DNA of 44,375 nucleotides from a virus. The notes beneath the pieces were generated by a model. It saw nothing but the letters and a program-made list of their open reading frames with translations, had not been told where the DNA came from and searched no databases. Numbering within the stretch: position 1 is the stretch's first letter; each line of letters starts with the position of its first letter. Position numbers and translations under genes: made by a program. Below, in pieces: positions 1-44,375 of this stretch. Where the stretch lies: positions 1 through 44,375 of the IMG/VR virus record IMGVR_UViG_3300019766_000014, one strand, 5' to 3'.

Positions 1-162
1 CTTTACTCAACAAGCGGAAGAGGAAGTATAAAAATAGGTACAGGAGCAGTTCCAAAAATAAGAGGATCATTAGGAGATTATTTAGAAATATTAATACAAG
101 ATGATTTATCAGGACTAGAAACATTTAGTATTAAAGTACAAGGACACTTGGAGGAATTATGA
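1..162 (+). CDS. Partial phage protein upstream of the first baseplate module (C-terminal 53 residues)
   Basis: An open frame enters from before position 1 and ends with TGA at 160-162. The visible tail is beta-rich and glycine/isoleucine-rich and ends in GHLEEL. By position, just before the GP46/gp47/gp48-like genes, it could be the end of a hub, spike or tube-associated protein, but the fragment is too short to assign. Its stop overlaps the next start in an ATGA arrangement, so the two are translationally coupled. Partial gene; function unknown. Confidence 0.6.
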   Translation, partial: LYSTSGRGSIKIGTGAVPKIRGSLGDYLEILIQDDLSGLETFSIKVQGHLEEL

Positions 163-365
163 TAAAAATAAAACATTTTAGCTTATATGAAAATATACTA
201 ATAATAAATAGGAAATACAGGTTTAAAAATCCACAAGTTATAATTAGAACTTGGTATGGAATAAAAATAATAAGTGGTAAAACATTTAGATTTTATACTT
301 TTAATGATAAAATAAGAAAAGAAATATTAGAAGATTTAAAATTAAATGAAATAATAAAAAGGTAA
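159..365 (+). CDS. Small basic hypothetical protein (68 aa) in the first baseplate module
   Basis: ATG at 159 has a strong GGAGG ribosome site just upstream and overlaps the preceding stop by 4 nt. The product is rich in Lys, Ile and aromatic residues with no signal peptide or clear membrane segment. It lies 3 nt before the GP46-like gene and belongs to the same operon. I do not recognise a family. A small baseplate accessory is possible from location only. Confidence 0.6.
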   Translation: MIKIKHFSLYENILIINRKYRFKNPQVIIRTWYGIKIISGKTFRFYTFNDKIRKEILEDLKLNEIIKR

Positions 366-368
366 GTT

Positions 369-785
369 ATGGCAGATATATATTTAACAAAAAAAGATTT
401 AGATGAAATTGATATCTTTTTTGATATTGGATTAGATGGAAATAATTTAATACAAGATGATAGTATTCGCACAGCTACACTTATATCTATTTTTACAGAT
501 GGAAGCAAACCACAAGTTGGAAAGCAAATAGATGGTAAAATTTTAGGAAATAAATACTATAATATAAATAAATTAAGTCAAGATAATGTAAAATTATATA
601 CACAGGGTTTATATGATGCTTTACAATGGCTTATAGATGATAGTATAGTTAATAATATCGATATTATTAATGAGAAAATAGGTAATAGATTAAATACAGT
701 AATTACATTTACTTTGGATAGCGAGAATACAATTAATGTTATATTTAATCTTGATGAAAAAATGAATATCTTAGATGAGGTGTAA
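369..785 (+). CDS. Mu GP46-like baseplate wedge protein
   Basis: The 138-residue product has the layout of the phage GP46 family (Mu gp46, functionally related to T4 gp25). An early segment reads TATLISIFTDG, followed by a central LYTQGLYDALQWLIDD helix and a beta-rich end. Such proteins join gp47 and gp48 to build the wedge around the tail hub. The typical GWWGD segment of Mu gp46 is not conserved here. It sits directly before the gp47-like gene, as in Mu, which supports the call. Confidence 0.72.
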   Translation: MADIYLTKKDLDEIDIFFDIGLDGNNLIQDDSIRTATLISIFTDGSKPQVGKQIDGKILGNKYYNINKLSQDNVKLYTQGLYDALQWLIDDSIVNNIDIINEKIGNRLNTVITFTLDSENTINVIFNLDEKMNILDEV

Positions 786-787
786 AA

Positions 788-1834
788 GTGGCAAATACAA
801 TATTAGAGATTAAAAATAGAGTTTATAACGATTTAGTAGTAAGCTTTAAAAATGCAATTACCCCTTTAAAAAAATCAGTATTTGAAACTTTTAGTTATGC
901 TATTGCTTCATCTATAAAACTACTATATGTATATTTAGATAAGATACAAGCAGATAGTTTTTTGACTACTTGCACAGATTCAAGAGTAAGAAATTATTTT
1001 GCACCTTTAAAAAATATAGCAATAAAAGAAGCTACAAGCTCAACAGGTACTGCTAGATTTATTGGTATAGATGGAAGTGACATACCAATAGATACAATTA
1101 TAATTTATAACGATTATGAATTTATCACAACAACATCAGGGACTATTGGAGATGTAGCTACTGGATATGTTGATATAGTTTGTAAATCAGTTGAAAAAGG
1201 CACTCTATACAATACACTAGAAAATATTAGCTTAGTTTTATCAAGTCCAATAGTTGGTGTTGAAAATGAAGTTATAAGCTCAACTGGATTTACTGGTGCA
1301 ATAGACGATGAGAGTATAGACAGTTTAAGAACTAGAACAAAACAAAAATTTGCAAGTCCTACAAATATAGATAATGACTTCTTTTATAAATCAACAGCTT
1401 TAGAGCTACCAAATGTTAAAGCTGCATTTATAAGTGATTTAAAGCAAGGTATAGGAACAACAGGAATAACAATACTAACTTTTAGTAATAGTGGTGTTCC
1501 AATACAAGCTGATATAGATACATTAGAAGCTTATTTTTTAGAAAAAAAAGCAATACCAACTTATGCAGGGTTTGAGTTCTTTTTACCAACAATAATAAGT
1601 CAAGATTTAGAAATTCAATTAATTATAAATGATGATCAAAATCAAAAAAGAATAGAAAATTTAGTAAGAACTTATTTATATTTATTTGTAAAGCCAAATA
1701 CTACATTTAAGTTTAAGCCATTAAACGACTTATTACAGTCAAATGGTGCTAGATTAAATAGTCCTTTATCTTCATTTGAGATAGAATTACAATCAGATGA
1801 GATTATAGATGTGGGAGCTATAACTTGGCCTTAA
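788..1834 (+). CDS. Baseplate J-like (Mu gp47-like) wedge protein
   Basis: 348 residues, starting at a GTG two nt after the previous stop. It has the hallmarks of the Baseplate_J family. The N-terminal helical region is followed by a repeated beta module (TGTARFIG, GTIIYNDYEF-like). A DDESIDSLRTRTKQKF segment matches the family's E-S-xx-xR-xR signature. The C-terminal part contains a QNQKRIENLVRTYL-type helix. It is a wedge component linking hub and sheath contraction. The end overlaps the TTG start of the gp48-like gene by 10 nt. A second, dissimilar J-like gene lies at 40765-41943. Confidence 0.85.
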   Translation: MANTILEIKNRVYNDLVVSFKNAITPLKKSVFETFSYAIASSIKLLYVYLDKIQADSFLTTCTDSRVRNYFAPLKNIAIKEATSSTGTARFIGIDGSDIPIDTIIIYNDYEFITTTSGTIGDVATGYVDIVCKSVEKGTLYNTLENISLVLSSPIVGVENEVISSTGFTGAIDDESIDSLRTRTKQKFASPTNIDNDFFYKSTALELPNVKAAFISDLKQGIGTTGITILTFSNSGVPIQADIDTLEAYFLEKKAIPTYAGFEFFLPTIISQDLEIQLIINDDQNQKRIENLVRTYLYLFVKPNTTFKFKPLNDLLQSNGARLNSPLSSFEIELQSDEIIDVGAITWP

Positions 1835-2436
1835 AATTCAAAAATCTATTAAAATCATTTTTACCAAAAGGTAGAGCGTGGGAAGAACAACCACAAATAG
1901 ATAAACTATTAAGTGGTTTTAGTGATGAATTTGGAAGACAATACGATAAAGATACTAAATTTTATCAAGATTTTAACATTATAAAAAGCTCAAATCTAGC
2001 TATAGAACATTCACAAGACTATCTAATAGTTCAAGGATTATACTCAAATAGAGAGCTTCAAAGAATAATAGTAGAATATCTAAATAAAGATTATCAATAT
2101 ATGGAAGCAATAGAAGATTTTGCTAACTTTATAGGAGTTCCAATAGCTTTTATAAATTTTCCATTGCCACTAGAGTTTGGAAGAATGCAATTTGGCGATG
2201 AATTTGGAGACCCACTCGCAGAGCCATACACAGATTTATATATAGATTTAAACTTTAGCGGAGATATAACTTGTAGAGATTATAATAAAATCCAATGGTT
2301 AGCAAAATTTTTAAAGCCACCATATATAAGATTAACCTTTACGAATCCACCAAATAATGCTATACTACCATTTGAATTTGGTTTTAATCAGTTTGGCGAT
2401 GATTTTGGTAATCTTATAGATTGTGAATTAAATTAA
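1825..2436 (+). CDS. Mu gp48-like (DUF2313) baseplate protein
   Basis: 203 residues, probably starting with TTG at 1825 because GGGAGC lies seven nt upstream and no good ATG is near. The N-terminus LLKSFLPKGRAWEE is the classic opening of the DUF2313/gp48 family (L-LPpGrAW). The C-terminus carries two copies of an EFGxxQFGDxFG motif, around residues 114-124 and again near 185-195. Such proteins complete the wedge and attach fibres. Its place between gp47-like and fibre genes matches Mu. Confidence 0.82.
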   Translation: MALKFKNLLKSFLPKGRAWEEQPQIDKLLSGFSDEFGRQYDKDTKFYQDFNIIKSSNLAIEHSQDYLIVQGLYSNRELQRIIVEYLNKDYQYMEAIEDFANFIGVPIAFINFPLPLEFGRMQFGDEFGDPLAEPYTDLYIDLNFSGDITCRDYNKIQWLAKFLKPPYIRLTFTNPPNNAILPFEFGFNQFGDDFGNLIDCELN

Positions 2437-2450
2437 AAGTAGGAGTAAAA

Positions 2451-3479
2451 ATGAAGAAGTTTTTAGAGATAGACGGTGGTAATCCAGATGGAACAGCAAA
2501 AGATAGAGATGGATTAAATCCCGGCACTACATATTTTGCTAAATATTGGAATGATAATATGTTTAACTTGTTTGAGTTTATACAAACACAAGGATATACA
2601 TTAATAGATGCAGATTCAGATAGTGCAGGACTAGAACAAATAGCTAAAGCGTGTAAGGCAAAATATAATCCTAATTATACATATAATACAAGTACAATAG
2701 TTACTCAGTCAGTAAATGATATAGTAGAGGGTAGCGATGGAGCATTTTATGAGGTACAAAATGATGGAGTGACTGGAGATGATCCAGTAGGAAGTGTTAC
2801 AGGAAACTGGGTTAAAGTACCTTTTGACAAAGGATACTCAGATACTAAACTATTCTCAATAGCAGGTGGAACAGCAAACGCACTAACAGTAACTATTCCA
2901 GCTATAACAGAGTATGCAGTAAATAGCACATTTAGAGCTAAGGCAACTTTAGACAATACAGGTGCAACAACAATTAATCTAAACGGTTTAGGTGTTAAAA
3001 ATGTAGTTATAGACAACACTGCTTTATCAGGTGGGGAAATTGTAGCAGGTAATGAATACTTTTTTACATACTCATCAAATGGTAATTTTGAGCTAACTGC
3101 ATTAGGTAGTGATATAGAAGTCGCAACAGATACAGAGATAAGAACTGGAACAAATAACACTAAAGCAATAACTCCACTTGGATATAATCAAACTACTTTA
3201 GGATGGGGTCAAACTTGGCAAAATGTAACAGCTAGTAGGAGTGCTGGGGTTACTTATACCAATACTACTGGTAAGCCTATTGAAATGATTGTTTTAGTTG
3301 CAAGGAGTAGCAACATAATACCATCATTTACAATAGACGGTATAGATTTATTATCTGGATATAACGATGCTAATTCTCAAGTAGCTATGTTTAGTTTTAT
3401 AGTTCAGGATGGGAAAACATATAACTTTTCGCTAAGTGCAGGTTCAACTATTTTTAGATGGTTAGAATTAAGACAATAA
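2451..3479 (+). CDS. Tail fibre protein 1 (Mu/P2-type baseplate)
   Basis: 342 residues. The N-terminus (FLEIDGGNPDGTAKDRDG, then NDNMFNLFEFIQ) should be the baseplate-docking part. The middle, residues 131-217, is the segment shared with the second fibre at 42615-43784. The C-terminus has the GWGQTWQNVT-type tip domain common in phage and prophage fibres, with a TTGKPIEM stretch. It is followed after 8 nt by its chaperone. Role inferred: host receptor binding. The exchange of N-terminus with retention of the shaft suggests modular evolution. Confidence 0.8.
   Translation: MKKFLEIDGGNPDGTAKDRDGLNPGTTYFAKYWNDNMFNLFEFIQTQGYTLIDADSDSAGLEQIAKACKAKYNPNYTYNTSTIVTQSVNDIVEGSDGAFYEVQNDGVTGDDPVGSVTGNWVKVPFDKGYSDTKLFSIAGGTANALTVTIPAITEYAVNSTFRAKATLDNTGATTINLNGLGVKNVVIDNTALSGGEIVAGNEYFFTYSSNGNFELTALGSDIEVATDTEIRTGTNNTKAITPLGYNQTTLGWGQTWQNVTASRSAGVTYTNTTGKPIEMIVLVARSSNIIPSFTIDGIDLLSGYNDANSQVAMFSFIVQDGKTYNFSLSAGSTIFRWLELRQ
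2841..3099 (+). repeat. Intragenomic fibre repeat, copy A (partner 42969-43227)
   Basis: A 259-bp segment inside fibre 1 matches a 259-bp segment of fibre 2 in the same orientation with roughly nine in ten bases identical by eye and no gaps. It encodes the repeat region AGGTANALTVTIPAITEYAV onwards. Flanking sequence differs, so the homology is a block exchange or conserved domain rather than whole-gene duplication. Confidence 0.9.
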
Positions 3480-3487
3480 GGATAAAA

Positions 3488-3955
3488 ATGAGAAAAATAT
3501 ATTTAACAAATAACGGATTACAAGAGATATTAGAGGGTCAAGACTTTTTAATTAAAGATGATTGGGTTAAGTGTGAACTTAAAGAAGATGGTACACCATA
3601 TACTTACTATAATGAAGATGGTACACCTGATTTAGTAGAGGAAGCGAAAGATGAAGCTAATAAGACATATAATGAAAAATGGAATCTAGTATCAGAATAC
3701 TTAATAAATGATATACCAAATATTTCAAACACATTAATTGGTGGGGAAGTTCACGAATTTATTGTTAAAGGAAGCAATATAGATAGTATTAAAAATATTG
3801 CAATTAGCCCATCAAGTCAAGACACAACTTATGAATGGGTACAGTTAGGAATACCGACTTTTCAAACAACAAAAGCAGAACTTAGCATTATTTTAATGGA
3901 ATATGAAAAATTACAACAAGCTAAAATAAATGAAATTTTTGGATTAGGAGTATAG
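3488..3955 (+). CDS. Tail fibre assembly chaperone-like protein 1
   Basis: ATG at 3488 is preferred over an upstream in-frame start because AAGGA lies just before it and the second copy at 43794 starts with the same residues. The first roughly 45 residues (MRKIYLTNNGLQEILEGQDF...) are nearly identical to that copy. The rest, including a coiled-coil-like end, is different. Position directly after the fibre is typical of tail fibre assembly (Tfa/gpG-like) proteins, which help fibre trimerisation. 155 residues. Confidence 0.65.
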   Translation: MRKIYLTNNGLQEILEGQDFLIKDDWVKCELKEDGTPYTYYNEDGTPDLVEEAKDEANKTYNEKWNLVSEYLINDIPNISNTLIGGEVHEFIVKGSNIDSIKNIAISPSSQDTTYEWVQLGIPTFQTTKAELSIILMEYEKLQQAKINEIFGLGV

Positions 3956-3956
3956 A

Positions 3957-4289
3957 ATGTCACACTTAATAATTTCAGTATCACAAACAGATATATTTCA
4001 AGAAGATTTCGGAATAACTCTTGACTTTGAGAAAGAATTTTCAGAGTTTGATTTTGTAGGTAAAGAGGATTTTTTACAATTCCTAATAAGTGAAAAATAT
4101 GTAGTTTTTAATGATGCTACAAAACCACATATGCCAAAAGGTATAGTAATATATGAACTAAAATCATTTCCAAACGAAAGACTTGTACTAAAAGAAGGAA
4201 GTATATATCAGAGTAATGTAGGAGAGGGAAACTATACATCTGATACTTGGGTAGTTGAAGAATGGGATATTTTAGTACGAGGGGCATAA
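3957..4289 (+). CDS. Hypothetical acidic protein after fibre module 1
   Basis: 110 residues, starting one base after the previous stop. It is acidic in the first half (EDFGITLDFEKEFSEFDFVGKEDF) and has a beta-rich end, SDTWVVEEWDILVRG. No membrane segment or known motif is seen. The operon position between a fibre chaperone and membrane proteins could fit a fibre accessory or a lysis accessory. I do not recognise the family. Confidence 0.6.
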   Translation: MSHLIISVSQTDIFQEDFGITLDFEKEFSEFDFVGKEDFLQFLISEKYVVFNDATKPHMPKGIVIYELKSFPNERLVLKEGSIYQSNVGEGNYTSDTWVVEEWDILVRGA

Positions 4290-4290
4290 A

Positions 4291-4602
4291 TTGAGTATAG
4301 AATATATAAATACAATAAATTTAACACTACATTATGCCATAATGACATCAAAATTATATTTAATGTATATAGTTATTATGAATATAAGCACTATAAAAAC
4401 ACCAAATAGTGATAAATTAATGAGTATATATTCTCCATTAAGTGTGTTTATTATTTTATTTACGATAGTATATATTATTGCAGAGTTGAATTTTATAATA
4501 CTATTTGATAAAGATTTGTTTTTATATTATTATGAATTTATGGCAATGCTAGACCAAATAATATTTACTATACTAATTGCAAAAAACTTTAAGAAAGGAT
4601 AA
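4291..4602 (+). CDS. Multi-pass membrane protein, holin candidate
   Basis: 103 residues with a TTG start supported by GAGGGG six nt upstream. Three hydrophobic stretches are visible, near residues 17-30, 50-72 and 85-97, separated by short polar loops. The tail KNFKKG is positively charged. Small size and location before coiled-coil membrane and DUF5675 genes make a lysis role plausible. No family recognised, and the gene at 5459 is an equally good or better holin candidate. Confidence 0.55.
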   Translation: MSIEYINTINLTLHYAIMTSKLYLMYIVIMNISTIKTPNSDKLMSIYSPLSVFIILFTIVYIIAELNFIILFDKDLFLYYYEFMAMLDQIIFTILIAKNFKKG

Positions 4603-4605
4603 AAA

Positions 4606-4680
4606 ATGGCAAAGACTAGAAGCGGTAGAAAAAGCAGTACAACTAGTACAAAGACAAGAACAAGAACAGGTAAAAAATAA
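4606..4680 (+). CDS. Very basic 24-residue Thr/Arg/Lys/Ser peptide
   Basis: ATG at 4606 has AAGAAAGGA ten nt upstream, and the stop overlaps the next ATG (TAATG). Almost every residue is Lys, Arg, Ser or Thr, with the pattern MAKTRSGRKSS then alternating T-K/R. This resembles small basic phage peptides found near fibre or lysis genes, but no function is known to me. Expression is supported only by the ribosome site and tight packing with its neighbours. Confidence 0.5.
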   Translation: MAKTRSGRKSSTTSTKTRTRTGKK

Positions 4681-5012
4681 TGGAAAACGCTGGATTAATA
4701 ATTCAAATAGGGCTACTTATTGCTTCTATAATAACAGCATTTATAACAGCAAAAGTAACTATTAGTAATCTAGTTAAAACACAAGAGTCGCAAGACAAAA
4801 AAATAGCTGTAAATGATGTAGGTTTAAAAGATATGGAGCTAAAACTTCAATCTAAAATTTCATACGAACACGCTGATAAAAGGTATGTTACAAAAGAAGA
4901 ATTAAACCTACATCTTAAAAATATAGAACTAAAACAACAAAGAGGTATTGATAAAACTGATGATGTTTTAGAGATATTAAAAGAATTAAAAAGTCAAATG
5001 AAAAGTAATTAA
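4680..5012 (+). CDS. Membrane-anchored coiled-coil protein (XhlA/spanin-like architecture)
   Basis: 110 residues. An N-terminal membrane helix (about residues 5-26, LIIQIGLLIASIITAFITA) is followed by a long charged helical region with a coiled-coil pattern to the C-terminus. The topology resembles phage holin accessory proteins such as XhlA or i-spanin-like proteins. Start overlaps the preceding peptide gene by one base. Role in lysis is inferred from architecture and neighbours, not from a signature. Confidence 0.6.
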   Translation: MENAGLIIQIGLLIASIITAFITAKVTISNLVKTQESQDKKIAVNDVGLKDMELKLQSKISYEHADKRYVTKEELNLHLKNIELKQQRGIDKTDDVLEILKELKSQMKSN

Positions 5013-5022
5013 AATATATATT

Positions 5023-5457
5023 ATGAACATAGTTAGTTTAGTTAGATTTGAAAATACAGAACAAGGCACATTTGGACTAATCTCAATTAATGGTATATGT
5101 TTCCACTCTTTAGAGCTTCCATACAAAGACAACAAAGCAAACATAAGTTGTATTCCTACTGGGGAATATATTTGTAAAATAAGATATTCCCCATCATTTA
5201 AAAGAAATTTATATTGCTTACAAAATGTAAAAGATAGAAGCTACATTTTAATACACGGTGCAAACTTTGCAGGGGATAAGTCAAAAGGTTATCAAACACA
5301 TTTAGCAGGTTGTATCGCTTTAGGTAAAAGTAAAGGTGTAGCAAATAATAAGTTTGGAAACAAACAAAGGTGTATCTTTAATTCTCAACAAGCATTAAGA
5401 GAGTTTATGGATATTACAGATAATGAAGATTTTAAGTTAATAATTACGGAGGTATAA
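5023..5457 (+). CDS. DUF5675-family protein, possible endolysin-associated enzyme
   Basis: 144 residues. The middle reads CIPTGEYICKIRYSPSF, then YILIHGANFAG and THLAGCIALG, the HGAN...GCI pattern of DUF5675. It recalls the His/Cys spacing of L,D-transpeptidase (YkuD) folds, but catalytic activity is unproven. Related proteins are common next to phage holins, and the next gene here is holin-like, so cell-wall processing at lysis is the best guess. No clear Shine-Dalgarno sequence precedes the ATG. No signal peptide, so export would need the holin. Confidence 0.72.
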   Translation: MNIVSLVRFENTEQGTFGLISINGICFHSLELPYKDNKANISCIPTGEYICKIRYSPSFKRNLYCLQNVKDRSYILIHGANFAGDKSKGYQTHLAGCIALGKSKGVANNKFGNKQRCIFNSQQALREFMDITDNEDFKLIITEV

Positions 5458-5458
5458 G

Positions 5459-6097
5459 ATGGAGTTTTTAACAAGTTTATTAGGCGATGGTTTAACTGGT
5501 GGGTTATTTGGTATATTAGGTGGTTTAGGTACTGCGTGGATTAAATACAAACATCAAGAGAAAGAACATCAATACAAACTGGAAGAGAATAAAAGCAAAC
5601 GAGAACACCAATTAAAAATGATAGGTGCTGAAACTGAAGCAAGTATAAAAGAGATTGAAGCTAATGTTAGACGAGATGAAATCATTATGGAGGGTAAAGC
5701 CGATATAGAAGAAAGTAAAGGTAGAAACGAAGCAGTAGTTAAACTAAGTGAAAACTATATCAAAGACTCACTTATAGAGCGTATGATGTTTAATAGCAGC
5801 AAGATAACTAAATGGTTTACATTGCCTTTGGCTTTACTTATAACATTGATACATAGTACAATAGATATGATGAGAACTCTAGTAAGACCACTTATAACTT
5901 ATGCTAGTGTAGGATTTACTTGCTATGTAACTTATTTAACTTTTGAAATATATCAAAAATTAGGTATTTCAATAGATAGCAGCGACTTATTAGTTATAAT
6001 AAAAGATATGCTTAAATTACTTACTTTTATTACAAGTACAGCGGTATCATTTTGGTTTATGGATAAATCAATGAGTAGAAAGTTTCAAGATAAGTAA
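5459..6097 (+). CDS. Three-TM holin-like protein
   Basis: 212 residues. A glycine-rich hydrophobic N-terminus is followed by a highly charged helical stretch (roughly 30-105). Three membrane helices then lie near 118-137, 138-160 and 172-198, and the end is WFMDKSMSRKF. This resembles the 3TM holin family of gene-transfer agents and tailed phages, where pores release endolysin. It starts one base after the DUF5675 stop with a GAGG site. The stop abuts the stop of the minus-strand gene at 6098 with no gap. Confidence 0.7.
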   Translation: MEFLTSLLGDGLTGGLFGILGGLGTAWIKYKHQEKEHQYKLEENKSKREHQLKMIGAETEASIKEIEANVRRDEIIMEGKADIEESKGRNEAVVKLSENYIKDSLIERMMFNSSKITKWFTLPLALLITLIHSTIDMMRTLVRPLITYASVGFTCYVTYLTFEIYQKLGISIDSSDLLVIIKDMLKLLTFITSTAVSFWFMDKSMSRKFQDK

Positions 6098-6328
6098 CTA
6101 AGCTAACTCATCAAGCAAAAGTCTAGTCATTAACTTAATGGCTTCGCTTTTGCTATATTCCACACATCTATCAATAGTCACAAAGTTATCAAACTTCAAA
6201 TGACATACATAAGTTTTACCATTAATAGTATGCTCCCCCATAATATAATCCCCAACTATCGTAACATTACGAGTGCAAAAGTTATTATTGGTTATTGCTT
6301 CATCTAGTGTTCTGTAGTGTTTTAACAT
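6098..6328 (-). CDS. Hypothetical protein (76 aa) co-transcribed with YopX
   Basis: Reads leftward from ATG at 6328, with AAAGGA a few nt upstream. It overlaps the YopX stop by 7 nt. The product has a beta-rich centre (VTIVGDYIMGEHTINGKTYVCHL) and a helical end. No known family recognised. Its stop meets the holin stop tail to tail with zero spacing. Confidence 0.6.
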   Translation of the reverse strand: MLKHYRTLDEAITNNNFCTRNVTIVGDYIMGEHTINGKTYVCHLKFDNFVTIDRCVEYSKSEAIKLMTRLLLDELA

Positions 6329-6738
6329 TTGTTATCCTTTAATAGTTCTGGATTTTCGTATATGTTTCCTATCACTTCACAATTATTTATGACCCATTCA
6401 GCAGTTTGCGGGTCGTTTATAGGCTCTTGATAACTTCTCATAATACCATCGTTTAAATAGCATTTATAAAATAAGCATAATCCACCATAGTTATTATAGT
6501 CTATAACACCTACCCAATCTTTACTATTGCTATCGAGTTTGTCTGCTTTTAGTATATCATTGTGGTAAATATCTTTTCCTTTTTTGTCTTTTAATCCAGT
6601 ATATTGCATAACAACAAACTCATCGCTTTTTAACATATTTCCAAAAGCCCATTTATCATTACCTATATGATTTTGGATATTTGGTAACATCTCACTATAT
6701 TTTGCCCACGCTCTAAATTTTAATCTAGAATTTTCCAT
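6322..6738 (-). CDS. YopX family protein
   Basis: 138 residues matching the phage YopX family. The N-terminus LKFRAWAKYSEML is followed by QYTGLKDKKGKDIYHNDIL and the end VIGNIYENPELL, three segments that define the family. YopX proteins are widespread in phage early regions; their molecular role is unknown. Transcribed divergently from the early operon, with AAGGAAG before the ATG. Recognition by conserved motifs is strong. Confidence 0.88.
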   Translation of the reverse strand: MENSRLKFRAWAKYSEMLPNIQNHIGNDKWAFGNMLKSDEFVVMQYTGLKDKKGKDIYHNDILKADKLDSNSKDWVGVIDYNNYGGLCLFYKCYLNDGIMRSYQEPINDPQTAEWVINNCEVIGNIYENPELLKDNKC

Positions 6739-6832
6739 TTTACTTCCTTTATATTTTTCTTACTCTAATCTTACAACACAAAACAAAATAAGTAAACAAT
6801 ATAACCATAATAAAACAACAAATTTAAACTAA

Positions 6833-6915
6833 TGTAACTTTTTGTAACTTCAAACAAATATTTTAACTATTTCATCTACTCATTATATACTTATTAGTAA
6901 ATTGTATGTTATAGT
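6833..6915 (+). promoter_or_regulatory. Early promoter with tandem GTAAC boxes
   Basis: Two copies of TGTAACTT start at 6833 and 6843, exactly one helical turn apart. A -10-like TGTTATAGTT has its hexamer TATAGT at 6910-6915. The second GTAAC starts 66 bp before the hexamer. The same architecture recurs at 10311, 16124 and 20882. The downstream gene starts at 6938. There is no clear -35 box, consistent with activator use or with promoters of low-GC Campylobacterota. Confidence 0.6.
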
Positions 6916-6937
6916 TATTCTGTTGAAAGGGAGTAAT

Positions 6938-7144
6938 ATGGTTAAAGTAATTATTACAATAAATGGTATTTTTCATAATTCATTTGATAGCGAACAAACA
7001 GCGTATTATCATTATGGAGTTTTAAAGTGTAATCCAAAGTTAAAGAATATACGACTTCATAAGTTATGGGATAAAGCGTTTGACTATTATATGGAAAATG
7101 GAAAAGATTACGAGTTTATTTTAAGAAATGAACTTATAGGATAA
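6938..7144 (+). CDS. Small early protein (68 aa), unknown function
   Basis: The ATG at 6938 is chosen over an upstream TTG because GAAAGGGAG precedes it and the promoter hexamer at 6910-6915 would lie inside a longer version. The product starts MVKVIITINGIFHNSF and has a Tyr/His-rich centre. It heads the early operon. No family recognised. Confidence 0.6.
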   Translation: MVKVIITINGIFHNSFDSEQTAYYHYGVLKCNPKLKNIRLHKLWDKAFDYYMENGKDYEFILRNELIG

Positions 7145-7154
7145 AGGAAAGAAA

Positions 7155-7364
7155 ATGGAAAGAGAAGATTATTTACAACATTGCAAAGAAAGAGCTTTAC
7201 AAGAAAATGATATACATAGTATGTGGGCTTCATTTCACAATGATATGTCAAAACACGATGAACTAAAAGACCATATAGCTTTAAATTTAGGAATGTCTTT
7301 GTTAGCTAGTGGAATTTGGAAAACAAAAGAAGACTGTGAGAAGTTTATAAACGGTTTTAATTAG
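7155..7364 (+). CDS. Conserved small phage protein (MxREDYLQHCKERALQ type)
   Basis: 69 residues. The opening EREDYLQHCKERALQ, then ASFHNDMSKHDE, GMSLLASG and the end FINGFN follow a pattern I know from many phage early genes of unknown function. All-helical prediction. AAGGAAAG lies upstream of the ATG. No catalytic motif seen. Confidence 0.65.
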   Translation: MEREDYLQHCKERALQENDIHSMWASFHNDMSKHDELKDHIALNLGMSLLASGIWKTKEDCEKFINGFN

Positions 7365-7388
7365 TAATAAAAAGATAAAGGAAATAAA

Positions 7389-7598
7389 ATGGAAGTAGAA
7401 ATTATAGAAGAAAAACACGATGGAGAAATTCTTTATAAATGTAAACTAAATGGTAAAGAATCTTTTTGTTTATTTGAAAGAGAATACGAAGCTTTAGTAT
7501 ATGCTGGTTTAATGGCAAGTGGAATAAGCAAAAATGATTGTAGCTATTTTTCTAAGTATATAAATAGTTCATTGTATACATTAAAAAAAGGAGAGTAG
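7389..7598 (+). CDS. Hypothetical early protein (69 aa)
   Basis: Good ribosome site (AAAGGAAA) before ATG at 7389. The sequence is mixed beta then alpha, with Cys at positions 18, 27 and 46 that do not form a zinc pattern. Stop is followed one base later by the next start. Not recognised. Confidence 0.55.
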   Translation: MEVEIIEEKHDGEILYKCKLNGKESFCLFEREYEALVYAGLMASGISKNDCSYFSKYINSSLYTLKKGE

Positions 7599-7599
7599 T

Positions 7600-7797
7600 A
7601 TGCCAAAAATAGAATTTGATTATGAAGATAACAGATACAACAACGCACTACAACAATTCATCAATGAAACTCAAAAAAATACTGAAAACATAAAGTGTGA
7701 AGTTGGAGAGATTAAAGCTATACAGAAAAGACTAGAGAATGAGTTTGATGTTAGTTTGGAAGATGATTATAAAGATATGATAAAGGAAGTGATATGA
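7600..7797 (+). CDS. Hypothetical acidic helical protein (65 aa)
   Basis: GGAGAG precedes ATG at 7600. It is acidic, with a likely coiled coil around residues 18-50 (QQFINETQKNTENIKCEVGE). The stop overlaps the next ATG. Not recognised; its place just before ERF may reflect a recombination-accessory role, which is only inference. Confidence 0.55.
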   Translation: MPKIEFDYEDNRYNNALQQFINETQKNTENIKCEVGEIKAIQKRLENEFDVSLEDDYKDMIKEVI

Positions 7798-7889
7798 GTG
7801 AATTAGATTGGTTGATGGATAAAGATTACAAGTTTGAAACAATTACTATTTATAAAAATGGTACTAAAACAATAATAAGGGGTAAGTGA
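7794..7889 (+). CDS. Tiny ORF (31 aa) before ERF
   Basis: ATG at 7794 overlaps the previous stop and AAGGAAG lies upstream. The peptide has an acidic, aromatic N-terminus and a basic end (KTIIRGK). Its stop TGA overlaps the ERF start ATG at 7889. It is too short to assign, but the coupling on both sides supports translation. Confidence 0.5.
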   Translation: MSELDWLMDKDYKFETITIYKNGTKTIIRGK

Positions 7890-8422
7890 TGAGTATATAC
7901 AATAAACTAAATGAGTTTAGCAAAACAGTAGGTAAGGTTAAAAAGAATGGTACTAACCCTTTTCATAAATCAAAATACGCTACATTAGAAAGTGTTATGG
8001 AAACAATAGAAAATCCATTAAATGAAATTGGATTAGGATATGTTCAAATTCCAACGGAAAGCGGTCTTAAAACAGTTATTTATGATTTAGAGAGTAAAGA
8101 TACTATTGAGGGATTTATTTCTTATGTAGGGGCTAGTGATATGCAAAAGTTAGGAAGTGCAATAACTTATGCAAGAAGATATGCTTTAGTAACAATGTTT
8201 GGATTAGAACAAACTGATGATGATGGAAACTATGCAAGTGGATACGCACCGAAACAACAACAAAAGACACAACAAAAACAATATTCAGTAAATGATATTA
8301 AAGAGTTAGCAAATATTAAAAACTTTTCAATAGAAACTATTGAGAATGGATTTAAAAAGAAGTTGGAACAATTTACATTAGTTGAGCTTAATAAAGCTTA
8401 CATTACATTACAAAGCAAATAA
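7889..8422 (+). CDS. erf: ERF-family single-strand annealing protein
   Basis: 177 residues. FHKSKYATLESV (25-36) and GSAITYARRYAL (89-100) are signature segments of the ERF superfamily, followed by GLEQTDDDGNYA. The C-terminus after about residue 120 is Gln/Lys-rich and then helical. ERF proteins anneal complementary single strands in phage recombination and genome circularisation, acting with SSB (here at 9811). ATG at 7889 with AAGGGG is preferred over an overlapping GTG three nt upstream. Confidence 0.92.
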   Translation: MSIYNKLNEFSKTVGKVKKNGTNPFHKSKYATLESVMETIENPLNEIGLGYVQIPTESGLKTVIYDLESKDTIEGFISYVGASDMQKLGSAITYARRYALVTMFGLEQTDDDGNYASGYAPKQQQKTQQKQYSVNDIKELANIKNFSIETIENGFKKKLEQFTLVELNKAYITLQSK

Positions 8423-8431
8423 GGATATACT

Positions 8432-8941
8432 ATGCGTTTTTTTGACATAAGCGAAAGTTTTAAAGAGATATACTCTCTAAGCGAATATATAGAAGTAAAC
8501 GAAAGCGGGGAAGTGATAGACAATAGCGAAATACTATCACAACTATTTAATGAAATGGAAATGGAGTTGAGCGAAAAGCTAGAAAATGCAACTTACATTA
8601 TAAAAGAATTAGTAGCAAGTGAACAGGCTTTAAAAGATGAAGCTAAAAGACTAACTGCAAAAGCAAAAGTTTTAGAGAATAGACAAACTCAATTAAAAGA
8701 GTTAATGAAGATAGCGATTGAATCAAGCGGACAAACTAAAATAAAAACAGATAAATTTAACTTTAGTATCACTCATAGAAAATCTTTAAACTATGATGAT
8801 GTAAATATGTTTGGTGTAGATAATGAGTTTATTAGAACTAAGCAAGAGTTAGACAAGACTAAAATTAAAGAGTATGTAAAAGCTGGTGGGGTTATAGATG
8901 GACTTAAAGAAGTTGATAGTATAACTTTAAATATAAGATGA
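8432..8941 (+). CDS. Siphovirus Gp157-like protein
   Basis: 169 residues. After a short start comes a long helical region (EMEMELSEKLENATYIIKEL...), then KVLENRQTQLKELMKIAIESSGQ, and a beta-strand part KIKTDKFNFSITHRKSLNYDD. This matches the Gp157 family, described in Streptococcus phages and linked there to phage-resistance phenotypes. It commonly sits next to ERF or SSB genes, as here. The stop overlaps the next ATG. Confidence 0.82.
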   Translation: MRFFDISESFKEIYSLSEYIEVNESGEVIDNSEILSQLFNEMEMELSEKLENATYIIKELVASEQALKDEAKRLTAKAKVLENRQTQLKELMKIAIESSGQTKIKTDKFNFSITHRKSLNYDDVNMFGVDNEFIRTKQELDKTKIKEYVKAGGVIDGLKEVDSITLNIR

Positions 8942-9099
8942 AAACTTTACTACAACAAGAGCTTAAAAAACTAGGAAAACTCATAAGGCTTCATAGGAAG
9001 TTAAAAAGAGAACAACCATCAAATATATATATTGACGGTGTAATTTATGGTTATAAAGATAGCCTGTGGAGATTAGTGGAGGTGTATAAAAAATTATGA
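8938..9099 (+). CDS. Small basic protein (53 aa) between Gp157-like and NinB-like genes
   Basis: ATG at 8938 overlaps the Gp157 stop, and its own TGA overlaps the next ATG at 9096, so it is embedded in a coupled chain. The first half is a Lys/Arg/Leu-rich helix, the second beta (IYIDGVIYGYKDSLWRLVEVY). No family recognised. Confidence 0.55.
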   Translation: MKTLLQQELKKLGKLIRLHRKLKREQPSNIYIDGVIYGYKDSLWRLVEVYKKL

Positions 9100-9533
9100 A
9101 AATAGAATTAATTAAACAAGGCAATACATTGTATCCAAATAGCGAAAGTGATATTGAAGTATTAAACAATTTAAGTAATGCTATCTATGTTTGTGACATT
9201 AAAAACCAAGATATGCGTACGGTTACTCAAAATAGAGCCTTGCATCTATGGGCTTCACAAATAGCAGAACTTTTAAACAAAAATAACTTATATATGAAAG
9301 GGGTATTTAATAACGATATTGAGTGGACTATGGAGCTAGTTAAAACTCAAATAATAAAAGGTACTATCAAGCAAGTATTTAACTTGACAAGCACTACAAA
9401 GCTAACAAGAAAGCAAGTTGATTCTATGATAGATTATGTTACTATTGCATTTCAAAGCAAAGGAATAGAGATACCAGAGTTTCCAAATATGGAAGCGTGG
9501 GAAGAAAAACAAAAAGGAAAACAAAATGTTTGA
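9096..9533 (+). CDS. NinB-like recombination protein candidate
   Basis: 145 residues. RTVTQNRALHLWASQIAELLN (from about residue 40) recalls the R-x-x-x-QNR-x-x-W signature of NinB and related phage proteins. A helical C-terminus follows, LTRKQVDSMIDYVTIAFQSKGIEIPEFP. Lambda NinB (Orf) mediates RecFOR-like loading on single strands. The neighbourhood (ERF, SSB) fits. Identity is uncertain because other phage families share the QNR motif. Confidence 0.5.
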   Translation: MKIELIKQGNTLYPNSESDIEVLNNLSNAIYVCDIKNQDMRTVTQNRALHLWASQIAELLNKNNLYMKGVFNNDIEWTMELVKTQIIKGTIKQVFNLTSTTKLTRKQVDSMIDYVTIAFQSKGIEIPEFPNMEAWEEKQKGKQNV

Positions 9534-9738
9534 ACAAGTAGAAACAAGAATAATAAGCAATGGGTATATAATAGAATATTACACTAAACAAATAGGCAGA
9601 GGTGATAAGGTTGAAAAGTATTTTAAAACTATAGATGAAGTAAATGAGTACATTAAAGTTAATCTAAGGATAGAAACAGTTGAAGAAATTAAAAATAACA
9701 GACCAACAAGTCAATACAATAAAACAATCAAAGGCTAG
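9526..9738 (+). CDS. Hypothetical protein (70 aa)
   Basis: Start overlaps the preceding stop by 8 nt. The beta-rich N-terminus (IISNGYIIEYYTKQIG) is followed by a helix, FKTIDEVNEYIKVNL. The last 20 codons are overlapped in another frame by a small HTH gene starting at 9680, so the C-terminus may be less conserved. Not recognised. Confidence 0.55.
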   Translation: MFEQVETRIISNGYIIEYYTKQIGRGDKVEKYFKTIDEVNEYIKVNLRIETVEEIKNNRPTSQYNKTIKG

Positions 9739-9826
9739 TACAAAAGTTCTAGCTAGTCGATACAATGTATCAATAGATTTAATATATAAAATAAAAAGGG
9801 AAGATAGAAGATGTTACCAACAATAG
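9680..9826 (+). CDS. Small helix-turn-helix protein (48 aa) in an overlapping frame
   Basis: Proposed TTG start at 9680 with AAGGA at 9666-9670. The frame runs to TAG at 9824-9826 and overlaps both neighbours. The translation contains ITDQQVNTIKQSKAS and then VLASRYNVSIDLIYKIKR. This is the typical layout of tiny phage HTH proteins (LT-x-x-QV-x-x-I ... LA-x-x-Y-x-VS-x-x-x-I-x-x-I). DNA binding is inferred from this pattern. The long overlap with the previous gene and the rare start lower confidence. Confidence 0.5.
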   Translation: MKKLKITDQQVNTIKQSKASTKVLASRYNVSIDLIYKIKREDRRCYQQ

Positions 9827-10290
9827 AGATAACAGGAAATATAAGCAAGATACAAACTAAATTTTTACCAAGTGGTAAACAATTAACAAGTTTTCAAATA
9901 GAGTGTTCAGAAAAGAACAAAAATGGAGAGTGGAATAATCTGTACATTAAAGGAGAGTGTTGGGAAAAGTCGGCAGAGTTTGTTAGTAAATATTTCAAAG
10001 ATGGAGATGTAGCAATAGTTACTGGTAAATTATTTACTAATGTTTATGATAAGCAAGATGGATCAAAAGCTTACGAGAATAAATTTTTATTTCCTAATGT
10101 ATCATTTCCACCAAAAGCAAAAGATAGTCAATCAAATAACCAACATCAACCAAGTTCCCAACCTCAGGAAAATGGTAATTATATGCAACAAACGCCACAA
10201 GGTGGTGGGGAATATATAAATAATAATGGAATTAGAGGAACTACAATAGATATGGATGAAACAGAAATACCTTTTAATAGTGGTAATTAG
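9811..10290 (+). CDS. ssb: Single-stranded DNA-binding protein
   Basis: 159 residues with an OB-fold core (about 1-105). It opens TIEITGNISKIQTKFLPSG, continues NLYIKGECWEKSAEFVSKYFKDGDVAIVTGKL and ends the core near FLFPNVSF. A flexible Gln/Asn/Gly/Pro-rich linker follows, then an acidic tip DMDETEIPF, which in SSBs recruits partner proteins. Four extra residues (NSGN) trail the tip. Part of the ERF recombination block. A bipartite hairpin terminator follows at 10328. Confidence 0.92.
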   Translation: MLPTIEITGNISKIQTKFLPSGKQLTSFQIECSEKNKNGEWNNLYIKGECWEKSAEFVSKYFKDGDVAIVTGKLFTNVYDKQDGSKAYENKFLFPNVSFPPKAKDSQSNNQHQPSSQPQENGNYMQQTPQGGGEYINNNGIRGTTIDMDETEIPFNSGN

Positions 10291-10310
10291 CACCAATACC
10301 CAAGCTAAAC

Positions 10311-10391
10311 GATACTAAAAGTAACACAAAAAGCAATTATCAGATATTTTTTTATCTTTTAGTTGCTTTTTTCATTTATGTAGGTTAGAAT
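10311..10391 (+). promoter_or_regulatory. Promoter with GATAC/GTAAC boxes upstream of 10415
   Basis: GATAC at 10311 and GTAACAC at 10321 are ten bp apart. A -10-like TAGAAT lies at 10386-10391, 65 bp after the second box. The same spacing occurs at three other early promoters. The segment between box and -10 is occupied by the ssb terminator hairpin. The ATG of the next gene lies at 10415 with AAAGGAAG before it. Confidence 0.5.
10328..10371 (+). terminator. Bipartite hairpin terminator after ssb
   Basis: AAAAAGCAA (10328-10336) pairs with TTGCTTTTT (10363-10371). Inside, AGATA (10342-10346) pairs with TATCT (10353-10357). The 3' arm ends in a T-run, as in Rho-independent terminators. It ends the ERF-ssb transcription unit. 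Confidence 0.72.
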
Positions 10392-10414
10392 AAATAAAAA
10401 CAAAAGGAAGTAAA

Positions 10415-10930
10415 ATGAGTAAAGGAATAGAACTAACACAAAGCCAGATTAAATCGTATGAGAATGGAGCTACTATGTTTATGTTTCCACTTAATAATTG
10501 CAATATATTACATAGTATTGATGAATTTCCAATACAAAAAGGAGATAAAGATATTTATATTAAAGAAGAGTTCGGTGTATCTATAAATGGAACAACTGCT
10601 TATCTAAAAGACTATACAAAAGTAGATCAAAGAGTGATAGCAAACTTAATAGTATGGAAGCCAGCTTCACAAATGACAAAAGAACAAAGCAGATACACAA
10701 TTAAAGAGTGTATTGATGTTGGAATTGTTAGAGTTCAAGATATTTCAATAGATGAAATGGTATATATGGGTCAAGATAATAAATCAATATTAGAAGAACA
10801 TAATGTTGTATGGCATTGGATTAAAGAATACTACAACAACCAACTAAAAGAACAAAACATAAACAGAACATACGAAGATAACGACTATATATTTCTATGT
10901 GAAGTAACACCACTAAAGGAAGTAAAATGA
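10415..10930 (+). CDS. ASCH-like phage protein ("morphogenetic protein" type)
   Basis: 171 residues. The order of segments matches a widespread phage family related to ASCH domains. These are an IYIKEEFG strand, VWKPASQMTKEQSRYTIKECIDVGIVRVQDIS in the middle (W-P-S-x-M-x-x-x-x-SR-x-T-x-x-x-x-x-x-R-V-Q-x-I), W-x-W-I-x-x-Y-x-x, and an end DYIFLCEVTPL. ASCH domains belong to the PUA-like fold and may bind RNA or modified nucleotides; the phage members have no proven role. First gene of its own transcription unit. Confidence 0.6.
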   Translation: MSKGIELTQSQIKSYENGATMFMFPLNNCNILHSIDEFPIQKGDKDIYIKEEFGVSINGTTAYLKDYTKVDQRVIANLIVWKPASQMTKEQSRYTIKECIDVGIVRVQDISIDEMVYMGQDNKSILEEHNVVWHWIKEYYNNQLKEQNINRTYEDNDYIFLCEVTPLKEVK

Positions 10931-11118
10931 ATAGTAAAATAATGTTAGCTGGAATGATGGCTATGGCACAAACTGCAAATTTAGGAAATATGCTACCTGC
11001 TATTGATAGCAAAGGAACTACAAAAGATAAAAGTACAGTTCATAAAAATAAAATGAATAGTAAAAAGAAAAACAAAATTAAACAACAAAAAAAGTCAAGA
11101 AAACTAAATAGGAAATAA
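10927..11118 (+). CDS. Small protein with hydrophobic N-terminus and very basic tail
   Basis: 63 residues, start overlapping the previous stop. The N-terminus (KIMLAGMMAMAQTANLGNMLPAI) is mildly hydrophobic and could be a membrane or signal segment. The second half is Lys/Asn/Gln-rich. This resembles short phage proteins of unknown function with nucleic-acid-binding tails. Unrecognised. Confidence 0.55.
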   Translation: MNSKIMLAGMMAMAQTANLGNMLPAIDSKGTTKDKSTVHKNKMNSKKKNKIKQQKKSRKLNRK

Positions 11119-11119
11119 A

Positions 11120-11410
11120 ATGAAAGTGATAACATACAATATAAGAGTAGATTTAATGCTTCACGCATTAGGTATAGATTACACAAGAAATGGAAAACAA
11201 GTAAAGCCAAATACTAGATATAGACCATATCCAACAATATGCAGAAATCACTATCAAACCTCAGATTGTAAACATTGGAATTTGATTGTTGAATTAGGAC
11301 TAGCTAATTTTGTAAAAGGAAAAGAAAGTTGGCAAGATTTTTATTATGTTACAAGTGATGGTAAATCATACTTAAAAGATAAAGGTTATAAGTTTAAGGA
11401 ATCGAAATGA
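11120..11410 (+). CDS. Hypothetical protein (96 aa)
   Basis: ATG one base after the previous stop, AGGAAAT site upstream. Contains RNHYQTSDCKHWNLIVELGLANF and a beta end, YYVTSDGKSYL. It could be a small nucleic-acid-associated fold, but no known motif is present. The stop overlaps the next ATG. Confidence 0.58.
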   Translation: MKVITYNIRVDLMLHALGIDYTRNGKQVKPNTRYRPYPTICRNHYQTSDCKHWNLIVELGLANFVKGKESWQDFYYVTSDGKSYLKDKGYKFKESK

Positions 11411-11664
11411 TATTTTACGATAAAAACTACAAAAGAATCTACGATAACACAAAAGTAATCTTAGATGGTAAAAACAACATAATACCAAATCTTAACGATA
11501 TAGTAGAATGTAAAACATACTATGACTTTGACAATAACAAATTAGTATTAACAGATAAAGACTTCAATAATTATGACTTTGATTATGATGATAACTTATG
11601 TACTTTGTTTGGCGTTGAGGTTTTGGAAGATAAAGAAGAGTTTGAAGATGGAGGGTTGATATAA
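11407..11664 (+). CDS. Hypothetical acidic protein (85 aa)
   Basis: ATGA overlap with the preceding gene and a TAATG overlap with the following one. Strongly acidic with repeating Asp/Asn/Tyr (NNYDFDYDDN). Such acidity could suggest a DNA mimic, but this is speculation. No family recognised. Confidence 0.55.
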   Translation: MIFYDKNYKRIYDNTKVILDGKNNIIPNLNDIVECKTYYDFDNNKLVLTDKDFNNYDFDYDDNLCTLFGVEVLEDKEEFEDGGLI

Positions 11665-12368
11665 TGGCTAACATAGGAGATAATTGCAGAAAGTGCAACT
11701 CAATACTAACAACTAAAACAGCAATAAAACAAAGAGTAAGATTAGATGGAACTATTGCATATCGTACAGAGTGTAAAGCGTGTATGAGAGCGTATAACCA
11801 AAGTAAAAGACCACACATCAAAAAGCCAATAATTACAAACTGTAGGGAGTGCGATTGTTTACTAACTGAAAGCAACACAGTATATAAGCCTTACAAGGTT
11901 AAAGATGGAACGCTAAAACAGTCAAGAACTACTAAGTGTAAGGATTGTACATCAAAAATAAATAATAATGTATATGGAAAACAAAGATTACACAAAAGCA
12001 GATTATGTCCTAAATGTAATATTGAAAAGAGACTGTATTCATTCGCAAGAGATAGTTCTGAAATGTGCAGAGCTTGTGAAAAAGGACTAGCACCAGTTAT
12101 CCCATACAACAAAAGAAAAACAACAAAAACTAAAGTAAAAAAAGTTATTCCAATAGTTGAAGTTAAAGAAGATGCAGAGATTATAGAAACTAAAAAAGAA
12201 ATTGAAGCAAGAAATGAGCAGCGAATCAAAGAGGAGCAAGACTACTTAGTGAATATTGAAAAGGTTGCTGATAGTTTTAGTTATGGTCGCAAAAAGAACG
12301 ATAGAAGTATTGTATATGAGTTAAGCGATAAAGAGAGAAAAATGCAAGAGGATTTTTTAAAACAATAA
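11664..12368 (+). CDS. Triple zinc-knuckle protein with charged C-terminus
   Basis: 234 residues. Six CxxC motifs at residues 8/11, 37/40, 60/63, 92/95, 115/118 and 135/138 pair into three zinc-binding units with similar spacing. The region around them is Lys/Arg-rich. After about residue 145 follows a basic linker and a long charged helix. This resembles recombination endonuclease-type and HNH-associated zinc modules, but no HNH or catalytic residues were found. A DNA- or RNA-binding role is inferred. Confidence 0.6.
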   Translation: MANIGDNCRKCNSILTTKTAIKQRVRLDGTIAYRTECKACMRAYNQSKRPHIKKPIITNCRECDCLLTESNTVYKPYKVKDGTLKQSRTTKCKDCTSKINNNVYGKQRLHKSRLCPKCNIEKRLYSFARDSSEMCRACEKGLAPVIPYNKRKTTKTKVKKVIPIVEVKEDAEIIETKKEIEARNEQRIKEEQDYLVNIEKVADSFSYGRKKNDRSIVYELSDKERKMQEDFLKQ

Positions 12369-12379
12369 AAAGGTAAAAA

Positions 12380-12601
12380 ATGAATACAGTAAAAAAAGTT
12401 TTAAATAAAATAAACATAATTCACAATAAAAAATTAGGAATAATTAAAGTTTATGGTAATAGAGAATTTTCTAGATTATTAGGAGCTAAAGATGATTATA
12501 TATCAATGTGCTTACATAGAGAAAAAATACCATATAAAACAATAATTGACTTTTGTATTAAAGAGGATTTAGACTTAAACTATGTATTTGAAGATAATTA
12601 A
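12380..12601 (+). CDS. CI-repressor-type small HTH protein
   Basis: 73 residues. The centre reads REFSRLLGAKDDYISMCLHREKIPYKTIIDFCIKEDLDLNYVF. This matches the N-terminal DNA-binding domain of Bac_CI_repr-type regulators, with the IPY-x-x-I-x-x-C...LD-x-x-x-F signature. The usual C-terminal peptidase domain is absent, so it would be a domain-only regulator. It is the last gene before the terminator at 12603. A role in the early/late or lysis/lysogeny switch is inferred. Confidence 0.65.
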   Translation: MNTVKKVLNKINIIHNKKLGIIKVYGNREFSRLLGAKDDYISMCLHREKIPYKTIIDFCIKEDLDLNYVFEDN

Positions 12602-12602
12602 A

Positions 12603-12628
12603 AAAGGCTAGATGAGTGACTAGCCTTT
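12603..12628 (+). terminator. Hairpin terminator after the CI-type gene
   Basis: AAAGGCTAG (12603-12611) pairs perfectly with CTAGCCTTT (12620-12628), with an 8-nt loop. A-rich on the left and T-rich on the right, so it could act in both directions. It starts two bases after the stop codon at 12599-12601. Confidence 0.75.
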
Positions 12629-12719
12629 AAATTTACAATAAAGGAAAGTAAATACACTTTAGAAGTGCAAGGTTATTATATAGTAATCTTTGTACAATGT
12701 CAATAATAAAGGAAAACAA

Positions 12720-12953
12720 ATGAATGAAAACCAAAAAATAAGACTGCTACAATACTTAAAAAAGAACAAAAGTATAACACCACTTGAAGCGTGGACTGAA
12801 CTAGGTATATATCGTTTATCTGATACAGTATTTAAGCTTAGAAATGATGGTAACGATATTAAAACAGAACAACAAACTAGCTATAATAAATTTGATGAGA
12901 AGGTTAAATTTGCTAAGTATGTTTATAAGGAATCTGTACCACTTGATAATTAA
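12720..12953 (+). CDS. HTH_39-type winged-helix protein
   Basis: 77 residues from ATG 12720; AAAGGAAA lies upstream, whereas the upstream TTG start has no site. NQKIRLLQYLKKNKSITPLEAW then LGIYRLSDTVFKLRNDGNDIKT follow the helix-turn-helix domain family common in phages (Q-x-x-x-L-x-x-L...ITPLEA...GI-x-RL-x-x-x-I-x-x-LR-x-x-G-x-x-I). It probably binds DNA. A weak -10-like TATAGT lies at 12679-12684. Confidence 0.75.
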   Translation: MNENQKIRLLQYLKKNKSITPLEAWTELGIYRLSDTVFKLRNDGNDIKTEQQTSYNKFDEKVKFAKYVYKESVPLDN

Positions 12954-12965
12954 TCTATCTTGTGG

Positions 12966-12971
12966 TATAAT
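12966..12971 (+). promoter_or_regulatory. Promoter -10 (TGTGGTATAAT) of the leader/replication unit
   Basis: TATAAT at 12966-12971 is preceded by TGTGG and lies in a gene-free segment. A transcript starting near 12978 would immediately enter the hairpin at 12983 and then the structured region 13037-13130. The same GGTATAAT core occurs at 22302, 26009 and, on the minus strand, 29084-29089. Confidence 0.55.
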
Positions 12972-12982
12972 AACATCAACAT

Positions 12983-13026
12983 ACCAACTACACCTCTTTA
13001 CAATGTGCAATCTAGTTGGTGCTTTT
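12983..13026 (+). terminator. Hairpin with GCTTTT tail, possible attenuator
   Basis: ACCAACTA (12983-12990) pairs with TAGTTGGT (13013-13020). Inside, CAC (12991-12993) can pair with GTG (13005-13007). It is followed by GCTTTT. It lies just downstream of the promoter at 12966, so it could end a roughly 50-nt RNA or attenuate the transcript to the replication genes. Confidence 0.5.
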
Positions 13027-13036
13027 ATATAGATAA

Positions 13037-13130
13037 AACAAATTAGGTTTTAATAAAGTCAAGTCAAATTACTCTGGCGGGTCGCTTGGCTTTATTAAGT
13101 TCTATTTGTTAAAGAATCCGCCAAATTCTT
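13037..13130 (+). ncRNA. Structured leader RNA with predicted kissing-loop
   Basis: Stem 1 is built from AACAAA/TTTGTT (13037-13042 with 13105-13110), TAG/CTA (13044-13046 with 13102-13104), TTAATAAAG/CTTTATTAA (13050-13058 with 13090-13098) and CAAG/CTTG (13060-13063 with 13085-13088). Stem 2 pairs AAGAAT (13112-13117) with ATTCTT (13125-13130). The loop of stem 1 contains TGGCGG (13075-13080) and the loop of stem 2 contains CCGCCA (13118-13123), perfectly complementary. This is a GC-rich match in a very AT-rich region. It lies upstream of the gene at 13188. Function unknown. Confidence 0.6.
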
Positions 13131-13187
13131 CATATAAAAATCGAATAAACTTAAATTAAAAACTTGGCAACCTTAAAGGGGTTAAAA

Positions 13188-13487
13188 ATGGAAAAAGAGT
13201 TATTGTCTCATTTATATACAATGAGTAAAGATTATTGTACACTTTATCATCTCGTAAAAGTTTCAAGAATTATATGTGTTGTTAATTATGATACAAAAAT
13301 AGATGGTTATCAAATAAGAGATGTTTGTCAATCACAAGTAATAAAAGATAGTGAAATAATAGATATTGGATGTCGTGGCTATTCTTATATATGGGCTACA
13401 AATAAAGATGATTTTATAGAGCAATGCAAAAGAAAAGATTTAGAATACTTTATACCTAACAAGGATATGAAAAATGTTAGTAAATGA
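13188..13487 (+). CDS. Hypothetical protein (99 aa) heading the replication operon
   Basis: ATG at 13188 with AAAGGGG seven nt upstream is preferred over an upstream TTG at 13164. Mixed alpha/beta, with Cys at several sites (DYCTLYHLVKVSRIICVV, GCRGYSYIW). No motif recognised. Its end overlaps the initiator gene by 14 nt. The long structured leader suggests regulated expression. Confidence 0.6.
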   Translation: MEKELLSHLYTMSKDYCTLYHLVKVSRIICVVNYDTKIDGYQIRDVCQSQVIKDSEIIDIGCRGYSYIWATNKDDFIEQCKRKDLEYFIPNKDMKNVSK

Positions 13488-14229
13488 GTTAAAAGACAAT
13501 TTTACACAAATTCCAAATGAAGTAATTATTGACAAAAGATTATCTGATAAAGCATTAAGAGTATATTTATACATTGCGAGTAAACCTACTGGGTGGAATG
13601 TATTTAATGCTGATGTTATGAAGTCTTTAGATATAAAACAAAAAAGTACCATAGCTAACATTTGGAAGCAACTTGATGAACTTGGTTATATATCAAGAGT
13701 TAAAGTCACTCAAAATTCAGAGTTATCAAAAACACATAAAATAGGTAGTTATATATATACTATATATTCCCAAAGTATGGTTAAACCAAAAGATGGGAAT
13801 AACCAAAGTATGGTTGAGTCCAAAGATGGGAATAACCAAACACATAATAATAAAGAACTTATAAGTAATAAAGAACTAAACAATAAAGATATAGTCGTAA
13901 GTGAACTTACAGACGCTACCTATGTAGCTAAATACCTATATGATAAATTACTAACTATACAACCAAACTTAAAAAGTAATTATAAGACTTGGATAAAAGA
14001 TATAGACTTAGCTATTAGAGTAGATGGAAGAACAAAAGATAATCTAATAAGATGTATTGACTGGATATATTCAGATAGTAAGAATGGTAGCTTTTGGATT
14101 TCTAATATTAAAAGTGGTAAGAAGCTAAGACTTCAATACGATACTATGGAAATACAAGCTAAACAAAATAAAAGTAAAAACGCACCATTAATAAATGGGA
14201 ACATATTTGATAAATTAGAAGGAATGTAA
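13474..14229 (+). CDS. HTH_36/DnaD-type replication initiator candidate
   Basis: 251 residues. The N-terminus, FTQIPNEVIIDKRLSDKALRVYLYIASKPTGWNVFNADVMKSL, is the HTH_36 winged-helix pattern of phage replication initiators and replisome organisers. A polar linker follows with a duplicated SMV-xx-KDGNNQ unit (residues 100-121). The C-terminal part (about 140-240) has the helical, Trp-rich look of DnaD-like or initiator C-domains. The next genes encode helicase parts, fitting an initiator that recruits helicase to an origin. Confidence 0.68.
   Translation: MLVNELKDNFTQIPNEVIIDKRLSDKALRVYLYIASKPTGWNVFNADVMKSLDIKQKSTIANIWKQLDELGYISRVKVTQNSELSKTHKIGSYIYTIYSQSMVKPKDGNNQSMVESKDGNNQTHNNKELISNKELNNKDIVVSELTDATYVAKYLYDKLLTIQPNLKSNYKTWIKDIDLAIRVDGRTKDNLIRCIDWIYSDSKNGSFWISNIKSGKKLRLQYDTMEIQAKQNKSKNAPLINGNIFDKLEGM
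13771..13836 (+). repeat. Tandem 33-bp repeat inside the initiator gene, origin candidate
   Basis: Two direct units of 33 bp (13771-13803 and 13804-13836) differ at only a few positions, and a third copy begins (CAAA) after 13836. An extremely AT-rich TA-repeat run (about 13751-13770) lies directly before them. Lambda-type phages carry iterons plus an AT-rich unwinding segment within the initiator gene, so this is a candidate origin. The repeat also adds a duplicated peptide. Confidence 0.55.
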
Positions 14230-14230
14230 G

Positions 14231-14734
14231 ATGAAAGACAATATAAGAAAAGAGTTTGTAAACTCAATAATAAATACTTTAAAAATAGAGAACAATGTTT
14301 TTAATAATGCATTAGTAGATGATTTAGTAAATCATATAGAAGTAAGTCAATACAGAACTTTTTATAATGATTTATTTGGAGAAGATAAAAGATATATGAA
14401 TGGACTTGATAGAGTAAAAGAAGTAAGTATAAGATATTCAAATTTTATTAGACATAACGAGCTTGAAAACATAAAGAAATTTGTAGGTAAAGTACTTAGC
14501 CTTGAAGATATAATAAAAGAGAGAGGAATGCCTAAATCTTTAAAAGAAATAGTTTGGACTAATGATGAAAAATTTGATGATATAGATATTCAAATTATTT
14601 GTAATAATGGTGGTATTTTAAAAATGATAGAGCTTCTAAAAACAAACTACGGGAAAACAATAAAAAAAATAGAAGATGAAAGAGGTAATTTAAAAAACAT
14701 AAAAGTTAAAGCTATTGAAATAGAGTACAAATAA
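14231..14734 (+). CDS. Hypothetical replication-region protein (167 aa)
   Basis: Starts one base after the initiator stop. Helical N-terminal half with many charged residues; the middle GKVLSLEDIIKERGMPKSLKEIVWTNDEKFD is followed by a Lys-rich end. Placement between initiator and helicase genes is where helicase loaders are often found. No P-loop or known loader motif is visible, so this is only a possibility. Confidence 0.58.
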   Translation: MKDNIRKEFVNSIINTLKIENNVFNNALVDDLVNHIEVSQYRTFYNDLFGEDKRYMNGLDRVKEVSIRYSNFIRHNELENIKKFVGKVLSLEDIIKERGMPKSLKEIVWTNDEKFDDIDIQIICNNGGILKMIELLKTNYGKTIKKIEDERGNLKNIKVKAIEIEYK

Positions 14735-14735
14735 T

Positions 14736-15089
14736 ATGCAACTAAGTCAAACATACATATACAAAATAGAATGTGCTATACTAAATACTTTTATATCGCA
14801 CCCAGAATACATAGAAGCCAACTTAAAGCCTTTTAATATGGAATCTAAGTATTTCTCTACAGATTTCAATAAAATGATTTGTGAGCGAGTTATGAAAGAA
14901 TTAGAGGGCAATAACTGCGTAAGTCTATTACAAATAAAACTAGATGCGTGGATAAGAGATATAAAGCCACAATATATAAAACAATGGCAAGAGATAACAA
15001 TGCAAGGGGTATTGACTATGACTACTGCAAAAAAGTATTATGAAGAGTTGAAGTTACAAGAGATTGAGAGGCTAACAAATGGAAGATAG
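14736..15089 (+). CDS. DnaB N-terminal-domain-like protein (stand-alone)
   Basis: 117 residues. IECAILNTFISHPEYIEANLKPFNMESKYFSTDFNKMICERV and, near the end, TMTTAKKYYEELKLQEIERL resemble the all-helical N-terminal domain of DnaB-type helicases. Familiar features are the E-x-x-x-L-x-x-x-L start, the YFS-x-x-F-x-x-I segment and the T-x-x-x-A-x-x-Y end. It stops 11 nt into the next gene, which encodes only the RecA-like domain. Together they would make a two-subunit helicase. No catalytic motif expected. Confidence 0.6.
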   Translation: MQLSQTYIYKIECAILNTFISHPEYIEANLKPFNMESKYFSTDFNKMICERVMKELEGNNCVSLLQIKLDAWIRDIKPQYIKQWQEITMQGVLTMTTAKKYYEELKLQEIERLTNGR

Positions 15090-15951
15090 AAGAAAAGCAA
15101 TACTAGAAAAATTACAAAACGATATATTAGAAAAACAAAAGTTAATAAGTGAACTAAACGAAAACCATACACAACTAGAAACTTTAAGAGCTGTAAGAGA
15201 TAGGGTAAAGTCGAAAGGTACACCAATAAAATATATGACAGGTGTTACTGCTATTGATGATAATATGGGTGGATTTAGTAATGGTAGTTATATAAACATA
15301 GCTGGAGTTAATTTCAGCGGTAAGACATCTCTAGTTTTAAAAATAATCACAAACATAGCAAAACATAAAAGAACAGTATTTTTTAGTTTTGAAATGTACG
15401 AAAACTTATTAGTTACAAACAAACTAAAAGATACTACAATAGATGATAATTTGGTATTAGTTCAAGATAAAAACTTATTAGTAGATATTGAAGATATTAT
15501 TAGAAATGAATTTAAAACAAATGGAGTTAGATTTTTTGCTATTGATTCAATGATGAAAATAAGAGTTATTGAAAAAATGCAAGATAATCAAAAAGCAAGT
15601 TTAATATCATCAACACTAGCAAAACTTAGTCAAGAATTAGGGGTTATTATACTTTTGATTAATCAAGTAGCCTTAACAGATATTAGAGAGAAGCGTTTAG
15701 AGTTTAAAGGTAGTGGAGATATTAGCTATGATAGTGATGTAAATTTTTTTATAACAGTAGACGAAAAAGATAATTCAAGAACTTTACATTGTAAAAAAGA
15801 TAGGATCAATGAAAGAATATGGAAAGAAGATATAACAGATAGGCAATATCAAGTTAAAACAACGGTATATAAGAATACTAGCACAGGATGGAATAACGAG
15901 CCAGAGATTACTAACTATAACAATATTGATATGCCTGATATATTAAGTTAA
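15079..15951 (+). CDS. DnaB-like replicative helicase, RecA-like domain
   Basis: 290 residues. A coiled N-terminal linker (1-45) leads to the ATPase core. Walker A is GVNFSGKTS (76-84), FFSFEM (101-106) matches the DnaB H1a region, Walker B is FFAIDSM (D156), and IILLINQVA then GSGDISYDSDV follow as in DnaB. The usual N-terminal domain is missing and appears to be supplied by the preceding overlapping gene. Expected to unwind DNA at the phage fork. The phage-type Walker A departs from the usual GxxGxGKT by having Phe-Ser before GKT. Confidence 0.82.
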   Translation: MEDRRKAILEKLQNDILEKQKLISELNENHTQLETLRAVRDRVKSKGTPIKYMTGVTAIDDNMGGFSNGSYINIAGVNFSGKTSLVLKIITNIAKHKRTVFFSFEMYENLLVTNKLKDTTIDDNLVLVQDKNLLVDIEDIIRNEFKTNGVRFFAIDSMMKIRVIEKMQDNQKASLISSTLAKLSQELGVIILLINQVALTDIREKRLEFKGSGDISYDSDVNFFITVDEKDNSRTLHCKKDRINERIWKEDITDRQYQVKTTVYKNTSTGWNNEPEITNYNNIDMPDILS

Positions 15952-15963
15952 AAGGAAATAAGT

Positions 15964-16125
15964 ATGATAATAAAATGGAAAATAAAAAGATTTATATGTA
16001 AAATAAAAGGACACGATTATGGCGGTGAGTTTAGTTATAATTTACAAAATAGAAATGGAGAGTTTAAAAGATGTAAAAGATGTCTAAGAAGCATACCTTT
16101 CAAATCTAAAGTAATAAGTTTTTGA
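15964..16125 (+). CDS. Small DUF1660-like zinc protein
   Basis: 53 residues, ATG at 15964 with AAGGAAA upstream. CKIKGHDYGG (C12, H17) and KRCKRCLRS (C37, C40) resemble the C-x-x-x-GH...CxxC layout of DUF1660-type small prophage proteins, a probable zinc-binding fold. Ends the replication operon. Function unknown. Confidence 0.6.
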   Translation: MIIKWKIKRFICKIKGHDYGGEFSYNLQNRNGEFKRCKRCLRSIPFKSKVISF

Positions 16126-16204
16126 TACAAAAAGTAACACAAAAACAAAAAAGTAAAACTATTTAACAAAATACATAGCTAAATAGTAAAATATTTGTTA
16201 TAGT
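16124..16204 (+). promoter_or_regulatory. Promoter with GATAC/GTAAC boxes before the IbrB-like gene
   Basis: GATAC at 16124 and GTAACAC at 16134 are ten bp apart. TGTTATAGTT, with hexamer TATAGT, is at 16199-16204, exactly 65 bp after the second box. AGTAAA lies shortly before the hexamer, as at the 6910 promoter. The gene starts at 16232 after AAAGGAAA. Confidence 0.58.
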
Positions 16205-16231
16205 TGTATTACATAAATAAAGGAAAAATAA

Positions 16232-16882
16232 ATGGATAGTAAAATAAAAATAGATACAAAGGCATTAGTAGCAAATATAAGTAATTTGCAATTAGATGAA
16301 AAGATAGAATGTTTAAATTTCATTAGAGAAGAATTGCATAATATATCTCCTTTTAAAAATGAGCCAGTAGATTTTGTAAAATGGGTTAAAAATAATACAG
16401 TTGGAGCAAATGAATATAATCCAAATAGTGTTGCACCACCTGAAATGGAGCTACTTAGACACTCAATTGCAAGTGATGGTTATACTCAACCTATTGTAAC
16501 TTGGCAACATTCAGAATTAGTTGAAAATGAAGTTATTGACGGATTTCATAGGCATAGAGTAGGAAAAGAATGCAAAGAGATACAAGAGCGTATTCATGGA
16601 TACTTACCAATAGTTGCAGTAAGTGAAGATAGAGAAGGCAAGAATGATAGAGTAGCTTCCACCATAAGACATAATAGGGCTAGAGGAAAACATAAAGTTG
16701 AAGCAATGGCAGAAATTGTTTTGGATTTAAAGAAAAGAAATTGGAGTGATAAAAAAATAGCCAAAGAGTTAGGAATGGATCAAGATGAAGTTTTAAGACT
16801 AAGTCAAATAACAGGGCTTTTAGAAGCTTTTAAAGATAGTGAATTTAGTGAAGCGTGGGAAGCAGAAAGCTATGAAGATTAA
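16232..16882 (+). CDS. ibrB: IbrB-like ParB-domain protein
   Basis: 216 residues. ParB/Srx-like core: YNPNSVAPPEMELLRHSIASDGYTQPIV (about 62-89), DGFHRHRVG (103-111), then TIRHNRARGKHKVEAMAEIV. A HTH follows (WSDKKIAKELGMDQDEVLRL, 171-190). IbrB proteins pair with IbrA; in E. coli they were reported to activate eib genes. ParB-like folds can be CTP-binding or nucleolytic, and the HxR box is intact here. The unit has its own GTAAC-box promoter. Confidence 0.82.
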   Translation: MDSKIKIDTKALVANISNLQLDEKIECLNFIREELHNISPFKNEPVDFVKWVKNNTVGANEYNPNSVAPPEMELLRHSIASDGYTQPIVTWQHSELVENEVIDGFHRHRVGKECKEIQERIHGYLPIVAVSEDREGKNDRVASTIRHNRARGKHKVEAMAEIVLDLKKRNWSDKKIAKELGMDQDEVLRLSQITGLLEAFKDSEFSEAWEAESYED

Positions 16883-17270
16883 GCAAATATTTCATCATTT
16901 TAGTAAGTGGGAGGATTATAAGTCAGGTTTTTATAATCGTTCTTGTTTTAACGATAAAGAGCATATAGAAAAAAGTGTTAAACTATTAAGCAATCAAGAC
17001 GAATTTTATAAGTATGCAAAAAAAGTTATAGAAAATTGGATTTATAGTTGTGAACAAAACTTAACAGACCCATCTTTAAATAAAATAGCATACATAGGTC
17101 AAAGTGCTTGTTGTTTAGCAAATGGAACACCTGCATTTGTCACTAGGAACGCGTGGTGGTATATTGATGATAAAGACAAAGAATTAGCAAATAAAACAGC
17201 TAAAATAGTATTGAACGAATGGAGACAAAAACATATTATGAAAGGCTCATTATGGGAAAAAATAGATTAG
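16872..17270 (+). CDS. Conserved partner protein of the IbrA/IbrB cassette
   Basis: 132 residues from ATG 16872 (overlapping the ibrB stop); a GTG at 16839 is the alternative. Helical with FHHFSKWEDYKSGFY at the start, ENWIYSCEQNLTDPSLNKIAYIGQSACCLANGTPAFVTRNAWW in the middle, and ANKTAKIVLNEWR at the end. I know this pattern from phage loci (W-x-x-x-CE-x-x-LT...N-x-x-A-x-x-GQAA...TR-x-AW). No function is established. The conserved tandem suggests a three-part module. Confidence 0.65.
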   Translation: MKIKQIFHHFSKWEDYKSGFYNRSCFNDKEHIEKSVKLLSNQDEFYKYAKKVIENWIYSCEQNLTDPSLNKIAYIGQSACCLANGTPAFVTRNAWWYIDDKDKELANKTAKIVLNEWRQKHIMKGSLWEKID

Positions 17271-18466
17271 GAATTAATGTACTAGAAGCTTCAAAAGAGA
17301 GAATAGATTGGACTTTTGATAATTTTGAAAAGATATACTTAAGCTTTAGTGCTGGAAAAGATAGTACGGTAATGTTGCACTTAGTTGCGCAAGAAGCTAG
17401 AAAGAGAAATAAAAAAATAGGACTTTTACTTGTTGATTTAGAGGGGCAATATAGATTAACAATAGAACACGCTGAAAAGATGATTGAAGAGTATGAAGAT
17501 GTTTTAGATGTTCACTGGGTATGTTTACCGTTAAGCTTAAGAAATGCAGTATCAGTATATGAGCCTCAATGGATATGTTGGGATGAAGACAAAAAAGAAG
17601 ATTGGATTAGAGAGCCATATAAAAATGCTATAACTGATTTATATTATTTCCCATTTTTTAAAAAAGGTATGGAGTTTGAAGATTTTGTTCCTTTATTTGG
17701 AGAGTGGTATTCAGATGGAAAAAGTACAGCGTGTTTAGTTGGTATTAGGTCAGATGAAAGCTTAAATAGATACAGAACAATAGCAAGTACAACTAAAGTA
17801 ACTAAAGACAATAAGCAATATACAACTAAAGTAACTAATAATGTTTTTAATGTTTATCCTATATACGACTGGAAAACAGAAGATATTTGGACTTATCACG
17901 CTAAAAACAAAGATAAAAGATATAATGAACTTTATGAACTTATGAATAAAGCAGGGCTTAGCATATCATTGCAAAGAATATGCCAACCTTATGGAGACGA
18001 CCAAAGAAGAGGATTGTGGCTATTTCACTTAATTGAGCCTAATACTTGGGCTAAAGTAGTATCAAGAGTAAGCGGTGCAAATAGCGGGGCTTTATATGTT
18101 CAGGAAAGTGGAAATATAAATGGGTATAATAAAATATCAAAACCAGATGGACATACTTGGAAAAGCTTTGCTAAAGTATTTTTAGAATCATTACCACCTC
18201 AAACAAAAGAGCATTATGAAGTTAAAATAGGTACATTTTGTAATTGGTGGGAAAGTAGAGGTTATCCAGATGGAATACCAGATGAAGCAGACTTAAGTTT
18301 AGAAATGGATAAAAAAGTGCCATCTTGGCGTAGAATATGCAAGAGCTTATTAAGAAATGATTATTGGATGAAAGGGTTAAGTTTTACTCAACACAAAACT
18401 GACGCTTATAAAAAATATTTAGCTATGAAAAAAGAAAAAGAAATAGGAAAAGGGCTTTTTGATTAA
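17252..18466 (+). CDS. ibrA: IbrA-like PAPS-reductase-family protein (DUF3440)
   Basis: 404 residues. ATG 17252 is chosen over 17219 because AAAGG lies just upstream. SFSAGKDS (31-38) is the PP-loop SxGKDS of the PAPS reductase/sulfurylase family. LLVDLEGQYRLTIEHAE and the CLVGIRSDESLNRYRTI segment match IbrA/DUF3440. The C-terminal half is the DUF3440-specific extension. PP-loop proteins of this type adenylate substrates or transfer sulfur; the true reaction is unknown. It overlaps the partner gene by 19 nt. Confidence 0.85.
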   Translation: MGKNRLGINVLEASKERIDWTFDNFEKIYLSFSAGKDSTVMLHLVAQEARKRNKKIGLLLVDLEGQYRLTIEHAEKMIEEYEDVLDVHWVCLPLSLRNAVSVYEPQWICWDEDKKEDWIREPYKNAITDLYYFPFFKKGMEFEDFVPLFGEWYSDGKSTACLVGIRSDESLNRYRTIASTTKVTKDNKQYTTKVTNNVFNVYPIYDWKTEDIWTYHAKNKDKRYNELYELMNKAGLSISLQRICQPYGDDQRRGLWLFHLIEPNTWAKVVSRVSGANSGALYVQESGNINGYNKISKPDGHTWKSFAKVFLESLPPQTKEHYEVKIGTFCNWWESRGYPDGIPDEADLSLEMDKKVPSWRRICKSLLRNDYWMKGLSFTQHKTDAYKKYLAMKKEKEIGKGLFD

Positions 18467-18651
18467 TGTCAAAAGGCAACAACATCTTACAAAAAATACT
18501 AGAAAACCAAAAAGGTAAGATATTTAAAAATAGCGAATGTGAAATATGCAACTGCTATTTATGTGAAGTAAAATTAAAAGAACACCCAACAACTAAAGAG
18601 ATGATTATCGTTTGTTTTGATTGTTGGAGTGAAATTGTAAAGGGGAAGTGA
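18466..18651 (+). CDS. Small zinc-binding protein (61 aa)
   Basis: Start overlaps the ibrA stop by one base. CEICNCYLC and CFDCW give CxxC...CxxC, a zinc ribbon of about 30 residues. The N-terminus is a basic helix. Its tight coupling to ibrA may mark it as part of that cassette. No family assigned. Confidence 0.58.
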   Translation: MSKGNNILQKILENQKGKIFKNSECEICNCYLCEVKLKEHPTTKEMIIVCFDCWSEIVKGK

Positions 18652-18965
18652 TGAATAGAATGGATTTACATAACAGTTATTTAGAAAAGATAATATCAAG
18701 TAGAAATAAAAAAATAGATAATCTTATTATTGAAGCACTATCTTTTGTATATGGTAAAGACTTTAATATTGAACAACTAAAAGGAAGAGGTCAAGTAAAC
18801 TATTATTCATATGGAAGTTTTCATTTTGTGATGGATGGAAGAATACTTTTAGAATTTCACAAATTAGAACATAGTGAAATATTTTTCAGAAATTACAAAA
18901 AAATAGAAAATGAATTTAATAAATGTTTAGATGATAATGATATTATAAAAAGCGAGACACTTTAA
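18651..18965 (+). CDS. Hypothetical protein (104 aa)
   Basis: ATG at 18651 after AGGGGAAGTG; a GTG three nt earlier is possible. The N-terminus is a helix (LHNSYLEKIISSRNKKIDNLIIEALSF), and the rest is beta-rich (YYSYGSFHFVMDGRILLEFHKLE). No recognised family. The start overlaps the zinc protein's stop. Confidence 0.55.
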   Translation: MNRMDLHNSYLEKIISSRNKKIDNLIIEALSFVYGKDFNIEQLKGRGQVNYYSYGSFHFVMDGRILLEFHKLEHSEIFFRNYKKIENEFNKCLDDNDIIKSETL

Positions 18966-19301
18966 ATGTACACTAAAGAAATGCAAACTAAGAAAAACAA
19001 AGAGCCAAAATTTAACTATAAAGCTTATGCAAATTGGATTCACTCAAACAATAAGCAATGTGTAGTATGTGGTGGATATGATATTGAGATCCATCATATT
19101 ACGGATGTCAAAAGAATAAAAGGCAAAAGAAGAGATGATAAGCGTGTAGTACCACTATGTAAAAATCATCATAAAGATAGTAAGTTTGGTATTCATATTA
19201 TGAGTAAAGATGAATTTTATGAAAATGTAATGGACTTAGATACACTTTTGTTTCATAGTAAAGAATTATTAAATGAGTATTTAGAATGTATAAAATACTA
19301 A
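18966..19301 (+). CDS. HNH endonuclease (DUF968-like)
   Basis: 111 residues. CVVC (32-35), IEIHHI (H43/H44), RRDDKRVVPLCKNHH (C65, H68/H69) and a GIHIMSKDEFYE C-terminus give a complete zinc-supported HNH (beta-beta-alpha-metal) nuclease resembling the DUF968 family. Likely cleaves DNA in recombination or packaging. It lies just before a VRR-NUC gene. Confidence 0.78.
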   Translation: MYTKEMQTKKNKEPKFNYKAYANWIHSNNKQCVVCGGYDIEIHHITDVKRIKGKRRDDKRVVPLCKNHHKDSKFGIHIMSKDEFYENVMDLDTLLFHSKELLNEYLECIKY

Positions 19302-19726
19302 ACACAAATTATACAAATATACCAAAAGAAGATGAAGAGCAAAAAGCACTTGTAAACTATCTTAGAAAAAATGGATACTTTGTATTTGCTACAAACAATG
19401 AAAATAACACATACCAACAAAATAGAAAGTATGCAATGATAGCTGAGGTAAAAGCTAAAGCAAATGGAAAAGTAAAGGGCGTATCTGATTTGTGTGTATT
19501 TACTGATGATAGAATTGTTTTTATTGAACTTAAAAGACAAAGACCGATATTAAAAAGTGAGAAACTTGGAACTCCTAAAAACAAACCAACTAAAGAGCAA
19601 TTAGACTTTATTGATGAGATAAGCTTATATAATTATGCTACTGGATTTGTGGCTTATGGTTGTGATGAAGCTATAGAGAAGTTTAATAAAATAGTTAGAT
19701 TAAATACAAATATGCAAAATACTTAA
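19286..19726 (+). CDS. VRR-NUC domain nuclease
   Basis: 146 residues. EDEEQKALVNYLRKNGYFVFA (16-36), GVSDLCVF (65-72) and IELKRQ (80-85) form the VRR-NUC/PD-(D/E)xK catalytic layout: Glu18, Asp68, and Glu-x-Lys at 81-83. Family members resolve or process branched DNA. The 16-nt overlap with the HNH gene shows translational coupling. Phage versions often stand in for Holliday-junction resolvases. Confidence 0.85.
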   Translation: MYKILNTNYTNIPKEDEEQKALVNYLRKNGYFVFATNNENNTYQQNRKYAMIAEVKAKANGKVKGVSDLCVFTDDRIVFIELKRQRPILKSEKLGTPKNKPTKEQLDFIDEISLYNYATGFVAYGCDEAIEKFNKIVRLNTNMQNT

Positions 19727-19749
19727 CAATTTAGTTTTAATTTAAGTTA

Positions 19750-19787
19750 GTTTTAATAATATTAATGTAATAATACATTATTAAAAC
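19750..19787 (+). promoter_or_regulatory. Bulged AT-only hairpin before 19803
   Basis: GTTTTAATA (from 19750) and ATGTA pair with TACATTATTAAAAC (19774-19787), leaving a six-base bulge and an ATAA loop. The 14 base pairs are nearly all A-T. It sits 16 nt before a strong AAAGGGG/ATG start. Operator, processing site or chance AT palindrome are all possible. Confidence 0.35.
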
Positions 19788-19802
19788 AATAAAGGGGTTA
19801 AG

Positions 19803-19985
19803 ATGTTAATTTTTCAGGGATTTGTAACAATAGAAGATAAAAAAGAACAAGGACATGATTTTGAAGATTTTACCATAAGAGCTGTTAGCGAAAGGGAAGC
19901 TAAAAAAAAAGTTAGAGTAAAAATAAATAAGAAAAAGAATATAAAAGCTTTATCTATAGAACTTCAGTCAGTAAGCTTTGCATAA
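19803..19985 (+). CDS. Small basic protein (60 aa)
   Basis: ATG with AAAGGGGTTAAG upstream. The opening LIFQGFVTIEDKKEQGHDFEDFTIRAVSEREAKKKVRV shows beta then a charged helix, like other small phage proteins that carry an 'RAVSEREA' turn. No function known. Confidence 0.58.
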   Translation: MLIFQGFVTIEDKKEQGHDFEDFTIRAVSEREAKKKVRVKINKKKNIKALSIELQSVSFA

Positions 19986-20011
19986 ATACAATACTAAAGA
20001 GGAAAAATAAA

Positions 20012-20215
20012 ATGCTACCAACAGAAATAGAGTTCAGAAACTTTTATAAAAAAGACGCAAGATTTGTAAAAAAGTTAAAAGATAGTTTAAAGTTAGAAGA
20101 TATTAGGTTGTATGATGCTATGACTAAATACTTCTTAGAGTTTAAAGTTCAAGAGAGAGAAGCAGAAGTTAAAAAAAGAGCTTTAGCAGATTTAAATAAT
20201 AGGTTAGGAGAATAA
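20012..20215 (+). CDS. Hypothetical helical protein (67 aa)
   Basis: AGAGGAAAA precedes ATG 20012. Charged helical sequence (FYKKDARFVKKLKDSLKLEDIRLYDAM) with an end rich in Glu, Lys and Arg. Adjacent to the next start by one base. Not recognised. Confidence 0.55.
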   Translation: MLPTEIEFRNFYKKDARFVKKLKDSLKLEDIRLYDAMTKYFLEFKVQEREAEVKKRALADLNNRLGE

Positions 20216-20216
20216 G

Positions 20217-20477
20217 ATGACAGAAGAAAAGTATCTAAAAGCAAGTGAAATACATGAAAAGTTATTACACGCTAGACAAGAGTTGCAAGATATAGAAGAT
20301 GTATTGTCATATAACAGCAAACATACAATAGTTTTAGATAGCAATATTGGTTGTGCTATTGAAGATAATAGAACAAGAATAAATTTTAAAGATGAGTTTG
20401 ATTTAATAATAGCATTAGTTAAAGATATAAGAAAAAATAAGGTTGAACAGTTAGAAAATAAATTGGATGAAATTTAA
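20217..20477 (+). CDS. Hypothetical helical protein (86 aa)
   Basis: ATG preceded by TAGGAGAATAAG. Helical N- and C-termini flank a short beta part (HTIVLDSNIGCAIEDNRTRINF). Possibly a small structural or regulatory phage protein. No motif seen. Confidence 0.55.
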   Translation: MTEEKYLKASEIHEKLLHARQELQDIEDVLSYNSKHTIVLDSNIGCAIEDNRTRINFKDEFDLIIALVKDIRKNKVEQLENKLDEI

Positions 20478-20478
20478 G

Positions 20479-20892
20479 ATGAATATAAAAGCGGAATCAT
20501 TATTCATACTAACAAGTGGATTTGCTAAGTCTTGCGTACAAGTTGCAGAAGATAAGACACTTCCAATAAGTGTAATGGCTAATAACATACATAGATACTT
20601 TGAAAAAAGAAAGTTTCATTGCAACAAAAAAGATAGTGAAAAGATAGGTAAGTACATAACAGGAACTATTGAGCCAAGATTAAAAAAACTTGAAGATTTA
20701 CACGATGGAAAAACATCACCACAAATACTTCTAGTTTTAGCAGTGGATCAATTAGTTAATGAGTACAAGCATATCACATCTAGAGTTAATTTCAGTCACT
20801 TTAATATTAGTAAAATGATAGATGAAATATATAGCGTAGATAGATACAAAGAGTTTATAAAAAGCCATAGTGATTTTATAAGTAACATATAG
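20479..20892 (+). CDS. Hypothetical protein (137 aa)
   Basis: ATG 20479 follows the previous stop directly; an in-frame ATG at 20467 is the alternative and neither has a textbook ribosome site. Mostly helical and basic (FEKRKFHCNKKDSEKIGKYITGTIEPRLKKLEDLH). The end of the transcription unit lies just before a GTAAC-box promoter. Not recognised. Confidence 0.55.
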   Translation: MNIKAESLFILTSGFAKSCVQVAEDKTLPISVMANNIHRYFEKRKFHCNKKDSEKIGKYITGTIEPRLKKLEDLHDGKTSPQILLVLAVDQLVNEYKHITSRVNFSHFNISKMIDEIYSVDRYKEFIKSHSDFISNI

Positions 20893-20962
20893 TAACACTT
20901 ATAAAAGAAAGTTTAAAATTATAGCAATATTACTTTTAGATATTTAAGTTTTATGTTATAGT
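20882..20962 (+). promoter_or_regulatory. Promoter with tandem GTAAC boxes before 20990
   Basis: GTAAC at 20882 and GTAACAC at 20892 are ten bp apart. TGTTATAGTT, with hexamer TATAGT, is at 20957-20962, 65 bp after the second box. The boxes overlap the last codons of the upstream gene. The next ATG is at 20990 with AAAGGAAG. Confidence 0.58.
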
Positions 20963-20989
20963 TTTTATATAAAGAATAAAGGAAGTAAA

Positions 20990-21160
20990 ATGGAAGAAAT
21001 ATATAAATTAAAATTAAATGAAAGTATTGAATACATTGAACATGATATAAATACTAGAATTTTAAGAGTTGCTGGAGGATGGGTGTACACAGTATTTAAT
21101 AGGGGTAATGATATGGGTAGTTCTTGTTTTGTTCCATTTGATAACGAGTTTTTAAAATGA
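20990..21160 (+). CDS. Small conserved phage protein (56 aa) with RVAGGWVY motif
   Basis: The first gene after the GTAAC promoter. ILRVAGGWVYTVF and SSCFVPFDNEF follow a pattern seen in many short phage early proteins (RV-x-GGW-x-Y ... FVPF-x-x-EF). AAAGGAAG lies seven nt before the ATG. No function known. Its stop overlaps the next start. Confidence 0.62.
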   Translation: MEEIYKLKLNESIEYIEHDINTRILRVAGGWVYTVFNRGNDMGSSCFVPFDNEFLK

Positions 21161-21300
21161 TACAACTACACATATCAAACAAACAAACACCTCAAATAAT
21201 AAAGAGAATAGATATAAGCGAGTACACTATTAAACAAGTGGAACAAACAGTATCTTTATATGGTAGATACTGCGATATAATAATAAAGGCTATGAGATGA
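21157..21300 (+). CDS. Hypothetical protein (47 aa)
   Basis: ATGA overlaps at both ends join it to its neighbours. Sequence MIQLHISNKQTPQIIKRIDI shows no motif. Supported mainly by the tight gene chain. Confidence 0.48.
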   Translation: MIQLHISNKQTPQIIKRIDISEYTIKQVEQTVSLYGRYCDIIIKAMR

Positions 21301-21590
21301 CACATATATATGATTGGTTAGAAATGCCAAGTAAAAATGAAAGTGAAAAAAAAGTAAAAGAATATTTAGACTTTAGAACTAGAAGTGCAATGTATCAAAT
21401 AGAAAATAAACAACCTAGCTTTGATGTATTTTGTGAATATAAAAATAAAAAGTATAAAATAACTGGTGCTAGTAGAATGGGAGATGTTTGGTTAGCAAAA
21501 GACTTAAACAGAGATAGTGGATATGATGAAAGAGTTGATATAGAAGATTGTTATAACTTTTCATATATAAATAAAGGAGATACACAATGA
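21297..21590 (+). CDS. Hypothetical protein (97 aa) with GASRMGDVWL motif
   Basis: FDVFCEYKNKKYKITGASRMGDVWLAKDL and YDERVDIEDCYNFS form a conserved-looking beta core. I have seen similar GASRMGDVWL cores in short phage proteins of unknown function. The start overlaps the preceding stop by 4 nt, and the end overlaps the next ATG. Confidence 0.57.
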   Translation: MTHIYDWLEMPSKNESEKKVKEYLDFRTRSAMYQIENKQPSFDVFCEYKNKKYKITGASRMGDVWLAKDLNRDSGYDERVDIEDCYNFSYINKGDTQ

Positions 21591-22048
21591 AAAATAAAAT
21601 AATAGAAGACTTAGAAACAATAAGACAACTAACACTTAAGGAACACGATATGATAAACAACGAAAGGATATTAAAAGCTATTGAATATATCAAGCAAACA
21701 AATGAATCAAACCACGACGAAGATAAACTAATCGAACTAATAGAATATTGCTTCAAAGTAAACAAAGCACAAAAGAAGCTATTAGAAAGTCAAGAGATAG
21801 AGATAGAATCTTTAAAGCTAAAGTTAGCACGAAAGCCAAAAGAAACAGTTAAAGAGGTATTAGTGCAAGATGATAAGTATAAGCAAAGAGTTACTAAAGC
21901 TTTTGCACAATTAGAGGAAAGTTATATAAGTAAAGATGAAGAGATTAGTAGACTTAAAAGACTTAATGAAATGTATAAGAATACTAATACAACTTTAATA
22001 AATGAAAACAGAGAATTAAGAAAACAACTTATGGAAAAAGGAGTTTAA
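21587..22048 (+). CDS. Coiled-coil protein (153 aa)
   Basis: Almost entirely helical with long heptad runs: QEIEIESLKLKLARK, then YISKDEEISRLKRLNEMY and LINENRELRKQLME. No enzymatic motif. Likely forms oligomers; function unknown. The start overlaps the previous gene by 4 nt. Confidence 0.6.
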   Translation: MKNKIIEDLETIRQLTLKEHDMINNERILKAIEYIKQTNESNHDEDKLIELIEYCFKVNKAQKKLLESQEIEIESLKLKLARKPKETVKEVLVQDDKYKQRVTKAFAQLEESYISKDEEISRLKRLNEMYKNTNTTLINENRELRKQLMEKGV

Positions 22049-22049
22049 A

Positions 22050-22208
22050 ATGAACTACGAAAAAGAAGTTAAAAGACTAAACGATATAATAGCAGCATAT
22101 ACCAAAGAGCTAGAAAAAAGTGCAAATAGTACAATAAACTTTAGCGAACGAGTAGCACATCAAAAAGATTTAGATTTGTTGCAGTCTCTTTTGGTTGGTG
22201 GTAAGTGA
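22050..22208 (+). CDS. Small helical protein (52 aa)
   Basis: AAAGGAG is placed before ATG 22050. Helical: EKEVKRLNDIIAAYTKELEKS, then FSERVAHQKDLDLLQSLLVGG. The stop overlaps the start of the next tiny ORF. Not recognised. Confidence 0.52.
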   Translation: MNYEKEVKRLNDIIAAYTKELEKSANSTINFSERVAHQKDLDLLQSLLVGGK

Positions 22209-22294
22209 TGGATAGTAAGATAGTCGCTATATTGTTTATATACTTAAGTAATATAGCTATGTTTTCATACTTGATTTATAGTGATAGAATATAA
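22208..22294 (+). CDS. Tiny single-TM peptide (28 aa)
   Basis: ATG at 22208 overlaps the preceding TGA, and GGTGGTAAG provides a weak ribosome site. Most of the peptide is hydrophobic (IVAILFIYLSNIAMFSYLIY) and would span the membrane. Function unknown; host-membrane or superinfection roles are possible. Confidence 0.42.
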   Translation: MDSKIVAILFIYLSNIAMFSYLIYSDRI

Positions 22295-22301
22295 ATTATG
22301 G

Positions 22302-22307
22302 TATAAT
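22302..22307 (+). promoter_or_regulatory. Promoter -10 (TATGGTATAAT) before 22330
   Basis: TATAAT at 22302-22307, preceded by TATGG, 28 nt before the next ATG. It belongs to the second, canonical promoter class of this phage and has no GTAAC box 65 bp upstream. Confidence 0.5.
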
Positions 22308-22329
22308 AAGTTAATTAAAAAGGGAAGTT

Positions 22330-22473
22330 ATGCAAGATAAATACAACAAAGCAGACGAGTATTTTCACAATGGATATACAAAGTTAATAAAAAATGATAC
22401 TGTATATTATATGTCAAATAGTAGAGAGACTATTTTAATTGATGTAGATATTTATGAGTATTTGAGTAATTAG
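22330..22473 (+). CDS. Hypothetical protein (47 aa)
   Basis: AAAGGGAAG precedes ATG 22330. Tyr-rich, with beta strands (DTVYYMSNSRETILIDVDIYEYL). First gene behind the TATAAT promoter. Not recognised. Confidence 0.52.
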   Translation: MQDKYNKADEYFHNGYTKLIKNDTVYYMSNSRETILIDVDIYEYLSN

Positions 22474-22482
22474 GAGTAAGTT

Positions 22483-22728
22483 ATGAGAGAAATATATTTA
22501 GAATTATTAAATAAACATAAAGATAATGATACACTTGATGTAAAAGTAGCAAAAGAATTAGTAAATAAAATATATGATGACTTTGAAAGTAGAACTTGTG
22601 TAAACTGTAAACATAGTAGAACAACAGATAACTACACAAATGTATGGTGCGAATCAGGTGGAACACTAGATGATGTAAATACTAGCAGAGAATTTAGATG
22701 TTCTGATTGGGTATCTAAAAATGACTAA
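22483..22728 (+). CDS. Small four-Cys zinc protein (81 aa)
   Basis: TCVNCKHS, then VWCESGG and FRCSDWV give CxxC...C...C, the spacing of small phage 'CxNCkh' zinc proteins. The N-terminal half is helical. TAGGAG lies before the ATG. Probable zinc-stabilised fold; function unknown. Confidence 0.6.
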   Translation: MREIYLELLNKHKDNDTLDVKVAKELVNKIYDDFESRTCVNCKHSRTTDNYTNVWCESGGTLDDVNTSREFRCSDWVSKND

Positions 22729-22834
22729 AGAATACAAAAGAGACTTATACTACGCACTAACAAAAAGAAAGCAACCAAGTAGAGTAGTATTTGAGTGTAA
22801 GTGCGTTGCTGGTGTAGCTAAGGTTAAGGTGTGA
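22721..22834 (+). CDS. Hypothetical basic peptide (37 aa)
   Basis: ATG 22721 lies inside the end of the previous gene with an 8-nt overlap. Basic, with a KCVAGVAKVKV end. Low-confidence gene supported by coding-like arrangement only. Confidence 0.38.
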   Translation: MTKEYKRDLYYALTKRKQPSRVVFECKCVAGVAKVKV

Positions 22835-22836
22835 TT

Positions 22837-23184
22837 ATGATAAGTGAAGAAGAATTAAAAGGTTATATTTATGAGATGGCAAAATTATTTAATTGTAACA
22901 CTAAGCTTATATCATTATTGACTGATGAAAGTATAAGAAAAGTAGAATTAGATGATTATAATGGTATGATAGCAACTACATATAATGACGATAAAATAGA
23001 AATATCAATACCTTATATAATGTTTTTAATAAATAAAATTTTGTTTAAAACATATACAAGAAATGAAATAGATATTTTAATAGATAAGAAGATAAAAGAA
23101 CTTGAAAATAATGGTCACAAAACAAAAGGGCATGCTCCTATTTTTTTAGTTGCTATTGATATATTTAACAAGGAATTTTTATGA
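22837..23184 (+). CDS. Hypothetical protein (115 aa)
   Basis: ATG 22837 with AAGG seven nt upstream; GTG at 22831 is the alternative. Helical start (SEEELKGYIYEMAKLFN), beta middle (YNGMIATTYNDDKIEISIPYIMF) and helical end. No motif recognised. Confidence 0.55.
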   Translation: MISEEELKGYIYEMAKLFNCNTKLISLLTDESIRKVELDDYNGMIATTYNDDKIEISIPYIMFLINKILFKTYTRNEIDILIDKKIKELENNGHKTKGHAPIFLVAIDIFNKEFL

Positions 23185-23204
23185 ATGATATAGTAGGAAG
23201 ATAA

Positions 23205-23294
23205 ATGGAAACAAGTATAATCATATCTATACTAGCAATAATAATATCAATAGCAAATATAGTGTATGTACATAAGAATTTTAAGGATAAGTAA
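23205..23294 (+). CDS. Tiny single-TM peptide (29 aa) before terS
   Basis: ATG 23205 with GGAAG a few nt before. The peptide is one hydrophobic helix (IIISILAIIISIANIVYV) followed by a basic tail (HKNFKDK), so an N-out, C-in insertion is likely. Its stop touches the terS start (TAAATG). Function unknown. Confidence 0.5.
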   Translation: METSIIISILAIIISIANIVYVHKNFKDK

Positions 23295-23807
23295 ATGCAA
23301 AACAAACTAACTCCAAAACAAGAACTATTCGCACAAACATATATTAAGACAGGTAACGCAAGTGAAGCGTATAGAACTGCTTATAATACAAGCAAAATGA
23401 AAAAAGAAAGCATAAATGTAAATGCTTCTAAATTATTAATAGATACTAAGGTTACACTAAGGTTGGAAGAATTAAGAAAAGATTTAGCTGATAGCCATAA
23501 TATAACAAAAGATAGATTATTAAAAGAACTTGCAAATATTGCATTTGTAAAGGAAAGCGAATTTTATCATAATGATGGAAGTGTAAAAATGTTATCTGAA
23601 TTAACAGAAGAACAAAAAAGTGCATTATCTCAATACGGCTTTAAAAAAATACCTATTGGAGATGGACAGTATGAAGATGTGCCTGTATTTAAAGCACAAG
23701 ATAAATTAAAGGCTATTGAAACAATATCAAAGATGTTAGGATATAATGAGCCTGATAAAGTGGAGCATAGCGGTAGTATTTTAACAATAGATGATTTTTA
23801 CGAATAA
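23295..23807 (+). CDS. terS: Terminase small subunit (Terminase_2 family)
   Basis: 170 residues. LTPKQELFAQTYIKTGNASEAYRTAYNTSKMK is the Terminase_2 DNA-binding signature. A central oligomerisation region (IAFVKESEFY...) and the end MLGYNEPDKVEHSG follow. It recognises the pac/cos site and feeds DNA to TerL. The stop overlaps the terL ATG by one base. Confidence 0.92.
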   Translation: MQNKLTPKQELFAQTYIKTGNASEAYRTAYNTSKMKKESINVNASKLLIDTKVTLRLEELRKDLADSHNITKDRLLKELANIAFVKESEFYHNDGSVKMLSELTEEQKSALSQYGFKKIPIGDGQYEDVPVFKAQDKLKAIETISKMLGYNEPDKVEHSGSILTIDDFYE

Positions 23808-25183
23808 TGAAGCTCAACCCAAATCTTAAAACATTTTGGACTACAAAGAAACAGATTAAGGTATTGTATGGTGGGCGTATGTCAAGTAAGACTATGGACA
23901 CAGCTGGAATAATACTTTACTTAGCTAGTAAATATAAAATAAGGGTAGCGTGTCTTAGAAGATTCCAAAACAAATTAAGCGAGTCTGTATTCAGTACACT
24001 CAAGAGAATAGCTACAACAGATGAAAGATTAAAAAATTTTTACATAACTACAGAGAACACAATAAAATCAACAATTGGAAGTGAATTTGTTTTTATGGGT
24101 ATTCAAAGAAACCTTGAAGAGATAAAAGGACTTGACAATATAGATATAACTTGGATTGAAGAAGCCGAGAAATTAACTAAAGAACAATGGAACTTGATCC
24201 GTCCAACAATACTAAGAGAAGATAACTCAACTTGTATATTAGTATTTAATCCTGATTTTGATACTGATTTTGTATATAATGAATTTGTAATGAAAGAGCA
24301 TACTAATGTTTTAGTAAGACAAATAAATTATAATGAAAATCCTTTTTTAAGTGATAGTGCTATTCAATTAATAGATAATGATAAAATTAATTTAGATGAT
24401 GATGATTTTGATAATATTTATAATGGTATTCCAAAAGCTGAAAATGAGGAAGCGTTTATAAAAAGAAAATGGATTGAAGCCTCAATTAATGCTAATGAAG
24501 TTTTAGGCATAGAGAATAGAGGTGTTGATGTAGTTGGTTACGATATTGCAGATAGTGGAAATGATACTTGTGCAATAGTTCATATTAAAGGTAATGAAGC
24601 TAAACACATTGAAGAGTGGAAAGCAAAAGAGGACGAGTTAGAAGACAGTGCAAAAAGAACTTTTGATTATGCTTTACCTTTAAATACTATTATTAATTAT
24701 GATTGTATCGGAGTTGGTGCTAGTGCTGGTAGTACATTTAAACGGTTAAATAAAGAATATGAAACAGAGATAGAATATTGCAAGTTTGATGCTGGGGATA
24801 CTGTACAAAATCCAGATGATGAGTATCAACCTCAAAGAAAAAATAAAGACCACTTTGAAAACTTAAAAGCTCAAATGTGGCAAGATGTAGCCGATAGATT
24901 ATTGCATACTTACAATGCCGTTATTAAAGGTAAGCCCTTTGATGAAGATAAGATAATTAGTATATCAAGTGAGTGCGATAATATAGACAAATTAAAAAGG
25001 GAATTGTCAAGCCCTAAAAAAGATAAAAGTAAAAGAGGATTAGTTAAGGTTGAAAGTAAAGAAGATTTAAAAAAGAGAGGAATACCATCTCCAAATATTG
25101 CAGACGCTTTTATAATGGGGTATTACAAGGGGGAAACATCAACATCATTCCTAGATGTCGATATGTCCGAATTACTTAACTAA
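23807..25183 (+). CDS. terL: Terminase large subunit (PBSX/Terminase_3 type)
   Basis: 458 residues. A Walker-A-like GGRMSSKT (22-29) and Walker B ITWIEEAE (114-121) make the packaging ATPase. The C-terminal RNase-H-like nuclease starts near VVGYDIADSGNDT (about 240) and continues with an acidic DCIGVGASAG region and NIADAFIMGYY near the end. Motor that translocates and cuts concatemeric DNA. The stop region overlaps the end of the opposing gene by 8 nt. Confidence 0.95.
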   Translation: MKLNPNLKTFWTTKKQIKVLYGGRMSSKTMDTAGIILYLASKYKIRVACLRRFQNKLSESVFSTLKRIATTDERLKNFYITTENTIKSTIGSEFVFMGIQRNLEEIKGLDNIDITWIEEAEKLTKEQWNLIRPTILREDNSTCILVFNPDFDTDFVYNEFVMKEHTNVLVRQINYNENPFLSDSAIQLIDNDKINLDDDDFDNIYNGIPKAENEEAFIKRKWIEASINANEVLGIENRGVDVVGYDIADSGNDTCAIVHIKGNEAKHIEEWKAKEDELEDSAKRTFDYALPLNTIINYDCIGVGASAGSTFKRLNKEYETEIEYCKFDAGDTVQNPDDEYQPQRKNKDHFENLKAQMWQDVADRLLHTYNAVIKGKPFDEDKIISISSECDNIDKLKRELSSPKKDKSKRGLVKVESKEDLKKRGIPSPNIADAFIMGYYKGETSTSFLDVDMSELLN

Positions 25184-25970
25184 TTCTTTTATCTTTATCA
25201 ACTAAGTAAAATTGTAAAGAGGTTGCAGTCTTACCACTTCCAGATTCATAATAAGAATTTAATCTTATATCTGTTTCTGATGGTATGTACTCATAGTTAG
25301 CCTCATACTCATTAGAATCGTTTTGAGTAAAGTCCGCTAATGAAGTCCAATCTCCGCCTCTTGGTCTAGCTTCCAACTCAAACACTCCCACCTTATTAGA
25401 TATTGATGAGATAAAAACTCTTTCAAGCATAGCCCCTTTATTAGTAGGAGTTGTGAATATTCCCATCTTAGTAGTGTTTTTGCTTTTACCATTAGTTTTA
25501 AGCATAATTGCAGCAGCTATATTATTGCTATCAGTTGGAACTATAATACCAGTTGAAACATAAATATTTCCAACAAGTGCAGTATGTGGAGCAACTACTC
25601 TCAAACGATACACTCTCAACCAACTACCAACATTAACGGCAGTCGTACCATTTAATGCGAACTGCTCATTTGTTTCTATCCAATCGCCTTCAACTTCTTT
25701 AATACCACTTATCAAAATAGTTTGCGTTGTATCTGATACACTAGAACTTATCAGATAAAGTTGAGTATTAACATCATACCAACCATTGTAAGTATTTGTA
25801 TCATTGGTGTAAAAATCTAATACTTCTCTATTTGTTGTGGTAGTATTGTCATTACTTCCAAATTTCCTAAAATAGCTTATTCCTATCATTTGATTAAGTG
25901 CAACTAAAACCTTAAAGTTATCAAGATACTTACCTAAATAACTTCTTACTGCTTTAAAATATTCAATCAT
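25176..25970 (-). CDS. Beta-rich virion-associated protein candidate
   Basis: 264 residues on the minus strand between terL and portal. A helical N-terminus (EYFKAVRSYLGKYLDNFKVL) is followed by long beta-rich, Thr/Asn/Ser-rich sequence. Segments GWYDVNTQLYLISSSVSDTTQTI and SLQFYLVDKDKRIS resemble structural proteins of marine phages. No catalytic motif. Its own promoter faces the portal promoter. A head fibre or decoration role is plausible but unproven. Confidence 0.5.
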   Translation of the reverse strand: MIEYFKAVRSYLGKYLDNFKVLVALNQMIGISYFRKFGSNDNTTTTNREVLDFYTNDTNTYNGWYDVNTQLYLISSSVSDTTQTILISGIKEVEGDWIETNEQFALNGTTAVNVGSWLRVYRLRVVAPHTALVGNIYVSTGIIVPTDSNNIAAAIMLKTNGKSKNTTKMGIFTTPTNKGAMLERVFISSISNKVGVFELEARPRGGDWTSLADFTQNDSNEYEANYEYIPSETDIRLNSYYESGSGKTATSLQFYLVDKDKRIS

Positions 25971-25990
25971 TGTTTATCCTTTTTTCCTTA

Positions 25991-25996
25991 ATTATA
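25991..25996 (-). promoter_or_regulatory. Minus-strand -10 for the 25970 gene
   Basis: Reading leftward, TATAAT lies at 25991-25996 and an AAGGA site just after it. It is within 25 bp of the rightward portal promoter, so the two face apart and may interfere. Confidence 0.5.
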
Positions 25997-26008
25997 TCTA
26001 AAATATGG

Positions 26009-26014
26009 TATAAT
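26009..26014 (+). promoter_or_regulatory. Promoter -10 of the head operon (ATGGTATAAT)
   Basis: TATAAT at 26009-26014 preceded by ATGG. The ribosome site AAAAAGG follows at 26021-26027 and the portal ATG at 26037, so the untranslated leader is very short. Confidence 0.58.
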
Positions 26015-26036
26015 TCAAACAAAAAGGCTTTTTAAT

Positions 26037-27503
26037 ATGTGGAATCCATTTAAAAAAGAAACTATAACTCAACCTATAAAAGAAGATCAAGAGCAACAGT
26101 CAAACAGCTTTTTATCTTTAGATAATGATAAAGACAAAAGAAGCTATGAATCAATATATAAACAATCAGTGTCAAGAGAATTGCCAAAAGTTAAAGCTAC
26201 TAATGGGACTATGGATTCAACAGATACAACTATAAAGCCTTACGGCGGATTATCAATAGTCAATAACAAACAATTTGACTATTTTGCGAAACAAGGATTT
26301 ATCGGTTTCCAAACTTGTGCAATTATAGGGCAACATTGGTTAATTAATAAAGGGGTAACAATACCACCAAAAGACGCTATTAGAAAAGGTTACGAATTAA
26401 CTTTTAACGATGGTACTGATGTATCAATAGAAGATAAAAAGAAATTGAGAACACTTGACTCTAAATACAAACTAGATAGAAACTTAGTGGAGCTAGTTAA
26501 ATTTGGTCGTATCTTTGGAATTAGAATTGCTATTTTTAAAGTAGAGAGTAGCGACGCTGATTATTACTCAAATCCTTTTAATTTAGATTCAGTTAAAAAG
26601 GGAAGCTATAAGGGTATATCACAAGTAGACCCTTATTGGTGTACTCCACAACTTACAACAGATAATGTAAACGACCCCTCTGATATGGATTTTTACGAGC
26701 CTACTTATTGGATAATCAACGGTAAGGAGTACCACAAATCACATTTAATAATTATGCGGACTGATGAAGTAGCGGATATATTAAAGCCCTCTTATTTTTA
26801 CGGTGGTATAAGTTACCCTCAGAAAGTAATGAATCGTGTATATAGTGCTGAAAAAACAGCAGACGAAGCACCACTACTCGCTCAAACAAAAAGAACAAAT
26901 ATATTTAAAACAAATCTAAATGCACTTAAAACAAATATTAAAGCATTAAAAGATAGTTTATTAAATCAAACTTTAATGCAAGACAATTACGGTGTAAGAG
27001 TTATTGGTAAAGATGATGAAGTGACTAGCCTTGATACATCACTTGCAGACTTAGATAATGTTATTATGACACAGTATCAAGTAGTAGCAGGTATCTTAAA
27101 TGTTCCAGTTACTAAACTAATGGGAACAACGCTTAAAGGATTCTCAACAGGAGAGGGGGAAAATGATAGTTATATTGAAGAATTAGAAAACATACAAACT
27201 TATGATATGAATCCACTATTAATAAGACACTACCAACTACTTATCAAATCAGAGTTAGAAAAAGATTATCAATTTGAAATCACTTGGAACAGTTTAAAAG
27301 TATTAAGTGAAACTGAAAAGGCAACAGTAAGAGAAACAAACAGTAGAACAGATATGAACTATATCAATAGTAGAGTATTAGCACCTGAAACAGTTTTAGA
27401 GAAGTTAGCAGAGGATAAAGACAGTCGATACAATGGTATTGAGATAGAATGGGAAGAAGATGAAATGATAGACGAGCCTATACAAAAAAATACTAGATAT
27501 TGA
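26037..27503 (+). CDS. Phage portal protein (DUF1073 family)
   Basis: 488 residues. FIGFQTCAIIGQHWLINKGVTIPPKDAIRKGYEL, NLVELVKFGRIFGIRIAIF and PVTKLMGTTLKGFSTGEGENDSY are hallmarks of the DUF1073 portal family. The latter segment is the conserved C-terminal crown region. It forms the dodecameric DNA gate at one capsid vertex and contacts TerL. It heads the structural operon. Confidence 0.9.
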   Translation: MWNPFKKETITQPIKEDQEQQSNSFLSLDNDKDKRSYESIYKQSVSRELPKVKATNGTMDSTDTTIKPYGGLSIVNNKQFDYFAKQGFIGFQTCAIIGQHWLINKGVTIPPKDAIRKGYELTFNDGTDVSIEDKKKLRTLDSKYKLDRNLVELVKFGRIFGIRIAIFKVESSDADYYSNPFNLDSVKKGSYKGISQVDPYWCTPQLTTDNVNDPSDMDFYEPTYWIINGKEYHKSHLIIMRTDEVADILKPSYFYGGISYPQKVMNRVYSAEKTADEAPLLAQTKRTNIFKTNLNALKTNIKALKDSLLNQTLMQDNYGVRVIGKDDEVTSLDTSLADLDNVIMTQYQVVAGILNVPVTKLMGTTLKGFSTGEGENDSYIEELENIQTYDMNPLLIRHYQLLIKSELEKDYQFEITWNSLKVLSETEKATVRETNSRTDMNYINSRVLAPETVLEKLAEDKDSRYNGIEIEWEEDEMIDEPIQKNTRY

Positions 27504-27517
27504 TTAAGGTTGAATAA

Positions 27518-28366
27518 TTGAAAAAAATTAAACTAACCAAATCTAAAGCTAAATGGTACGCTGAAAGACCAAACCAAAATATAATCAAAGGCACTCCATT
27601 AGGTTACAATGTTGATATTCAAAGAAAAATGAAAGTAAGACTTGAAAGCTTAGTGGAGCAATTAACAAAAGAAACTCAAAAAGAGTTAGAAAAGCTATTT
27701 AAACAAGATAACCTAAATATGACTTTTGACGCTGATATATCTTCAAGTGCTAGAATACTACTAAATGCTTTAAATAAAAAGTTTACTAAGTTATTTAGTG
27801 ATAAAGGTTTGTTCTATTCGGAGTCAATGGTAAAATCAACAGATAAAACAGTATCATCAAATCTTCATCAATCGTTCAAAGAGTTAAGCGGTGGATTAAC
27901 AATAAAGACAAGTGACATAAGCGGTAAGACTAAATCGTTAATGAAAGCCAGTATAAGCGAAAGTACATCATTAATTAAGTCAATACAAGCTAAGTATCTT
28001 GATGATGTAGCTGGACAAGTTTATAGAAGTATTACAAGTGGCGAGGGGTTGAAAAGCTTAGTTCCTTATTTGGAAAAGCAAAAAGGTGTTACTAAGAGAC
28101 GGGCAAAGACAATCGCCTTAGATCAGTCAAGAAAGACTATGACCACAGTATCGCGTAGCAAAATGCAAGAAGCTGGTATAAAGAAATTTATGTGGCATCA
28201 TAGTTCGGCTGGAGCTTTTCCTAGAGAAATACATCAAGATAGAGATGGGAAAATATATTCTTTTGATGATTTGCCATTATATAATGGAGTTCCTGATTTT
28301 CCTAGTTGGCAAGTAAACTGTAGGTGTACATTTTCCCCAGTGATAGAGTTTAATGAGGAAAATTAG
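27518..28366 (+). CDS. Minor capsid / Mu F-like head morphogenesis protein
   Basis: 282 residues with TTG start at 27518 (AAGG seven nt before). The C-terminus MWHHSSAGAFPREIHQDRDGKIYSFDDLP...PSWQVNCRCTFSP is the Phage_Mu_F/SPP1 gp7 motif, including PR-x-x-H-x-x-x-DG and CRC. Family members guide capsid assembly around the portal. The 3' end overlaps the minus-strand homing endonuclease by 17 bp. Confidence 0.88.
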   Translation: MKKIKLTKSKAKWYAERPNQNIIKGTPLGYNVDIQRKMKVRLESLVEQLTKETQKELEKLFKQDNLNMTFDADISSSARILLNALNKKFTKLFSDKGLFYSESMVKSTDKTVSSNLHQSFKELSGGLTIKTSDISGKTKSLMKASISESTSLIKSIQAKYLDDVAGQVYRSITSGEGLKSLVPYLEKQKGVTKRRAKTIALDQSRKTMTTVSRSKMQEAGIKKFMWHHSSAGAFPREIHQDRDGKIYSFDDLPLYNGVPDFPSWQVNCRCTFSPVIEFNEEN

Positions 28367-29012
28367 TAGGGTGTTCTAAATTATTGCTTAATACATATTC
28401 GTCATAAGCATAAGCACACTCCAGTCTACACTTACTAGACTTTAATGTTTTTCTTTTTTTATTGACTTGTATACTAGCTCTCCATCTGTTCCTGTCGTTA
28501 GACCACACAACACCACGATAACCGCTTGTATTTGTTTTCATCAAAACTCTTTTATTTTGATTTTGAGTTAGAATATCAACCCATCTGCAATTAGATGGTT
28601 TATAATCTCCGTTTACATCTATTCTATCTATCGTTAAATTTTCTTTATACCCATTTTCTATAGCCCAATTATAAAAAGATAAAAAATCGTTTTTCCATTC
28701 ATCAAAAATGGAAACATTTTCATATCCCATCTTGCTATTTGCTCTTGATTTTATACCCCCATAAATATTATGTATTCTAGTATTATTAAATCCGTGTACG
28801 GTAGCTCTTTTACTTCTTGAACATATATCACACAATTCTTGATTATGTCTTCTTGCGTCAAAAGCTCTACTTTTAAAATTCTTTTTACATTTAGAGCATT
28901 CAAATATTGCGAATCTTACTTTTTCTTTACTGTTACTATTAGGATATATTGTTCCTAAATCTTTAATTATTTTCATTTTGTATTGTGATTGTATTAGTGG
29001 AGTTATTTTCAT
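28350..29012 (-). CDS. HNH homing endonuclease with AP2 domain
   Basis: 220 residues reading leftward. An N-terminal zinc finger (C39/C42, C61/C64) is followed by an HNH-type motif LTIDRIDVNGDYKPSNCRWVD (126-146) and a C-terminal AP2 DNA-binding domain (SGYRGVVW...KSSKCRLECAYAYDEYVL, 163-208). This is a typical free-standing homing nuclease. It breaks the head operon and slightly overlaps the minor head gene. ATG 29012 has AAGGA eight nt before. Confidence 0.85.
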   Translation of the reverse strand: MKITPLIQSQYKMKIIKDLGTIYPNSNSKEKVRFAIFECSKCKKNFKSRAFDARRHNQELCDICSRSKRATVHGFNNTRIHNIYGGIKSRANSKMGYENVSIFDEWKNDFLSFYNWAIENGYKENLTIDRIDVNGDYKPSNCRWVDILTQNQNKRVLMKTNTSGYRGVVWSNDRNRWRASIQVNKKRKTLKSSKCRLECAYAYDEYVLSNNLEHPTNFPH

Positions 29013-29051
29013 TTATTAATCCTTGTTGTTGTTTTCTTGTCGTAAATGAAC

Positions 29052-29069
29052 GAGGGGAGCAACCCCCTC
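29052..29069 (-). promoter_or_regulatory. GC-rich hairpin in the homing-endonuclease leader
   Basis: GAGGGG (29052-29057) pairs with CCCCTC (29064-29069) around a six-base loop. No T-run follows on either strand, so terminator function is unlikely. It lies between the minus promoter at 29084 and the ATG at 29012 and may control translation or stability. Confidence 0.45.
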
Positions 29070-29083
29070 ACAACAAGACCACC

Positions 29084-29089
29084 ATTATA
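29084..29089 (-). promoter_or_regulatory. Minus-strand promoter -10 (TGGTATAAT)
   Basis: Leftward TATAAT at 29084-29089 preceded by TGG, matching other phage promoters here. It would drive the homing endonuclease through a leader of roughly 60 nt. Confidence 0.5.
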
Positions 29090-29156
29090 CCACAATTAAA
29101 TAAATTAGTCAAAAAACACAAAACTAAAACAAAAATTACACAAATTAACTTTTTTA

Positions 29157-29165
29157 TGCTATAAT
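29157..29165 (+). promoter_or_regulatory. Late promoter (TGCTATAAT) for capsid genes
   Basis: Extended -10 TGC plus TATAAT, with the hexamer at 29160-29165 and a T-run just before. The gene starts at 29216. It re-initiates rightward transcription beyond the minus-strand insertion. Confidence 0.6.
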
Positions 29166-29215
29166 ACAAATGAGGATTAAAACACTCAACCCTAAAAAGG
29201 ACGGAATTACCACTT

Positions 29216-30352
29216 ATGAAAAACAATTCTAATCATAATAACAATTCTAAATCATACTCAATGGATAAACAATCCGCCAAAATGTATGATAATAATGGCT
29301 ATTTCTTAGTCAAAGATAATCCAATTTCTAAAAGCGGTGTATTTGAATACTTAGGTAAAAATATTCCAGACGCTCCAAACCCTGAACAAATGTACAAAGT
29401 TTACAGACCTGAATCTGAATTAAACAATCCTGAAACAATTAACTCATTTAAACTTATTCCTATTATTGACGACCACGAAATGCTTGGGAGAGATGCAACG
29501 CCCGTTGAAACAAAAGGTATGCACGGGGTAACAGGAGAGGACATTTATTTTAAAGATGGTGTATTGTATGCAAACCTTAAAGTACACAGTGAAGCTTTAA
29601 AAAATAAAATCGAAAACGGTAAAAAAGAATTGTCGTGTGGATTTTATAACGAATGGACTCCGAAGCGTGGTGTGACTAGTACAGGCGAATCTTATGACTA
29701 TATCCAAACAGATATTAGAGCTAATCATTTGGCTCTAGTAGATGCTGGTCGTATGGGAAAAGATGTGGCGGTGCTAGACTCAAAAGATATATCAAACAAA
29801 GGAATTATAATGGATGAAGAATTAAAAAAATATCTTGATGACATTGTTGCAAGATTAGCTAATTTAGAAGCTATGGAAAAAAAAGAAGAGGAAACTAAAG
29901 TTGAAGTTTCAGAAGATGAAGAGGTAACAGTATCAGAAGATATGGAAGCTAAATCAGAAGATGAATGTTCAGAAGATGAAGAGGCTAAATCTGAAGATGA
30001 AGAAACAAAAAAAGATGAAAAATCTATGGATAAAAAAGACACAGTAAAAGCTCCTGTATTTGATGCAGAAGATTTTAAAAAACAAATTAGACAAGAGTTT
30101 TCACAAAAACAAAAACTACACGATCAATTAAAATCACACATTGGAAGTTTTGACCATTTAGAGATGTCATTAAGTGATGTTGCTATGTATGGTGCAAAAA
30201 AACTTGGAATGTCTTGTGATGGTAAAGATGCTTTAGCAACTGTTAATGGTTATTTAGCTGCTGCAAAAGTTGATAAAGGTGTTGTATCTAATTCAATGGA
30301 TACAATGGATAACGCTGACAATTCAGTTAGCAAATATTTAAGAGGAGAATAA
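29216..30352 (+). CDS. DUF2213 capsid maturation protease-scaffold fusion
   Basis: 378 residues. The N-terminal two-thirds match DUF2213: YRPESELNNPETINSFKLIPIIDDHEMLGRD, GVTGEDIYFKDGVLYANLKV, KKELSCGFYNEW and RANHLALVDAGRMG. Such proteins are U35/U9-type prohead proteases. Residues about 205-270 are a coiled, very acidic region with repeated SEDE/EDEE units, and a helical scaffold-like C-terminus follows. Protease and scaffold therefore appear fused. AGGACGGA gives a somewhat distant ribosome site. Confidence 0.85.
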   Translation: MKNNSNHNNNSKSYSMDKQSAKMYDNNGYFLVKDNPISKSGVFEYLGKNIPDAPNPEQMYKVYRPESELNNPETINSFKLIPIIDDHEMLGRDATPVETKGMHGVTGEDIYFKDGVLYANLKVHSEALKNKIENGKKELSCGFYNEWTPKRGVTSTGESYDYIQTDIRANHLALVDAGRMGKDVAVLDSKDISNKGIIMDEELKKYLDDIVARLANLEAMEKKEEETKVEVSEDEEVTVSEDMEAKSEDECSEDEEAKSEDEETKKDEKSMDKKDTVKAPVFDAEDFKKQIRQEFSQKQKLHDQLKSHIGSFDHLEMSLSDVAMYGAKKLGMSCDGKDALATVNGYLAAAKVDKGVVSNSMDTMDNADNSVSKYLRGE

Positions 30353-30354
30353 TT

Positions 30355-30813
30355 ATGGCTATTCAAACAACAGTTAATAAAGAATTAGCTTTCGGTATAA
30401 TTGGAGAAGTTCAAGATACAACTCCATCGGTAATTGATACTTATATATGTGATAGTGTATCTAACACGGTAGGTTATGCCTTTACTTCAACAGAAGAGGG
30501 TAAAGCAATAGTTGGTGGAGCTGGTGTATTTGTTGGTATCTTAGTAAATCCAAAAGCTTATGTAAATTACAATGCTGATTTATCTGCAAATGTACTTGTA
30601 AAAACTGGTGCTATTGGGGAATTTATGACAAAAGGTAGAGCGTTACTTGATGTTGGTGGTGCTGGAAGTGTTGGCGATGGAATTTATTTCGTTGATGCAA
30701 CAGGTGCTTTAGGTGTAGGAACTGCAACAACAGGACAAACACAAATCGTAGGTGCTGAAATAGTTAAATATGACGCAGGTGCTAATGGTCTTGCATTAGT
30801 TCAAATTTGGTAA
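30355..30813 (+). CDS. Capsid cement/decoration protein (Gp24-like)
   Basis: 152 residues, beta-rich and glycine-rich. EGKAIVGGAGVFVGILVNPKAYV and GEFMTKGRALLDV with a final GLALVQIW match phage structural cement proteins found between DUF2213 and DUF2184 genes. It would stabilise the expanded capsid. Confidence 0.75.
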   Translation: MAIQTTVNKELAFGIIGEVQDTTPSVIDTYICDSVSNTVGYAFTSTEEGKAIVGGAGVFVGILVNPKAYVNYNADLSANVLVKTGAIGEFMTKGRALLDVGGAGSVGDGIYFVDATGALGVGTATTGQTQIVGAEIVKYDAGANGLALVQIW

Positions 30814-30824
30814 AAGGATAAATA

Positions 30825-31910
30825 ATGAATGTATCTAAAATACAATCGCATATCGCGGCAAGAGCTTTAAAACCGTTTAGCTCATTTGATTCTAAAGATG
30901 TGGATTCTTTAGCTAAAGTTGGAATTGATGTAAATGCAATAGCACAATCATATTCTACAGATGCACTAGACCCTACTTATACAGCAGGTAGTGCAAACAC
31001 TCCAGTTCAGTTTTTACAAAACTGGCTTCCAGGATTCGTTAAAAATCTTACAACAGCTAGAAAAATTGATGAACTTTTAGGAATCACTACTATTGGTGGT
31101 TGGGAAGATGAAGAAATCGTACAAAGAACAATGGAGCTTACAGGTAGTCCAGTTCCTTATGGAGATACTTCTGAAATTCCTTTTAGTTCATATAACTTTG
31201 GATTTGAAAAAAGAACAATCGTAAGATTTGAAGAGGGTATGACTGTAACTGTACTTGATGAAGCAAGAATTGCTAAAATGGGTGGAAATGATTCAGAATT
31301 TAAAAGAGAAGCTGCAATGTTATCTTTAGAGATTCTTAGAAATAAAGTTGGATTCAATGGTTATAATGCAGGAGAAAACAAAACTTACGGTATGTTAAAT
31401 GACCCTAACTTAATCGCTTACACAAACTTACCTGATGGTGCTGATGGGGATTCTATTTGGTCAAGCAAGACTTTCTTAGAAATTACAGCAGATATTAGAG
31501 GTGCAATGCAAGACCTTAGAACTCAATCGGGTGGAAACATTGACCCTACAAGTACACAAATTACTTTAGCAGTTGCTACAAGTTCAGTAGATTATTTATC
31601 AACTACAAGTGACTTTGGTGTATCTGTTTATGATTGGTTAGCTAAATCTTACCCTGCTACTAGAATAGTATCTGTTCCAGATTTTGACGCTGCTAATGGT
31701 GGAGACAATGTATTCTATCTATATAGTGAAGCTCCTGATGTTGATAACTCTACAGATGGTAACCAATCTATTATGCAACTTGTTCCTAACAAATTTAAAA
31801 CTGTTGGAGTTGAACAAAGAGCAAAAGGAAGAGTAGAAGATTACTCAAACGCTTTAGCTGGTGTCTTAGTTAAAAGACCATACTTAATAGTAAGAAGAAG
31901 TGGTTGTTAA
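30825..31910 (+). CDS. Major capsid protein (DUF2184 family)
   Basis: 361 residues. FLQNWLPGFVKNLTTARKIDELLGITTIGGWEDEEIVQ, IPFSSYNFGFEKRTIVRFEEGMTVTVLDEARIAKMG and the late VEQRAKGRVEDYSNALAGVLVKRP are DUF2184 hallmarks. HK97-fold shell protein; the gene order cement then capsid is usual. AAAGGA ribosome site. Confidence 0.92.
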   Translation: MNVSKIQSHIAARALKPFSSFDSKDVDSLAKVGIDVNAIAQSYSTDALDPTYTAGSANTPVQFLQNWLPGFVKNLTTARKIDELLGITTIGGWEDEEIVQRTMELTGSPVPYGDTSEIPFSSYNFGFEKRTIVRFEEGMTVTVLDEARIAKMGGNDSEFKREAAMLSLEILRNKVGFNGYNAGENKTYGMLNDPNLIAYTNLPDGADGDSIWSSKTFLEITADIRGAMQDLRTQSGGNIDPTSTQITLAVATSSVDYLSTTSDFGVSVYDWLAKSYPATRIVSVPDFDAANGGDNVFYLYSEAPDVDNSTDGNQSIMQLVPNKFKTVGVEQRAKGRVEDYSNALAGVLVKRPYLIVRRSGC

Positions 31911-31949
31911 TTCAACCCCCTCTTCCAATAAAAACATAAAAGGAAAACA

Positions 31950-32306
31950 ATGGCAAATTTATATATTTATTCTACAATGAGTTCGGACAACTGTTATGCA
32001 ATGCACGAAAAACTACCAAATGGATTACACAAAAAAAGTGAAAAGATGGTTATTACTGGTAAAGCAAATGTAACTAATCCTAAAACTTTAATGACTCCAC
32101 TTGGTATGATGACTGTAGTTGATGAAGCAGAGTTTAAAAAGTTTGAAGATAACTCAATGTTAAAAAGACATATTGAAAGAGGTTTTATCAAAGTAACAAA
32201 AGCAAAAGGCGAAGCTGATGCAGTTGCTAAAGATATGACTGGTAAAGATAAGTCGGCTCAATTAACAGAAGAAGATACAAAAAAAGTTACTAAAAAAGGT
32301 AAATAA
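31950..32306 (+). CDS. Conserved head-region protein (118 aa)
   Basis: The N-terminus MANLYIYSTMSSDNCY leads to TNPKTLMTPLGMMTVVDEAEFKKFEDNSML, then a Lys-rich tail ending VTKKGK with ADAVAKDMTGKDKSAQLTEED. I recognise the PKTLxTPxG...Q-x-x-E pattern from phages with DUF2184 capsids, but no function is settled. It may be a head completion accessory. Confidence 0.62.
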   Translation: MANLYIYSTMSSDNCYAMHEKLPNGLHKKSEKMVITGKANVTNPKTLMTPLGMMTVVDEAEFKKFEDNSMLKRHIERGFIKVTKAKGEADAVAKDMTGKDKSAQLTEEDTKKVTKKGK

Positions 32307-32722
32307 TGGCAACTGTTACTTTAGATATTGCAAGTTTTAGAAGTAGGTTTACAGAGTTTAGTGATGAAACACTATACCCTGATGCAACAATAACTACTAC
32401 TTGGGACACAGCAATTATCTATGTATCAGATGTTACTAATGACTGTTTTAGTGATGATAAGTTAGAGTTAGCTTTACAACAAATGACAGCTCATCTTTTA
32501 AAAATTCAATCTATTGTTTCAAGTGGTGGAATGAGTGGAACTGTTACAAGTTCATCTATTGACAAAGTATCAGTAACACTTGCATCACCTAAGAACAATG
32601 ATGAGTTTGAATTTTGGCTTAATCAAACTCCATACGGGCAGCAACTATTAGCATTATTAAATACTATTTGTAGTGGTGGCTTTTATATCGGTGGAGATTA
32701 TCCACGAATGGCTTATCTATGA
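32306..32722 (+). CDS. Head-tail connector (DUF4054 type)
   Basis: 138 residues. FRSRFTEFSDETLYPDATITTTWDTAI and LALQQMTAHLLKIQSIVSSGGMSGTVTSSSIDKVSVTLASPKNNDEFEFWLNQTPYGQQLLALL match DUF4054. Such proteins form the adaptor ring below the portal. Start overlaps the previous stop by one base. Confidence 0.85.
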   Translation: MATVTLDIASFRSRFTEFSDETLYPDATITTTWDTAIIYVSDVTNDCFSDDKLELALQQMTAHLLKIQSIVSSGGMSGTVTSSSIDKVSVTLASPKNNDEFEFWLNQTPYGQQLLALLNTICSGGFYIGGDYPRMAYL

Positions 32723-33192
32723 AAATTACTAACAAACCGAACACAGCTTTAATTGAGACATTAAAAACTCTTAATAAAAAAAAGCTTAATGTTGGTTGGT
32801 TTGAAAGTTCTAAATATGAAGATGGTATGCCTGTTGCACAAGTTGCTATTATGAATGAGTTTGGAAGTGTTGCTAAAAACAAACCGCCTAGACCATTTAT
32901 GAGAAATGCAATAAGTGACAATGAAAACAGATGGAGCAAAACAGCTAATCAAGTATCTAAGAATATCTTAAAAGGTCAAAGCATAGAAACTGGATTAAAT
33001 CTTTTAGGTGTAGTTGTTGAAAGTGATGTTAAAAAATCTATTGTAGATATTACAAGTCCAGCTTTAGCACAATCTACTATCAACGCAAGAAAGTCAAGAG
33101 TTGCAAAAGGTCGTAAGATTCAAGCTACTATTGAGAAGCCTTTAATTGATACTGGTTATATGTTAGCAACTGTTACAAGTGAGGTTAAATAA
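32719..33192 (+). CDS. HK97 gp10-like / tail completion protein
   Basis: 157 residues. LNVGWFESSKYEDGMPVAQVAIMNEFGSVAKNKPPRPFMRNAI is the conserved core of tail-completion proteins, and the C-terminal PLIDTGYMLATVTSEV is also typical (I-x-x-PLIDTG-x-x). It joins tail and head. ATGA overlap with the connector gene. Confidence 0.82.
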   Translation: MKITNKPNTALIETLKTLNKKKLNVGWFESSKYEDGMPVAQVAIMNEFGSVAKNKPPRPFMRNAISDNENRWSKTANQVSKNILKGQSIETGLNLLGVVVESDVKKSIVDITSPALAQSTINARKSRVAKGRKIQATIEKPLIDTGYMLATVTSEVK

Positions 33193-33539
33193 TGAGTCTT
33201 TTAAACTTAGCTTTATCAATCCAAAAAAAGCAAACAGTATCTTACTATAAATTTGCAGGTCAAACTGAAAACGATATAGGGGAAGATGTACCTAGCTATG
33301 AAGAAGCTATTAATTTAGTGGGTAGTTTTCAACCTATTAGTCAAGATTTATACGCACAGAATGGATTTGATTTAAAAAAGAAATACTTTGTTTTTTATAC
33401 TTCAAATAATGTTTTTGGTGTTGATCGTGATACAAGTGGGGATAAAATTATTTACAATAACGATACTTTTCAAGCTTTACACAAAGATAACTGGTTTGCT
33501 TATGATGGATTTGTAGGAGTTACAATTGTTAAGCAATGA
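33192..33539 (+). CDS. Head closure / collar protein candidate
   Basis: 115 residues. LNLALSIQKKQTVSYYKFAGQTENDIGEDVPSYEE and LVGSFQPISQDLYAQNGFDLKKKYFVFYTSN resemble collar/adaptor proteins of E217-type myoviruses. Beta-rich. Position between tail-completion and gateway genes supports the call. Confidence 0.68.
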   Translation: MSLLNLALSIQKKQTVSYYKFAGQTENDIGEDVPSYEEAINLVGSFQPISQDLYAQNGFDLKKKYFVFYTSNNVFGVDRDTSGDKIIYNNDTFQALHKDNWFAYDGFVGVTIVKQ

Positions 33540-34053
33540 TATTATAAGAGTAATCAAACCTAAGATAGAAGAGCTATTGTTATCCTTTTATGGGGTTGAA
33601 GCTAATTTTAAAAAAGGTTTTCAATCTGTCAAGGTTGGTGCTAATAGTGACAAAGTTGTTTATTATCATCAATTACAAAGTAAAAATGTAGGACTTGTGA
33701 AAAGAGACTCATTTTATGATTCAGATACTCAAACTACTATATACAATGAAATACAAGTCTTAGAAACTACATTTCAAATAAATAGTTTAGTACCTAAAAG
33801 CTCAAATATAACAGCTAGTGACTTAGTTACTTATGTTAGAGCTATATTTACACATTTAGACTTTATAGACTATCTAAGTGCAAATAATTTAAGTGTTTAC
33901 AAGCCCTCTACTATTCGGAGTGGTTGGTTTGAAACAGATAACGGCGGTTATGAAGATAATCCTAGTTTTGATGTAGTTTTTCAACACGAATTAATTACAA
34001 ACGCTACTAGCAAATCAATTAACCAATATGATATTAATTTAGAAAGGATTTAA
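33526..34053 (+). CDS. Neck gateway/terminator protein
   Basis: 175 residues with TTG start at 33526 and AGGAG six nt upstream, overlapping the previous gene by 14 nt. Middle YNEIQVLETTFQINSLV and TIRSGWFETDNGGYEDNPSFDVVFQHELI match the gateway/neck-terminator family. It closes the neck and docks the tail. Confidence 0.75.
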   Translation: MLSNDIIRVIKPKIEELLLSFYGVEANFKKGFQSVKVGANSDKVVYYHQLQSKNVGLVKRDSFYDSDTQTTIYNEIQVLETTFQINSLVPKSSNITASDLVTYVRAIFTHLDFIDYLSANNLSVYKPSTIRSGWFETDNGGYEDNPSFDVVFQHELITNATSKSINQYDINLERI

Positions 34054-34067
34054 TAATGGCAATAGAT
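34041..34067 (+). repeat. 27-nt exact start-region repeat, copy 1 (sheath)
   Basis: The ribosome site AGAAAGGA, the ATG and the next codons (encoding MAID) are identical over 27 nt to 42600-42626 ahead of the second fibre gene. The two genes are otherwise unrelated. Confidence 0.8.
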
Positions 34068-35564
34068 TTTAGAAAATATGTATTGATAACTTCTGGTGTT
34101 GGTGGTGGTAATGCAGTACCAAAAAGAGAGCTTATCGGTAGATTATATACAGCTAATCCATTAGTACCAACTGGTGCAATTTTAGAGTTTAGTTTACCTA
34201 CTCAATTAGCAGATATAGGGATTTATTTCGGTACAACTTCAGAGGAATACTTAAGAGCTGTTTTTTACTCAAGTTTTATTTCAAAAAGCATAAACAGAGC
34301 AAAAAAAATATCTTATGCAAGATGGACTGATGAAGATGTTGCACCAAGAATTTACGGTGGAATTGATACTAAAGCGGTGGGAGATTTTACATCTATTACT
34401 GATGGAAGTTTTGATTTAACAATAGGTGGGGTATCTCACACTATTACTACAAACTTTTCAACTGCTACAACTTTAGCAGATGTAGCTAGTTTAATTCAAA
34501 CGCAAATACAAACAGAAACAGAAGCACAATTTGCGACGGCTACAGTTACATTTAATGCGACTAGAAATAGTTTTGACTTTGTTGGTGGAGTTGCAGAAGT
34601 TGCAACGATAGAAGTTACAACATCTGGAACAGGTACAGACATAACAACTCTTATTGGTTGGAATTTTAGTGCTATATTCTCAGATGGTGCATTAACTCAA
34701 AGTATAACAAATGTATTAGATGATACTTATGATAAATCAAATAACTTTGGTTCATACTTATTTATACCTACACTTACACTTGATGAAATTGTAGAAAGTG
34801 CAAATTGGAATAAGTCTCAAAATGTATTTTTTCAATATTATGTTCCTGTAGATAGAGCTAATACAACAACATACAGCGAAGCTTTAATTGATATTGGCGG
34901 AACTGGTTTGGTTTTACAATCAGATGTAGCAGGGGAATATCATGAAATGCTACCAATGGTTATTTTAGCAAGTACAGATTACACAAAAGTAAACTCTACT
35001 AAGAACTTTATGTTCTATGAAGCTTCATTGACTCCAACAGTTACAACTACAAGCGAGTCAAATAGCCTTGACACTTTAAGAATTAACTACTATGGTCAAA
35101 CACAAACAGCGGGACAATTCATTGAGTTTTTTCAAAGAGGTGTTTTAATGGGATTATCAACTGACCCAGTTAGTATGAATACTTACGCTAATGAACAATG
35201 GTTTAAGGATTCAGTAGGTAGCGAGATAATGAGTTTATTATTATCACTTGAAAAAGTAAGTGCTAACATTGTAGGTATCGGGCAACTTAAAACAACTTTA
35301 CAAAGTGTAATAGATTTAGCATTGGATAATGGTGTTATTTCAGTTGGTAAAGATTTAAACAATACACAAAAACTATTTATCGGACAAATTACAAATGACG
35401 ACTTAGCTTATGTACAAGTTGAGAATGTAGGTTATTGGTTTGATGTAGAAGTTCAATCTTATGTAGCTACAAGTGGTATTACAGAATACAAAGCGGTATA
35501 TACTATTATATACTCAAAAGATGATGTGATAAGAAGTGTTGATGGCACTCATATTTTAATTTAA
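34056..35564 (+). CDS. Tail sheath protein (DUF3383)
   Basis: 502 residues. MAIDFRKYVLITSGVGGG..., GIYFGTTSEEYLRAVFYSSFISKSINRAKKISYARW and ATTLADVASLIQTQIQTE belong to DUF3383, the contractile sheath of E217/Pam3-like myoviruses. Extended central beta domain and C-terminal YTIIYSKDDVIRSVDGTHILI. Presence of a sheath shows this tail is contractile. Confidence 0.9.
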   Translation: MAIDFRKYVLITSGVGGGNAVPKRELIGRLYTANPLVPTGAILEFSLPTQLADIGIYFGTTSEEYLRAVFYSSFISKSINRAKKISYARWTDEDVAPRIYGGIDTKAVGDFTSITDGSFDLTIGGVSHTITTNFSTATTLADVASLIQTQIQTETEAQFATATVTFNATRNSFDFVGGVAEVATIEVTTSGTGTDITTLIGWNFSAIFSDGALTQSITNVLDDTYDKSNNFGSYLFIPTLTLDEIVESANWNKSQNVFFQYYVPVDRANTTTYSEALIDIGGTGLVLQSDVAGEYHEMLPMVILASTDYTKVNSTKNFMFYEASLTPTVTTTSESNSLDTLRINYYGQTQTAGQFIEFFQRGVLMGLSTDPVSMNTYANEQWFKDSVGSEIMSLLLSLEKVSANIVGIGQLKTTLQSVIDLALDNGVISVGKDLNNTQKLFIGQITNDDLAYVQVENVGYWFDVEVQSYVATSGITEYKAVYTIIYSKDDVIRSVDGTHILI

Positions 35565-35575
35565 GGAGTTAGAAG

Positions 35576-36010
35576 ATGGCTAATATATCTGGTATTCAAC
35601 AAATAACAATCAAAGCTAGTAAAACTTTTCCTAGCGGTTTTAGTATCTCTCAATTTGCAGATGATACAGACCCTATTAATAGTGATTCTATTGAAGTTCA
35701 AACTACAGCAATGGGTGCGAATGGGGATTTAATCGTATGGAATAGTCCTAAGGGTATCCCTGCAACAGTTGCAGTAGTACCAAATAGCACAGATGATAAC
35801 AACTTACAAGTTTTATTAAATGCTAACAGAAAATCAAAAGGTAGAAGAGTTGCTAATGATGTTATCACTATGACAATTACTTACGCAGATGATTCAACTG
35901 CTACATTAACTAACGGTGCAATAACTGGTGGTATAGTAGTAAACAGTTCATCAAGTGACAACAGACTAAAAAGCAAACCATATTCATTTATGTTCGAAGA
36001 TAAAAACTAA
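35576..36010 (+). CDS. Tail tube protein
   Basis: 144 residues, beta-rich. ITIKASKTFPSGFSISQFADDTDPINSDSIEV and AMGANGDLIVWNSPKGIPATVAVVP match tube proteins that follow DUF3383 sheaths. Hexamers stack to form the inner tube. Confidence 0.85.
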   Translation: MANISGIQQITIKASKTFPSGFSISQFADDTDPINSDSIEVQTTAMGANGDLIVWNSPKGIPATVAVVPNSTDDNNLQVLLNANRKSKGRRVANDVITMTITYADDSTATLTNGAITGGIVVNSSSSDNRLKSKPYSFMFEDKN

Positions 36011-36020
36011 AGGGTAAGAA

Positions 36021-36455
36021 ATGAGAGAGATAAAGGAAATAAAAGTAAGTGATAGAAATGGAAACGAGAGTGAGTTTAGACTTACTCAACTTTCCGCTAT
36101 GGATAGTTTAAAACTAACTGTAATGGGTGTTAGTAGTGGTGTAACTACATTGTTACCAAAACTAGCAAATGATGAGGAACTACTAGAAAAGTTTACTTTG
36201 ATGATTTTTAAAAATGTTGAAAAGAAAATTAATGACAAGGATTATATCCGACTTGAAACAACTGCATTAATAGATAATCATATAGAAGATATAAAAGTGC
36301 TTTATAAAATAGCTAATGAAATGATAGATTTTTCTATGGGTTTCTCTCTAGCTGGAACTTTACAAAAATTCCTAAAATCAACAACGGACAAAGTACCAGC
36401 TATAGCTCAACAAATACTAGCCCAATTTCAGAAGTCGTTATCAGAGAAAAAATAG
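36021..36455 (+). CDS. Tail assembly chaperone (G-type product)
   Basis: 144 residues between tube and tape measure, the standard place of tail chaperones. EFRLTQLSAMDSLKLTVMGVSSG and a helical C-terminal half (GTLQKFLKSTTDKVPAIAQQILAQFQKSL). The last sense codons AAA AAA precede TAG at 36453. The -1 frame is open across the stop and continues to 36577, so a longer fusion product is likely. Confidence 0.8.
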   Translation: MREIKEIKVSDRNGNESEFRLTQLSAMDSLKLTVMGVSSGVTTLLPKLANDEELLEKFTLMIFKNVEKKINDKDYIRLETTALIDNHIEDIKVLYKIANEMIDFSMGFSLAGTLQKFLKSTTDKVPAIAQQILAQFQKSLSEKK

Positions 36456-36577
36456 CGACTTTAAAAGAATTACAAAATGATTATAATTTAGAGGATACTT
36501 TGATAATGTATGATATAATTATAGTTAATAAAATGAATGAGTATCAAGCTCATAAAGAAGCAAATAAAAAAGGATAG
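36446..36577 (+). CDS. -1 frameshift extension of the tail chaperone (T part)
   Basis: The -1 frame is open for a long way upstream and continues past the zero-frame stop to TAG at 36575-36577. It adds about 42 residues (IATLKELQNDYNLEDTLIMYDIIIVN...), helical and chaperone-like. There is no good independent start. Six A residues (36447-36452) directly before the stop offer a P-site slip on AAA. Equivalent to gpG-gpGT of lambda-like tails. Confidence 0.6.
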   Translation, partial: EKIATLKELQNDYNLEDTLIMYDIIIVNKMNEYQAHKEANKKG

Positions 36578-36580
36578 ATT

Positions 36581-38113
36581 ATGGTATTAGATGTATTTAC
36601 AATATTGTTTGAAGCTGATACCTCTACCCTTGAAAAAGGCACTAAAAAATCAGAGCAAGAAGCAGGTAAACTTAATAAGAAATTAAAAGAGACAGATAAA
36701 CTAGCCGATAATGTTGGTAACAATTTAAAAGACTTATTAGCTACTGGGTTAGGTGCTTTAACCGCTATTGCTTCATTTGGTGGTATAGTTAGCGGTGTTA
36801 TGGGGGTCGCTAACTATAGTGATGAACTAGCAAAAAATAGCCGACTACTTGGCGAAAATATGAATGACTTAGCAGCTTATCAAGATTTAGCAACTAAATC
36901 TGGTGGGAGTGCTGATGGTTTAACAAATGTATTTAAAAATCTTAATACACAAATAGCAGAGTTTCAAACTACAGGTAACACTGGGGCTTTACCTTACTTT
37001 CAAAAATTAGGTATATCAATGCTAGACGCTGAGGGAAAAGCTAGAAAAGTTAGCGATATACTTCCTGAATTAGCTTCAAGTTTTGAAAATATGTCAAAAG
37101 TTGAGAGTGCTGGAATAGGTGCTAAGTTAGGACTTGATGAGGGAACAATTACTTTACTACAACAAGGTAGAAAAGAATTTGACTTACAAATAAAAAAACA
37201 AAAAGAACTTTTTAGCATAACAGAAGAACAAGCTGCAACTAGCGAAAAGTTTAATGATGCTATAGATGATTCAAAAGTAGCTTTTAGAGGGTTATTTTTA
37301 ACATTAAGTGGCTCAATACTTCCAGCTTTAAGATGGCTATTAGATAAGTTCCAAACTATTATAGTATTCTTAAGAAAAAACAAAGACTTAGCTAAGGGAA
37401 TATTTATTGCCTTAGGTGTTGCTATTGCTACTTTTGTAATACCTGCTTTATACAAAATGGCTGCGGCTAGTATTATTGCATTTGCTCCATTTTATGCAAT
37501 AGGTGCAGTAGTTGCTGGATTAGTTGCATTATTTGCTTTATTGTATGATGATGTAATTGCTTTTCTAAGTGGTGGGGATAGTGCCTTTCAATCGTTATTA
37601 GAATATATGGGATTAACAGCTGACGAAATAGAAGCAGTTAAAGAAGCCTTTAAGTCGTTTGGGGATTTCGTTTTATATATGATTGACTTAATAGCTGATG
37701 GATTTGCATTATTAGGTCAAGGAATTATAGCAATTTTTAAAGGTGTGTTTAGTGTAGTAGAGCCTATTATTAAAGGACTACTAACAATAATAAAAGAAGT
37801 AATAAGCGGGATATCAACAGCTATTGACGCAGTTGGAAGCGTAGGAAACTTTGTAAGCGGTGGAATAGATGCAGTCTCAAACTTCTTTGGTGGAAATAAT
37901 GAAACTCCACAAGCTATACAAGTAGCAAATGCAAATCCTCTTAACTCAATGAACACATCAAATAACAACACAAGCAAAAGTATTAAAATTGATAAGATAG
38001 AAGTCGTTACACAAAGCACAGACCCACAAGCGATAGCAAATGAGTTTAATAGGTCACTAAGCGAACAAGTAGCAAATGCAAATAATAACTTTGATGATGG
38101 AGTGTTAGGATAA
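36581..38113 (+). CDS. Tape measure protein
   Basis: 510 residues. N-terminal coiled helices (TLEKGTKKSEQEAGKLNKKLKE), then the conserved TMP segment YSDELAKNSRLLGENMNDLAAYQDLATKSGGSADGL. A hydrophobic membrane-like domain follows around 270-325, then glycine-rich helices. It sets tail length; 510 residues imply a short to medium contractile tail. Directly after the frameshifted chaperone. Confidence 0.9.
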   Translation: MVLDVFTILFEADTSTLEKGTKKSEQEAGKLNKKLKETDKLADNVGNNLKDLLATGLGALTAIASFGGIVSGVMGVANYSDELAKNSRLLGENMNDLAAYQDLATKSGGSADGLTNVFKNLNTQIAEFQTTGNTGALPYFQKLGISMLDAEGKARKVSDILPELASSFENMSKVESAGIGAKLGLDEGTITLLQQGRKEFDLQIKKQKELFSITEEQAATSEKFNDAIDDSKVAFRGLFLTLSGSILPALRWLLDKFQTIIVFLRKNKDLAKGIFIALGVAIATFVIPALYKMAAASIIAFAPFYAIGAVVAGLVALFALLYDDVIAFLSGGDSAFQSLLEYMGLTADEIEAVKEAFKSFGDFVLYMIDLIADGFALLGQGIIAIFKGVFSVVEPIIKGLLTIIKEVISGISTAIDAVGSVGNFVSGGIDAVSNFFGGNNETPQAIQVANANPLNSMNTSNNNTSKSIKIDKIEVVTQSTDPQAIANEFNRSLSEQVANANNNFDDGVLG

Positions 38114-38616
38114 TGGCAACAGAAGTAATAGGAATTTATGATAATAATTTTAACGCTTTATTTCAAGAAGCTAAATATATAAAAGCAAGTGTATCAGATA
38201 CATCAATGATATTTGAACACCCTTTAGAAGATGGAAGCAAAATTGCTGATTATAAAGTATCTAATCCTATTGAGATACAATTACAAATTATGTTATTGGG
38301 TGCTGATTATAGAAATACTTACAAGGCTATTAAAAAGATAGATACAAACGCAACAGCCTTGACAATTCAAACTAGAACAGATGTATATTCAAATATGTAC
38401 ATATCTAGTATGCCTTATGAAGAGGATAACACTATTTCAGATGGTATAAAAATTGCAATATCTTTAAAACAAGCTTTGTTTGAAAATCCAAATACTGTAA
38501 GAACTGCAATAGACCCGAGATATTCTAAAGACTCAAACACATCAAGAAATGGTAATGTTCAAGGCGAAAATGTAAACGATACCAAAAGACAATCTATATT
38601 AGCGAGTTTATTATGA
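38113..38616 (+). CDS. Dit-like baseplate hub protein
   Basis: 167 residues. IYDNNFNALFQEAKYIKASVSDTSMIFEHPLEDGSKIADYKVSNPIEIQLQIML is the phage Dit-like family opening. Forms a ring at the tube tip in E217/Pam3-type phages. The start overlaps the tape-measure stop by one base. Confidence 0.8.
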   Translation: MATEVIGIYDNNFNALFQEAKYIKASVSDTSMIFEHPLEDGSKIADYKVSNPIEIQLQIMLLGADYRNTYKAIKKIDTNATALTIQTRTDVYSNMYISSMPYEEDNTISDGIKIAISLKQALFENPNTVRTAIDPRYSKDSNTSRNGNVQGENVNDTKRQSILASLL

Positions 38617-38909
38617 TAAAAGTACCTATACAAGCAATACCAAATCAAGAAATAACATATCAAAATGGGGATAATATCTATATAATAGAATTAAGAACAG
38701 TTGATTTAAACAATACTTTAGTGGCTACAATAACATTAAATGACGAAACTATTATAAGTGGATTGATAGTAAATCCTTTTGCTAAGTTAATGCCATATAG
38801 TTATGGAAACAATTTTATATTTACTACACAAGATAACGAACTTATTAATTATGAACATTTTAATGATACGCAAGAGTTATTTTTTTTAGAAGATGGTATT
38901 GATTTATGA
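38613..38909 (+). CDS. Baseplate plug protein (Pam3 gp18-like)
   Basis: 98 residues, beta-rich: QEITYQNGDNIYIIELRT and MPYSYGNNFIFTTQDNELINYEHFNDTQELFFL. This matches small plug proteins in this gene order (Dit, plug, hub). Overlaps both neighbours by four bases. Confidence 0.72.
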   Translation: MIKVPIQAIPNQEITYQNGDNIYIIELRTVDLNNTLVATITLNDETIISGLIVNPFAKLMPYSYGNNFIFTTQDNELINYEHFNDTQELFFLEDGIDL

Positions 38910-39727
38910 TTGATGATAGAGTTTTAAGAGTTGGTATTGAGCTTGATGGAGTAGTTAAGTATTTTGAAACTGTAAATATAAAAGCTAGTGGATCAAAAAC
39001 TAACAACTCAACACAAAACGAGTTTAACATATCAATCACAAATTTATCAAAAGAAACAAGAGATTATATATTAACAAACAATAATATACTTAATCGTAAA
39101 TTAAAAAACAAAAGAGTTACTATCGAAGCAGGGCGTAAGAGTACGGGATTAAGTCTTATATTTAGTGGAGATATTAGAATGGTTAATACGACTCAACCGC
39201 CTGATATTACTATCAACATTAAAACATATACGGGGGATAGCTTCAAGAGTGATTTAATAAGTACCTCAACTGGTGCAAATACCAAACTATCTCAAATATG
39301 TCAAATAGTAGCTAATTCACTTAATAAGAAATTAACTTTTCAAGCAACAGATAAAAGCATTGCTAACTATTCTTTTACTGGTGCAAAATTAGAACAAGTA
39401 AAACGATTAGAAGATTTAGGGGGTATTGATGTAACTATTGATAATGATACTATGGTAGTTAAAAATCAAGACTTACCACTTAATGGAAATGTAGTATTAA
39501 TAAATTCAAATACTGGAATGATAGGACTACCTGCAATAAATGAGAGAGGAATATCTGTTAAAACTTTATTTAACAATAATGTTAAAGCTGGTACAATTAT
39601 GAGAGTAAGAAGTGAAATAAATCCTGCATTAAATGGGGATTATGTAGTTTATGAAATTAGATACGATTTAGCTAATAGAGATACTCCATTTTACACAACT
39701 TTTGAGGGAACTAAATATGAAACCTAG
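38906..39727 (+). CDS. Baseplate hub protein (gp27/gp44-like)
   Basis: 273 residues. LRVGIELDGVVKYFETVNIKASGSKTNNSTQNEFNISITNLSKETRDYILT and TYTGDSFKSDLIST, then GKTIMRV-like beta sheets at the end (AGTIMRVRSEINPALNGDYVVYEIRYDL), match the hub of E217-like phages. It trims the tail tube to trimeric symmetry and binds the spike. Confidence 0.82.
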   Translation: MIDDRVLRVGIELDGVVKYFETVNIKASGSKTNNSTQNEFNISITNLSKETRDYILTNNNILNRKLKNKRVTIEAGRKSTGLSLIFSGDIRMVNTTQPPDITINIKTYTGDSFKSDLISTSTGANTKLSQICQIVANSLNKKLTFQATDKSIANYSFTGAKLEQVKRLEDLGGIDVTIDNDTMVVKNQDLPLNGNVVLINSNTGMIGLPAINERGISVKTLFNNNVKAGTIMRVRSEINPALNGDYVVYEIRYDLANRDTPFYTTFEGTKYET

Positions 39728-40409
39728 TATCAAACCTGCTGATAATTCATCTATAACAGGACTACTTAAAACTACACAAGATAGAACAAGTAGAAACATT
39801 GAAAAAATGTTACCTGCGAGAGTGATTAATTTTGATAGAGCTAAAAATCGTGTAACAGTTCAACCACTTATAAGAGTAATGGGGACAGATGGAAACGCAA
39901 TAAGTAGAAATCAATTATTTTCAATTCCTGTATATAATCCTAGTGGTGGGGGGTTTGGTGTATATGTTCCTTTAGTAGCTGGTAATTTAGGGTGGATACA
40001 CGCTAACGATAGGGATATATCCTTATTTTTACAAAGCTATTCAGAATCAAATCCAAACACAACACGAAAACATCTATTTAGTGACGCTATATTTTACCCT
40101 GATTTAATGACTGGATTTAGTATCGATGGGGAAGATACCGCAAATTTAACTATACAAAATAATGACGCAAGTGTTAAGATTACTTTAAGCAATGATACAA
40201 TTAAAATAAAAGCTCCAAACATTATAAGTGAGTGTGAAAATTTTACAGTAAACTCAACAAACTTTACAGTAAATGGAGATAATGCTTCATTTAATACTGA
40301 TACTATGGTAAGTAATGGAATAGATATAAGTAACACACACGGACACCCACAAGGTGCGGATAGTGATGGAGATTCTCAACAAGATACAGGAACACCAAAA
40401 ACGGTATAA
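39717..40409 (+). CDS. Baseplate spike protein (gp138/gpV-like)
   Basis: 230 residues from ATG 39717 (GAGGGA eight nt upstream). An OB-like N-terminal domain (PARVINFDRAKNRVTVQPLI...) leads to a repetitive beta-helix (ITLSNDTIKIKAPNI, NFTVNSTNFTVNG). An apex NTHGHPQGADSD (206-217) follows with H208 and H210, the metal-binding HxH of membrane-piercing spikes. The end TGTP is also typical. Confidence 0.88.
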   Translation: MKPSIKPADNSSITGLLKTTQDRTSRNIEKMLPARVINFDRAKNRVTVQPLIRVMGTDGNAISRNQLFSIPVYNPSGGGFGVYVPLVAGNLGWIHANDRDISLFLQSYSESNPNTTRKHLFSDAIFYPDLMTGFSIDGEDTANLTIQNNDASVKITLSNDTIKIKAPNIISECENFTVNSTNFTVNGDNASFNTDTMVSNGIDISNTHGHPQGADSDGDSQQDTGTPKTV

Positions 40410-40418
40410 GGAATAAAT

Positions 40419-40772
40419 ATGACAATATCAATTAACGAAAAAAACGACTTATTTTTAAACGATGAAGCGAATATGAACTTATCTTATGATATAGATGATG
40501 TATTACAAAATTGTCAAACAGCAGTACAAACAACTTTAGGGGAAGCTATTTATAAAAAAAATATTGGTGTACCTGCTTTTCAAACTTTATGGAATGGAAG
40601 CCCAAATTTTCAACAAGCCGAAGCAAGTATCAGAGCTACAATTTTAAATGTAGAGGGTGTAATTAATATAAATTATTTTAATTATGTTGTAAACAATAAT
40701 ATTTTTAGCTATAATACAGAAATAGAAACTATTTTTGGCACACAAACTTTGGAGAACACAATAAATGTATGA
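40419..40772 (+). CDS. gp25-like baseplate wedge protein
   Basis: 117 residues. DVLQNCQTAVQTTLGEAIYKKNIGVPAFQTLW and the acid-rich central IRATILNVEGVININYFNY match gp25-like wedges. Partner of J and DUF2612. Overlaps J by 8 nt. Contrasts with the GP46-type wedge at 369. Confidence 0.82.
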   Translation: MTISINEKNDLFLNDEANMNLSYDIDDVLQNCQTAVQTTLGEAIYKKNIGVPAFQTLWNGSPNFQQAEASIRATILNVEGVININYFNYVVNNNIFSYNTEIETIFGTQTLENTINV

Positions 40773-41943
40773 TTATATAAACAATAGCGGTGTAATAATA
40801 GCAGACACTAGCGACATATTATCAGAGATTGAAAGCGAATATAAAACAGCTTTTAATGACCAAAGTTTAGTAACAACTCCAGACACTCCACAAGGTGCAT
40901 TAATAGTAAGCGAAACAATCGCAAGAACTTCACTAATAGCAAATAACGCAAAATTAGCAAATCAAATAAACCCTGAATATGCAGGGGGGATTTTTTTAGA
41001 TGCTATAGGTATGCTAACAAACTTAAAAAGAACAGAAGCAACTAGAACAACTGTAACAGCTACAATTACAGGACAAAGTGGAACAATAGTTTTAGCAGGT
41101 AGTCAAGCAAAAAGCGGAAACAACTTATTTGAAGTTGTGAACGATACTACTATTCCAGTTAGTGGAACGATAGATACTCAATTTCAATCGGTAGAATTAG
41201 GGGCTATTCCTTGCCCTGCTGGAACATTAACACAAATAGAAACAGAAGTTTTAGGTTGGGAAACTGTAACAAATGCAGAAGCTGGGATATTAGGAAAATC
41301 AACTCAAAGCGATTTGGTATTTAGAAGATTAAGAAAAGAAACTTTAGCAAATCAAGGTGTAGCTATTCCATTTGCTATTAAGTCAAATGTTCGTTTAGTC
41401 GAGGGAGTAAATAGTTTATCATTTTTAGAAAACATAGCTTCTACAACTGAAACTATACAAGGTATTGAGATGAATCCACATAGTATATTTTTATGTATTG
41501 ATGGTGGAAGTGATGAAGATATAGCATTTGCACTTTACAATTCTAAGACTTTAGGGTGCGATTATAATGGGGATGTTGATGTAACTATTAATCCACAAGA
41601 TAGTGATGCTCCATATACTGCAACTTTCAAAAGACCCAACTTAGTAGATATATACATAAATGTAACTGCTAAAGTAACTGGAACTGGTACGGATCCTATA
41701 ACAACAGTTAAAAATGCAATATTAGATTATGCAAATGGAGTTACAGAAGAATCAGGTTTCACAGTTGGAAACAATGTATCTAGTTTTGAACTAAGTGCAA
41801 GTTTAGCAGCACAAACAAATTATTTTATAACTAGCGTTGAAACTTCACTAGATAATATAACTTTTGATTCATCTACTAAGACAATAGCACTTGACGAAAA
41901 GGCTCAAACATTTGCGAGTTATATTGAGGTTACTATACTATGA
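40765..41943 (+). CDS. Baseplate J-like protein (second set)
   Basis: 392 residues. DILSEIESEYKTAFNDQSLVTTPDTPQGALIVSETIAR and a GGIFLDAIGMLTNLKRTEATRTTVTATITGQSGTIVLAGSQAKSG segment are the classic J start. RRLRKETLANQGVA and a C-terminal SSFELSASLA follow. Wedge protein of the E217-like baseplate. Not similar in sequence to the 788 gene beyond family level. Confidence 0.9.
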   Translation: MYDYINNSGVIIADTSDILSEIESEYKTAFNDQSLVTTPDTPQGALIVSETIARTSLIANNAKLANQINPEYAGGIFLDAIGMLTNLKRTEATRTTVTATITGQSGTIVLAGSQAKSGNNLFEVVNDTTIPVSGTIDTQFQSVELGAIPCPAGTLTQIETEVLGWETVTNAEAGILGKSTQSDLVFRRLRKETLANQGVAIPFAIKSNVRLVEGVNSLSFLENIASTTETIQGIEMNPHSIFLCIDGGSDEDIAFALYNSKTLGCDYNGDVDVTINPQDSDAPYTATFKRPNLVDIYINVTAKVTGTGTDPITTVKNAILDYANGVTEESGFTVGNNVSSFELSASLAAQTNYFITSVETSLDNITFDSSTKTIALDEKAQTFASYIEVTIL

Positions 41944-42590
41944 GTAAAATTCAAGATTTCACATTTAGTGCTAATTTATTAGAGTCTTTACTTTGGCAAT
42001 ATAACGAAGCGGAAACATTACAAAGCATATTACAACAAAAACAAGACTGGTACGATTTAAACTTTAGTCAATTTTGGGATGATTGGTACAATGATGTTTT
42101 TAATTTACAAACTGCAAATAACTTTGGTTTAAGTGTATGGGCTAAGATACTTGATGTAAGTTTTGCTTTACCACCTCAACCAACTAGAGATAATAATGTT
42201 TTTGGATTTGGGGAGTTTAATAGCAACTTCTTTAATAGCAATTTTTCCCCAACTGGTGGAGATGATAACAGCTTATCGACTGAACAAAAAAGATTAGTCT
42301 TACAATTAACTTATCTTAAATATACAAGCAGAGGAACAGTACCAGATATAAACAAGATACTAACTTCTTATTTTGGTTTTAAGGCTTACATATTAGATAA
42401 CTTTAATATGACTGGAAATTATGTTATATTTAAGCAACAAGTAAATGAGCAAGATTTAGAAATAATAAAAGATTATGATTTAATTCCTAGACCATCAGGT
42501 GTGGGGATTGAATATAGAACAGTAACTGGAAATGAATTTGGATTCGACCCTTACGGTATGAATTTTTACAATGGATTTTTCGGTGCTTAA
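41940..42590 (+). CDS. DUF2612 baseplate protein
   Basis: 216 residues. LLESLLWQYNEAETLQSILQQKQDWYDLNFSQFWDDWYNDVFNLQTANNFGLSVWAKIL matches DUF2612, with the conserved VFGFGEFN...NFS. It is the third wedge element (functional counterpart of gp48) and attaches fibres. ATGA overlap with J. Confidence 0.88.
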   Translation: MSKIQDFTFSANLLESLLWQYNEAETLQSILQQKQDWYDLNFSQFWDDWYNDVFNLQTANNFGLSVWAKILDVSFALPPQPTRDNNVFGFGEFNSNFFNSNFSPTGGDDNSLSTEQKRLVLQLTYLKYTSRGTVPDINKILTSYFGFKAYILDNFNMTGNYVIFKQQVNEQDLEIIKDYDLIPRPSGVGIEYRTVTGNEFGFDPYGMNFYNGFFGA

Positions 42591-42599
42591 ATTTAAAAA

Positions 42600-42626
42600 A
42601 GAAAGGATTTAATAATGGCAATAGAT
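42600..42626 (+). repeat. 27-nt exact start-region repeat, copy 2 (second fibre)
   Basis: Matches 34041-34067 exactly over the ribosome site, ATG and first codons. Could be a remnant of gene exchange or a favoured late translation start. Confidence 0.8.
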
Positions 42627-43784
42627 ATACCTGTAGTTTGGGCAACAGATGGAGACATCTCTACTATACCAACAACCACGCAACCAGATGGGAGTGCATC
42701 ATTTCAAGAGGGGTGGAGTGCTTTTTATCAACAAGACCCAGAAACTAGCCCAACAGCAAAAAGACTATCAAGAGCAAATTATAATTATTTGTTTAATTTA
42801 CTAACTGCAAATAGCAAAGAATTTGTATCTCAGGGTATTCCAAATCATATCGTAGATAAAGAATACAACGCTAACGATATGGTTAGAGGAACGGATGGAA
42901 AAAACTATAAAGCAATAGCAACAACTACAGAAGCTCCCCCTCACGCAGATTGGATAGAAGATAGTACAGATACTAAACTATTCGCTACAGCAGGTGGAAC
43001 AGCAAACGCACTAACAGTAACTATTCCAGCTATAACAGAGTATGCAGTAAATAGCACTTTTAGAGCTAAAGCAACTTTAGACAATACTGGTGCAACAACA
43101 ATCAATGTAAATGGTTTAGGTGCTAAAAATGTAGTTATAGGTAATACAGCTTTAAGCGGTGGGGAAATTGTATCAGGTAATGAATACTTTTTGACTTACT
43201 CATCAAATGGAAACTTTGAATTAACTGACTTTAATCAAGTTGAAACAACTTTGCCTACCTTTTTGGGTACAGCAACATTTACAGCAACGGATAATAAAAT
43301 AGTTATGACTGGAATTGTTACATCTTTAGGACTAGAAAAAGGGGATGTAATTCAATTTACAAGTGGTACAGATGCAACTAATGCAAAAATAAGAACAGTT
43401 GAAATAATTAATAGTGATGATGAAATTATTGTAAATTATGAACATAGTGGAAGTAGAGGGAATGGTTCATTAAAGCTAAGCGATCAATCTAGTATCTCTT
43501 GTACTGTTAAAAGATTATCTAAATGGTACAATGCTAGTGTTGGATTTGGACAAGAATGGGTTGATTTAACAGCTATTAGAAGCGTTGGTGTTGCAGTGAC
43601 TGATACTACTGGTAAGCCTATTGAAGTATTTTTATTTAGACCATTAAGTAGTACAGTTATTACAATAGACTCTGTAAGCGGTACATTAAACACATCAAGC
43701 ACTTCTGATATAAGTTTTATTGTACCTAACAATTCTAGTTATAGTGTAAGTAAGGCTGTTGCAACTTGGCTAGAACTTAGATAA
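42615..43784 (+). CDS. Tail fibre protein 2 (E217-type baseplate)
   Basis: 389 residues. The N-terminus IPVVWATDGDISTIP...GWSAFYQQDPETSPTAKRLSRANYNYL is a baseplate-binding domain unlike that of fibre 1. The region from about residue 119 to 205 is the shared repeat. An extra beta insertion (about 212-300) precedes a GFGQEWVDLT tip domain with TTGKPIEV. Fibre for receptor binding. Confidence 0.82.
   Translation: MAIDIPVVWATDGDISTIPTTTQPDGSASFQEGWSAFYQQDPETSPTAKRLSRANYNYLFNLLTANSKEFVSQGIPNHIVDKEYNANDMVRGTDGKNYKAIATTTEAPPHADWIEDSTDTKLFATAGGTANALTVTIPAITEYAVNSTFRAKATLDNTGATTINVNGLGAKNVVIGNTALSGGEIVSGNEYFLTYSSNGNFELTDFNQVETTLPTFLGTATFTATDNKIVMTGIVTSLGLEKGDVIQFTSGTDATNAKIRTVEIINSDDEIIVNYEHSGSRGNGSLKLSDQSSISCTVKRLSKWYNASVGFGQEWVDLTAIRSVGVAVTDTTGKPIEVFLFRPLSSTVITIDSVSGTLNTSSTSDISFIVPNNSSYSVSKAVATWLELR
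42969..43227 (+). repeat. Intragenomic fibre repeat, copy B (partner 2841-3099)
   Basis: Same-orientation match to 2841-3099 over 259 bp with no gaps. Differences are mostly in third codon positions or conservative changes, as expected for old exchange or selection on the protein. Confidence 0.9.
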
Positions 43785-43793
43785 GGAAATAAA

Positions 43794-44177
43794 ATGAGAA
43801 AAATATATTTAACAAATAACGGATTACAAGAGATATTAGAAGGTCAAGATTTTTTAATAAAAGATGATTGGGTTAAGTGTGAACTTAAAGAAGATGGTAC
43901 ACCATACAAAAATTATAATACAGATGGTACACCAGACTTAGATTTAGAAAATAAAGAAAATCGTATAGCTGAAATTAAAACATCTATAAGCGAAAAAGAA
44001 ACTTATCTATCTATCACAGATTGGATAACAGCTAAGTATAATGATGAGGTTACAATTTTAGCAACAATTTCAAAAGCTGATTTCGTTGCTAAATATCAAG
44101 AAGTTTATACTAATAGAGCAAATGTAAGAGATGAAATAAACACATTACAACAAGAGTTAAAGACATTAGAACAATGA
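43794..44177 (+). CDS. Tail fibre assembly chaperone-like protein 2
   Basis: 127 residues. The first roughly 45 residues match the chaperone at 3488 almost exactly; then a helical, coiled region (RIAEIKTSISEKETYLSITDWITAKY...) replaces its C-terminus. The shared start is likely the fibre-binding part. The stop overlaps the next ATG. Confidence 0.65.
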   Translation: MRKIYLTNNGLQEILEGQDFLIKDDWVKCELKEDGTPYKNYNTDGTPDLDLENKENRIAEIKTSISEKETYLSITDWITAKYNDEVTILATISKADFVAKYQEVYTNRANVRDEINTLQQELKTLEQ

Positions 44178-44375
44178 AATATTTAAGATACTCATTAATT
44201 GTAATAATGAAAGTTTTAGGCAAGATTATAGGCTTAGTTTGGTACTATTTTGCAGTACCATTTAGAGCTTATAGCCGTAATGTAGTTTACAATTATGTAC
44301 TACAAAACGATATTTATTTACCACGATTATTAGAGCGAGAGCCTTATTATAATGAGGGTAAATATATATTAAAAA
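44174..44375 (+). CDS. Partial membrane protein cut by the window end
   Basis: At least 67 residues, start overlapping the chaperone stop. A hydrophobic segment (about 6-27, YSLIVIMKVLGKIIGLVWYYF) is followed by basic PFRAYSRN and a polar part. Single-TM phage proteins of this type are found after fibre genes; a lysis or host-takeover role is possible. Incomplete. Confidence 0.55.
   Translation, partial: MKYLRYSLIVIMKVLGKIIGLVWYYFAVPFRAYSRNVVYNYVLQNDIYLPRLLEREPYYNEGKYILK

Follow-up and report, generated by a model that had tools for sequence, protein, structure and literature searches.

The contractile tails closest to those described here are of two kinds. In phage Mu, whose baseplate has been solved (9ki1), the wedge protein gp46 connects with the first ring of the sheath and the wedges touch the tube initiator (PMC11915804); one would therefore expect wedges of the Mu type to require a sheath and shaft of their own. 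A related wedge protein is found in the diffocin of C. difficile (8v3w), and the Mu-like phage SuMu encodes its distal tail in the order gp46-gp47-gp48-fibre-chaperone. The second kind is the E217-type (Pbunavirus-like) tail of the Pseudomonas phages E217 and Pa193 (8env, 9b45), in which a gp25-J-DUF2612 trio has the hub and spike upstream. Complete E217-type genomes of comparable kind are ~42-45 kb long and have one baseplate.

Two baseplate wedge sets in one viral record

The window analysed here covers all 44,375 bp of IMG/VR record IMGVR_UViG_3300019766_000014, a linear sequence without exact end repeats, in which nearly all genes lie on the plus strand. It contains two baseplate wedge sets of different types, a Mu-type set on the left (369-3955) and an E217-type set on the right (40419-44177), each including a fibre and a chaperone gene. 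A PF04865 profile search of the record found exactly two Baseplate_J genes, and every gene of both sets had an intact reading frame. The Mu-type distal tail (1-3955) is followed by small genes and lysis genes (3957-6097), two minus-strand ORFs (6098-6738) and a plus-strand early region (6902-23184) with Erf-, SSB- and NinB-like genes, a DnaB-like helicase, ParB, PAPS reductase/DUF3440 and HNH genes, some of these names coming from inspection of the sequence. Then come the terminase, portal, Mu-F, DUF2213, capsid and connector genes (23295-34053, plus strand), syntenic in E217-tailed relatives, and the E217-type tail from sheath to fibre and chaperone (34056-44177, plus strand). An earlier note had read this arrangement as one phage with two alternative baseplates or tails, and had listed a fusion, a neighbouring tailocin or an assembly join as alternatives. 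We consider it likely that, in this record, assembly or real recombination has linked the genome of an E217-type phage to the distal tail genes of a Mu-tailed phage or tailocin.

The window opens with the C-terminal 53 amino acids of a gene that is open at the window edge (1-159, plus strand); by its position this would be the spike gene gp45, and it had no PHROG or Pfam match even at E<=5. Wedge protein 1 (gp46/gp25-like; 369-785, plus strand) matches the baseplate wedge family phrog_180 (2.8e-10) and GP46 (PF07409), the latter with a score that falls below the curated cut-off (E=1.9e-5). For wedge protein 2 (gp47/Baseplate_J; 788-1834, plus strand; PF04865, 3.7e-29), the closest solved structures are Mu gp47 (9ki1, 3.5e-9) and then diffocin TRI-2 (1.3e-8), and SuMu gp47 is ~25% identical to it. 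A probable wedge protein 3 (1825-2436, plus strand) occupies the gp48/DUF2313 position and weakly matches phrog_203 (0.0033); its single-sequence fold had a mean pLDDT of 49, that is, no confident fold. With the fibre gene (2451-3479, plus strand; phrog_18834, phrog_26525) and a probable chaperone gene (3489-3955, plus strand), the set has the gene order of SuMu. The remaining tail parts, unlike in Mu and the diffocin, are absent from the record. When the left J was used as the sole query against viral and genome contigs, no relative was recovered, and the left set has no close kin in these collections.

In the case of the right set, wedge protein 1 (gp25-like; 40419-40772, plus strand; phrog_120, 3.6e-16) is followed by the Baseplate_J protein (40765-41943, plus strand), whose best match is E217 gp44 (8env, 9.4e-49), and by the DUF2612 protein (41940-42590, plus strand; PF11041, 8.5e-41), whose best match is E217 gp45 (3.4e-18). 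The fibre gene (42615-43784, plus strand; phrog_4900, phrog_26622) encodes an N-terminus that aligns with fibres of E217-type relatives, and a probable chaperone gene (43794-44177, plus strand) is homologous to the left copy; its use as a query in viral and genome contigs did not recover any relative. The record end cuts a phrog_9573 gene (44174-44375, plus strand; 1.2e-13), of which only the start is present, overlapping the chaperone stop. Upstream of the trio lie the tube, tape measure, hub and spike genes (35576-40409, plus strand) and the only sheath gene in the window (34056-35564, plus strand; phrog_205, 1.6e-53), which matches the E217/Pa193 sheath at ~1e-96. Thus, the sheath, J (gp44) and DUF2612 (gp45) are clear homologues of those of E217 and Pa193, whereas the window differs from these phages in its AT-rich genome, its fibre and the additional Mu-type set. 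As a separate observation, a 27-bp ribosome-site/start stretch is identical at 34041-34067, before the sheath gene, and at 42600-42626, before the right fibre gene.

The claim of the earlier note that the two wedge sets are of different lineage was borne out, its coordinates and frames being right and the two J proteins matching Mu gp47 and E217 gp44, respectively. Its naming of the left trio holds by profile and by the sequences of solved structures for gp46 and gp47, whereas gp48 is placed by position and the weak phrog_203 match. Similarly, each set does have its own fibre, and the name chaperone, for which neither small gene has a family match, is probable from position and from the homology of the two copies.

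Sheath, tube, tape measure, hub and spike occur once each, all on the right side, together with one head. The left genes could be a spare wedge set gained by an E217-type phage to form an alternative baseplate on its single tail shaft, as the cluster seen is exactly wedge, fibre and chaperone, and its fibre is homologous to the resident one. However, the Mu wedge contacts both the sheath and the tube initiator (PMC11915804) and the two J proteins are of separate lineages, which makes a fit to one shaft unlikely; in addition, the partial gene at the spike position suggests that the cluster goes on upstream. We therefore regard a spare wedge set as very improbable.

Related genomes carry a single baseplate

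The head-tail block of ~23 genes is syntenic in KLEP17-4 (a Pseudomonas phage, 43.6 kb), Lbo-JY16 (a Leptolyngbya phage, 41.7 kb) and IMG/VR relatives. KLEP17-4 and Lbo-JY16 are similar in genome size to the window and share its order of terminase, portal, MuF, DUF2213, capsid, and sheath to DUF2612 and fibre, but have one baseplate, unrelated early genes and a J protein that is 43-44% identical. Three of the IMG/VR relatives (~43.9-44.7 kb, one J match each) have 127-bp end overlaps and are thus apparently circular and complete, and a more distant relative of 39.9 kb (G018) also has one J match. Across 47 related viral records searched with PF04865, one match was found in 45, none in 2 and two in none, compared with two in the window; nor was a second J present within 10 kb at any of ~120 related loci, one of which has a single J broken into pieces. 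A single wedge set per genome is a regularity of the relatives, not a formal criterion, from which this record departs; it may comprise more than one genome. The ~40.2 kb from the left to the right chaperone contain a full phage gene complement. Judged by this gene content and span against the relatives, the stretch amounts to a nearly full E217-type phage.

These data bear directly on the possibility that a single genome of more than 50 kb carries two complete contractile tails or baseplates in tandem, with the Mu-type shaft in the stretch between the record ends and with either tail on one head, or a virion plus a tailocin-like particle. Such a genome would agree with the intact wedge sets and fibres, with a record that does not close on itself, and with fibres that have their own N-termini and common distal DNA, as would be the case if a phage retained two tails for the same receptor. 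Against it stand the absence of two J matches from all 47 relatives and of a second J at the ~120 loci, the fact that a second sheath or tube was not seen in the window, and our failure to find such a phage described in the open papers searched. We consider it unlikely; a genome that truly carried both tails would open a new way of switching host range or assembly. We also judge it rather unlikely that a single phage combines its one head with two unrelated complete contractile tail modules, Mu-type and E217-type, which share distal fibre DNA and allow tail switching; with one shaft, one head and no relative having more than one J match, the dual-baseplate phage of the earlier note gained no positive support, and its alternatives fit better.

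Two minor features of the head region are not part of this comparison. A minus-strand HNH/AP2-like endonuclease gene (28350-29012; name from sequence) sits inside the head cluster and is 47% identical over ~95 aa to a minus-strand gene of G018, and a minus-strand gene of 264 aa without a Pfam match (25176-25970) lies between the large terminase and portal genes.

Fibre homology and the origin of the left set

The two ends of the record share fibre and chaperone sequence. A 261-bp segment of the left fibre gene (2839-3099) is 91% identical at the DNA level to the right fibre gene (42967-43227), and the starts of the chaperone genes are 89% identical over 178 bp. The shared fibre DNA is distal, the N-termini of the two fibres being different, and exact matches between the ends reach at most 69 bp. 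These 89-91% identical segments make it probable that both tails come from one host's phage pool, and they point to an exchange of receptor-binding parts between two tails within that pool; the homology would also be a natural crossover site.

The sequence composition of the left end pointed, if weakly, to the first 2.4-3.9 kb as the foreign part. Codon use of the left wedge genes was a mild outlier (0.076, compared with a null 95th percentile of 0.068 from late gene subsets), and their tetranucleotide value was at the 95th percentile of late blocks when compared with late genes (0.378) and beyond all early blocks when compared with early genes (0.394). Early and late blocks also differ from one another, and the lysis genes are typical of both.

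We infer another genome as the source of the left set, and two related phages with tail-fibre sequence in common, joined in one record, are more likely than a single virus building two kinds of tail. In such a join, the sequence from the left fibre and chaperone (2.8-3.9 kb) to the right end would be one nearly complete ~40-kb phage with an E217-type contractile tail, and the first 2.4-3.9 kb would be the distal tail end (wedge trio, fibre and chaperone) of another element with a Mu-type tail, a phage or tailocin. Both elements would come from the same host pool and have in common the fibre/chaperone sequence, perhaps also lysis or early genes; each wedge set would be paired with its own sheath, tube and hub, and the fibres would confer related receptor specificity.

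We somewhat favour an assembly join through common sequence; the other option would be real recombination, such as one crossover within the homologous fibre DNA that yields a cointegrate. With k=127, assembly is unlikely to have made the join right at the fibre repeat, where the 69-bp longest exact match is too short, and we suppose that longer common sequence elsewhere would be needed. In one benchmark (PMC5610896), <5% of large contigs were chimeric, and since chimeras are uncommon, some room is left for a real recombinant or a dual-tailed phage. The window did not reveal a scar, stop or truncated gene marking a junction. A join inside common fibre, lysis or early DNA would leave no scar, so the packing of genes without a break, which the earlier note had stressed, is no argument for one phage. 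An exact search of IMG/VR contigs with the end sequences extended neither end of the record. Mainly, the record is a warning that unrelated tails with homologous fibres can give the false impression of a dual-tailed phage; in it, two unrelated contractile tails appear to have receptor-binding sequence in common within one host pool.

Lysis genes, early region and host

Behind the left chaperone and small genes lie a DUF5675 gene, probably the endolysin (5023-5457, plus strand; PF18925, 1.4e-25), and a probable holin/lysis membrane gene (5459-6097, plus strand; phrog_6637, 2.7e-13). The stop of the latter at 6097 adjoins, as first noticed, that of a convergent minus-strand ORF at 6098, one of two in 6098-6738, of which one is of the YopX family (PF09643, 2.3e-20). 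This layout raises the possibility that a prophage and either a second prophage or a tailocin cluster are neighbours in the host chromosome and were trimmed to one viral record: lysis genes would close the left set, and the minus-strand genes at 6098 would open a new early region. However, we saw neither an integrase or tRNA gene nor an attachment-like repeat or host gene anywhere in the window, in line with the earlier reading that no host gene or attachment-like junction separates the modules; Rfam and tRNA scans of the window were empty, and no terminator-like site was found in 1-8000. Moreover, the composition of the lysis genes is like that of the remaining window and, in a relative (G004), the endolysin-holin homologues sit directly behind the fibre of the E217-type tail, whereas in the window the fibre at this place is the Mu-type one. 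We regard adjacent prophages as quite improbable. Two tail modules presumably also lie side by side in the R/F pyocin cluster, which is like the window in layout only and, unlike it, is taken to lack head genes.

The holin-like gene follows the DUF5675 gene in the window and at two related loci (L011 and L221). Endolysin relatives (L011-L013) lack the tail genes of the window; therefore, taken alone, the lysis genes do not assign the left end to one phage. We also considered a transposable Mu-like phage as the source of the left half and set it aside, as lysis genes come after the tail and we recognised no MuA/MuB transposase or repressor among the proteins inspected, part of which went through profile scans, in a record that may be incomplete.

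A strong ribosome-site motif (AAAGGAAGTAAAATGGAA-like) recurs on both strands at 6716-6764, 7363-7394, 10403-10417, 10914-10929 and 20976-20995, and this recurrence over 6.7-21 kb ties the YopX gene to the early region. The DnaB-like helicase matches phages of Helicobacter and Sulfurimonas, with <35% identity in the listed matches, and the host is therefore probably a Campylobacterota bacterium, which we take as a lead only.

Finally, the early region contains a ParB - small gene - PAPS reductase/DUF3440 cassette (16232-18466), presumably IbrB/IbrA-like. In other viral contigs, its PAPS and ParB proteins are up to 82% and 86% identical in amino acid sequence, respectively, and the rest of those contigs mostly differs. 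The cassette was rejected as a lineage marker, since relatives carry it beside varied genes, and it looks mobile. G018 (L219/L220), a phage contig that also carries the cassette, runs out at each end into a tract of short tandem repeats, and hub and spike genes stand to either side of these ends.
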